From positions 31,251,001-31,315,000 of the forward strand of contig NC_088330.1 in the NCBI RefSeq assembly GCF_036884655.1: DNA of 64,000 nucleotides, written 5' to 3'. Under the pieces are notes generated by a model, which saw only the letters and a list, made by a program, of their open reading frames with translations, did not search any database and was not told where the DNA came from. The stretch is from Musa acuminata AAA Group (taxonomy: Eukaryota; Streptophyta; Magnoliopsida; Zingiberales; Musaceae). Below, piece after piece: positions 1 through 64,000 of the stretch. A program made the translations under genes and the position numbers. Numbering within the stretch: position 1 is the stretch's first letter; the number at the start of each line of letters is the position of its first letter.

Positions 1-324
1 GGTAAGATGGGACCTCTGAGAGTGAAGTCAATTCAAGTCGAGCAAATTATCTTTAGGAAGCTCTTTATGCCACACAGCATCATGTTGGTCGTCGCATGCG
101 TTTACCCATTAAACACCTTCAGTACTTTCTCAATCTGTCAGCCTGTTTCTGCGAATTGAAATTAATCACTACAGAATGGGCAGGTCTTTACCACATGCCC
201 TCCGCTACAGCATCAGCTTCATACTACAAAAAAGGCATGGTCATATGATGTGAACAACAACCCCTACTTTAGCCGACTTGTTGACTTGGTGGCACAGCCG
301 GAGAACGGGAGTCCATATAGTCGA
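1..324. other. 3' flank of receptor kinase A
   Basis: Downstream of the minus-strand stop codon of gene A (TGA at 325-327). The DNA is of mixed composition. I see no second gene, no clear polyadenylation signal and no transposon motif. It should hold the 3' untranslated region of A. Confidence 0.4.
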
Positions 325-3300
325 TCATATTTTAGCATTCATCAAGTCAGAAAGCTTGAGCACATCGAGAGAAGGGAGACTCGGCAGTGTGTTGACAGTC
401 GATAGGGTTCCAAAGACCTGCTTCATTGTTGGGCGTGACTCTGGGTCATGTTCCACGCAGCAAAGTGCCAACCTCAAAACTGCAGCTACCTCGTCTGCAA
501 CCTCCGTCGTAGGGAGTGATGGACGCTGGTCTAATACATATTTCACAAGCGTGTTTTTCGGCGACGAAGGCAATGACAGAACGGAAACGAGTCCTTCCCC
601 ATGTCCTCCTATTAGCAACTCAAGCGTGACCACTCCGAAACTGTAAACATCGCATTTGGTGGTCACTCTCATCTCATAAGCAAGCTCTGCAAACAATAAC
701 CGATAACTGAGGAAACCTTATATCGTAGAAGGATCTCCAAAAGACAGCTATGTTAGGCTACTTTGCGCCTTGATTGATGAATAACTACGTGTACAGTAAA
801 TCGACTGCTGTTTTCTATTTCTAGATTGATGAATAATTCATGTAAATGAGCTACAAGCTGATGGACTTTTAACTTGCAAAAAATGTATTACTATATGACG
901 TCGGGGGAGAAACTTACCCGGTGCCAAGTAACCATATGTGCCGGCAAGCATGCTCCAATTTGATGAATCTGGCTTCAGGAGTCGAGCAATACCGAAGTCA
1001 GAAACACAAGCCTTGAGTTCTGAATCGAGCAGAATATTGTTGGTGGTTATATCTCGATGAACAATGGGCTGATCGCAATCATGATGCATGTAGGACAGAG
1101 CACGAGCCACATCTTTGACAATGTTCACCCTCTTCACCCAGTCCAGTTCGGCAGCTGCTGCTTCGCTTCTGAGGAGGGATCCCAAACTTCCTCTCTCCAT
1201 GTACTCGTACACCAGAAACTTGTGTCGAGCAGAGGAGCAGAATCCGTAGAGCTTGACGATATTTCGATGTCGAATTTGAGTAAGAGTATGTATCTCGTTT
1301 TGAAAGGATTGCTCATTCGATGTAGTTTCGTCTTCCTGCAGATGAATTTTCTTCACTGCTAGCATCTGCCCGCTTGCTAATTCTGCTCTGTAAACGCTGC
1401 CATATGCACCACTTCCGATACAGTATTTTTCATTAAAATCCTCCGTGGCTGCAACGATATCCTTGTATGCATATCTTCCATCAAAGTTAAATACACAGAA
1501 TGTCATGCCTTCTTTGTTGCCATTATTTTCGGAAGGCATGGAATGTTTCTTGGTCTTCTGGAACAGTGAAAACGCTCCCAGAAAAACAAGTAAGATGAAT
1601 AAGACGACCACGGAAGCAATGATAGCTGAGATAATTGCTCTGTGGTGCTTGCTTCCATCATCTTTCCTTGCAGTATAAGAAAGACATGGAGGCAGGCCTT
1701 TGACGACCCCACACAAACCTTTGTTGTGGACAAACCACTTCGCCGGAGCTTTCCGGAAGACTGGGCTCTCAGGCACAGCCCCCTCCAATTCATTATATGA
1801 TACGTCAATGATTAATAAGCTGATCATAGCACTTAGTGAAGATGGAAGACCACCGGACAAATTATTATGTGAAAGATTCAGAATTTGCAGCATCGTAAAT
1901 TTGCTGAACTGTGAGGGTATCTCACCCGTTAGTGAGTTGTGGCTGATGTCCAATGCGTCTTGAAGGTACTCCAGGCTGCTGATCTCTGCAGGAATTCCTC
2001 CGCCGAACTTGTTGCCATTAAGCTTCAGGGAGCGGAGCTTGAGACAAATGCCTATTTGAGACGGTATTCTTCCTGTCAAGCTGTTAACTGATAGATCAAG
2101 GATTTCAAGGTCGGGCATCCTTCCAAACTCTATTCGTACCTCTCCGCCGAGTCGATTGCAGCTCAGGTTCAGCTTGTAGAGATGAGGTAACCTGCCCAAG
2201 CTCTTTGGAATCTCCCCCTGTATGTAGTTGGAAGAAAGGTCCAGTTCTCGTAGTTCTTTTAGATTGCCGAATTCTGGTGGAATGGCTCCGGTGATGTTGT
2301 TATTTGAGATTGCCAGGAATGTGAGATTGTCCCATCTTCCCCAGTCCGGTGGGAGTGCACCTGACAGCCTATTGAATCTTAAATCCATATAAGAAAGATG
2401 TGGATACACTCCAAGAAGTTGTGATATATCCCCGGTGAGTTGGTTTTGCTCGAGACGGACTCTGATCAATCCCGTACAGTTCTTTAAGGTCCCGGGAAGT
2501 TGACCTCTGAAGCTGTTGTTGCTCAGTGAGAGATACTGTAGGGTTCTTCCTTTGCATATGTTTGAAGGCAAGTCACCGGAGAAGAAGTTGTCTGACAAAA
2601 GAAGCGATGTCAAACCTGTGATGTTGTTTAACTCGGCAGGCAATCGACCAGACAACCGATTATTGAACAAGCTTAGGTCAGTGAGGTTCCTTAAGTTACC
2701 GAGGGATGGAGGAATTGAACCGAAAAGCTGGTTGTCATGGAGATCCATACCCATGAGCTGGGTCAGGTTTCCGAAAGTGGATGGTATCGGCCCGGAGATT
2801 TGGTTGTCGGGCAGAAAAAGTTGGGTTAACTCATTTAGATTTCCTATTTCCGGAGGGATAAAGCCTGACAATTCATTAACCCCAAGATAAAGTTTCTCTA
2901 ATTTAGTTTGATTTCTTCCCATAAAGAAAGGGATATGACCTGTTAGACTATTATTGAAGAGCCCAAGTTGCACAAGGTTTAATAGATTTCCCAATTCTCT
3001 GGGGATGAATCCCGAGAGATGATTTTGATAGAGAGACAACTGGTATAGGTTCGTCAAGTTCCCTAAACTGGGAGGGATGAAGCCAGATAGTTGGTTCTTC
3101 CCAAGTGTAAGATGCATCAACTTCTGAAGTCTTCCAAGCTCCTGAGGTATGAAACCTGTAAGTTGATTATCTCGCAGGTGCAAGTGCAGAAGCCCGGTAA
3201 GATTGCCCAAGGATGGAGGGACACAACCACTTAACTGATTCTTATTGAGATATAGGAACTGGAGCGCCTTCATGGAGCCTATTTCGACCGGGAGTTTGCC

Positions 3301-3717
3301 CGTGAACCGGTTGCCTATGAGATCAAGATATACAAGGTTGGAGAGAGCCGAGATGGTCGGAGGAATGACGCCGTCGAGCTGGTTGTAGGAGAGGTTGAGA
3401 CCGACGAGTGATCTCAGCGTTGAGAAGTTGAGAGCATCGAGTGGCCCTTCTAAGCTCATGTTCGGCAGGGACATGTCGGTGATGACAGGGCGTCCTCTGT
3501 GCGTAAGGTTGCACGTAACTCCAGTCCAATTGCACGGATTAGAGCTGAGATTCCAGGATTCAAGGAATTGCTGGCCGTGAAGGGTGGACTTCCAGTGGAG
3601 TAGGGTTCTCGCTTGTGACCCGAGTGAAGCTGTCACCGAGACAAGATGAAGAGAGAGCAGCAGCAGGAGGAGGAGAGTGGTGGAGAGGAGCCGCCAGTTG
3701 TGCAGCTGGGATGCCAT
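325..3717 (-). CDS. LRR receptor-like kinase A (MIK2-type), copy 1
   Basis: Plasma-membrane leucine-rich-repeat receptor serine/threonine kinase. Seen: coding exons 3717-918 and 686-325, with intron 687-917 (GTAAGT donor, TTGCAG acceptor). The join restores the APE motif (LAP-E) and gives 1053 aa. Order: signal peptide 1-30; LRRNT with the PCNWTGVTC cysteine pair at 62 and 69; about 23 LRRs to about 670; transmembrane helix about 694-716; kinase with glycine loop GSGAYG 768-773, Lys789, HRD 887-889, DFG 907-909 and APE 932-934. All catalytic residues are present, and it is of the RD type. The start at 3717 is chosen because it begins a signal peptide and a TATATAA box (3777-3783, minus) lies about 60 bp upstream. 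Known: the closest described relatives are Arabidopsis MIK2/At4g08850-type receptors, which sense peptides in immunity and development. The ligand here is unknown. Confidence 0.93.
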
Positions 3718-3776
3718 AACTGCAGTGTAGCTAATCTGGGGGAGGATGTTGTACTGCGAGCAAACAAAGGGCCCCC

Positions 3777-3783
3777 TTATATA
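3777..3783 (-). promoter_or_regulatory. TATA box of receptor kinase A, copy 1
   Basis: TATATAA on the minus strand, followed by AGGGGGC, about 60 bp upstream of the chosen ATG at 3717. Spacing suits a plant core promoter with a short 5' untranslated region. The in-frame ATG at 3879 lies upstream of this box and is therefore unlikely to be used. The counterpart in copy 2 is at 34,802-34,808. Confidence 0.65.
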
Positions 3784-6700
3784 AAATGTATGAGATGGAT
3801 GTGAACTATCGGGAACCGAGTGGGACACATTTGAGTCTCGAGCATCCTCACCAGCGGGGCTAAAGCTGGATGGTATCACCCGTTCTCATACTGTCCCCTC
3901 CGCAAAGTTTGGTGGAAGGTTAAGAACCATTCCTTTCGATCATCACCACTGATCACTTTTCATTTGTTAAAGCATAAAGTGGACTCATATTATTACTTGG
4001 AGAAATCAATGTCATATAAGAAGAAGCACAAGAAAAACTTTGTAGCAGTAGATTTCTGAGTCAAGTCAGCTGATCTTATCAAGTTCAGCATATTCCTTCT
4101 GCCAACTGGGAGTCATTTTATAATGTTAAAGAAGAATAGCTTTTGTGACATTAAAATAAGAAGAGTTTTGCTGATGATTAATTTTCTGCAGGTGCGGCCA
4201 AATGATCAAGATTCGGAATCCCATTTGAGACGTCGACTTTCTATAAATCAAATGTGCAGTTAAAACTATTGTCATTTATTAATGCATAAAGAGATATATG
4301 ATTTCATAGCTTCCGACATCAGGTTGGGTAGAGAGGAGGTGCGAAACCTATCCAATGGTTCATTTTAAATGAGTTGGATCCTGATTCGATTTGGTTGATC
4401 CACAGTGGATTCGGAACTTGATAGTGAAACCATCAGAGCCAGGAGATTTATCGAGGCAAATGGAGGATAGAGTATTCCAGATTTGAACGATGGGCATTAT
4501 GAAGAATACCTCAACCAATGAGACTAGGCCATATGTTAGGCTTCAAAGGATAAGGATCCTACTTCCCAAAGTCATAATAGAATGAGACAAAGGCAAGGGA
4601 CATGCATGATGTGTTGGTCTGGGACAATTTGGTTTTGGACATTAAAGGTGCTTAATTTGGTTTTGATGGCTGCGAATGGCAACCCGGGCATGGTAGTATT
4701 TAGTGTTGAGGTCCCCATCATTAATCCATTTAACCTTGGTGTGAGACCACCATCTAAGATTAACGTGGCGAAGGAGGGCATTATATTTGTTACGAAGACA
4801 AATAAGTGCTTAAGAGCAAAATCACATTGTTTAAGAGAGTATCAGCTTGAGTGGATGCAAGAAGGTCTTGAATCCTTGAGTCTATCAAGATTATTTGAGA
4901 TATTTGTTAGAGGGGAAGTGAATCAGGAAGAGCGAGACCAAGATCTAGAAATAAGATCATGGGACTTAGGATGTTCAACCCAAAAATTCTGGAAGTAAAA
5001 CAGCTTGTTAGTAGGTTTGTGTAAAGGAGAGATGAAAACAAAAATGGAGCAATGATCTAAAGCAAACTAAGGGACCCTCCCAATTGTTACATGATATTTA
5101 TTTTGGGCCAGAGAAACTAAGATCCTTAAGTCTCACATTTTCTAAAAATCATATAAAGTTTAAACAGAGAAATAGCAAGAGATATGATGACCTTCATATT
5201 TGTCTTAAGGCAAGAAAATACAAATGAAATCTCCCAGAAGAAGCCATAAAAAATCATCAAAATCTATCAAGTACAAAGTGCTCAATATAAGTTTACTTTT
5301 CCAACAAAGAAACACATGCATATATAATTGAGAGAAGCCACAAAGAAGAGTTTTTGAATTGAAAAATGACATGTATAAAATGCTTACGAGAAGATAGAAT
5401 CTATATGTTGATACAATCTATTTTTTAGAGGAGTTAGCTAGTAAAACCCATCGAAGAGATAGCAAAGGAGCTCTATCATCTTCCCAAAAAAATGATAGTT
5501 AGCTGAGCACGGGACGCAAACAAGTTTATTTCCTATTAAATCTAGAGAGTTCGATCTAGATAAATGTGAAAGATAATGTCAAACATGTCTCTCCGAAGAC
5601 CTTTATAGTTCCAACTAAAGATATGCAGAGGTAGTAAGAGAAGAAGGGGTAGAGGAGGAAAGAATATTCCCTACTTCAAGGTCTCCTAAAGAAAAAGCAA
5701 CTAGAGCTTTCTTCGTATAACCGCGTCCAGCACCACCATAAATTTAACCTTCTCTCTTATTGTTGTGTAGTCATTGGAAGAAGTGTGTCCGATCTAAGCA
5801 CCCACCACAACCTCTTTAGCCAAGACAGTATCATCTCTTGCAACAAAGTTAAGCGGATCTCATGACATGGAATCAATGATCGACTTGACCTTATCTATCG
5901 ATCCTTGAAGGAGGGATAGGAGCAAGAGTGAATGTGAATCAAGGTTTCAGGTGATTTAAAAAGATGGAACGAGGAGAGGAAAGAGAGGATTTATAGGAAG
6001 CCCTCCTCATGTGATTGGAAGTAGTGGTGGTAAGAGACATGTGGCTCGAGGTGGCAATGATAATAGAGAGTGCTAAGGAAGCACCAATGGAAGATAGTTT
6101 CAAGGAGCCAACCTTATATTGAAAGTCTAAGGGATATCATAAGAGGGCACCATGGTAACCAAGCTTGGGACAATTATCATCCTCTAGACTTGTCACATAA
6201 TGATGATTTTTAATTTTGAAACCTAAATAACAAAGGTTTATCATCCTCTAGTCTGCTTATTACTTCTCGACTTGGACCAATCTCCCCGGGATTAGTGGTG
6301 TCAATTAAGAAAGCTTCTAGTTTACTAGATCAAAATTTTTTCTTACAAATTGTTACACCACTGTCACCCTAGATTTGTTAAATTTGATTTTTCTACCTCT
6401 AATTCATGTCATTTCTGCTCAATACCAATGAGACTTTCAATATCATCTCTTCTTCTTTTACCATATAATAGTTACGTTATGAAAATCCTTTGAAACCCAA
6501 CTTTGGATCTTTTCTTCCTTTGATACTAAGCATGGCGATATATGGCTCTATGAAGGGTCAGATGTTGACTCTAAAGCCTCCTCTACTTTAAGAGCCTTGA
6601 TTATATCCTTTGGTGGTTTTGGAGGGTTAAAAATAACTAGATCTTCAAACCGAGAGTTTTAGGAGAAGATCTCACTTAGAGATTTCTTAGTCGAGACTAT

Positions 6701-6806
6701 AATCTGAGTGGCTTAAATTTAAATATGATGTTCCTTAAATAAAAAAATAAAGATGAAGGCACTTATTTCATTTTATATCTCGATACTAGTGATGCATAAT
6801 TTTTTG

Positions 6807-6909
6807 ATTAAAAAAATTTAAAGGATTAGAGGGTTCTCTTCTTGGTAGCAATTTTCATTAAAAAAATTTAAAGGATTAGAGGGTTCTCTTCTTGGTAGCA
6901 ATTTTCATT
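6807..6909. repeat. Perfect 50-bp tandem duplication, copy 1
   Basis: A 50-bp block beginning ATTAAAAAAATTTAAAGGAT is present twice in direct succession. The identical pair recurs at 37,832-37,934, so the small duplication predates the 31-kb duplication. Confidence 0.95.
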
Positions 6910-7654
6910 CATGATAGCGTATGTAAAGTTTTGCTAGATGGTGCCAATCGTATTCATGTTAAAACTGATTCTAGGAGCCTTATTGGCTCTTATTTTATCA
7001 CATATTTATCATATCAACTGATTAGCAATTCATGCTAGAATATATCTATCTATAATTTTTTGAAGAAGGGAGTGGCCCTTGCATCTTTTTTTTGCTTATT
7101 ACCTTTGATCTTTGGAGTGACTTTTTTACCCATGCATTTTGTTAATTAATTTTTTTTAGAAAAAACTTCATGTTTAGAAAAATTATAATTCGGACAACTT
7201 TAGAAGAAGTAGAAAGAAAATAACAAGAACAACCATAAAATAGTAGTACATATAAATGAAATCATTCAAATAAAAAATATGATTTTAAATAAATATTTTT
7301 ATTAGTTTATGAACAAGAGCAATCAAATATAAAGACTTATATATCAGTTATAGTATTTTTTAATAAACTTTTCAAAACACTTTAGTTTTAACAGTACTGA
7401 AATTTAGGAATTCAATCATTTACCTATGGATCGATTCATATGATATAATTAAGTATTGCTCTAATTATCTTGTCAGAAGAATATTACAAGGATTATGATA
7501 AATAGGATACTCTTTGTAAAATATAAAAAAGTAATAGCTATTGAGAAAATCCAAAAAAAATAAAAAAAAATTCAAGAATTCATCATACTCTTTTCTCTAA
7601 TTGATGTTATTTTGCATTATTTTTAACCTTCACAGACAAACTATCTTTCGAGTA

Positions 7655-7860
7655 AGTCAAGTCAAGTCAACCATTCAAGTTAACTATTTAATAAAACTTT
7701 TATAATAGGACATCCCAAGTCAAGTCATGTCAACCCAACCTTATAATAAAACTTTTATAATACGACAACTCAAAGTCAAGTCAATCATATTAATTCATGT
7801 AACATTTAGAGAAAGAAAAACTTATATAAGGGCACATTTCAAGTCAAGTCAAATTTATCT
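7655..7860. repeat. GTCAAGTCAA repeat block (W-box-like words), copy 1
   Basis: AAGTCAAGTCA-type words occur four times. Two are embedded in a degenerate 55-bp repeat starting ATAAAACTTTTATAATA at 7691 and 7746. On the minus strand, the coding strand of both kinases, they read TTGACTTGACTT, which contains TTGACT, a form of the W-box bound by WRKY factors. The block lies about 570 bp past the stop of B and about 4 kb upstream of A. A regulatory role is inference. Confidence 0.55.
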
Positions 7861-8317
7861 TGTTAAGTTCAACAAATTCTTCCGCTATATATATATATAT
7901 CTATAATTCAAATTTCATAATAATAACATACAATTAGATACGATAGGAACACACATATACATTATAGTAAACATCATGATCTTAGGCATAACATTACTAA
8001 GATCACAACAACATGTAATTAGTGATACAAATATGCATACACATTAGTACACATCATAGGAACACACCAAAGAAATCATCCAACTTTCACAACAACTATA
8101 CATGATATGAACAATATTCTCAACACTCAATCACATCACAATAAACATATATAAGTATTCCTGATAGTAAACATAACAATATTCACAACAGTAATGCATA
8201 CAACAATAAATATATACACATCATAGTATTCACAACAAAGATATGAACATACATTAATATCACAATAAACATATATATATATCAAATTTCATTACAGCAA
8301 ATAACATATATAACGCT

Positions 8318-8384
8318 CAAAGAACTTTACCAGCAACAGAAACTTGACAAGGAAACCATGTACTACACACAGATCAAACATTTC
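8318..8384 (-). other. 3' flank of receptor kinase B (duplicated at 15.75 kb)
   Basis: About 50 bp beyond the stop codon of B on the minus strand. It matches 15,746-15,803, where no kinase coding sequence follows. The shared stretch includes AGATCAAACMTTTC and CAGAAACTYRACAAG. Confidence 0.6.
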
Positions 8385-8433
8385 AATGGCCAATAAAAGA
8401 TGCAACTCATGGAAGCGAAGTCCACTTGGTTGA

Positions 8434-11400
8434 TCATAATTCTCGAGTCATCAAATCAGAAAACTTCAATGCATGGAGAGATGCCGGGCTCGGCTGCGCC
8501 GATAACTTTTCAAAGATCTGCTTCATCGTCGGGCGAGTTTCTGGGTTGATGTCAACGCAATGGATCGCCAATGTTAAAGCTGCAGCTACTTCATCTGCAA
8601 CTTGGTCAACCGGAAGTGATACACGCTGGTCTAATATATCTTTCACAAACAGGCTTTGGCCGGAGGAAGATGATAGGGTAGAAATGATATCTCCTGGGTA
8701 AGTTCCCACTAGCAACTCGAATGTGATCACCCCAAAACTATACACATCGCATTTGGTGGTCAGTCTCATTGTATAAGCGAGCTCTACAGACAAGAAGATC
8801 GATGATCAAACTTACTTGATACAGAAGTATGTCCTCTAATTAGACAAGAACATCGCATTTGCACTTTTACTGAAACAACAATCTACGATTCTAAAATACC
8901 ATAACATGTCAAGAAATCTTCGTATGGAGTTACAAAATATTAATCAAAATGTTACCTGGTGCCAAGTAACCATGCGTGCCGGCAAGCATGCTCCAGTTTG
9001 AGGTATCTGGATTCAGGAGTCGAGCAATGCCGAAGTCAGAAACACAAGCCTTGAATTCTGAATCCAGTAGAATATTGTTGCTGGTTACATCTCGATGAAC
9101 GATAGGTGGAACACAATCATGATGCATGTAGGAGAGAGCACGAGCCACATCTTTGACAATATTCACCCTCTTCACCCAGTCTAATTCTGCTGCTGCTGCT
9201 TCGATTCTGAGGACGGATCCCAAACTCCCTCTCTCCACGTACTCGTACACGAGAAACTTGTGGTGAGGAGAGGAGCAGAATCCGTAAAGTTTGACAATAT
9301 TGCGATGTCGGATTCGAGTAAGAGTTTCTATCTCATTCTGAAAGGGTTGCTCGTCCACCGTGTTCTCGTGTTCGGACAGGTGAATTTTCTTCACTGCTAG
9401 CACCTCTCCACTTGATAATTCTGCTCTATAAACACTGCCATATGCACCGGTTCCGATCAAGTACTTCTCATCGAAATCTTCTGTTGCTTCGATGATATCC
9501 TTGTATGCAACTTTTCCATCAAAATTCAATACAGAGAATGTACCCTGTTTGATGGGATTATTGACAGCTTGCACTCTGTGTTTCTTCCTCTTCAGGAATC
9601 GCAAAGCAATTCCGACGAACAGAAGCAAGAGAAGTAAGACGACCATAGATGCAACAATAGATAAGATAATGACTGTGTGGTGCTTACTTCCGTGGTGTTC
9701 ATTTGCAGTAGATGAAGCACATGGAGGCAAACCTTTGACAACCCCACACAAACCTTTGTTGTGGACAAACCACTCTACTGGAGCTTCCTGGAAATGCTTG
9801 TTATCGGGAACTGGACCCTCCAATTCATTGTATGAGACATCGATGATGAACATGCTACGCATATCCCTAAAAGTTGATGGAAGATTACCCGTCAAGCCAT
9901 TGTGTGATAGATTCAAATTTTGCAACATCAACAATTTACCGAATTGCGTTGGTATCTCCCCTGTCAAAGAGTTATGGCTGATGTCGAGTGCGTCTTGAAG
10001 GTACACCAGATTGCCTATCTCAAAAGGAATGCTTCCGCTGAGGTTGTTGTTGTTAAGCTTCAGCAAATGGAGTTTCATGCAATTTCCTATCTGATATGGT
10101 ATCCTACCTATCAAGCCGTTTCTCGACAGATCAAGAAGTTCAAGGTTGGACATCCTTCCCAGCTCTGCTGGTATCTCTCCAATGAGTTGATTGTTGCTCA
10201 GGTTGAAGTTATAAAGATGAGCCAGGTTGCCCAAGCTCCTTGGGATCTCTCCTTGGAAGTAGTTTGAAGAAAGGTCCAGTTCTTCCAGCTTTGATAGCTG
10301 TCCAAGTTCTGATGGTACAACTCCGGTGATATTGTTATTTGAGATTCCTAGGAACGTCAGATTGTGCCATCTTCCCCAATCTGATGAGATTGTACCAGAC
10401 AATCTATTGAAGCTTAAATCCAAATACAAAAGATTGGGATATGCCCCAAGGCGTTCAGATACATCCCCGGTCAGTTGATTATGATGCAGACGAACATTCT
10501 TTAGGCTCGTACAATTCTTCAATGTTGCGGGAATGGGACCTTGGAAGCTGTTGTTGCTCAGCATTAGGATCCGTAGGGCTCCTCCTTTGCATATCTCTGG
10601 AGGCAAATAACCAGAAAAGTCATTATCTTTCAATAGAAGAATAGCCAGACCTGTAATGTTGTTCATCTCCGGAGGCAAAGGACCAGACAAATGGTTATAG
10701 GATAAGCGTAGATCGATGAGGTTCCTTGAGATACCAATTGATGGTGGGATTTGGCCTGAGAGTTTGTTCACTTCGAGAGACAAGTTAGTGAGTTGGTGCA
10801 GCTTTCCAATTTCTGGAGGCATAGAACCTGACAATTCATTCATCCAAAGGTAAAGGATCTCCAACTTGCTCTGATTTCCCACCGATGAAGGGATGGGACC
10901 TGTTAGGCTATTATTAGAGAGCGAGAAGTGCACCAGGTTTATTAGGTGTCCTAGTTCTCTAGGAATGAATCCCGTTAATTGATTTTGAGCGAGTTCCAAC
11001 ATGTAGAGGTTTGTCAAGTTTCCTAAACTAGGAGGGATGGAACCATTGAGTTGGTTTGCCCAGAGATCAAGGATGGTCAACTTTCTAAGTCTCCCCAACT
11101 CCTCAGGGATGACATCCGTAATCATATTTTTTTCTAGTTGCATGTCTGTAAGCCTACTAAGGTTGCTCAGAGACGGAGGTATAGGACCACTTATCTGATT
11201 CTGGCTAAGATTTAGGAACTGAAGCGCCCTCACGGAACCAATCTCGACAGGAATTCTGCCTGTGAACCTGTTAGCAGCCAGATCAAGAGATACGAGGTTG
11301 GAGAGAGCCGAAATGGTAGGGGGAATGTTCCCGTTCAGCTGGTTGTAGCTGAGGTTGAGATTGGCAAGCGATCGGAACGCCGAGAAATTAAGAGCATCGA

Positions 11401-11680
11401 GTGGCCCCGCTAAGCTCATATTTGGCAGCTGTATCTCGGAGATGACCAAGCGCCCATTGCGTGCGATGTTGCATGCAACCCCAGTCCAATTGCATGGACT
11501 GGAGTCGACGTTCCAGGACGCGAGCAACTGCGGACTTCGGAGTGTGGACTTCCAATGGAGTAGAGCTCTCCCTTGGAACCCCAGCACGGAAGCTGCTCTT
11601 ACAAGAACAACAAAAGGAGAGAGAAATACTAGTAGGAGTAGTGTGGTGGAGAGAGAACTTCTGCGTAGTTGACATGCCAT
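8434..11680 (-). CDS. LRR receptor-like kinase B (MIK2-type), copy 1
   Basis: Paralogue of A, in the same orientation. Coding exons are 11680-8956 and 8783-8434, with intron 8784-8955 (GTAAC donor, TCTGTAG acceptor) at the same site within APE, giving 1024 aa. Order: signal peptide about 1-30; LRRNT with SPCNWTGVAC (Cys63, Cys70); about 22 LRRs; transmembrane helix about 670-692; kinase with GTGAYG 743-748, Lys764, HRD 862-864, DFG 882-884 and APE 907-909. The frame is open and the active site complete. Compared with A it lacks one 24-residue LRR around the ninth to tenth repeats, and the upper LRR surface differs most while the kinase is strongly conserved. The ATG at 11680 lies about 70 bp below a TATAAAAG box. 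It is probably a peptide or damage receptor; the ligand is unknown. Confidence 0.93.
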
Positions 11681-11749
11681 GATCGTAATATAGCTTAAGA
11701 AAGGATTGCAGAACTTTTTGTCGTGGGTTTGGGCAAAGAGATGAGGGAA

Positions 11750-11757
11750 CTTTTATA
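11750..11757 (-). promoter_or_regulatory. TATA box of receptor kinase B, copy 1
   Basis: TATAAAAG on the minus strand, about 70 bp upstream of the ATG at 11680. It supports that start. Homology to the orphan promoter copy at 13.54 kb begins at the upstream edge of this box. Copy 2 position: 42,775-42,782. Confidence 0.65.
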
Positions 11758-12250
11758 GGCGATACTCCCCTGTGAAAATAATGTCTTTACATTTACATCC
11801 AACAATATCGTGTTATGCACGTTGCCTAGTAGGCTTTTACTGTCCTCATCCAATGTTCTTAGAGTGAGACTTAGTTTACAGAGTCAATAGAAAAGGGAAA
11901 AAAAAATGAAGCACCAATTGGATAATTGTGGTTGTATAGACTTAGTTTATAGATTCAATAGAAAATAAAATAAAGGAAAATAAATGTGGTTGTATAATGT
12001 GGAAATATTTGTGTATTTCGAAGGAAAAAAATACGAGTGATCGGAAATAGCCATTTTTTCTTTGGTGAATCCAGTCTCTTGTTAGTGCCTATGATCATCA
12101 GTTGAAGTCTTCGTTTTGCTGTCGACATTTAATGTTGTGCCACCTCACTGTTGGATGATTGACTTGTGCGCCTGTCCAGTAGAGAAATATTCCAAGAACA
12201 TTTAATGGTTGATGATTCTATTTCTCTTGAGGTTTGACACCATTGACTTG
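11756..12250 (-). promoter_or_regulatory. Promoter region of receptor kinase B, copy 1
   Basis: About 500 bp immediately upstream of B. It resembles 13,543-14,062 along its length: shared landmarks are TAGGCGAT, GTGTTATGCACGTTGCC, AGCACCAATTGGATARTTGTG, ACATTTAATGTTGTG and GGTTGATGRTTCTATTTCTC. It carries TTGACTTGACC near 12,243-12,255, a pair of W-box-type words, and another TTGACTTG near 12,160. WRKY control is inference. Confidence 0.6.
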
Positions 12251-13294
12251 ACCACATCCTAGGTATACAAATCTTTCAACGAAAAGAATTAGTTTTGTCG
12301 CCGTACGAATTAAGATGGCTGTTACTTAATTATATTTTATTTATTTGTATTTATGTGTATATATTATGATTAAATATAATGATAGAACTATCTTAGATCA
12401 ATTATAAAGATCATTTTAAATTATATTAAAAAAATAATATTATTATGATACGAAGCATAATATTGATAATGTATAATCGGTATGATTCATATTGCTAATC
12501 ATACTTAATATATTATTATTATATTTATTGACTTTTTTTAATTTGTATGTGTATAAATTATTTTCAAAATTCAAAATCCAATTAGATAAAATTATTTTCA
12601 AAATTCAAAATCCAATTAGATAAAATTATTTTTAAATAAATTTTATTTTTATTTATTTTTTATTTTAAATTATTTTGTATCTTATCAATTAATGGGCTAA
12701 GCGAAAGAATGTTAGATTATATTATCATATCTAATTTGATAAGATATATTATGGATATAATTAGATTCTAATTATGATTATTAACTAATAGAAAGGAAGT
12801 CTAATTACGATAAAATTCCTTATGAGATGATCTTGATAGGATATACTCTCCTAATTACTTATCATAATTTTCTCTACTCTCACCTATAAATAGATAAGAC
12901 ATTATAGGAACTATATACATAATATATAGATGATACATAAATGTGTAGATACGTAAAATTATTAAAAAAATATAAATATTTTCTCATTTCCCTATAATCA
13001 CGTGAACCGGTCAATGAGAAATTACAGATATTTTCTCATATTCCTTTGTCCCTAAATCTATTAATTATAGTGGTAACGTGAAGGATAAAAAGAGAAGAGA
13101 AAACACATCTAGTTTTCCATGCAAATTGACATTGTTATAATTTTTAAATCCGACAATGGTACAATTAAAATCAGATAAAGATTTTCTGAATAATATTCAA
13201 AGGTACACATTATAAATTTAGAAATCTATTATTATTTAATTTTAGATTTTGGGATTAAAATTTTTTGTATAATAATAACATTTTATACTTATAA
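12251..13294. other. AT-rich spacer between the two promoter copies, copy 1
   Basis: Very AT-rich DNA without a supportable gene. It includes a direct repeat of period 34 bp (12,556-12,626). No terminal inverted repeats or target duplication could be picked out, so an inserted element is not shown. Confidence 0.5.
12556..12626. repeat. 34-bp tandem duplication, copy 1
   Basis: A 34-bp block containing TTCAAAATTCAAAATCCAAT is present twice in a row. The same pair is at 43,581-43,651 in copy 2. Confidence 0.9.
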
Positions 13295-13538
13295 GATCGA
13301 CATGGCCAAACGTGGTAGAGATTGATGAAGAATGCATTGAGTTAACATAATAAGATATGATGAATATTGACAAAGAATAATGGAAAACATACTAAACCGA
13401 CAAGATCAAGCGTGGTGGAAACCAATAGAAAATGGTGGAGAATACACTAGGCTAATATGATCAAGCGTAACGTAGATCGACGAAGAACGATAGTGAATGC
13501 ACCAGGTCAATACGAACATGCAGAGATTGATGGAGACC
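13295..13538. repeat. Degenerate 55-bp minisatellite, about 4.5 copies, copy 1
   Basis: Units start near 13,295, 13,349, 13,404 and 13,459 with variants of GATCAAGCGTGGTGGA, then a GAAGAATG-like and an ACTAGGCTAATA-like segment. A partial unit ends at the orphan promoter copy. The array stands exactly where a kinase coding region would be expected below that promoter. Copy 2: 44,320-44,563. Confidence 0.7.
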
Positions 13539-13542
13539 ATGG

Positions 13543-14062
13543 TAGGCGATGCTCGCCCATGAAAAAGTCTTTATATTGGGTTTAATGAGCATTACTCGCC
13601 GTTCACTTTCTTTCCATCTAACAGTTGCGATGTTAGCAATGGGGCGGAGTGGGTGAGTGATTACTTCTATACCGTGTTATGCACGTTGCCAGCTAACAAT
13701 CTTCCACAATCCTTGTCCAATATTCTTAGACTAAGACATAGTTTCGGAGTCAAAAAAAAAAAAGCAAAGAAAAGATGGAGCACCAATTGGATAGTTGTGG
13801 TTGTTTGTACGTTGCTGTATTAAAAATTAATGTGGATATATTAGTGTTTCTCGACAGAACAAAAAAAGAAAAAGAAAAATCCGAGAGGGCCATTTCTTTG
13901 GTGAATTCTCGACAGAAAAAAAAAAGAAAAAGAAAAATCCGAGAGAGCCATTTCTTTGATGTGGACATTTAATGTTGTGTCACCTCATCGTTGCCAGAAG
14001 ACGATGACTCGTACATTTAACGGTTGATGGTTCTATTTCTCTTTAGTCTTCACACCATTCAC
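13543..14062 (-). pseudogene. Orphan duplicate of the kinase B promoter, copy 1
   Basis: The block parallels 11,756-12,250, from just upstream of the TATA box to about 500 bp upstream, but no receptor-kinase start or coding sequence follows on the minus strand. It is interrupted by an internal tandem duplication of 58 bp. I read it as the remaining 5' flank of a lost kinase gene. Confidence 0.6.
13849..13964. repeat. 58-bp tandem duplication with A-rich core, copy 1
   Basis: TCTCGACAGA plus a purine run plus TCCGAGAGRGCCATTTCTTT occurs twice with a period of 58 bp. The short open frames here are translations of this repeat. Copy 2: 44,874-44,989. Confidence 0.9.
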
Positions 14063-14967
14063 GTCTATGTGAGAATTAAGAAATGTATATTTTATTATAT
14101 ATTTTCTGTTCACAACTCTATTTATAGGAGGGAATGAAGGGAATCTATGATGGAATATAAAAAACCTTTTGATAGTTTTTATACAAGTCTTTCAAGAGAA
14201 AGACGAAGAAAGCGGTAAAAGTCATGACGAAATGAACTAGCTGTTTCAAATTAATTAAAAGTGGGTTGGAATAGAGCCATCTAATTAACTCTTTCATTTA
14301 ATTATTTAGGAATAGAATGAAACGAAACCCAAAAAAAAAAAAAAAAACTCATTCATTTTAGTTTGGTTAAGAAATAACTTGGAACTAATTGTCATAAAAA
14401 TTCTCTGTGCCGCCCTATTCATATTTTCCAGAAAAATACTTGAGTACATTATATGTATCGATTCATAGGATGAATCGGTCCGATCCTCGATGTATAAGAT
14501 TGATACTATCATTAGAGTAATTTTTATTATTTTTATATCTTTACTTAAGTACTATAAGTTTATTTAATAATAATATAACTGATGCTATGAAACTCAAAAT
14601 CTAATAGTAATCAGTTTATTTATAAAAAATAAAATTTTAATTAGACATTCATATTGATTTAGAAATAAAAATGACTAAGAAGACTTCTATATTAGTTTTT
14701 TTGGCAGGGTTGTACTAAGTTCGGATCGGACACTAATGGCTTGGCAAAACAATGCCATTAGAGCTTAGATTTAACCTAAGACTTGACTCTGACATTATAA
14801 CAAAGTGAACCCAATTGACGTCAGCTTTAATTTATCAAGTGAATATGAATTCGTCTTGGCAATTAATTGGCTTTGGCATGCATCTTGACGTTGGCATAAG
14901 AGAAGATTGAAGGATGTGATGATCCATGTGTGTCGACTCCCCTCCCTTGAAATCAACATAGTCAATT
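14063..14967. other. AT-rich spacer, copy 1
   Basis: No gene or element recognised. It contains a run of about 17 A at 14,330-14,346 and otherwise low-complexity AT-rich DNA, then a short more GC-rich stretch after 14,700. Confidence 0.4.
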
Positions 14968-15026
14968 GCGACGACGACGACGACGACGACTACGTCGACG
15001 ACGACGACGTCGACGTCGACGACAAC
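14968..15026. repeat. GAC trinucleotide microsatellite with GTCGAC palindromes, copy 1
   Basis: A run of GAC/CGA triplets interrupted by TAC and by three GTCGAC palindromes. It is strikingly rich in CpG for this AT-rich neighbourhood. Copy 2: 45,993-46,051, the same by eye. Confidence 0.9.
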
Positions 15027-15164
15027 GAACCAATAAATAAATAATAATTATTATTATTTGAATCTGGAATCCTGTATAACTGAACTCAATGAGTCAAGGG
15101 ACTTACCAACGTATGAATTTTACCGTTGAACTAGTTACTTGTGAGACCAAGCGACACGAGATGG

Positions 15165-15260
15165 TAAGGTAACAGTCCCATTAAGCCCCAAGTCCCTTAC
15201 TTGTGATGTTGCATGCGACCCCCGACCAACGAACGCGAGCAATCGCCCAACTTGGAGGGT

Positions 15261-15300
<40 letters not shown>

Positions 15301-15396
15301 GGAGCTGTTGTTAAAAGAACAAGAAAGAAAAGGAGAGAGTTGTCGTAGCGACAGTAAGGTGGTACAGACACAACATCTGTATCGTTGAGATGCCAT
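15165..15396 (-). pseudogene. 5' relic of a third LRR receptor kinase, copy 1
   Basis: Minus-strand DNA from an ATG at 15,396 matches the start of gene B: MASQ-like beginning, CTCTCTCCTTTT in the signal-peptide region, then TTGCTCGCGT, and GTYGCATGCAACATC encoding the LRRNT end (W-S-G-V-A-C-N-I). Between them a CT microsatellite (15,265-15,296, about 16 repeats) replaces the expected sequence, and the segment encoding the first LRRNT cysteine is missing. Homology stops after the LRRNT, with no LRRs, membrane helix or kinase. It is non-functional. In copy 2 the microsatellite has one more CT unit, which changes the frame again. Confidence 0.75.
15265..15296. repeat. CT dinucleotide microsatellite, copy 1
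   Basis: About 16 CT units inside the kinase relic. Copy 2 has about 17 (46,290-46,323). This is the first length difference between the two tandem copies. Confidence 0.95.
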
Positions 15397-15745
15397 TTTT
15401 ATTGTGGTGATCACAGAGATAAGGAAATTGATAAGTGCTCGATAAAATGTACTCACCTTTCATGCAAATAGTTCCTAACTCGTAGTACTCATCTGCACCC
15501 ACCTAACAATCTGGCAGATATTACTAATTACATCCATCTTGTGGTGGCAATGCACATAATTGTTTTGTTATTTGTACATACAACTTCATCTCGATGAAGA
15601 TTTCTTAGGTTGATTCGAACCAACCTAAAGGATCGGGTCCGGGTTTGATTACACGAAACTGACCTAATGAGTTGCTTCAAGATTGACAAACCCAAATCTG
15701 CAACAACAGCAACATAGATAGAATTTATGGTTCAAGATTATAATT
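15397..15745. other. 5' flank of the kinase relic, copy 1
   Basis: Unassigned DNA between the relic start and the orphan 3'-flank block. It would be the old promoter of the third kinase. No TATA box at a convincing distance and no other motif was recognised. Confidence 0.35.
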
Positions 15746-15803
15746 CAAAAGAACTCTACAAGTAGCAGAAACTCAACAAGAAAACACACAGATCAAACCT
15801 TTC
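15746..15803 (-). pseudogene. Orphan 3' flank of a kinase B-like gene, copy 1
   Basis: It resembles 8318-8384, which lies just beyond the stop codon of B. On the minus strand a kinase gene should end just above 15,803. Instead repeat-like DNA begins there (GTAAGGCTTTCAGCC). This suggests the body of a fourth kinase gene was lost or displaced by the transposon block. Confidence 0.5.
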
Positions 15804-16786
15804 TGTAAGGCTTTCAGCCTAGCGAAAAGTTGCGGAGCGGTATAACCTCGCAATCTCCGCACGCTTCCCCTAAGAGAAAAGCAATGCCAAAACTATACAA
15901 TTCATTTATCATCCCAAATTTACACAATTGAATAAAAGTCTAACATTCATCTTACATATTCATAATATGCATATCAATATAATAATAAAAAATTAAATAC
16001 CTTAATAGGTTTTTCCAAGCATATCCACTGATGACTTGCTCCTCGATTTCTAAAATATTCAAGCACAAGGGTACAATAGCTTAGTAAGCACCCATAACTC
16101 ACGTACCAACAAAACTAATATAAAAGAATAAATCTTTTTATCAAAACTTATAAGTCACTTTTCAATTAGTGCTTGTTTCCAATAAATAACTGCATAGAAA
16201 AAAAATTATATAAAGAAATCATAACATAAGCTAATCAAAACTGAGATTTATATATCGTGCAAATGATATGCTTATAATAGAATAACTTTCAAATAAATTT
16301 TTTTTCAAAGTAATATATAAATAGCTAAGGTCATATAATATATATATATATATATAATTTTAGTAACGACAGCTATGGCTATACTATATCCGCTGACAAT
16401 GTCTAGAATCATATTTAACCCCATGATATAGATAACACATGTTTCCCTATGTCAGGACTTAGAAGAATCTGGTTTCTAACAAATACTAATATTTTACCCC
16501 CATTAGTGTGGTTCAGATCATAACCACACCAAACAATCTGAAACGTTACAAATCATATGTCAAACTTTTGAATGAATTTTTATAAAACATTTGACAGAAA
16601 CATATAACATTTTTCAAAATAATTCCATAATATTTTTTACCATAAAATAATTTGTAGGCCAATACTTATTTCAAATAATATTTGTAAAACAAACATATAC
16701 ATTTTTAATGATTGCAAACATGTATAATATATTTTATTATTTTTGAATAATAAAGTATTTCAGAAATCAATAAAAATCACATAATT

Positions 16787-16817
<31 letters not shown>

Positions 16818-17387
16818 TCATTACTTCGAAAATAGATTAGACTGAGTTGTTCGAATACTTATCTAGATCTTGGACTATAAATCCGACGTCAGAGAATCCT
16901 TCCTCTTTTCCTATATCATATGAGATATATAAATTAAAATCTTATATGAAATCTTACAATAAATGCATTATTTAATTTATTTTTTTCCTTATAATTTTCT
17001 CTCATCTTTCTCCCTTTATTTATTTATTAATTTTAATCTCTCGATCTTGTTCTTCTTCCTATTTGACTTTTCTCTCCTTTGCTTTAACTTTTTTTTTTTT
17101 CTATAATTTCTTCTTCCCTTCGTTGCCCACAATCTGTGGTTGTTGAGTGACAGCAACGAAATTTTCTTCTTTTTTTTTTTTCTCCAACCTACTGATCCCA
17201 TCATACTCGGAACATGATTGGCACTTTCCGTATGTCACCATGTGGCCTACACCACCACCTACGCTGCAAGGTTGCAACATCATAATCTCCTCTCCGCCTC
17301 TTTGCTATTTCGTCATCTGCCAACAAAAGCCTTAGAGTCGCCAAGGCGATCAAGCTTTTTATATATAAATATATGAATTTTCTTTTC
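15804..17387. other. Repeat-like AT-rich DNA without coding capacity, copy 1
   Basis: It starts with a short GC-richer piece (TTGCGGAGCGGTATAACC, CTCCGCACGC), followed by AT-rich DNA with AT microsatellites at about 16,339-16,356 and 16,790-16,825, then CT-rich DNA. The composition resembles a plant LTR or non-autonomous element, but I found no paired LTR, tRNA-binding site or domain. No gene. Confidence 0.35.
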
Positions 17388-17545
17388 TACTGTTCACTTC
17401 ATTTTATTCTTGCATTATAGACTTTTTTTTTCTTCCTAACTTTCTTGTCTCTTTCTCTTGATCGGTACTCTATCGGTCCCGTTAATTTCTCTTTCTGTCT
17501 TCTTCTTAGACTCTTTTATTTTTTATTTTTACTTCTCTTTAAGAA
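17388..17545. repeat. CT-rich direct repeat left of the Copia relic, copy 1
   Basis: Begins TACTGTTCACTTC, then TTTTATTCTTGCA, and runs through CT-rich DNA to ACTTCTCT. It is similar, with differences, to 19,855-20,003 on the other side of the truncated Copia element and in the same orientation. It is far too long for a normal target-site duplication. Confidence 0.7.
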
Positions 17546-19854
17546 TTGATTCGTAGTAGTTATCTAGTTATCATGTTCTAGGTAGTTTTAGGTATGTTTC
17601 AAGAAGTGACCCATGATTTAGAAGTTATAAGGTAGTTTCTATAACTACCTCAACCATGGGTGACATAGTGGAGTGAGGTAGTTACCACTAGGTTCTATAA
17701 ATAGGACCATAGTTCATGAAGTAAGATAGAAGGAGAATATACTTGGGAATATCTTGTAAGTGTTCTATGTCAATCATCTTGTTTTAAATACTACATTGAT
17801 TTTCTTGATCGAAAAGATTCTTTTTACTAATATCGTACTATTATGTTTTTATTATTTCTTTACTCTTTAATCCCCAATATTTATGGTATCAGAGTTAAGT
17901 TTCAATTTAAACAGGGTATTATGACTTTCAATGGTAATTCCATGTCTCAACCCCTTATTCATATCTTCTCGGGCAAATGCTATGAATTTTGGAGTATCAA
18001 GATGAAGACTCTATTCGAGTCTCAAGATCTTTGAAACTTAATAGAGAATGGATATGCGGATCCAGATGAAGAAATCACGCTGAGGGAGAATAGAAAGGAC
18101 TCAAAGACATTGTTCTTCATTCAATAAGCTGTACATGAGACAATCTTCTCAAGAATTGCAGCAGCGACAACCTCAAAGCAAGCATTGTTAATACTTCAAA
18201 ATGAATTTCAAGGCTTATCAAGGGTGATTACGGTAAAACTTCAAACCTTTCGTCGTGAGTTTGAAATTTTATTCTTGAAAAACAATGAATCGATGTAAGA
18301 TTTTCTTTCTTGAGTGACTGAAATTGTTAGTCAAATGAAATCTTATGGTGAACATCTTCCTGATCATATAATTGTTGCAAAAGTTTTGAGAAGTTTAACT
18401 CCGAAATTTAATCATATTGTTGCTGCAATTGAGGAGTCAAAAGATTTATTTACATTTTCATTTGATGAACTAATGAGTTTCTTGTAAGCACATGAAACAA
18501 GGTTGAACAGGTCACTTGAAAAAAGTGAAAAGAAAGCATTTCAGGTTAAGAGAGAGTCTTCTACTTCAAAAGAAGACAAAAAATCAATAGGAAGAGGACG
18601 TGACAGAGGAGGATTTCATGGTAGAGGAAATGTAAGAGGAAAAAGAAGAGGATACTTTGATGGGCATGATGAACAAAGACAATCAAATTATGATAAAAAA
18701 AATTATACGAGTGAAATTAAATATCACTATTGTAAAAAGTTTGGTCACATGAAGGTAGATTGCTGGAAAAAAGAAAAGCAAGCAAGCTATGTGGAGGAAA
18801 ATGAAGAAAATAGTAAGTTGTTTAGGACTCATTCACAAGTTAATGATATCTCAAATGATATTTGGTTTCTAAATAGTGGGTGTTCTAATCATGTGTCAAG
18901 CATAAAATCAATGTTTAGAAATATTGTAGAAACTCATAAGTTGAAAGTTAGACTTGGAGATAACAAGCAAATTTAAGTGAAAGGAAAATGAACAATTAAG
19001 GTGAAGACAAATCAATGGAAGGTAAAATACCTTGACAATATTTTCTTTGTTCCTACTTTATCACATAACTTGTTGAGTATTGGTCAATTGATAGATGATG
19101 GATATTCAGTTATATTTGATGATGGTTCATGCACTATTAAAGATAAAATATCTGGTTTGATTACGGTAAATGTTTGCATGATGCAAAACAAGATGTTTCC
19201 ACTTGATGATTCAAATATTGAAAAGCATGCTCTTATCACAACTCAAAAGAATGAGTTTCATTTATGACATTTAAGATATGGACACCTTAACATTAAGGGT
19301 TTAAGGTTGTTAAATAAAAAAAAAATGGTTTTCAGATTGTCCAAGATTAATACACTTGATGTATGTGAATGTTTCATTTATGACAAACAAAGTAAAAAAT
19401 CATTTCCTGTTGGAAAAGAATGGAGCATCTAATTGTCTTGAATTAATTCATGCTGACTTATATGGACCTATGAATACAAAATCATTTAGTAGAAGTCAAT
19501 ATTTTCTATTGTTTACTAATGATTATAGTCGCATGAGTTGGGTATATTTTCTGAAACTGAAATATAAAACATTTGATAATTTTTGAAAATTCAAGGCACT
19601 TGTAAAAAGGTAAAGTGGTAGATACATAAAGATACTTCGAACATATAGAGATTGAATTTTTATCTAATGAGTTTAATTCTTTTTGTGAAGAAAATGATAT
19701 TCGTAGAGAATTGACAACACCATACACACCGAAATAAAATAGTATAGCTGAACGTAAGAATCAAACTGTTGTTGAAATGACAAGAAGTTTGCTTAAAGAA
19801 AACACCTTCCAAATCAGCTTTGGATAAAAGCAATAACAACAACAATTTATAATT
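17546..19854 (+). mobile_element. Ty1/copia retrotransposon relic, 3'-truncated, copy 1
   Basis: Order on the plus strand: LTR-like DNA with a TATAAATA box (17,696-17,703) and a small hairpin (AGGTAGTT/AACTACCT, 17,630-17,650); primer-binding site TGGTATCAGAG (17,884-17,894), matching initiator methionine tRNA; gag from ATG 17,921; zinc knuckle at about 18,722-18,765; protease-like SGCSNH at about 18,875; GAG-pre-integrase; start of integrase (LELIHADLYGPM, YSRMSW, then AERKNQTVVEM). Homology ends in integrase at about 19,854; no reverse transcriptase, RNase H or 3' LTR follows. Stops at 18,032, 18,485 and 19,265 break the frame. The first zinc-knuckle Cys is Tyr and the protease Asp is Asn (18,872-18,874). 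It is dead. Confidence 0.85.
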
Positions 19855-20003
19855 TACTGTTCACTTCCTTTTATTCTTGCAAGATAGATTTTTTTTTTTC
19901 TAACTTCCTTATCTCTTTCTCTTTCTCTATCGATCCTCATTAATTTATCTTTCTGTCTTCTTCCCGACTCTTTCAATTTTTTTTTTCACTTCTCTCAGGA
20001 ACC
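19855..20003. repeat. CT-rich direct repeat right of the Copia relic, copy 1
   Basis: Second copy of the 17,388-17,545 repeat. It begins TACTGTTCACTTCC exactly where Copia integrase homology stops. A poly-T tract just beyond is two bases longer in copy 2. Confidence 0.7.
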
Positions 20004-20539
20004 CTTTTTTTTTTTTTCCTTCATTTCCTCTTCTTTCTCTCTCCTTTCTCTTTACTGTTCATATACTTTTCTCTTACGTATCTTCTTCTCTTCCTCTCAC
20101 GGGTTGCACATCTCTCTCTTTCTCTCTCTCTCTCTCTCTTATATATTGTTCTTCCGACATCCTTTCTCTCTTTTCCTCCTCGAGCATGGTTGCTTGACCG
20201 TGACCTTGCCGTCATGGTACCACCACACACCGACGACGGATGAGTATCCGATCATCATCCTATAAAGATATATCCTTACAACAACATTCAAAATCCATAT
20301 CAAACAATCAATAAATTTCTTATAGGACTTTAAATTATGACTTATGAAAATCTTTAGATCTAGATATTCATTATATTATATATTGTTAAAAATATTTATA
20401 GATCAACTCACATATTTAACTCTATAACATAGATTTGATAGTTGATTTATGATATACATGATGAGTACTTGGATATTATATGATAGTTTCATAAAATAAA
20501 ATATTTGGTAGCTCATTCACCCAAATACCTTTGGCTTCA
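20004..20539. other. CT-rich then AT-rich DNA beyond the gypsy 3' end, copy 1
   Basis: A pyrimidine-rich stretch including a CT repeat (about 20,112-20,140) is followed by AT-rich DNA. It should contain the 3' untranslated region or LTR of the gypsy element, but I could not identify a matching LTR on the other side. Confidence 0.35.
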
Positions 20540-23500
20540 TAATTTTTTTTTAATAAGCCTTCAAGGATTGCTCGGTTGGTGACTTCGATTTCACAATTGG
20601 TTTAAGAATAAGCCATCAAATTGAATTTTAGTTGGATCCCCAGAGATGTCATAAAATTCTTTGAACCTGACATTACTGAACTATATCCTATTATCAATAA
20701 TAAGTGCTTTAGGAACTCTAAATCGAGAGATGACACATAAATCCCTCCACCTATCTTTCTATGATCGATGTCATAGGTTTAGCCTCTGCCCATTTGATGA
20801 AGTAGTCAGCTCCAACCATAGACATTTCCTTTAGCCTGAAGTAGATGGAAAATATCCTAAAATATCTAGCCCCCATTATGCAAAGGGCTAAGATGAATCT
20901 ATCAAGGTTCATTCCATTGTTGGGAGTCTTTAAACTTGAGCATTACGTTAACATCTATCATAGTGTTAAATGTATCTTACTACATCGTACTTGGGAGTTG
21001 GCTAGTAATACCCCTGTGAAGAACTTTGAAGGCCAATGATCTTCCCCCAATGTGTTATTCGCAAGTTACCTCCTAAATTTTAGATAGTAGGAGAGATGCT
21101 TGGTAGGGTGTAGACATCATAGTAGTGGTCGCGACATTGATCAACTATAAAATACACCGTCAAGGATGCAATATCATGCTTGTTGTCTTCATACTTTTCT
21201 TTTCTTAGTTGGATTATATGGGAGAGTTTCAATCATAAGATATTTTAAGATGTCTACAATACAAGTAGTCATTATTTGACTTTTGTTTATGCTCCCTAGA
21301 ACTTTTAAGATCACCTCTTTTGATGGGCATACATGGTTTCTAGAGAATATCTTAGATAATGCATTTACTGCTATGTTGTCTCTTTAGGGGACTTGTTCAA
21401 TACTGAATGATAGGATGTTAGTTATCATTTGCTTTGCCTCCATAAGATATAAGGATATGATAGAATCACGGGCCTCATATATACCATTGACTTGGTTGAT
21501 AATCAATAAGGATTTAAGGATTTACTATAAATTTTCAGGCTCTAGATCCTCATTCCTTTATTGAGTTTTAGACTAAATAGTAGAGCCTCATACTTTGCCT
21601 TATTGTTAGTCACTTTGAAATTAAAACATAGCGCATGCTCATAACTCCCCCCCCCCGATTGCTGACGTTGTAGAGCTATTCACATAGAAGGTCTAGCATT
21701 GGAGCTCCTGCGAAGCCTCTTCAACAAAAGTCATTTTTACCATGATCGGCCAAGGCTTGAGCCTTGATGGCGATCTATGGTTTGTAAGAGATATCAAACT
21801 CGCTAAGCTCCACTACCTATTTAAGGAGTCTCCAAGTTGCATCAGGCTTTGAGAGGATCTGATGCATTGGTTTGTTTGTCATGATAATAACATGATGAGC
21901 TTAAAAGTATAGGCAGAGATTCCTTGCTACTAGCACTAATATGTAAGTTAGCTTTTCGAAGTTATGATATCGAGTTTATATTTTATGAAGTACATGATTG
22001 TATAGTATATTAGTCTTGGACTCGATCTTTTTCCTATATTAATACTAAGCTTACAACCATAGAAGTTATTGCCAAGTATAGGCATAATTCATCTCTAGGG
22101 AAAGGACTAGAGAGTTAAGGTGGAGTTGTCAAATAGGCTTTGAGCTGGTCAAATGCCATTGACACTATTCGATTCATTAAAAATCCTTCAATCACTTTAA
22201 AGTCTTAAAGAATAATAAACATCAATTGCTTATCGTAAATAAGAAGTGGCTCGGTGTGGTGATCCAGCCCGTTAGCTACTGAACCTCTCTTATTGAGGCT
22301 GAGAGCCTCATGTTAATGATGGTCTAGCCTTACTTAGGGTTTGCATATGTTCTCCATTAACGGATCATGAAACCTAAAAATCTTTTAAAACTCACATCGA
22401 AGGCACACTTCATAGGATTCAATGATATTTAGAATTTTTTAATAGTCACAAATGTTTTCCCTAAGTTAGAGAGATAGGTGCTTGCAACACGGCTCTTCAT
22501 TAGCATGTCATCAATATATACCTTTATTTTCCATCTAATTTGGTGTTAGAATATCTTGTTGATTGTTCTTTGGTAAGTTGCTCTAATATCTTTTAGCTCA
22601 AATAGTGTTACTTTGTAGCAGTACAAACCTTTGTTAATAATGAAGGCAGTGTACTCTTTATCTTCTCGCACCATCTTTATCTAATCATATCTAGAAAAAG
22701 CATCTATGAAAGTTAATAATTCATAACTAGAGGTCGAGTCGACCAATTGGTCTATTGGAAGGAGAGGAAAGTTATCTTTTAGAAAAAATCAGTATAATCA
22801 ATACACATTCTTTATTTTTCATTATTTATTTTAACAAGGACTAGATTTGCAAACCACTTATGATAGTAGATGTCATGAATAAAATCAGCATTTAACAACT
22901 TGCTAACTTCTTCTTCGACTACTACTTGTTGATTTAGGGCAAATCTTCAAGGCTTATGACAAGTTGCTCAATATACTGAATCGATAGTGGTTGTCTTGAC
23001 GGTATGTTTTGGTCGCTCAAGGTCTAAGAAAATTTCTTCCTATGGCTCCTTCTTGGAGATGAGAGGATGTTGGGGATGGATCTCTAGAGTCCATTTGTTG
23101 TATAGGGTGAGCTATTCTCTTAGACAAGTTGATCCACATCAAATAGCATTGCCTTGACTCTTTGGGATCACTTCTTAGCTCTGTCACTCCTGAGCTAGTG
23201 AAATTTTTTGATGTCATGTAGTAGGTTGATACTACCGCTCATATATGATTAAGCGAGGGACACCCTATGATGGCATTATATGCAGACGAAAGGTCAACCA
23301 CCAAAAACTTGGTCTTCATAGTTTTTGAGCAATTGTCAGACTTGAAGATGACGTAAAGATCTATGGTCCCTAGCGAAGTGATGGAGTCCCTTAAGAACCC
23401 AGTAAAGGTTGAGGAGATCAGTTATAGATCCTTGGTAGATAGACTAATTTTTTGAAAAGCATCATAGTAGAGTATATTTATTGAGCTTCTAGTGTCGATC

Positions 23501-24786
23501 ATGATCATTTTCATTAATGCATTAGTGATCCCGATGGAGATTACCAATGCATCATCATGTTTTGGGTCTGGGTGCTTATCCTATTCCTTGAACATAATTG
23601 ATTGGTCTCAATTATAATAGAATCTCTTGCATAGGATTTTTGGGTAGATGAACTACTAGCGCTCGCGATTGGCTCTCAATGATCATATTGATTTGTTGCT
23701 CAATGGGGCCTTTGGGCCTCGATAATGTTTTATGAATCTTAGGTAGAAACTTATGAAGATGACTCCTTTTGATTAACTCTTCAATTTGCTCCTTTTGGGC
23801 ATAGCAATCTTCCGTATTAAGTCCATGGTCTTGATGGAAGTGATAGTATTTTATCTTTTTTTTTTGTCAATGGGGCTTTCATGGGGCATGGTGCCGTAAG
23901 AGCCCTTCTTCTGGGATTTGCATGAATAACTCTATATGGGAGGTGTTAAGTGAGGTGAAATCTTATTGTGGTAATCAGTCACTTTCTATTTATCATTTCA
24001 TGGCCTTTCCATAGGGTTTTGTTATTAAGATCTTTCCTCCTTTGTCGTCTTTTTCAGTTCAACCTTTCTATTTCCAGTGATTATAGACTCAACTACTATA
24101 TGATGGTTTGCCTCTTATAAAAGCTCTAGAAATATGGTCGGAGACTTAGTGATGACTTAGTGATAGTTGGAGTTCGCTAATGTATGCATTGATGAGGACA
24201 AATGGAGTTGGATTAGCAATTAAGTTAACCTCATCATTAAATTTTCTATATAACTCTCCAAGAATTCCTTCTCTTCCTATCTGATGGCTAGGAGAAAGGT
24301 GGTGGGCTTCTCTAAAAGTTGATAACTAATAAAGTTAAGCTTAAACTCTTTAGTCAATTGCCCAAATAAGAAGATTGACTCTCAGAGAGCTTAACAAATT
24401 ATTCACGTGCAACTCCCCCTTAAGGTTGTTAGGAAAGTTCAACATATTAGTGAGTTGATGGTTCCAAATAACATCATTTGAGACATAAAAGTTATGATGT
24501 ATTCCGAAGGGTCATATTTTCTCTTGTATACATTGAGTGATGGGAATTGGATGCCTTAGTGGATCAGCTCCTCATTGTTACTTTTTGTGAAAGGAGACCA
24601 CAGGTATGATTCTATTTCTAGCCAATTTTCCTATTTTATCTTATTTTCCAATTACTAATCCATTTTATTTAGTTGGTCCGAACCTCAACTAAAAGTTTGG
24701 TTGATTTAGTAATCGACTCGTTGGGAAGATCTGGAATTGGTGTTGGAATAGGGATTTCAGTCAAAGGGGGAGACTACACTTCTTGT
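20540..24786 (-). mobile_element. Ty3/gypsy retrotransposon relic (Tat-like), copy 1
   Basis: The minus strand, read through many stops and frame changes, gives the Ty3/gypsy order. Gag at about 24,100-24,600 (PFTKS, DPSEYI, FMSQMM); a linker with HGLNTEDCYA near 23,800; retropepsin at about 23,200-23,560 with DTRSS (normally DTGSS; 23,482-23,496) and AYNAIIG; reverse transcriptase at about 22,350-22,900 with YKVTLFELK and YIDDMLMKS (near 22,493-22,521); RNase H at about 21,600-21,900; integrase with DYFIKWAEA near 20,790. The phrase ELRSDPKESRQCY after the protease is typical of Tat-type plant elements. No long frame survives. A Copia element at 24,787-30,138 interrupts its 5' part, which resumes at 30,139. 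Confidence 0.75.
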
Positions 24787-25484
24787 TGGGAAAAACCTAT
24801 TATAGCAGAATAATTCTTTTTCCCTCTTTGTGTATCAAAATGGGTTCCTCATCAAAATATCAACTTGATATCAAAAGCATATATCAACCAAAGTAGCAAA
24901 AACAGTAGAGCAAAAAATTAATCACAAAGTGAGACCAAATTTTAATGTAGAAAATCCAATGCAGGAAAAATCACGGGACCGTAGTCCACTTCAAACTTCC
25001 ACTATCACTAATAATGATAACATATTTATAATAAGTCTTCTCTAAAATATCAAGAGGATCAAAATAACCTCAAGATCATATATCTTGGCTCAAGAATAAC
25101 ATATCATCATCATAAAGAGAATTTTATGTCTCACAAAGTGGGTATAGTAGGAAAGTACCTTAGAGATGATAAATTATAAATCAGCACCATTAGGATTGTA
25201 GAGATTATTGTAAGGATTTTTCACATATAATTTGGGTTAAAACTGATAAAGTTTGGCCACTGATCGTCAAGTAGAAAAACTCAAAATCCTAATGGTCTAT
25301 TTTCTCTTTCTCTCTCTGCTCTTTTCTCTCCCTGTGCATTGTCACCGTTCGTTGCACGCACCGTTCGTTCGCTGGCCTTACTGTGCACGTCTGATTCTTT
25401 TTCTTTTCATTTTTTTAATAAATCAGATTTGGGCTGACTGCCCAAATCATCTAGTCAAAGCCCATATATGGGTTGAACCTAACA
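24787..25484 (-). repeat. 3' LTR of the nested Copia element, copy 1
   Basis: About 698 bp. It matches 29,462-30,138, including TGATATCAAAA, AAAATCCAATGC, GACCGTAGT and ATATATCTTGGCTC. On the element strand it starts TGTTAGG and ends CCCA. The open frame at 25,253-25,588 lies inside it and is not a gene. Confidence 0.85.
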
Positions 25485-25784
25485 ATTCTCCCCCTCCAAC
25501 TCATATGGTGGGCTATACTAAGCCCGCTCTTCGCCTACATACTTTAAGCTTCTCCTTATGCAAAGACTTTGTCAACATATTTGATTAATTCTCATTGGTA
25601 TACATATTTTCCAAGTGTAATTCTTTCATCTCAAGCACATCACAAATCCAGTGATATCTCACATAATATGCTTGGATCTAGAATGGTACGTTGAATTCTT
25701 GGAGAGGTGAATGACACTTTGACTGTCACAGTTAATAGTATATCCTTCTTATTTCAAGCCCAATCCCTATAGAAACTTTTTCAT

Positions 25785-26003
25785 TCATAAAGCTTCCTTG
25801 TAGGCTTTAATAATTGCTATGTATTCTACTTCTGTGGTTGATAGAGCAACATAATTATATAACTTAGACTGCCAAGAGATTGCTCCCCTTGCAAATGTCA
25901 TCAAGAATCTCGAAGTGGACATTTTGGAATCAATATCACATGTCATGTTTGCATTTGTGTACTCTTCTAGTACAAGTTTATCACTACCAAAACATAAACA
26001 CAA
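25785..26003 (-). pseudogene. Copia RNase H fragment, copy 1
   Basis: Open segment of 72 codons resembling Copia RNase H: CLCFGSDKLVLEEYT, then ISWQSKL and VALSTTEVEYIA. It continues the reverse-transcriptase frame after stops and is not an independent gene. Confidence 0.8.
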
Positions 26004-26376
26004 CTTGGAAGAACCTCTTAGATATCTTAATATCTATTTCACTACTGCCCAATGTTCCTTATCAGGATTAGAGAAAATCGGCTGACAACTCCAACTACAT
26101 AAGCTATATCTGGCCTAGTACAAACCATAGCATACATCAAATTGTCTACTGCATATGAGTAAGATACTTTGGAAATTTCTTCTTTTTCTTTCTCACTTGT
26201 AGGATATTATTTTGAACTAAGCTTAAAATGACCTACAAGTGGAGAACAAACTACTTTGGCGTTACTCATGTTGAATCTTTCAAGAACATTTTCAATGTAA
26301 GTCTCCTAAGATAGCCAAATCTTTCTTTTCTTCTTATCACGAAGAATCTTAATGCCAAGTATTTGTTTCATCGATC

Positions 26377-27399
26377 CTAAGTTTTCATGGCAAAAGACTT
26401 ACTTAGCTCTCTTTTAAACTTTTCAATTTTACCAGCATCATGACCAACAATCAGTAAATCATCAACATATAGTAGGAGAATAATAAAATCATCATTTGAA
26501 TTTATTTTCATAAATACATAATGATCAGATGTGGTTCTATTATACCCTTGGCTCATCATAAAGAAATCAAACTTCTTGTACCACTGTCTAGGTGCCTGTT
26601 TGAGTCCATATAAGCTTTTTTTAAACTTACACACCAGATTTTCTTTTCTCTTGACTTTGAAACCTTCTTGTTGCTCCATGTAAATTTCTTCTTCTAAGTC
26701 ACCATGAAGAAACGTTGATTTCACATCAAGTTGCTCAACTTCTAAATTCAACCAGATAGCTAAACCAAGAACAACTCGGATAGAGAAAATTTTCACAATT
26801 GGAGAAAATATTTCTTCAAAATCAATACCTTTCTTTTGACTGAATCTTTTCACAACTAGTCGCGTCTTGTATCTTTGTTGTGAGCTATTATTTTCGGTCT
26901 TCAATTTGTAAACATATTTATTCTTGAGAGATTTCTTCTCTTTAGGCAACTTTACCAAGTCAGAGCTGTGGTTCACAAGCAAGGATCTCATATCTTCTTG
27001 CATGGCTTTAACCCACTCATTCTTATGCTCATGTAGAATAGCTTCTTGGTAAGTTTCTAGCTCTTTCTCGTTAGTAAGTATAACATACTCATATGGAGGA
27101 TATCTGGTAGATGGTTGTCGCTCTCTTGTGGATCTTCTCAATGGAATCTCAACTGGTGGTGGAGGTGCTTGTTCAGTTGGTTCAACATCATCAACTATAG
27201 GAGTATCATCACTAGCATTCTCACCACAATCTTCTTGTTCATCTCCCTCATGATCATCATGAACTACGAGTGAAGGAATTGGACCCAAACTCCAAGGAAT
27301 ATAAACACAAGTTTTTGGCTTCTTAATATTATCACAATCGTCAAATAATTGGTCTTCAAGAAATACAACATCTCTACTTCTAATAATCTTCCTATTCAC
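26377..27399 (-). pseudogene. Copia integrase C-terminus and reverse transcriptase, open frame, copy 1
   Basis: An uninterrupted 340-codon stretch of the decayed pol gene. It begins within the integrase tail (RSRDVVF), passes an acidic linker and RRSTRERQP, and covers reverse transcriptase: RYKTRLVVKRFSQK, VEQLDVKSTFLHGDLEEEIY, SLYGLKQAPRQWYKK and LLLYVDDLL. The YVDD catalytic pair is intact, but the flanking pol is broken. Copy 2 has lost 79 bp (copy 1 positions 27,025-27,103), splitting the frame. Confidence 0.85.
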
Positions 27400-27732
27400 T
27401 AGATCTCATAATATGTACTCAAACTCTTCATGATCATATCCTAAGAAGATACATGCTTTTGCCTTATTATTAAGCTTGAACCTCTCATCTCTAGGAATAT
27501 AAACAAATACTTTACACCCAAAGACTCTCAAATGATTACAAGATATATCTTTTCCTTTTCATACTCTTTCTTTAGCATCACCTTTCAGATAAACTGATGG
27601 AGAAAAATTTATAAGGTTAACTATAGTTCTCACAACCTCCCCCCAAAATGACTTAGGTAACTTAGCGTAGGAAAGAATACACCTAATCCTTTTTTCAATT
27701 GTTTTGTTCATCCATTCTATAACACCGTTCTG

Positions 27733-27930
27733 CTAAGGAGTTTTAGAAACTGTTTTCTCAAGCCTGATACCATAAACCCTACAGTAATTCTCAAAATGAC
27801 CCCTGTACTCGCTACCATTATATGCTCGAGCACACTTTAGCTTTTTGCTAGTTTCTCTTTCAACACTAATATGAAATTCTTTGAAAACATCGAGTACATG
27901 ATTTTTAGATTTCAAAGCAAAAGCCCACAC
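27733..27930 (-). pseudogene. Copia integrase core fragment, copy 1
   Basis: 65 open codons, with WAFALKSK, KLKCARAYNGSEY and the final KTVSKTP. Plant Copia elements usually have SDNGGEY here. The Asp, the second residue of the DDE catalytic triad, is Tyr (codon 27,820-27,822), so this copy could not integrate. Confidence 0.8.
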
Positions 27931-28137
27931 TTTTCTAGAATGGTCATCAATAAAAGTAACAAAATAAAGAGCACCTCCAAGAGTTCTAGTTTACATAGTA
28001 TAGATATCATTATGAATTAAATCAATAATATCTGATCTTCGATATGATGGATATGTATGAAAGACAACTCTATGTTTTTTTTCAACTAAGCAATGATCAC
28101 AAGATTTAAGAGATGTACCTTGCAACTTTGGTAAGAA

Positions 28138-29046
28138 TTACTTTCTAGCAAGAGTTTGAAGTCCCTTCTCACTGATATGACTAAGCCTATTATGCTGAAG
28201 ATCTATGCTTTCACCCTTCTGAATTGCATTAATCTCTCCTTTGTGTAGCTTAGCTTCCATGACATAAAAATAGTTAAGCTTCTTTCCTCTCGCCACAATT
28301 AGAGAACCTTTAGTGAGTTTCCATTTACTTTCACCAAAATAGTGTGTAAATCTCTCATCATCAAGTCTACCTATAGATATCAAGTTAAGATGAATATCTG
28401 GAACATGTCTAACATATTTGAGTATCAATTTGTTCTCAATACTAGTCTCCAAGCAAATATCTTCAATACCCACAATCTTAGATGTACCACTATTTCCTAT
28501 TCTGACACTACCAAAATCACCAGTAGTGTAAGATCTGAAGTGATTACCATGAGAAGTAACATGAAATGAAGCACCAGAGTCAATTACCCAATTACTATCC
28601 TGAGCTACAAGATTGACACAACCGTCATCATAAACAATAATGATATCACCTTCAACAACAAGTATATTGGTCTCTTTCTCATTTTTCTTCATTTTATTCT
28701 GTTCTCGCTTCCAAAACATATACTCTTTCTTCTTGTGACCTAGCCTGTTATAGTGGAAATATTTGATATCCCTTCTAGACTTGGATCTTCCTCTATAACC
28801 ATGTGGATTTCTACTATGACTTCTTCCACATTTTTCTTGTTTTTCAGAAACAAATGCACCAGAAGAAGATTCACCTTGTTCTTTCCTTCTAGCATCTTCA
28901 TTTAGCAAATTGTCTTTAACCATATCTATAGTTAGAGTTCCCTCTGGCATGGAGTTATAAATTATCACAACATACGTTTCCCAACCTTTTGGTAAAGAGC
29001 TGAAAAGTAATAATCCTTGTATCTCATCATCTATATTTATTTTCAT
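28138..29046 (-). pseudogene. Copia gag C-terminus, protease and pre-integrase, copy 1
   Basis: 302 open codons: UBN2-type gag end (SSLPKGWETYV, LLNEDARRKEQ), basic region, zinc knuckle, protease NWVIDSGASFHVTS with intact DSGA, then pre-integrase (HNRLSHISEKGLQ). The knuckle reads KYFHYNRLGHKKKEYMF: all three Cys of CX2CX4HX4C are Tyr. The upstream part of gag, from 29,437, contains stops. Confidence 0.85.
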
Positions 29047-29461
29047 AGCAACTAACTTGTTTGTAAGACCCTAAAATAGACTTATATGCTCAATAATATT
29101 ACCACCATCTTTATACTTCAAATTTACAAGTCTTCTAAGGAGAAATTCTGTTTCCCACTGTCTTTTTCACAAAGTGATTTTCTAACTTTTGCCAAACAAC
29201 ATCAGCTCTGGTTTCATCAGAAATATGCTCATGCAAATTTATATACATCCATCTTCTAATATAAGCAATAGTTTTTCTATGTTGAACCTCTCATTCCTCA
29301 TCCTCTATAGTAGAAGGTTTATCTTTAACCTTGATGGGCTTATACAAATCTTTGCGATAGAGCAAATCTTCCATCATACACCTCTAAGTGGAATAATTTG
29401 ATAAGTTCAATTTAATCATACTATCTGACTGTTCCATTTCAATCACACAAGAAAAAAAAAC

Positions 29462-30138
29462 TAGCACCGACCTGTTAAAGCGAAATAATTATTTTCTCTC
29501 TTTGTGTATCAAAATAAGTTCCTCATCAAAATACCAACTTGATATCAAAAACACATATCCACCAGAGCAGCATAAACAGTAGGATAATAAATCAATCACA
29601 AAGTGAGATCAAATTTTAACGTGAAAAATCCAATGCGGGAAAAACCACGAGACCGTAGTTCACTTCAAACTTCCACTATCACTAATAATATAACATGTTT
29701 ACAATAAATCTTCTCTAAAATAACAAGAGGATCATAATAACATTAAGACCATATATCTTGGCTCAATAATAGCATATAATCATCACATGGATGAATTTCA
29801 TCAAAAAGAGAATTTTAGATCTCACAAAATGGGTATAACAAGAAAATACCTCAGAGAGAATAAATTGTAGATTAACACCGTTAGGATTGTAAAGCTTACT
29901 ACAAGAATTCTTCACATATAATTTGAATCAAAACAAAAAAACTCAAAATCCTAATTATCTCTCTTCTCTTTCTCTCTTTGTTATTTTCTCTCATTGTGCA
30001 CCGCAATCGTTCGTTGCACGCCAAATTCGTTCGCTGCCCTCATTTGTGCACGTCTCTTTCTTTTTTTTCTTTTTTTTTTAATAATTCAGATTTGGGTTGA
30101 CTACCTAATCATATAGTCGAAGCGGGTTGAACCCAACA
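29462..30138 (-). repeat. 5' LTR of the nested Copia element, copy 1
   Basis: About 677 bp, matching 24,787-25,484 with many differences. On the element strand it begins TGTTGGGTTC at 30,138 and ends TA rather than CA at 29,462. The inner edge was set using the target duplication at the opposite end. Confidence 0.8.
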
Positions 30139-31025
30139 CTTGTGAAGTTGACACAGAGGACTATTATGGAGAGTTGGTCTAAGGCAAGGGTTTAGAGAGC
30201 TTCCTGTCTATGGTGAGAGGTAAGTTGATTTTGGGAAGACGATTTATCTTATTCGTGATAATCGTATCGTAGAGAGCTTCCTGTCTATTTGCTCATATGA
30301 TTATCTTTTAATTGTCAGATGTATAATAGAAGCGTGACGAATCCATTCTTAATGTAATTAATATATTAAACAGATTATGAATATCATAGGAGTGAATTGA
30401 TTATTGATTGATTTGTATGAAAAATATTCTATATGATTGTAACATTGTACCATCCTTGATTTTTCAGAAGTTGTTACACTAGTTCTAATATCATTAAAAA
30501 GTCTATTATTGATGAGTTTCAGTTAAACTAATCAAAATTAATATACATCAATTTAACCTAAAAAATTAAACTTTTAAATTATAGATCAAACCAATCTGAT
30601 TTTTTCAATTCTGTGATGTGAGATTATCCTTTTGATTCATCTCCTTTCTCCTACCTGTAAAGGAGGTTTGTCTACACTTGACTTGTGTGATATGTAGTTC
30701 CTCTCTAGTAAGTCGTGTCATATCATATAATTTGAATCATATCTTTAATCAATAGACCAACAACGGGTGTCACGATACTTATCAATTCGAGTTTCTTGGA
30801 TTTAGTAAACTCTTCTGTTGAACCCGCTTCGTATTCAACGAAAAAAAGGTACGTTACACACATACTCGTTTCTTTATTGAAAGAAGAAAAGGACGTGTAT
30901 GACTGCATGTCACTAGATTTGTTGGAGTGATTTCACAACCATACAATTCATCTCACATTTCTTTCCCTCCTCTGATGACTCCTTGCCTTGTAAGCAGTCA
31001 TTGTCTGCTTTACAGCTTCACAAAA
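30139..31025. other. Gypsy remainder and unassigned DNA up to the next unit, copy 1
   Basis: The first bases repeat the CTTGT target site and should be the 5' remainder of the gypsy element. A 19-bp phrase, TAGAGAGCTTCCTGTCTAT, occurs twice, near 30,193 and 30,271. The rest is AT-rich with no recognised gene; the open frames at 30,723-30,908 and 30,927-31,184 have no support. Confidence 0.35.
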
Positions 31026-31349
31026 GGTAAGATGGGACCTCTGAGAGTGAAGTCAATTCAAGTCGAGCAAATTATCTTTAGGAAGCTCTTTATGCCACAC
31101 AGCATCATGTTGGTCGTCGCATGCGTTTACCCATTAAACACCTTCAGTACTTTCTCAATCTGTCAGCCTGTTTCTGCGAATTGAAATTAATCACTACAGA
31201 ATGGGCAGGTCTTTACCACATGCCCTCCGCTACAGCATCAGCTTCATACTACAAAAAAGGCATGGTCATATGATGTGAACAACAACCCCTACTTTAGCCG
31301 ACTTGTTGACTTGGTGGCACAGCCGGAGAACGGGAGTCCATATAGTCGA

Positions 31350-34300
31350 TCATATTTTAGCATTCATCAAGTCAGAAAGCTTGAGCACATCGAGAGAAGG
31401 GAGACTCGGCAGTGTGTTGACAGTCGATAGGGTTCCAAAGACCTGCTTCATTGTTGGGCGTGACTCTGGGTCATGTTCCACGCAGCAAAGTGCCAACCTC
31501 AAAACTGCAGCTACCTCGTCTGCAACCTCCGTCGTAGGGAGTGATGGACGCTGGTCTAATACATATTTCACAAGCGTGTTTTTCGGCGACGAAGGCAATG
31601 ACAGAACGGAAACGAGTCCTTCCCCATGTCCTCCTATTAGCAACTCAAGCGTGACCACTCCGAAACTGTAAACATCGCATTTGGTGGTCACTCTCATCTC
31701 ATAAGCAAGCTCTGCAAACAATAACCGATAACTGAGGAAACCTTATATCGTAGAAGGATCTCCAAAAGACAGCTATGTTAGGCTACTTTGCGCCTTGATT
31801 GATGAATAACTACGTGTACAGTAAATCGACTGCTGTTTTCTATTTCTAGATTGATGAATAATTCATGTAAATGAGCTACAAGCTGATGGACTTTTAACTT
31901 GCAAAAAATGTATTACTATATGACGTCGGGGGAGAAACTTACCCGGTGCCAAGTAACCATATGTGCCGGCAAGCATGCTCCAATTTGATGAATCTGGCTT
32001 CAGGAGTCGAGCAATACCGAAGTCAGAAACACAAGCCTTGAGTTCTGAATCGAGCAGAATATTGTTGGTGGTTATATCTCGATGAACAATGGGCTGATCG
32101 CAATCATGATGCATGTAGGACAGAGCACGAGCCACATCTTTGACAATGTTCACCCTCTTCACCCAGTCCAGTTCGGCAGCTGCTGCTTCGCTTCTGAGGA
32201 GGGATCCCAAACTTCCTCTCTCCATGTACTCGTACACCAGAAACTTGTGTCGAGCAGAGGAGCAGAATCCGTAGAGCTTGACGATATTTCGATGTCGAAT
32301 TTGAGTAAGAGTATGTATCTCGTTTTGAAAGGATTGCTCATTCGATGTAGTTTCGTCTTCCTGCAGATGAATTTTCTTCACTGCTAGCATCTGCCCGCTT
32401 GCTAATTCTGCTCTGTAAACGCTGCCATATGCACCACTTCCGATACAGTATTTTTCATTAAAATCCTCCGTGGCTGCAACGATATCCTTGTATGCATATC
32501 TTCCATCAAAGTTAAATACACAGAATGTCATGCCTTCTTTGTTGCCATTATTTTCGGAAGGCATGGAATGTTTCTTGGTCTTCTGGAACAGTGAAAACGC
32601 TCCCAGAAAAACAAGTAAGATGAATAAGACGACCACGGAAGCAATGATAGCTGAGATAATTGCTCTGTGGTGCTTGCTTCCATCATCTTTCCTTGCAGTA
32701 TAAGAAAGACATGGAGGCAGGCCTTTGACGACCCCACACAAACCTTTGTTGTGGACAAACCACTTCGCCGGAGCTTTCCGGAAGACTGGGCTCTCAGGCA
32801 CAGCCCCCTCCAATTCATTATATGATACGTCAATGATTAATAAGCTGATCATAGCACTTAGTGAAGATGGAAGACCACCGGACAAATTATTATGTGAAAG
32901 ATTCAGAATTTGCAGCATCGTAAATTTGCTGAACTGTGAGGGTATCTCACCCGTTAGTGAGTTGTGGCTGATGTCCAATGCGTCTTGAAGGTACTCCAGG
33001 CTGCTGATCTCTGCAGGAATTCCTCCGCCGAACTTGTTGCCATTAAGCTTCAGGGAGCGGAGCTTGAGACAAATGCCTATTTGAGACGGTATTCTTCCTG
33101 TCAAGCTGTTAACTGATAGATCAAGGATTTCAAGGTCGGGCATCCTTCCAAACTCTATTCGTACCTCTCCGCCGAGTCGATTGCAGCTCAGGTTCAGCTT
33201 GTAGAGATGAGGTAACCTGCCCAAGCTCTTTGGAATCTCCCCCTGTATGTAGTTGGAAGAAAGGTCCAGTTCTCGTAGTTCTTTTAGATTGCCGAATTCT
33301 GGTGGAATGGCTCCGGTGATGTTGTTATTTGAGATTGCCAGGAATGTGAGATTGTCCCATCTTCCCCAGTCCGGTGGGAGTGCACCTGACAGCCTATTGA
33401 ATCTTAAATCCATATAAGAAAGATGTGGATACACTCCAAGAAGTTGTGATATATCCCCGGTGAGTTGGTTTTGCTCGAGACGGACTCTGATCAATCCCGT
33501 ACAGTTCTTTAAGGTCCCGGGAAGTTGACCTCTGAAGCTGTTGTTGCTCAGTGAGAGATACTGTAGGGTTCTTCCTTTGCATATGTTTGAAGGCAAGTCA
33601 CCGGAGAAGAAGTTGTCTGACAAAAGAAGCGATGTCAAACCTGTGATGTTGTTTAACTCGGCAGGCAATCGACCAGACAACCGATTATTGAACAAGCTTA
33701 GGTCAGTGAGGTTCCTTAAGTTACCGAGGGATGGAGGGATTGAACCGAAAAGCTGGTTGTCATGGAGATCCATACCCATGAGCTGGGTCAGGTTTCCGAA
33801 AGTGGATGGTATCGGCCCGGAGATTTGGTTGTCGGGCAGAAAAAGTTGGGTTAACTCATTTAGATTTCCTATTTCCGGAGGGATAAAGCCTGACAATTCA
33901 TTAACCCCAAGATAAAGTTTCTCTAATTTAGTTTGATTTCTTCCCATAAAGAAAGGGATATGACCTGTTAGACTATTATTGAAGAGCCCAAGTTGCACAA
34001 GGTTTAATAGATTTCCCAATTCTCTGGGGATGAATCCCGAGAGATGATTTTGATAGAGAGACAACTGGTATAGGTTCGTCAAGTTCCCTAAACTGGGAGG
34101 GATGAAGCCAGATAGTTGGTTCTTCCCAAGTGTAAGATGCATCAACTTCTGAAGTCTTCCAAGCTCCTGAGGTATGAAACCTGTAAGTTGATTATCTCGC
34201 AGGTGCAAGTGCAGAAGCCCGGTAAGATTGCCCAAGGATGGAGGGACACAACCACTTAACTGATTCTTATTGAGATATAGGAACTGGAGCGCCTTCATGG

Positions 34301-34742
34301 AGCCTATTTCGACCGGGAGTTTGCCCGTGAACCGGTTGCCTATGAGATCAAGATATACAAGGTTGGAGAGAGCCGAGATGGTCGGAGGAATGACGCCGTC
34401 GAGCTGGTTGTAGGAGAGGTTGAGACCGACGAGTGATCTCAGCGTTGAGAAGTTGAGAGCATCGAGTGGCCCTTCTAAGCTCATGTTCGGCAGGGACATG
34501 TCGGTGATGACAGGGCGTCCTCTGTGCGTAAGGTTGCACGTAACTCCAGTCCAATTGCACGGATTAGAGCTGAGATTCCAGGATTCAAGGAATTGCTGGC
34601 CGTGAAGGGTGGACTTCCAGTGGAGTAGGGTTCTCGCTTGTGACCCGAGTGAAGCTGTCACCGAGACAAGATGAAGAGAGAGCAGCAGCAGGAGGAGGAG
34701 AGTGGTGGAGAGGAGCCGCCAGTTGTGCAGCTGGGATGCCAT
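31350..34742 (-). CDS. LRR receptor-like kinase A, copy 2
   Basis: Same gene structure as the copy at 325-3717: exons 34,742-31,943 and 31,711-31,350, intron 31,712-31,942. The protein (1053 aa) is identical. One synonymous change was seen (33,738, an Ile codon in the LRR region). Signal peptide, about 23 LRRs, membrane helix and complete kinase motifs are unchanged. Promoter and TATA box (34,802-34,808) are duplicated as well, so this copy should be expressed like the first if the duplication is real. Confidence 0.92.
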
Positions 34743-37700
34743 AACTGCAGTGTAGCTAATCTGGGGGAGGATGTTGTACTGCGAGCAAACAAAGGGCCCC
34801 CTTATATAAAATGTATGAGATGGATGTGAACTATCGGGAACCGAGTGGGACACATTTGAGTCTCGAGCATCCTCACCAGCGGGGCTAAAGCTGGATGGTA
34901 TCACCCGTTCTCATACTGTCCCCTCCGCAAAGTTTGGTGGAAGGTTAAGAACCATTCCTTTCGATCATCACCACTGATCACTTTTCATTTGTTAAAGCAT
35001 AAAGTGGACTCATATTATTACTTGGAGAAATCAATGTCATATAAGAAGAAGCACAAGAAAAACTTTGTAGCAGTAGATTTCTGAGTCAAGTCAGCTGATC
35101 TTATCAAGTTCAGCATATTCCTTCTGCCAACTGGGAGTCATTTTATAATGTTAAAGAAGAATAGCTTTTGTGACATTAAAATAAGAAGAGTTTTGCTGAT
35201 GATTAATTTTCTGCAGGTGCGGCCAAATGATCAAGATTCGGAATCCCATTTGAGACGTCGACTTTCTATAAATCAAATGTGCAGTTAAAACTATTGTCAT
35301 TTATTAATGCATAAAGAGATATATGATTTCATAGCTTCCGACATCAGGTTGGGTAGAGAGGAGGTGCGAAACCTATCCAATGGTTCATTTTAAATGAGTT
35401 GGATCCTGATTCGATTTGGTTGATCCACAGTGGATTCGGAACTTGATAGTGAAACCATCAGAGCCAGGAGATTTATCGAGGCAAATGGAGGATAGAGTAT
35501 TCCAGATTTGAACGATGGGCATTATGAAGAATACCTCAACCAATGAGACTAGGCCATATGTTAGGCTTCAAAGGATAAGGATCCTACTTCCCAAAGTCAT
35601 AATAGAATGAGACAAAGGCAAGGGACATGCATGATGTGTTGGTCTGGGACAATTTGGTTTTGGACATTAAAGGTGCTTAATTTGGTTTTGATGGCTGCGA
35701 ATGGCAACCCGGGCATGGTAGTATTTAGTGTTGAGGTCCCCATCATTAATCCATTTAACCTTGGTGTGAGACCACCATCTAAGATTAACGTGGCGAAGGA
35801 GGGCATTATATTTGTTACGAAGACAAATAAGTGCTTAAGAGCAAAATCACATTGTTTAAGAGAGTATCAGCTTGAGTGGATGCAAGAAGGTCTTGAATCC
35901 TTGAGTCTATCAAGATTATTTGAGATATTTGTTAGAGGGGAAGTGAATCAGGAAGAGCGAGACCAAGATCTAGAAATAAGATCATGGGACTTAGGATGTT
36001 CAACCCAAAAATTCTGGAAGTAAAACAGCTTGTTAGTAGGTTTGTGTAAAGGAGAGATGAAAACAAAAATGGAGCAATGATCTAAAGCAAACTAAGGGAC
36101 CCTCCCAATTGTTACATGATATTTATTTTGGGCCAGAGAAACTAAGATCCTTAAGTCTCACATTTTCTAAAAATCATATAAAGTTTAAACAGAGAAATAG
36201 CAAGAGATATGATGACCTTCATATTTGTCTTAAGGCAAGAAAATACAAATGAAATCTCCCAGAAGAAGCCATAAAAAATCATCAAAATCTATCAAGTACA
36301 AAGTGCTCAATATAAGTTTACTTTTCCAACAAAGAAACACATGCATATATAATTGAGAGAAGCCACAAAGAAGAGTTTTTGAATTGAAAAATGACATGTA
36401 TAAAATGCTTACGAGAAGATAGAATCTATATGTTGATACAATCTATTTTTTAGAGGAGTTAGCTAGTAAAACCCATCGAAGAGATAGCAAAGGAGCTCTA
36501 TCATCTTCCCAAAAAAATGATAGTTAGCTGAGCACGGGACGCAAACAAGTTTATTTCCTATTAAATCTAGAGAGTTCGATCTAGATAAATGTGAAAGATA
36601 ATGTCAAACATGTCTCTCCGAAGACCTTTATAGTTCCAACTAAAGATATGCAGAGGTAGTAAGAGAAGAAGGGGTAGAGGAGGAAAGAATATTCCCTACT
36701 TCAAGGTCTCCTAAAGAAAAAGCAACTAGAGCTTTCTTCGTATAACCGCGTCCAGCACCACCATAAATTTAACCTTCTCTCTTATTGTTGTGTAGTCATT
36801 GGAAGAAGTGTGTCCGATCTAAGCACCCACCACAACCTCTTTAGCCAAGACAGTATCATCTCTTGCAACAAAGTTAAGCGGATCTCATGACATGGAATCA
36901 ATGATCGACTTGACCTTATCTATCGATCCTTGAAGGAGGGATAGGAGCAAGAGTGAATGTGAATCAAGGTTTCAGGTGATTTAAAAAGATGGAACGAGGA
37001 GAGGAAAGAGAGGATTTATAGGAAGCCCTCCTCATGTGATTGGAAGTAGTGGTGGTAAGAGACATGTGGCTCGAGGTGGCAATGATAATAGAGAGTGCTA
37101 AGGAAGCACCAATGGAAGATAGTTTCAAGGAGCCAACCTTATATTGAAAGTCTAAGGGATATCATAAGAGGGCACCATGGTAACCAAGCTTGGGACAATT
37201 ATCATCCTCTAGACTTGTCACATAATGATGATTTTTAATTTTGAAACCTAAATAACAAAGGTTTATCATCCTCTAGTCTGCTTATTACTTCTCGACTTGG
37301 ACCAATCTCCCCGGGATTAGTGGTGTCAATTAAGAAAGCTTCTAGTTTACTAGATCAAAATTTTTTCTTACAAATTGTTACACCACTGTCACCCTAGATT
37401 TGTTAAATTTGATTTTTCTACCTCTAATTCATGTCATTTCTGCTCAATACCAATGAGACTTTCAATATCATCTCTTCTTCTTTTACCATATAATAGTTAC
37501 GTTATGAAAATCCTTTGAAACCCAACTTTGGATCTTTTCTTCCTTTGATACTAAGCATGGCGATATATGGCTCTATGAAGGGTCAGATGTTGACTCTAAA
37601 GCCTCCTCTACTTTAAGAGCCTTGATTATATCCTTTGGTGGTTTTGGAGGGTTAAAAATAACTAGATCTTCAAACCGAGAGTTTTAGGAGAAGATCTCAC

Positions 37701-37831
37701 TTAGAGATTTCTTAGTCGAGACTATAATCTGAGTGGCTTAAATTTAAATATGATGTTCCTTAAATAAAAAAATAAAGATGAAGGCACTTATTTCATTTTA
37801 TATCTCGATACTAGTGATGCATAATTTTTTG

Positions 37832-37934
37832 ATTAAAAAAATTTAAAGGATTAGAGGGTTCTCTTCTTGGTAGCAATTTTCATTAAAAAAATTTAAAGGA
37901 TTAGAGGGTTCTCTTCTTGGTAGCAATTTTCATT
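37832..37934. repeat. 50-bp tandem duplication, copy 2
   Basis: Same as 6807-6909. Confidence 0.95.
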
Positions 37935-38679
37935 CATGATAGCGTATGTAAAGTTTTGCTAGATGGTGCCAATCGTATTCATGTTAAAACTGATTCTAGG
38001 AGCCTTATTGGCTCTTATTTTATCACATATTTATCATATCAACTGATTAGCAATTCATGCTAGAATATATCTATCTATAATTTTTTGAAGAAGGGAGTGG
38101 CCCTTGCATCTTTTTTTTGCTTATTACCTTTGATCTTTGGAGTGACTTTTTTACCCATGCATTTTGTTAATTAATTTTTTTTAGAAAAAACTTCATGTTT
38201 AGAAAAATTATAATTCGGACAACTTTAGAAGAAGTAGAAAGAAAATAACAAGAACAACCATAAAATAGTAGTACATATAAATGAAATCATTCAAATAAAA
38301 AATATGATTTTAAATAAATATTTTTATTAGTTTATGAACAAGAGCAATCAAATATAAAGACTTATATATCAGTTATAGTATTTTTTAATAAACTTTTCAA
38401 AACACTTTAGTTTTAACAGTACTGAAATTTAGGAATTCAATCATTTACCTATGGATCGATTCATATGATATAATTAAGTATTGCTCTAATTATCTTGTCA
38501 GAAGAATATTACAAGGATTATGATAAATAGGATACTCTTTGTAAAATATAAAAAAGTAATAGCTATTGAGAAAATCCAAAAAAAATAAAAAAAAATTCAA
38601 GAATTCATCATACTCTTTTCTCTAATTGATGTTATTTTGCATTATTTTTAACCTTCACAGACAAACTATCTTTCGAGTA

Positions 38680-38885
38680 AGTCAAGTCAAGTCAACCATT
38701 CAAGTTAACTATTTAATAAAACTTTTATAATAGGACATCCCAAGTCAAGTCATGTCAACCCAACCTTATAATAAAACTTTTATAATACGACAACTCAAAG
38801 TCAAGTCAATCATATTAATTCATGTAACATTTAGAGAAAGAAAAACTTATATAAGGGCACATTTCAAGTCAAGTCAAATTTATCT
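38680..38885. repeat. GTCAAGTCAA repeat block, copy 2
   Basis: Same as 7655-7860. Confidence 0.55.
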
Positions 38886-39458
38886 TGTTAAGTTCAACAA
38901 ATTCTTCCGCTATATATATATATATCTATAATTCAAATTTCATAATAATAACATACAATTAGATACGATAGGAACACACATATACATTATAGTAAACATC
39001 ATGATCTTAGGCATAACATTACTAAGATCACAACAACATGTAATTAGTGATACAAATATGCATACACATTAGTACACATCATAGGAACACACCAAAGAAA
39101 TCATCCAACTTTCACAACAACTATACATGATATGAACAATATTCTCAACACTCAATCACATCACAATAAACATATATAAGTATTCCTGATAGTAAACATA
39201 ACAATATTCACAACAGTAATGCATACAACAATAAATATATACACATCATAGTATTCACAACAAAGATATGAACATACATTAATATCACAATAAACATATA
39301 TATATATCAAATTTCATTACAGCAAATAACATATATAACGCTCAAAGAACTTTACCAGCAACAGAAACTTGACAAGGAAACCATGTACTACACACAGATC
39401 AAACATTTCAATGGCCAATAAAAGATGCAACTCATGGAAGCGAAGTCCACTTGGTTGA

Positions 39459-42400
39459 TCATAATTCTCGAGTCATCAAATCAGAAAACTTCAATGCATG
39501 GAGAGATGCCGGGCTCGGCTGCGCCGATAACTTTTCAAAGATCTGCTTCATCGTCGGGCGAGTTTCTGGGTTGATGTCAACGCAATGGATCGCCAATGTT
39601 AAAGCTGCAGCTACTTCATCTGCAACTTGGTCAACCGGAAGTGATACACGCTGGTCTAATATATCTTTCACAAACAGGCTTTGGCCGGAGGAAGATGATA
39701 GGGTAGAAATGATATCTCCTGGGTAAGTTCCCACTAGCAACTCGAATGTGATCACCCCAAAACTATACACATCGCATTTGGTGGTCAGTCTCATTGTATA
39801 AGCGAGCTCTACAGACAAGAAGATCGATGATCAAACTTACTTGATACAGAAGTATGTCCTCTAATTAGACAAGAACATCGCATTTGCACTTTTACTGAAA
39901 CAACAATCTACGATTCTAAAATACCATAACATGTCAAGAAATCTTCGTATGGAGTTACAAAATATTAATCAAAATGTTACCTGGTGCCAAGTAACCATGC
40001 GTGCCGGCAAGCATGCTCCAGTTTGAGGTATCTGGATTCAGGAGTCGAGCAATGCCGAAGTCAGAAACACAAGCCTTGAATTCTGAATCCAGTAGAATAT
40101 TGTTGCTGGTTACATCTCGATGAACGATAGGTGGAACACAATCATGATGCATGTAGGAGAGAGCACGAGCCACATCTTTGACAATATTCACCCTCTTCAC
40201 CCAGTCTAATTCTGCTGCTGCTGCTTCGATTCTGAGGACGGATCCCAAACTCCCTCTCTCCACGTACTCGTACACGAGAAACTTGTGGTGAGGAGAGGAG
40301 CAGAATCCGTAAAGTTTGACAATATTGCGATGTCGGATTCGAGTAAGAGTTTCTATCTCATTCTGAAAGGGTTGCTCGTCCACCGTGTTCTCGTGTTCGG
40401 ACAGGTGAATTTTCTTCACTGCTAGCACCTCTCCACTTGATAATTCTGCTCTATAAACACTGCCATATGCACCGGTTCCGATCAAGTACTTCTCATCGAA
40501 ATCTTCTGTTGCTTCGATGATATCCTTGTATGCAACTTTTCCATCAAAATTCAATACAGAGAATGTACCCTGTTTGATGGGATTATTGACAGCTTGCACT
40601 CTGTGTTTCTTCCTCTTCAGGAATCGCAAAGCAATTCCGACGAACAGAAGCAAGAGAAGTAAGACGACCATAGATGCAACAATAGATAAGATAATGACTG
40701 TGTGGTGCTTACTTCCGTGGTGTTCATTTGCAGTAGATGAAGCACATGGAGGCAAACCTTTGACAACCCCACACAAACCTTTGTTGTGGACAAACCACTC
40801 TACTGGAGCTTCCTGGAAATGCTTGTTATCGGGAACTGGACCCTCCAATTCATTGTATGAGACATCGATGATGAACATGCTACGCATATCCCTAAAAGTT
40901 GATGGAAGATTACCCGTCAAGCCATTGTGTGATAGATTCAAATTTTGCAACATCAACAATTTACCGAATTGCGTTGGTATCTCCCCTGTCAAAGAGTTAT
41001 GGCTGATGTCGAGTGCGTCTTGAAGGTACACCAGATTGCCTATCTCAAAAGGAATGCTTCCGCTGAGGTTGTTGTTGTTAAGCTTCAGCAAATGGAGTTT
41101 CATGCAATTTCCTATCTGATATGGTATCCTACCTATCAAGCCGTTTCTCGACAGATCAAGAAGTTCAAGGTTGGACATCCTTCCCAGCTCTGCTGGTATC
41201 TCTCCAATGAGTTGATTGTTGCTCAGGTTGAAGTTATAAAGATGAGCCAGGTTGCCCAAGCTCCTTGGGATCTCTCCTTGGAAGTAGTTTGAAGAAAGGT
41301 CCAGTTCTTCCAGCTTTGATAGCTGTCCAAGTTCTGATGGTACAACTCCGGTGATATTGTTATTTGAGATTCCTAGGAACGTCAGATTGTGCCATCTTCC
41401 CCAATCTGATGAGATTGTACCAGACAATCTATTGAAGCTTAAATCCAAATACAAAAGATTGGGATATGCCCCAAGGCGTTCAGATACATCCCCGGTCAGT
41501 TGATTATGATGCAGACGAACATTCTTTAGGCTCGTACAATTCTTCAATGTTGCGGGAATGGGACCTTGGAAGCTGTTGTTGCTCAGCATTAGGATCCGTA
41601 GGGCTCCTCCTTTGCATATCTCTGGAGGCAAATAACCAGAAAAGTCATTATCTTTCAATAGAAGAATAGCCAGACCTGTAATGTTGTTCATCTCCGGAGG
41701 CAAAGGACCAGACAAATGGTTATAGGATAAGCGTAGATCGATGAGGTTCCTTGAGATACCAATTGATGGTGGGATTTGGCCTGAGAGTTTGTTCACTTCG
41801 AGAGACAAGTTAGTGAGTTGGTGCAGCTTTCCAATTTCTGGAGGCATAGAACCTGACAATTCATTCATCCAAAGGTAAAGGATCTCCAACTTGCTCTGAT
41901 TTCCCACCGATGAAGGGATGGGACCTGTTAGGCTATTATTAGAGAGCGAGAAGTGCACCAGGTTTATTAGGTGTCCTAGTTCTCTAGGAATGAATCCCGT
42001 TAATTGATTTTGAGCGAGTTCCAACATGTAGAGGTTTGTCAAGTTTCCTAAACTAGGAGGGATGGAACCATTGAGTTGGTTTGCCCAGAGATCAAGGATG
42101 GTCAACTTTCTAAGTCTCCCCAACTCCTCAGGGATGACATCCGTAATCATATTTTTTTCTAGTTGCATGTCTGTAAGCCTACTAAGGTTGCTCAGAGACG
42201 GAGGTATAGGACCACTTATCTGATTCTGGCTAAGATTTAGGAACTGAAGCGCCCTCACGGAACCAATCTCGACAGGAATTCTGCCTGTGAACCTGTTAGC
42301 AGCCAGATCAAGAGATACGAGGTTGGAGAGAGCCGAAATGGTAGGGGGAATGTTCCCGTTCAGCTGGTTGTAGCTGAGGTTGAGATTGGCAAGCGATCGG

Positions 42401-42705
42401 AACGCCGAGAAATTAAGAGCATCGAGTGGCCCCGCTAAGCTCATATTTGGCAGCTGTATCTCGGAGATGACCAAGCGCCCATTGCGTGCGATGTTGCATG
42501 CAACCCCAGTCCAATTGCATGGACTGGAGTCGACGTTCCAGGACGCGAGCAACTGCGGACTTCGGAGTGTGGACTTCCAATGGAGTAGAGCTCTCCCTTG
42601 GAACCCCAGCACGGAAGCTGCTCTTACAAGAACAACAAAAGGAGAGAGAAATACTAGTAGGAGTAGTGTGGTGGAGAGAGAACTTCTGCGTAGTTGACAT
42701 GCCAT
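39459..42705 (-). CDS. LRR receptor-like kinase B, copy 2
   Basis: Duplicate of 8434-11680: exons 42,705-39,981 and 39,808-39,459, intron 39,809-39,980. The predicted protein (1024 aa) is identical to copy 1, with intact Lys764, HRD, DFG and APE. The TATA box (42,775-42,782) and promoter are duplicated too. Absence of any coding change against copy 1 fits a very recent duplication. Confidence 0.92.
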
Positions 42706-42780
42706 GATCGTAATATAGCTTAAGAAAGGATTGCAGAACTTTTTGTCGTGGGTTTGGGCAAAGAGATGAGGGAACTTTTA

Positions 42781-43275
42781 TAGGCGATACTCCCCTGTGA
42801 AAATAATGTCTTTACATTTACATCCAACAATATCGTGTTATGCACGTTGCCTAGTAGGCTTTTACTGTCCTCATCCAATGTTCTTAGAGTGAGACTTAGT
42901 TTACAGAGTCAATAGAAAAGGGAAAAAAAAATGAAGCACCAATTGGATAATTGTGGTTGTATAGACTTAGTTTATAGATTCAATAGAAAATAAAATAAAG
43001 GAAAATAAATGTGGTTGTATAATGTGGAAATATTTGTGTATTTCGAAGGAAAAAAATACGAGTGATCGGAAATAGCCATTTTTTCTTTGGTGAATCCAGT
43101 CTCTTGTTAGTGCCTATGATCATCAGTTGAAGTCTTCGTTTTGCTGTCGACATTTAATGTTGTGCCACCTCACTGTTGGATGATTGACTTGTGCGCCTGT
43201 CCAGTAGAGAAATATTCCAAGAACATTTAATGGTTGATGATTCTATTTCTCTTGAGGTTTGACACCATTGACTTG
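42781..43275 (-). promoter_or_regulatory. Promoter region of receptor kinase B, copy 2
   Basis: Duplicate of 11,756-12,250 with the same W-box-type words. Confidence 0.6.
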
Positions 43276-44567
43276 ACCACATCCTAGGTATACAAATCTT
43301 TCAACGAAAAGAATTAGTTTTGTCGCCGTACGAATTAAGATGGCTGTTACTTAATTATATTTTATTTATTTGTATTTATGTGTATATATTATGATTAAAT
43401 ATAATGATAGAACTATCTTAGATCAATTATAAAGATCATTTTAAATTATATTAAAAAAATAATATTATTATGATACGAAGCATAATATTGATAATGTATA
43501 ATCGGTATGATTCATATTGCTAATCATACTTAATATATTATTATTATATTTATTGACTTTTTTTAATTTGTATGTGTATAAATTATTTTCAAAATTCAAA
43601 ATCCAATTAGATAAAATTATTTTCAAAATTCAAAATCCAATTAGATAAAATTATTTTTAAATAAATTTTATTTTTATTTATTTTTTATTTTAAATTATTT
43701 TGTATCTTATCAATTAATGGGCTAAGCGAAAGAATGTTAGATTATATTATCATATCTAATTTGATAAGATATATTATGGATATAATTAGATTCTAATTAT
43801 GATTATTAACTAATAGAAAGGAAGTCTAATTACGATAAAATTCCTTATGAGATGATCTTGATAGGATATACTCTCCTAATTACTTATCATAATTTTCTCT
43901 ACTCTCACCTATAAATAGATAAGACATTATAGGAACTATATACATAATATATAGATGATACATAAATGTGTAGATACGTAAAATTATTAAAAAAATATAA
44001 ATATTTTCTCATTTCCCTATAATCACGTGAACCGGTCAATGAGAAATTACAGATATTTTCTCATATTCCTTTGTCCCTAAATCTATTAATTATAGTGGTA
44101 ACGTGAAGGATAAAAAGAGAAGAGAAAACACATCTAGTTTTCCATGCAAATTGACATTGTTATAATTTTTAAATCCGACAATGGTACAATTAAAATCAGA
44201 TAAAGATTTTCTGAATAATATTCAAAGGTACACATTATAAATTTAGAAATCTATTATTATTTAATTTTAGATTTTGGGATTAAAATTTTTTGTATAATAA
44301 TAACATTTTATACTTATAAGATCGACATGGCCAAACGTGGTAGAGATTGATGAAGAATGCATTGAGTTAACATAATAAGATATGATGAATATTGACAAAG
44401 AATAATGGAAAACATACTAAACCGACAAGATCAAGCGTGGTGGAAACCAATAGAAAATGGTGGAGAATACACTAGGCTAATATGATCAAGCGTAACGTAG
44501 ATCGACGAAGAACGATAGTGAATGCACCAGGTCAATACGAACATGCAGAGATTGATGGAGACCATGG
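43276..44567. other. AT-rich spacer with minisatellite, copy 2
   Basis: Duplicate of 12,251-13,542. It includes the 34-bp repeat pair (43,581-43,651) and the 55-bp minisatellite (44,320-44,563). No gene. Confidence 0.5.
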
Positions 44568-45087
44568 TAGGCGATGCTCGCCCATGAAAAAGTCTTTATA
44601 TTGGGTTTAATGAGCATTACTCGCCGTTCACTTTCTTTCCATCTAACAGTTGCGATGTTAGCAATGGGGCGGAGTGGGTGAGTGATTACTTCTATACCGT
44701 GTTATGCACGTTGCCAGCTAACAATCTTCCACAATCCTTGTCCAATATTCTTAGACTAAGACATAGTTTCGGAGTCAAAAAAAAAAAAGCAAAGAAAAGA
44801 TGGAGCACCAATTGGATAGTTGTGGTTGTTTGTACGTTGCTGTATTAAAAATTAATGTGGATATATTAGTGTTTCTCGACAGAACAAAAAAAGAAAAAGA
44901 AAAATCCGAGAGGGCCATTTCTTTGGTGAATTCTCGACAGAAAAAAAAAAGAAAAAGAAAAATCCGAGAGAGCCATTTCTTTGATGTGGACATTTAATGT
45001 TGTGTCACCTCATCGTTGCCAGAAGACGATGACTCGTACATTTAACGGTTGATGGTTCTATTTCTCTTTAGTCTTCACACCATTCAC
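44568..45087 (-). pseudogene. Orphan duplicate of the kinase B promoter, copy 2
   Basis: Duplicate of 13,543-14,062, with the 58-bp internal repeat at 44,874-44,989. No kinase coding region follows. Confidence 0.6.
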
Positions 45088-46189
45088 GTCTATGTGAGAA
45101 TTAAGAAATGTATATTTTATTATATATTTTCTGTTCACAACTCTATTTATAGGAGGGAATGAAGGGAATCTATGATGGAATATAAAAAACCTTTTGATAG
45201 TTTTTATACAAGTCTTTCAAGAGAAAGACGAAGAAAGCGGTAAAAGTCATGACGAAATGAACTAGCTGTTTCAAATTAATTAAAAGTGGGTTGGAATAGA
45301 GCCATCTAATTAACTCTTTCATTTAATTATTTAGGAATAGAATGAAACGAAACCCAAAAAAAAAAAAAAAAACTCATTCATTTTAGTTTGGTTAAGAAAT
45401 AACTTGGAACTAATTGTCATAAAAATTCTCTGTGCCGCCCTATTCATATTTTCCAGAAAAATACTTGAGTACATTATATGTATCGATTCATAGGATGAAT
45501 CGGTCCGATCCTCGATGTATAAGATTGATACTATCATTAGAGTAATTTTTATTATTTTTATATCTTTACTTAAGTACTATAAGTTTATTTAATAATAATA
45601 TAACTGATGCTATGAAACTCAAAATCTAATAGTAATCAGTTTATTTATAAAAAATAAAATTTTAATTAGACATTCATATTGATTTAGAAATAAAAATGAC
45701 TAAGAAGACTTCTATATTAGTTTTTTTGGCAGGGTTGTACTAAGTTCGGATCGGACACTAATGGCTTGGCAAAACAATGCCATTAGAGCTTAGATTTAAC
45801 CTAAGACTTGACTCTGACATTATAACAAAGTGAACCCAATTGACGTCAGCTTTAATTTATCAAGTGAATATGAATTCGTCTTGGCAATTAATTGGCTTTG
45901 GCATGCATCTTGACGTTGGCATAAGAGAAGATTGAAGGATGTGATGATCCATGTGTGTCGACTCCCCTCCCTTGAAATCAACATAGTCAATTGCGACGAC
46001 GACGACGACGACGACTACGTCGACGACGACGACGTCGACGTCGACGACAACGAACCAATAAATAAATAATAATTATTATTATTTGAATCTGGAATCCTGT
46101 ATAACTGAACTCAATGAGTCAAGGGACTTACCAACGTATGAATTTTACCGTTGAACTAGTTACTTGTGAGACCAAGCGACACGAGATGG
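45088..46189. other. Spacer with GAC microsatellite, copy 2
   Basis: Duplicate of 14,063-15,164. The GAC/GTCGAC microsatellite is at 45,993-46,051. No gene. Confidence 0.45.
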
Positions 46190-46285
46190 TAAGGTAACAG
46201 TCCCATTAAGCCCCAAGTCCCTTACTTGTGATGTTGCATGCGACCCCCGACCAACGAACGCGAGCAATCGCCCAACTTGGAGGGT

Positions 46286-46327
<42 letters not shown>

Positions 46328-46423
46328 GGAGCTGTTGTTAAAAGAACAAGAAAGAAAAGGAGAGAGTTGTCGTAGCGACAGTAAGGTGGTACAGACACAA
46401 CATCTGTATCGTTGAGATGCCAT
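46190..46423 (-). pseudogene. 5' relic of a third LRR receptor kinase, copy 2
   Basis: Duplicate of 15,165-15,396 with one extra CT unit (46,290-46,323). The extra two bases join two formerly separate frames into one 107-codon frame (46,483-46,160). That frame is still not a receptor: it has no LRRs or kinase. Confidence 0.75.
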
Positions 46424-47815
46424 TTTTATTGTGGTGATCACAGAGATAAGGAAATTGATAAGTGCTCGATAAAATGTACTCACCTTTCATGCAAATAGTT
46501 CCTAACTCGTAGTACTCATCTGCACCCACCTAACAATCTGGCAGATATTACTAATTACATCCATCTTGTGGTGGCAATGCACATAATTGTTTTGTTATTT
46601 GTACATACAACTTCATCTCGATGAAGATTTCTTAGGTTGATTCGAACCAACCTAAAGGATCGGGTCCGGGTTTGATTACACGAAACTGACCTAATGAGTT
46701 GCTTCAAGATTGACAAACCCAAATCTGCAACAACAGCAACATAGATAGAATTTATGGTTCAAGATTATAATTCAAAAGAACTCTACAAGTAGCAGAAACT
46801 CAACAAGAAAACACACAGATCAAACCTTTCTGTAAGGCTTTCAGCCTAGCGAAAAGTTGCGGAGCGGTATAACCTCGCAATCTCCGCACGCTTCCCCTAA
46901 GAGAAAAGCAATGCCAAAACTATACAATTCATTTATCATCCCAAATTTACACAATTGAATAAAAGTCTAACATTCATCTTACATATTCATAATATGCATA
47001 TCAATATAATAATAAAAAATTAAATACCTTAATAGGTTTTTCCAAGCATATCCACTGATGACTTGCTCCTCGATTTCTAAAATATTCAAGCACAAGGGTA
47101 CAATAGCTTAGTAAGCACCCATAACTCACGTACCAACAAAACTAATATAAAAGAATAAATCTTTTTATCAAAACTTATAAGTCACTTTTCAATTAGTGCT
47201 TGTTTCCAATAAATAACTGCATAGAAAAAAAATTATATAAAGAAATCATAACATAAGCTAATCAAAACTGAGATTTATATATCGTGCAAATGATATGCTT
47301 ATAATAGAATAACTTTCAAATAAATTTTTTTTCAAAGTAATATATAAATAGCTAAGGTCATATAATATATATATATATATATATAATTTTAGTAACGACA
47401 GCTATGGCTATACTATATCCGCTGACAATGTCTAGAATCATATTTAACCCCATGATATAGATAACACATGTTTCCCTATGTCAGGACTTAGAAGAATCTG
47501 GTTTCTAACAAATACTAATATTTTACCCCCATTAGTGTGGTTCAGATCATAACCACACCAAACAATCTGAAACGTTACAAATCATATGTCAAACTTTTGA
47601 ATGAATTTTTATAAAACATTTGACAGAAACATATAACATTTTTCAAAATAATTCCATAATATTTTTTACCATAAAATAATTTGTAGGCCAATACTTATTT
47701 CAAATAATATTTGTAAAACAAACATATACATTTTTAATGATTGCAAACATGTATAATATATTTTATTATTTTTGAATAATAAAGTATTTCAGAAATCAAT
47801 AAAAATCACATAATT

Positions 47816-47846
<31 letters not shown>

Positions 47847-48417
47847 TTCATTACTTCGAAAATAGATTAGACTGAGTTGTTCGAATACTTATCTAGATCT
47901 TGGACTATAAATCCGACGTCAGAGAATCCTTCCTCTTTTCCTATATCATATGAGATATATAAATTAAAATCTTATATGAAATCTTACAATAAATGCATTA
48001 TTTAATTTATTTTTTTCCTTATAATTTTCTCTCATCTTTCTCCCTTTATTTATTTATTAATTTTAATCTCTCGATCTTGTTCTTCTTCCTATTTGACTTT
48101 TCTCTCCTTTGCTTTAACTTTTTTTTTTTTCTATAATTTCTTCTTCCCTTCGTTGCCCACAATCTGTGGTTGTTGAGTGACAGCAACGAAATTTTCTTCT
48201 TTTTTTTTTTTCTCCAACCTACTGATCCCATCATACTCGGAACATGATTGGCACTTTCCGTATGTCACCATGTGGCCTACACCACCACCTACGCTGCAAG
48301 GTTGCAACATCATAATCTCCTCTCCGCCTCTTTGCTATTTCGTCATCTGCCAACAAAAGCCTTAGAGTCGCCAAGGCGATCAAGCTTTTTATATATAAAT
48401 ATATGAATTTTCTTTTC
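46424..48417. other. Kinase flank relic and repeat-like AT-rich DNA, copy 2
   Basis: Duplicate of 15,397-17,387. The orphan kinase 3' flank is at 46,773-46,830. Two AT microsatellites (near 47,362 and 47,820) are longer than in copy 1 by two bases and one base. No gene. Confidence 0.4.
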
Positions 48418-48575
48418 TACTGTTCACTTCATTTTATTCTTGCATTATAGACTTTTTTTTTCTTCCTAACTTTCTTGTCTCTTTCTCTTGATCGGTACTC
48501 TATCGGTCCCGTTAATTTCTCTTTCTGTCTTCTTCTTAGACTCTTTTATTTTTTATTTTTACTTCTCTTTAAGAA
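48418..48575. repeat. CT-rich direct repeat left of the Copia relic, copy 2
   Basis: Duplicate of 17,388-17,545; its partner is at 50,885-51,035. Confidence 0.7.
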
Positions 48576-50884
48576 TTGATTCGTAGTAGTTATCTAGTTA
48601 TCATGTTCTAGGTAGTTTTAGGTATGTTTCAAGAAGTGACCCATGATTTAGAAGTTATAAGGTAGTTTCTATAACTACCTCAACCATGGGTGACATAGTG
48701 GAGTGAGGTAGTTACCACTAGGTTCTATAAATAGGACCATAGTTCATGAAGTAAGATAGAAGGAGAATATACTTGGGAATATCTTGTAAGTGTTCTATGT
48801 CAATCATCTTGTTTTAAATACTACATTGATTTTCTTGATCGAAAAGATTCTTTTTACTAATATCGTACTATTATGTTTTTATTATTTCTTTACTCTTTAA
48901 TCCCCAATATTTATGGTATCAGAGTTAAGTTTCAATTTAAACAGGGTATTATGACTTTCAATGGTAATTCCATGTCTCAACCCCTTATTCATATCTTCTC
49001 GGGCAAATGCTATGAATTTTGGAGTATCAAGATGAAGACTCTATTCGAGTCTCAAGATCTTTGAAACTTAATAGAGAATGGATATGCGGATCCAGATGAA
49101 GAAATCACGCTGAGGGAGAATAGAAAGGACTCAAAGACATTGTTCTTCATTCAATAAGCTGTACATGAGACAATCTTCTCAAGAATTGCAGCAGCGACAA
49201 CCTCAAAGCAAGCATTGTTAATACTTCAAAATGAATTTCAAGGCTTATCAAGGGTGATTACGGTAAAACTTCAAACCTTTCGTCGTGAGTTTGAAATTTT
49301 ATTCTTGAAAAACAATGAATCGATGTAAGATTTTCTTTCTTGAGTGACTGAAATTGTTAGTCAAATGAAATCTTATGGTGAACATCTTCCTGATCATATA
49401 ATTGTTGCAAAAGTTTTGAGAAGTTTAACTCCGAAATTTAATCATATTGTTGCTGCAATTGAGGAGTCAAAAGATTTATTTACATTTTCATTTGATGAAC
49501 TAATGAGTTTCTTGTAAGCACATGAAACAAGGTTGAACAGGTCACTTGAAAAAAGTGAAAAGAAAGCATTTCAGGTTAAGAGAGAGTCTTCTACTTCAAA
49601 AGAAGACAAAAAATCAATAGGAAGAGGACGTGACAGAGGAGGATTTCATGGTAGAGGAAATGTAAGAGGAAAAAGAAGAGGATACTTTGATGGGCATGAT
49701 GAACAAAGACAATCAAATTATGATAAAAAAAATTATACGAGTGAAATTAAATATCACTATTGTAAAAAGTTTGGTCACATGAAGGTAGATTGCTGGAAAA
49801 AAGAAAAGCAAGCAAGCTATGTGGAGGAAAATGAAGAAAATAGTAAGTTGTTTAGGACTCATTCACAAGTTAATGATATCTCAAATGATATTTGGTTTCT
49901 AAATAGTGGGTGTTCTAATCATGTGTCAAGCATAAAATCAATGTTTAGAAATATTGTAGAAACTCATAAGTTGAAAGTTAGACTTGGAGATAACAAGTAA
50001 ATTTAAGTGAAAGGAAAATGAACAATTAAGGTGAAGACAAATCAATGGAAGGTAAAATACCTTGACAATATTTTCTTTGTTCCTACTTTATCACATAACT
50101 TGTTGAGTATTGGTCAATTGATAGATGATGGATATTCAGTTATATTTGATGATGGTTCATGCACTATTAAAGATAAAATATCTGGTTTGATTACGGTAAA
50201 TGTTTGCATGATGCAAAACAAGATGTTTCCACTTGATGATTCAAATATTGAAAAGCATGCTCTTATCACAACTCAAAAGAATGAGTTTCATTTATGACAT
50301 TTAAGATATGGACACCTTAACATTAAGGGTTTAAGGTTGTTAAATAAAAAAAAAATGGTTTTCAGATTGTCCAAGATTAATACACTTGATGTATGTGAAT
50401 GTTTCATTTATGACAAACAAAGTAAAAAATCATTTCCTGTTGGAAAAGAATGGAGCATCTAATTGTCTTGAATTAATTCATGCTGACTTATATGGACCTA
50501 TGAATACAAAATCATTTAGTAGAAGTCAATATTTTCTATTGTTTACTAATGATTATAGTCGCATGAGTTGGGTATATTTTCTGAAACTGAAATATAAAAC
50601 ATTTGATAATTTTTGAAAATTCAAGGCACTTGTAAAAAGGTAAAGTGGTAGATACATAAAGATACTTCGAACATATAGAGATTGAATTTTTATCTAATGA
50701 GTTTAATTCTTTTTGTGAAGAAAATGATATTCGTAGAGAATTGACAACACCATACACACCGAAATAAAATAGTATAGCTGAACGTAAGAATCAAACTGTT
50801 GTTGAAATGACAAGAAGTTTGCTTAAAGAAAACACCTTCCAAATCAGCTTTGGATAAAAGCAATAACAACAACAATTTATAATT
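48576..50884 (+). mobile_element. Ty1/copia retrotransposon relic, 3'-truncated, copy 2
   Basis: Duplicate of 17,546-19,854 (offset 31,030): primer-binding site at 48,914-48,924, gag from 48,951, damaged zinc knuckle and protease, and truncation in integrase. It carries one extra stop not present in copy 1: a C-to-T change at 49,998 turns CAA into TAA, ending the gag/protease segment at 50,000 instead of six bases later. Confidence 0.85.
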
Positions 50885-51035
50885 TACTGTTCACTTCCTT
50901 TTATTCTTGCAAGATAGATTTTTTTTTTTCTAACTTCCTTATCTCTTTCTCTTTCTCTATCGATCCTCATTAATTTATCTTTCTGTCTTCTTCCCGACTC
51001 TTTCAATTTTTTTTTTCACTTCTCTCAGGAACCCT
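50885..51035. repeat. CT-rich direct repeat right of the Copia relic, copy 2
   Basis: Duplicate of 19,855-20,003; the poly-T tract beyond it is two bases longer than in copy 1. Confidence 0.7.
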
Positions 51036-51571
51036 TTTTTTTTTTTTTTCCTTCATTTCCTCTTCTTTCTCTCTCCTTTCTCTTTACTGTTCATATACTT
51101 TTCTCTTACGTATCTTCTTCTCTTCCTCTCACGGGTTGCACATCTCTCTCTTTCTCTCTCTCTCTCTCTCTTATATATTGTTCTTCCGACATCCTTTCTC
51201 TCTTTTCCTCCTCGAGCATGGTTGCTTGACCGTGACCTTGCCGTCATGGTACCACCACACACCGACGACGGATGAGTATCCGATCATCATCCTATAAAGA
51301 TATATCCTTACAACAACATTCAAAATCCATATCAAACAATCAATAAATTTCTTATAGGACTTTAAATTATGACTTATGAAAATCTTTAGATCTAGATATT
51401 CATTATATTATATATTGTTAAAAATATTTATAGATCAACTCACATATTTAACTCTATAACATAGATTTGATAGTTGATTTATGATATACATGATGAGTAC
51501 TTGGATATTATATGATAGTTTCATAAAATAAAATATTTGGTAGCTCATTCACCCAAATACCTCTGGCTTCA
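51036..51571. other. CT-rich then AT-rich DNA beyond the gypsy 3' end, copy 2
   Basis: Duplicate of 20,004-20,539, with one substitution at 51,563. No gene seen. Confidence 0.35.
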
Positions 51572-54500
51572 TAATTTTTTTTTAATAAGCCTTCAAGGAT
51601 TGCTCGGTTGGTGACTTCGATTTCACAATTGGTTTAAGAATAAGCCATCAAATTGAATTTTAGTTGGATCCCCAGAGATGTCATAAAATTCTTTGAACCT
51701 GACATTACTGAACTATATCCTATTATCAATAATAAGTGCTTTAGGAACTCTAAATCGAGAGATGACACATAAATCCCTCCACCTATCTTTCTATGATCGA
51801 TGTCATAGGTTTAGCCTCTGCCCATTTGATGAAGTAGTCAGCTCCAACCATAGACATTTCCTTTAGCCTGAAGTAGATGGAAAATATCCTAAAATATCTA
51901 GCCCCCATTATGCAAAGGGCTAAGATGAATCTATCAAGGTTCATTCCATTGTTGGGAGTCTTTAAACTTGAGCATTACGTTAACATCTATCATAGTGTTA
52001 AATGTATCTTACTACATCGTACTTGGGAGTTGGCTAGTAATACCCCTGTGAAGAACTTTGAAGGCCAATGATCTTCCCCCAATGTGTTATTCGCAAGTTA
52101 CCTCCTAAATTTTAGATAGTAGGAGAGATGCTTGGTAGGGTGTAGACATCATAGTAGTGGTCGCGACATTGATCAACTATAAAATACACCGTCAAGGATG
52201 CAATATCATGCTTGTTGTCTTCATACTTTTCTTTTCTTAGTTGGATTATATGGGAGAGTTTCAATCATAAGATATTTTAAGATGTTTACAATACAAGTAG
52301 TCATTATTTGACTTTTGTTTATGCTCCCTAGAACTTTTAAGATCACCTCTTTTGATGGGCATACATGGTTTCTAGAGAATATCTTAGATAATGCATTTAC
52401 TGCTATGTTGTCTCTTTAGGGGACTTGTTCAATACTGAATGATAGGATGTTAGTTATCATTTGCTTTGCCTCCATAAGATATAAGGATATGATAGAATCA
52501 CGGGCCTCATATATACCATTGACTTGGTTGATAATCAATAAGGATTTAAGGATTTACTATAAATTTTCAGGCTCTAGATCCTCATTCCTTTATTGAGTTT
52601 TAGACTAAATAGTAGAGCCTCATACTTTGCCTTATTGTTAGTCACTTTGAAATTAAAACATAGCGCATGCTCATAACTCCCCCCCCCCGATTGCTGACGT
52701 TGTAGAGCTATTCACATAGAAGGTCTAGCATTGGAGCTCCTGCGAAGCCTCTTCAACAAAAGTCATTTTTACCATGATCGGCCAAGGCTTGAGCCTTGAT
52801 GGCGATCTATGGTTTGTAAGAGATATCAAACTCGCTAAGCTCCACTACCTATTTAAGGAGTCTCCAAGTTGCATCAGGCTTTGAGAGGATCTGATGCATT
52901 GGTTTGTTTGTCATGATAATAACATGATGAGCTTAAAAGTATAGGCAGAGATTCCTTGCTACTAGCACTAATATGTAAGTTAGCTTTTCGAAGTTATGAT
53001 ATCGAGTTTATATTTTATGAAGTACATGATTGTATAGTATATTAGTCTTGGACTCGATCTTTTTCCTATATTAATACTAAGCTTACAACCATAGAAGTTA
53101 TTGCCAAGTATAGGCATAATTCATCTCTAGGGAAAGGACTAGAGAGTTAAGGTGGAGTTGTCAAATAGGCTTTGAGCTGGTCAAATGCCATTGACACTAT
53201 TCGATTCATTAAAAATCCTTCAATCACTTTAAAGTCTTAAAGAATAATAAACATCAATTGCTTATCGTAAATAAGAAGTGGCTCGGTGTGGTGATCCAGC
53301 CCGTTAGCTACTGAACCTCTCTTATTGAGGCTGAGAGCCTCATGTTAATGATGGTCTAGCCTTACTTAGGGTTTGCATATGTTCTCCATTAACGGATCAT
53401 GAAACCTAAAAATCTTTTAAAACTCACATCGAAAGCACACTTCATAGGATTCAATGATATTTAGAATTTTTTAATAGTCACAAATGTTTTCCCTAAGTTA
53501 GAGAGATAGGTGCTTGCAACACGGCTCTTCATTAGCATGTCATCAATATATACCTTTATTTTCCATCTAATTTGGTGTTAGAATATCTTGTTGATTGTTC
53601 TTTGGTAAGTTGCTCTAATATCTTTTAGCTCAAATAGTGTTACTTTGTAGCAGTACAAACCTTTGTTAATAATGAAGGCAGTGTACTCTTTATCTTCTCG
53701 CACCATCTTTATCTAATCATATCTAGAAAAAGCATCTATGAAAGTTAATAATTCATAACTAGAGGTCGAGTCGACCAATTGGTCTATTGGAAGGAGAGGA
53801 AAGTTATCTTTTAGAAAAAATCAGTATAATCAATACACATTCTTTATTTTTCATTATTTATTTTAACAAGGACTAGATTTGCAAACCACTTATGATAGTA
53901 GATGTCATGAATAAAATCAGCATTTAACAACTTGCTAACTTCTTCTTCGACTACTACTTGTTGATTTAGGGCAAATCTTCAAGGCTTATGACAAGTTGCT
54001 CAATATACTGAATCGATAGTGGTTGTCTTGACGGTATGTTTTGGTCGCTCAAGGTCTAAGAAAATTTCTTCCTATGGCTCCTTCTTGGAGATGAGAGGAT
54101 GTTGGGGATGGATCTCTAGAGTCCATTTGTTGTATAGGGTGAGCTATTCTCTTAGACAAGTTGATCCACATCAAATAGCATTGCCTTGACTCTTTGGGAT
54201 CACTTCTTAGCTCTGTCACTCCTGAGCTAGTGAAATTTTTTGATGTCATGTAGTAGGTTGATACTACCGCTCATATATGATTAAGCGAGGGACACCCTAT
54301 GATGGCATTATATGCAGACGAAAGGTCAACCACCAAAAACTTGGTCTTCATAGTTTTTGAGCAATTGTCAGACTTGAAGATGACGTAAAGATCTATGGTC
54401 CCTAGCGAAGTGATGGAGTCCCTTAAGAACCCAGTAAAGGTTGAGGAGATCAGTTATAGATCCTTGGTAGATAGACTAATTTTTTGAAAAGCATCATAGT

Positions 54501-55818
54501 AGAGTATATTTATTGAGCTTCTAGTGTCGATCATGATCATTTTCATTAATGCATTAGTGATCCCGATGGAGATTACCAATGCATCATCATGTTTTGGGTC
54601 TGGGTGCTTATCCTATTCCTTGAACATAATTGATTGGTCTCAATTATAATAGAATCTCTTGCATAGGATTTTTGGGTAGATGAACTACTAGCGCTCGCGA
54701 TTGGCTCTCAATGATCATATTGATTTGTTGCTCAATGGGGCCTTTGGGCCTCGATAATGTTTTATGAATCTTAGGTAGAAACTTATGAAGATGACTCCTT
54801 TTGATTAACTCTTCAATTTGCTCCTTTTGGGCATAGCAATCTTCCGTATTAAGTCCATGGTCTTGATGGAAGTGATAGTATTTTATCTTTTTTTTTTGTC
54901 AATGGGGCTTTCATGGGGCATGGTGCCGTAAGAGCCCTTCTTCTGGGATTTGCATGAATAACTCTATATGGGAGGTGTTAAGTGAGGTGAAATCTTATTG
55001 TGGTAATCAGTCACTTTCTATTTATCATTTCATGGCCTTTCCATAGGGTTTTGTTATTAAGATCTTTCCTCCTTTGTCGTCTTTTTCAGTTCAACCTTTC
55101 TATTTCCAGTGATTATAGACTCAACTACTATATGATGGTTTGCCTCTTATAAAAGCTCTAGAAATATGGTCGGAGACTTAGTGATGACTTAGTGATAGTT
55201 GGAGTTCGCTAATGTATGCATTGATGAGGACAAATGGAGTTGGATTAGCAATTAAGTTAACCTCATCATTAAATTTTCTATATAACTCTCCAAGAATTCC
55301 TTCTCTTCCTATCTGATGGCTAGGAGAAAGGTGGTGGGCTTCTCTAAAAGTTGATAACTAATAAAGTTAAGCTTAAACTCTTTAGTCAATTGCCCAAATA
55401 AGAAGATTGACTCTCAGAGAGCTTAACAAATTATTCACGTGCAACTCCCCCTTAAGGTTGTTAGGAAAGTTCAACATATTAGTGAGTTGATGGTTCCAAA
55501 TAACATCATTTGAGACATAAAAGTTATGATGTATTCCGAAGGGTCATATTTTCTCTTGTATACATTGAGTGATGGGAATTGGATGCCTTAGTGGATCAGC
55601 TCCTCATTGTTACTTTTTGTGAAAGGAGACCACAGGTATGATTCTATTTCTAGCCAATTTTCCTATTTTATCTTATTTTCCAATTACTAATCCATTTTAT
55701 TTAGTTGGTCCGAACCTCAACTAAAAGTTTGGTTGATTTAGTAATCGACTCGTTGGGAAGATCTGGAATTGGTGTTGGAATAGGGATTTCAGTCAAAGGG
55801 GGAGACTACACTTCTTGT
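51572..55818 (-). mobile_element. Ty3/gypsy retrotransposon relic (Tat-like), copy 2
   Basis: Duplicate of 20,540-24,786 (offset 31,032), equally broken. Substitutions from copy 1 were seen at 52,286 and 53,434, both transitions. Confidence 0.75.
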
Positions 55819-57408
55819 TGGGAAAAACCTATTATAGCAGAATAATTCTTTTTCCCTCTTTGTGTATCAAAATGGGTTCCTCATCAAAATATCAACTTGA
55901 TATCAAAAGCATATATCAACCAAAGTAGCAAAAACAGTAGAGCAAAAAATTAATCACAAAGTGAGACCAAATTTTAATGTAGAAAATCCAATGCAGGAAA
56001 AATCACGGGACCGTAGTCCACTTCAAACTTCCACTATCACTAATAATGATAACATATTTATAATAAGTCTTCTCTGAAATATCAAGAGGATCAAAATAAC
56101 CTCAAGATCATATATCTTGGCTCAAGAATAACATATCATCATCATAAAGAGAATTTTATGTCTCACAAAGTGGGTATAGTAGGAAAGTACCTTAGAGATG
56201 ATAAATTATAAATCAGCACCATTAGGATTGTAGAGATTATTGTAAGGATTTTTCACATATAATTTGGGTTAAAACTGATAAAGTTTGGCCACTGATCGTC
56301 AAGTAGAAAAACTCAAAATCCTAATGGTCTATTTTCTCTTTCTCTCTCTGCTCTTTTCTCTCCCTGTGCATTGTCACCGTTCGTTGCACGCACCGTTCGT
56401 TCGCTGGCCTTACTGTGCACGTCTGATTCTTTTTCTTTTCATTTTTTTAATAAATCAGATTTGGGCTGACTGCCCAAATCATCTAGTCAAAGCCCATATA
56501 TGGGTTGAACCTAACAATTCTCCCCCTCCAACTCATATGGTGGGCTATACTAAGCCCGCTCTTCGCCTACATACTTTAAGCTTCTCCTTATGCAAAGACT
56601 TTGTCAACATATTTGATTAATTCTCATTGGTATACATATTTTCCAAGTGTAATTCTTTCATCTCAAGCACATCACAAATCCAGTGATATCTCACATAATA
56701 TGCTTGGATCTAGAATGGTACGTTGAATTCTTGGAGAGGTGAATGACACTTTGACTGTCACAGTTAATAGTATATCCTTCTTATTTCAAGCCCAATCCCT
56801 ATAGAAACTTTTTCATTCATAAAGCTTCCTTGTAGGCTTTAATAATTGCTATGTATTCTACTTCTGTGGTTGATAGAGCAACATAATTATATAACTTAGA
56901 CTGCCAAGAGATTGCTCCCCTTGCAAATGTCATCAAGAATCTCGAAGTGGACATTTTGGAATCAATATCACATGTCATGTTTGCATTTGTGTACTCTTCT
57001 AGTACAAGTTTATCACTACCAAAACATAAACACAACTTGGAAGAACCTCTTAGATATCTTAATATCTATTTCACTACTGCCCAATGTTCCTTATCAGGAT
57101 TAGAGAAAATCGGCTGACAACTCCAACTACATAAGCTATATCTGGCCTAGTACAAACCATAGCATACATCAAATTGTCTACTGTATATGAGTAAGATACT
57201 TTGGAAATTTCTTCTTTTTCTTTCTCACTTGTAGGATATTATTTTGAACTAAGCTTAAAATGACCTACAAGTGGAGAACAAACTACTTTGGCGTTACTCA
57301 TGTTGAATCTTTCAAGAACATTTTCAATGTAAGTCTCCTAAGATAGCCAAATCTTTCTTTTCTTCTTATCACGAAGAATCTTAATGCCAAGTATTTGTTT
57401 CATCGATC

Positions 57409-58035
57409 CTAAGTTTTCATGGCAAAAGACTTACTTAGCTCTCTTTTAAACTTTTCAATTTTACCAGCATCATGACCAACAATCAGTAAATCATCAACAT
57501 ATAGTAGGAGAATAATAAAATCATCATTTGAATTTATTTTCATAAATACATAATGATCAGATGTGGTTCTATTATACCCTTGGCTCATCATAAAGAAATC
57601 AAACTTCTTGTACCACTGTCTAGGTGCCTGTTTGAGTCCATATAAGCTTTTTTTAAACTTACACACCAGATTTTCTTTTCTCTTGACTTTGAAACCTTCT
57701 TGTTGCTCCATGTAAATTTCTTCTTCTAAGTCACCATGAAGAAACGTTGATTTCACATCAAGTTGCTCAACTTCTAAATTCAACCAGATAGCTAAACCAA
57801 GAACAACTCGGATAGAGAAAATTTTCACAATTGGAGAAAATATTTCTTCAAAATCAATACCTTTCTTTTGACTGAATCTTTTCACAACTAGTCGCGTCTT
57901 GTATCTTTGTTGTGAGCTATTATTTTCGGTCTTCAATTTGTAAACATATTTATTCTTGAGAGATTTCTTCTCTTTAGGCAACTTTACCAAGTCAGAGCTG
58001 TGGTTCACAAGCAAGGATCTCATATCTTCTTGCAT
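57409..58035 (-). pseudogene. Copia reverse transcriptase fragment, copy 2
   Basis: 208 open codons from the reverse-transcriptase start region to past YVDD. It is cut off from its upstream part by the 79-bp deletion. Confidence 0.85.
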
Positions 58036-58352
58036 GGCTTTAACCCACTCATTCTTCTGGTAGATGGTTGTCGCTCTCTTGTGGATCTTCTCAATGGAAT
58101 CTCAACTGGTGGTGGAGGTGCTTGTTCAGTTGGTTCAACATCATCAACTATAGGAGTATCATCACTAGCATTCTCACCACAATCTTCTTGTTCATCTCCC
58201 TCATGATCATCATGAACTACGAGTGAAGGAATTGGACCCAAACTCCAAGGAATATAAACACAAGTTTTTGGCTTCTTAATATTATCACAATCGTCAAATA
58301 ATTGGTCTTCAAGAAATACAACATCTCTACTTCTAATAATCTTCCTATTCAC
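58020..58352 (-). pseudogene. Copia integrase tail fragment, frameshifted, copy 2
   Basis: 110 codons. They match the start of the 340-codon frame of copy 1 as far as RRSTRERQPSTR, then leave frame at the deletion and stop. Confidence 0.85.
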
Positions 58353-59090
58353 TAGATCTCATAATATGTACTCAAACTCTTCATGATCATATCCTAAGAA
58401 GATACATGCTTTTGCCTTATTATTAAGCTTGAACCTCTCATCTCTAGGAATATAAAAAAATACTTTACACCCAAAGACTCTCAAATGATTACAAGATATA
58501 TCTTTTCCTTTTCATACTCTTTCTTTAGCATCACCTTTCAGATAAACTGATGGAGAAAAATTTATAAGGTTAACTATAGTTCTCACAACCTCCCCCCAAA
58601 ATGACTTAGGTAACTTAGCGTAGGAAAGAATACACCTAATCCTTTTTTCAATTGTTTTGTTCATCCATTCTACAACACCGTTCTGCTAAGGAGTTTTAGA
58701 AACTGTTTTCTCAAGCCTGATACCATAAACCCTACAGTAATTCTCAAAATGACCCCTGTACTCGCTACCATTATATGCTCGAGCACACTTTAGCTTTTTG
58801 CTAGTTTCTCTTTCAACACTAATATGAAATTCTTTGAAAACATCGAGTACATGATTTTTAGATTTCAAAGCAAAAGCCCACACTTTTCTAGAATGGTCAT
58901 CAATAAAAGTAACAAAATAAAGAGCACCTCCAAGAGTTCTAGTTTACATAGTATAGATATCATTATGAATTAAATCAATAATATCTGATCTTCGATATGA
59001 TGGATATGTATGAAAGACAACTCTATGTTTTTTTTCAACTAAGCAATGATCACAAGATTTAAGAGATGTACCTTGCAACTTTGGTAAGAA

Positions 59091-59999
59091 TTACTTTCTA
59101 GCAAGAGTTTGAAGTCCCTTCTCACTGATATGACTAAGCCTATTATGCTGAAGATCTATGCTTTCACCCTTCTGAATTGCATTAATCTCTCCTTTGTGTA
59201 GCTTAGCTTCCATGACATAAAAATAGTTAAGCTTCTTTCCTCTCGCCACAATTAGAGAACCTTTAGTGAGTTTCCATTTACTTTCACCAAAATAGTGTGT
59301 AAATCTCTCATCATCAAGTCTACCTATAGATATCAAGTTAAGATGAATATCTGGAACATGTCTAACATATTTGAGTATCAATTTGTTCTCAATACTAGTC
59401 TCCAAGCAAATATCTTCAATACCCACAATCTTAGATGTACCACTATTTCCTATTCTGACACTACCAAAATCACCAGTAGTGTAAGATCTGAAGTGATTAC
59501 CATGAGAAGTAACATGAAATGAAGCACCAGAGTCAATTACCCAATTACTATCCTGAGCTACAAGATTGACACAACCGTCATCATAAACAATAATGATATC
59601 ACCTTCAACAACAAGTATATTGGTCTCTTTCTCATTTTTCTTCATTTTATTCTGTTCTCGCTTCCAAAACATATACTCTTTCTTCTTGTGACCTAGCCTG
59701 TTATAGTGGAAATATTTGATATCCCTTCTAGACTTGGATCTTCCTCTATAACCATGTGGATTTCTACTATGACTTCTTCCACATTTTTCTTGTTTTTCAG
59801 AAACAAATGCACCAGAAGAAGATTCACCTTGTTCTTTCCTTCTAGCATCTTCATTTAGCAAATTGTCTTTAACCATATCTATAGTTAGAGTTCCCTCTGG
59901 CATGGAGTTATAAATTATCACAACATACGTTTCCCAACCTTTTGGTAAAGAGCTGAAAAGTAATAATCCTTGTATCTCATCATCTATATTTATTTTCAT
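59091..59999 (-). pseudogene. Copia gag C-terminus, protease and pre-integrase, copy 2
   Basis: Identical in translation to 28,138-29,046, including the three Cys-to-Tyr changes in the zinc knuckle. Confidence 0.85.
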
Positions 60000-61091
60000 A
60001 GCAACTAACTTGTTTGTAAGACCCTAAAATAGACTTATATGCTCAATAATATTACCACCATCTTTATACTTCAAATTTACAAGTCTTCTAAGGAGAAATT
60101 CTGTTTCCCACTGTCTTTTTCGCAAAGTGATTTTCTAACTTTTGCCAAACAACATCAGCTCTGGTTTCATCAGAAATATGCTCATGCAAATTTATATACA
60201 TCCATCTTCTAATATAAGCAATAGTTTTTCTATGTTGAACCTCTCATTCCTCATCCTCTATAGTAGAAGGTTTATCTTTAACCTTGATGGGCTTATACAA
60301 ATCTTTGCGATAGAGCAAATCTTCCATCATACACCTCTAAGTGGAATAATTTGATAAGTTCAATTTAATCATACTATCTGACTGTTCCATTTCAATCACA
60401 CAAGAAAAAAAAACTAGCACCGACCTGTTAAAGCGAAATAATTATTTTCTCTCTTTGTGTATCAAAATAAGTTCCTCATCAAAATACCAACTTGATATCA
60501 AAAACACATATCCACCAGAGCAGCATAAACAGTAGGATAATAAATCAATCACAAAGTGAGATCAAATTTTAACGTGAAAAATCCAATGCGGGAAAAACCA
60601 CGAGACCGTAGTTCACTTCAAACTTCCACTATCACTAATAATATAACATGTTTACAATAAATCTTCTCTAAAATAACAAGAGGATCATAATAACATTAAG
60701 ACCATATATCTTGGCTCAATAATAGCATATAATCATCACATGGATGAATTTCATCAAAAAGAGAATTTTAGATCTCACAAAATGGGTATAACAAGAAAAT
60801 ACCTCAGAGAGAATAAATTGTAGATTAACACCGTTAGGATTGTAAAGCTTACTACAAGAATTCTTCACATATAATTTGAATCAAAACAAAAAAACTCAAA
60901 ATCCTAATTATCTCTCTTCTCTTTCTCTCTTTGTTATTTTCTCTCATTGTGCACCGCAATCGTTCGTTGCACGCCAAATTCGTTCGCTGCCCTCATTTGT
61001 GCACGTCTCTTTCTTTTTTTTCTTTTTTTTTTAATAATTCAGATTTGGGTTGACTACCTAATCATATAGTCGAAGCGGGTTGAACCCAACA

Positions 61092-61978
61092 CTTGTGAAG
61101 TTGACACAGAGGACTATTATGGAGAGTTGGTCTAAGGCAAGGGTTTAGAGAGCTTCCTGTCTATGGTGAGAGGTAAGTTGATTTTGGGAAGACGATTTAT
61201 CTTATTCGTGATAATCGTATCGTAGAGAGCTTCCTGTCTATTTGCTCATATGATTATCTTTTAATTGTCAGATGTATAATAGAAGCGTGACGAATCCATT
61301 CTTAATGTAATTAATATATTAAACAGATTATGAATATCATAGGAGTGAATTGATTATTGATTGATTTGTATGAAAAATATTCTATATGATTGTAACATTG
61401 TACCATCCTTGATTTTTCAGAAGTTGTTACACTAGTTCTAATATCATTAAAAAGTCTATTATTGATGAGTTTCAGTTAAACTAATCAAAATTAATATACA
61501 TCAATTTAACCTAAAAAATTAAACTTTTAAATTATAGATCAAACCAATCTGATTTTTTCAATTCTGTGATGTGAGATTATCCTTTTGATTCATCTCCTTT
61601 CTCCTACCTGTAAAGGAGGTTTGTCTACACTTGACTTGTGTGATATGTAGTTCCTCTCTAGTAAGTCGTGTCATATCATATAATTTGAATCATATCTTTA
61701 ATCAATAGACCAACAACGGGTGTCACGATACTTATCAATTCGAGTTTCTTGGATTTAGTAAACTCTTCTGTTGAACCCGCTTCGTATTCAACGAAAAAAA
61801 GGTACGTTACACACATACTCGTTTCTTTATTGAAAGAAGAAAAGGACGTGTATGACTGCATGTCACTAGATTTGTTGGAGTGATTTCACAACCATACAAT
61901 TCATCTCACATTTCTTTCCCTCCTCTGATGACTCCTTGCCTTGTAAGCAGTCATTGTCTGCTTTACAGCTTCACAAAA
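61092..61978. other. Gypsy remainder and unassigned DNA up to copy 3
   Basis: Duplicate of 30,139-31,025. No gene recognised. Confidence 0.35.
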
Positions 61979-64000
61979 GGTAAGATGGGACCTCTGAGAG
62001 TGAAGTCAATTCAAGTCGAGCAAATTATCTTTAGGAAGCTCTTTATGCCACACAGCATCATGTTGGTCGTCGCATGCGTTTACCCATTAAACACCTTCAG
62101 TACTTTCTCAATCTGTCAGCCTGTTTCTGCGAATTGAAATTAATCACTACAGAATGGGCAGGTCTTTACCACATGCCCTCCGCTACAGCATCAGCTTCAT
62201 ACTACAAAAAAGGCATGGTCATATGATGTGAACAACAACCCCTACTTTAGCCGACTTGTTGACTTGGTGGCACAGCCGGAGAACGGGAGTCCATATAGTC
62301 GATCATATTTTAGCATTCATCAAGTCAGAAAGCTTGAGCACATCGAGAGAAGGGAGACTCGGCAGTGTGTTGACAGTCGATAGGGTTCCAAAGACCTGCT
62401 TCATTGTTGGGCGTGACTCTGGGTCATGTTCCACGCAGCAAAGTGCCAACCTCAAAACTGCAGCTACCTCGTCTGCAACCTCCGTCGTAGGGAGTGATGG
62501 ACGCTGGTCTAATACATATTTCACAAGCGTGTTTTTCGGCGACGAAGGCAATGACAGAACGGAAACGAGTCCTTCCCCATGTCCTCCTATTAGCAACTCA
62601 AGCGTGACCACTCCGAAACTGTAAACATCGCATTTGGTGGTCACTCTCATCTCATAAGCAAGCTCTGCAAACAATAACCGATAACTGAGGAAACCTTATA
62701 TCGTAGAAGGATCTCCAAAAGACAGCTATGTTAGGCTACTTTGCGCCTTGATTGATGAATAACTACGTGTACAGTAAATCGACTGCTGTTTTCTATTTCT
62801 AGATTGATGAATAATTCATGTAAATGAGCTACAAGCTGATGGACTTTTAACTTGCAAAAAATGTATTACTATATGACGTCGGGGGAGAAACTTACCCGGT
62901 GCCAAGTAACCATATGTGCCGGCAAGCATGCTCCAATTTGATGAATCTGGCTTCAGGAGTCGAGCAATACCGAAGTCAGAAACACAAGCCTTGAGTTCTG
63001 AATCGAGCAGAATATTGTTGGTGGTTATATCTCGATGAACAATGGGCTGATCGCAATCATGATGCATGTAGGACAGAGCACGAGCCACATCTTTGACAAT
63101 GTTCACCCTCTTCACCCAGTCCAGTTCGGCAGCTGCTGCTTCGCTTCTGAGGAGGGATCCCAAACTTCCTCTCTCCATGTACTCGTACACCAGAAACTTG
63201 TGTCGAGCAGAGGAGCAGAATCCGTAGAGCTTGACGATATTTCGATGTCGAATTTGAGTAAGAGTATGTATCTCGTTTTGAAAGGATTGCTCATTCGATG
63301 TAGTTTCGTCTTCCTGCAGATGAATTTTCTTCACTGCTAGCATCTGCCCGCTTGCTAATTCTGCTCTGTAAACGCTGCCATATGCACCACTTCCGATACA
63401 GTATTTTTCATTAAAATCCTCCGTGGCTGCAACGATATCCTTGTATGCATATCTTCCATCAAAGTTAAATACACAGAATGTCATGCCTTCTTTGTTGCCA
63501 TTATTTTCGGAAGGCATGGAATGTTTCTTGGTCTTCTGGAACAGTGAAAACGCTCCCAGAAAAACAAGTAAGATGAATAAGACGACCACGGAAGCAATGA
63601 TAGCTGAGATAATTGCTCTGTGGTGCTTGCTTCCATCATCTTTCCTTGCAGTATAAGAAAGACATGGAGGCAGGCCTTTGACGACCCCACACAAACCTTT
63701 GTTGTGGACAAACCACTTCGCCGGAGCTTTCCGGAAGACTGGGCTCTCAGGCACAGCCCCCTCCAATTCATTATATGATACGTCAATGATTAATAAGCTG
63801 ATCATAGCACTTAGTGAAGATGGAAGACCACCGGACAAATTATTATGTGAAAGATTCAGAATTTGCAGCATCGTAAATTTGCTGAACTGTGAGGGTATCT
63901 CACCCGTTAGTGAGTTGTGGCTGATGTCCAATGCGTCTTGAAGGTACTCCAGGCTGCTGATCTCTGCAGGAATTCCTCCGCCGAACTTGTTGCCATTAAG
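61979..64000. repeat. Tandem unit, copy 3 (partial, first 2,022 bp)
   Basis: The sequence repeats 1-2022 and 31,026-33,047, with no difference seen by eye. The window ends inside receptor kinase A, so the total number of copies is unknown and is at least a little over two. Confidence 0.96.
62303..64000 (-). CDS. LRR receptor-like kinase A, copy 3 (partial, cut by window end)
   Basis: Exon 2 at 62,664-62,303 and the 3' part of exon 1 from 62,896 to the window edge, with intron 62,665-62,895. Visible: the last LRRs, membrane helix and whole kinase with Lys, HRD, DFG and the spliced APE motif, identical in translation to copies 1 and 2. The N-terminal part lies outside the window; nothing suggests truncation in the genome. 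Confidence 0.92.

Follow-up and report, generated by a model that had tools for sequence, protein, structure and literature searches.

Classic R-gene clusters grow by unequal crossing-over. The banana locus described here resembles plant receptor and resistance gene clusters such as the L-type lectin receptor kinase arrays in its tandem receptor kinase copies, in a copy number that differs between haplotypes, in what looks like a hybrid copy at the point of exchange, and in apparent diversifying change in the recognition domain, as far as the excerpted text of that report describes them (PMC5322546). Unlike those clusters, the banana unit is 31 kb long and comprises two genes together with retroelement remnants, and its U copies are more than 99.9% alike, lie in three-unit blocks and occur on one homologue only. 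A comparable case, again according to an excerpted account, is that of polar fishes, whose tandem antifreeze protein gene arrays also vary in copy number between haplotypes and have a count made uncertain by assembly-graph paths, although other genes and other organisms are involved (PMC13032017). The process of array growth is of a known kind, and what is unusual is the size of the unit, the near-identity of the copies, the block structure and the contrast with the other homologues. Among titles and abstracts listed from the open-licence PMC literature, none concerned this array. Judged from the sequence, the likeliest reading of the locus is that a receptor pair forms a genuine tandem array, specific to one homologue, which contains seven distinguishable copies and has grown by unequal exchange.

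The window, by which we mean the whole 64,000-nucleotide stretch that was analysed, lies at C4:31161137-31225136 in an assembly of 1.528 Gb in 1060 contigs. Contigs with related matches are spaced eleven apart (C4/C15/C26, C5/C16/C27 and C7/C18/C29), which looks like a triploid with x = 11 in which C4, C15 and C26 are the three chromosome-4 homologues. Musa acuminata, Musa balbisiana and Ensete are among the named sources of the top-ranking related proteins, which points to Musa. C4 carries an array of ten copies over ~290 kb, to whose left part the window belongs, with the order D-[U1 U2 U3]-[U1 U2 U3]-[U1'' U2'']-E, and the 314 kb of C4 that were read through contain no N. D, an older copy, starts at about C4:31,130,400, directly left of the window, and E, at the right end of the array, reaches at least C4:31,422,032. 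By BLAST, the window holds U1 at 1-31025, U2 at 31026-61978 and the start of the hybrid copy U3 at 61979-64000, which runs on to C4:31251000, all on the plus strand. This bears out the sequence-only reading, which had described two complete units and a partial third on the same strand without spacer; the unit boundary itself is arbitrary, being set by the left edge of the window, where U1 begins.

Exact 31-mers recur in the window at offsets 31025-31032, 30953 and 61978. When window positions 1-31025 were compared with the region by BLAST, U1 matched the second copy in one piece of 27,034 bp at 99.945% (8 mismatches) and another of 3,923 bp at 99.924% (3 mismatches), giving 11 mismatches in total, while the MAFFT alignment of U1 and U2 gave 10 SNPs and 5 indel events; both figures agree with the "about ten substitutions" counted earlier. 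Given the length and identity of the repeat, chance is not an issue as its cause. The previously noted deletion at 58,056 is likewise real: at window 58056-58057, U2 lacks 79 alignment columns (unit 27024-27102), and it is the only one of the four distinguishable full U copies to do so.

Both genes of the unit encode LRR receptor kinases with an LRR ectodomain, a membrane segment (placed by eye) and a kinase domain, in agreement with their Pfam domains (LRRNT_2, LRR_1/LRR_8 and Pkinase / PK_Tyr_Ser-Thr); kinase B has 21 LRR motifs, and the two proteins are alike at 695 of 1023 residues. In U1, kinase A (1053 aa) occupies 325-3717, with exon 1 at 918-3717 and exon 2 at 325-686, and kinase B (1024 aa) occupies 8434-11680, with exon 1 at 8956-11680 and exon 2 at 8434-8783. 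In U2, kinase A lies at 31350-34742 (exons 31943-34742 and 31350-31711) and kinase B at 39459-42705 (exons 39981-42705 and 39459-39808). All four genes are open and on the minus strand, as is kinase A of U3 (62303-64000), which is truncated by the window end. The other half of U1 holds an old, decayed Ty1/copia-type retroelement on the minus strand (24795-30141), with LTR-like direct repeats at 24795-25487 and 29470-30141 that are 77.5% alike, and with gag-type (28138-29070) and reverse transcriptase (26377-27405) frames; an additional copia-type pol fragment with a Pol_BBD domain lies on the plus strand at 18488-18976.

Seven C4 copies can be told apart: U1, U2, U3, U1'', U2'', D and E. Among these, 25 events separate U1, U2, U1'' and U2'', all four of which carry private variants; those of U2 include unit 18968, 21254 and 22402 besides the 79-bp deletion, and those of U2'' include 22415 and 27174. 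Events 2713 and 15288 pair U1 with U1'' and U2 with U2'', which event 30507 contradicts by grouping U1'' with U2''. SNP distances are 7 for U1-U1'' and for U1''-U2'', 8 for U1-U2'', 10 for U1-U2 and for U2-U2'', and 11 for U2-U1''; these distances do not favour the pairing, which two variants indicate. All four allele combinations at 2713 and 30507 are seen among the four U copies, another sign of exchange. Variation along the unit is uneven: the first 15,288 bp contain only 2 of the 25 events (binomial P = 1.3e-5, for a cut chosen post hoc), and C to T or G to A changes make up 10 of the 17 SNPs among the U copies. Conversion within the gene half could account for this unevenness, as could a higher rate of change in the retroelement half if that half is methylated.

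The second block presents a different picture. It equals the first in all 89,864 bases, with 0 differences, and the identity extends beyond the block by 2,908 bp on the left and 16,809 bp on the right. The junctions D|U1, U3|U1 and U3|U1'' have an exact stretch of 19,717 bp in common; typical HiFi reads are shorter than this, and in a graph made from shorter reads the stretch would form a loop. The U1/U1'' rate predicts ~32 events over 90 kb, and block 2 shows none. We give an even chance to the explanation that the seven-copy array is real while three of the ten copies, those of the second 89,864-bp block, come from a path taken twice round such a loop. Apart from the base-for-base identity, the exact repeat longer than the reads and the absence of expected events, this explanation draws on published work in which graph paths bias the copy counts of tandem arrays, as stated in the part of that work consulted (PMC13032017). 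A genuine recent exchange in the same junction, however, would give an identical picture, and polishing can likewise erase differences; the second pass has no variant of its own and sits on an exact repeat, as a loop would and as a true recent duplication would too. The second block may be a loop in the assembly or else a duplication of very recent date, and the sequence-only reading was right that copy number cannot be fixed from sequence alone. Its suggestion of a looped graph is possible for this block. A loop would be compatible with unequal exchange as the origin of the array, and it limits the copy number.

Substitution rates lie between 4.5e-9 and 1.3e-8 per site and year. Roughly, and with conversion assumed absent, zero differences at such rates would make the second block younger than ~1,300-3,700 years, while the 30 SNPs over about 83.8 kb found in U1/U1'', U2/U2'' and D/U3 together would correspond to ~14,000-40,000 years. 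The amplification had been called very recent; this would hold for the second block, if real, but the earlier block duplication, with its 30 SNPs, is older.

The composition of U3 changes along the unit, from U-type up to about 4.3 kb, to E-type next, and then to D-type. At sites diagnostic for D and E, U3 is E-like at 21 of 21 from 7984 to 9161 and D-like at 418 of 418 from 9274 to 14280, which places the switch from E to D between unit 9161 and 9274, inside kinase B. The switch is not perfectly simple, given that U3 carries the U base at unit 9227, a site within the switch interval at which D and E are identical. Beyond the switch, 13 SNPs and 4 indels remain between D and U3, and U3 is therefore not D assembled twice. 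In the D copy, U-type sequence starts near 30.42 kb; it stops near 3.64 kb in E and 4.31 kb in U3, which suggests a conversion tract. The U unit has a tail that is D-class at about 97%, an E-class head and a mixed kinase B. From these diagnostic sites, U3 looks like the product of an unequal exchange, E-type and then D-type.

A false E-to-D join could also produce such a copy. Had two near-identical D-U-U-E haplotypes been joined end to end by the assembler, the order D-U1-U2-(E/D)-U1''-U2''-E and the low D/U3 and U1/U1'' divergence would both be expected; against this, D and E are without any difference over only 112 bp at the switch, which is short for a read overlap, and the three homologues already carry the locus. 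The left-flank probe matches at full length once per homologue, on C4, C15 (98%) and C26 (95%), and elsewhere finds partial paralogues at no more than 83% besides pieces under 200 bp at 84-89% (best 40 of 1508 candidates), and the array-probe matches listed, from capped candidate lists, all fall on contigs up to C33. We therefore consider joined haplotypes, one of the alternatives raised from the sequence, very improbable, C15 and C26 each being assembled with a D-E-like locus of their own. The left-flank probe contains an ankyrin-like frame (named by eye), and another flank probe (L010:1-4500) fell within dispersed repeats.

Kinase A has 10 loci on C4, 2 on C15 and 2 on C26, and kinase B has 10, 2 and 1, respectively (best 37 of 146 candidates). 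For the retroelement half, the U-type was found six times, always on C4, the D-type three times on C4 and also on C15 and C26, and the E-type on all three homologues (best 40 of 813 candidates). Among the matches listed, C15 and C26 thus have a D-E-like pair only, without U-type units, and copy number differs among the homologous chromosomes.

Altogether, the head-to-tail arrangement in one orientation without spacer, the difference in copy number between homologues and the hybrid copy support a model, which we regard as likely, whereby a D-E pair on one of the three chromosome-4 homologues grew into an array by unequal homologous exchange. In this model, one homologue would have started with D and E as two tandem copies of a segment that carries two LRR receptor kinase genes. 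There is weak support for two U copies having already been present before E and D exchanged. E at the right end of one array would then have exchanged with D at the left end of another, leaving U3 and doubling the U1-U2 pair to give D-U1-U2-U3-U1''-U2''-E; such an exchange yields D-U1-U2-(E/D)-U1-U2-E, matching the observed order. A later exchange within the 19.7-kb junction repeat may have added the 90-kb block to reach ten copies, the alternative being the assembler loop. A real tandem amplification, as originally proposed, is hence the best reading for the seven distinguishable copies, including the flanking retroelement remnants, but the structure goes beyond a simple recent array, since the units are grouped in threes, older copies flank them on both sides and one copy is a hybrid.

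The copies differ in the state of their kinases. Kinase A is open in all seven distinct C4 copies, with a 931-aa form in D that lacks 122 codons, and kinase B is open in four of the seven (U1, U2, U1'' and U2''). D and U3 have a common stop at codon 754 of kinase B, and the E copy of this gene is interrupted by an inserted base and a stop at codon 399, leaving full U units as the only C4 unit type with both kinases open. In a protein search with kinase B exon 1 (best 50 of 5835 candidates), six C4 copies were open and 100% alike in protein, one C26 copy was open and 93% alike, and D, U3 and the second U3 each had one TAA; the E copies of C4 and C15 both aligned over residues 351-908 and the D copy of C15 over residues 1-673 only. 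Both C15 kinase B copies are broken among the matches listed. The idea that a single exchange of a broken D copy with a broken E copy restored kinase B in U was rejected: D/E-diagnostic sites in U are mixed from 7984 to about 11900 without a clean switch, and kinase B is open in C26. Because of the missing switch and the open C26 copy, U may keep an old open form of kinase B.

U was compared with D, whose kinase B is now broken, by pairwise Nei-Gojobori counts that were tested in rounded Fisher tables. For kinase B this gave a concave LRR pN of 0.141 against an ectodomain pS of 0.051 (one-sided Fisher P = 4e-5), and more change at concave x than at convex x positions (P = 7e-6). Of 59 ectodomain changes in kinase B, 31 fall at LRR positions 2, 3, 5, 7 and 8 of the 21 repeats, and the 5' piece of E (352 codons) follows the same trend (P = 0.034 and 3e-4). 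Kinase A shows no concave-face excess between U and D (pN 0.074, pS 0.078), and dN/dS over the whole kinase B ectodomain is 0.87, below one. The concave-face excess in kinase B is evidence, not proof, of diversifying change, and the pattern would suit a receptor that tracks a changing ligand, as in recognition receptors.

These data also bear on whether the array is real but neutral, with direct repeats recombining and the receptors as passengers, to which we assign a probability somewhat short of one half. Exchange between direct repeats requires no selection, and the amplification also took in remnants of retroelements and, in U3, kinase B copies that are broken; on the other side stand the confinement of two open kinases on C4 to full U units, the identity of the kinase B exon-1 protein in all six U copies among the matches listed, and the diversifying change of the ligand face between U and D. 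This evidence against neutrality does not, in our view, amount to selection for copy number. Functionally, by multiplying the only C4 unit type with both kinases open, the array may increase the dosage of a surface receptor whose ligand face shows diversifying change.

The best PDB match of kinase B is MIK2, with which it has the LRR ectodomain and kinase in common, while kinase A matches GSO1 better than MIK2. The Arabidopsis LRR receptor kinase MIK2 perceives SCOOP peptides (PMC8448819; PMC11331138) and is reported to sense a microbial signal (PMC8448819), and the residues of its SxS pocket are D246, N268, S292, H294 and H316 (PMC11331138), according to the excerpted texts of both reports. 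Kinase B has W, E, S, S and Y at these places and keeps one of the five in the best phmmer register, the LRR register being uncertain. MIK2 is described as Brassicales-specific in the excerpts consulted. At least 60% identity to the Arabidopsis protein is reported in Brassicaceae only (PMC8448819). Considered as a MIK2 orthologue, kinase B does not retain the pocket and is probably not one.

Cultivated triploid bananas are propagated clonally, and new variation in them depends on somatic change. It is possible, though we would hold it only tentatively, that at least ten copies are real, that the last 90-kb block arose by unequal sister-chromatid exchange during clonal propagation within the last few thousand years, and that the ligand face of the receptor is under diversifying selection. 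If ten or more copies are real, array length would vary between clones, perhaps between shoots, and could be one reason why disease response varies in a crop that is sterile. A single assembly can settle some copies of such an array (seven here, by sequence) while three depend on the path. Finally, a receptor array on one homologue whose junctions are long and similar enough for recombination would serve as a natural switch of copy number, directly testable in clones.

When the four distinguishable full copies of the 31-kb unit (U1, U2, U1'' and U2'') are compared, two of the 25 events fall in the gene half (unit 1-15288), which carries the LRR receptor kinase genes A and B, and the rest lie in the retroelement half (unit 15289-31025). 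A 56-bp stretch is duplicated in tandem at window 13848-13961, its two copies being 94.6% alike. A 3.1-kb piece of the U copies at unit 4866-7958, which in U1 has the same window coordinates, is absent, with the same junction, from both E, the older copy to the right of the array, and U3, the hybrid copy that is E-type and then D-type; most of this piece has no match in D, the older copy to the left. Kinase A of D (C4, ~31.13 Mb) lacks 122 codons of the LRR region while its frame remains open.

Among the matches listed, related receptor kinases also form tandem clusters on another chromosome set, at ~9.2-9.36 Mb on C5, ~8.9-9.03 Mb on C16 and ~5.2-5.5 Mb on C27. Because the C5 and C16 matches listed have equal scores and a nearly constant offset, these two homologues look nearly identical at the clusters. 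In the E copies of the chromosome-4 homologues C4 and C15, the kinase B exon 1 match spans residues 351-908 and the open frame has the same length; given this agreement, the break of kinase B in E may predate the split of the two homologues.
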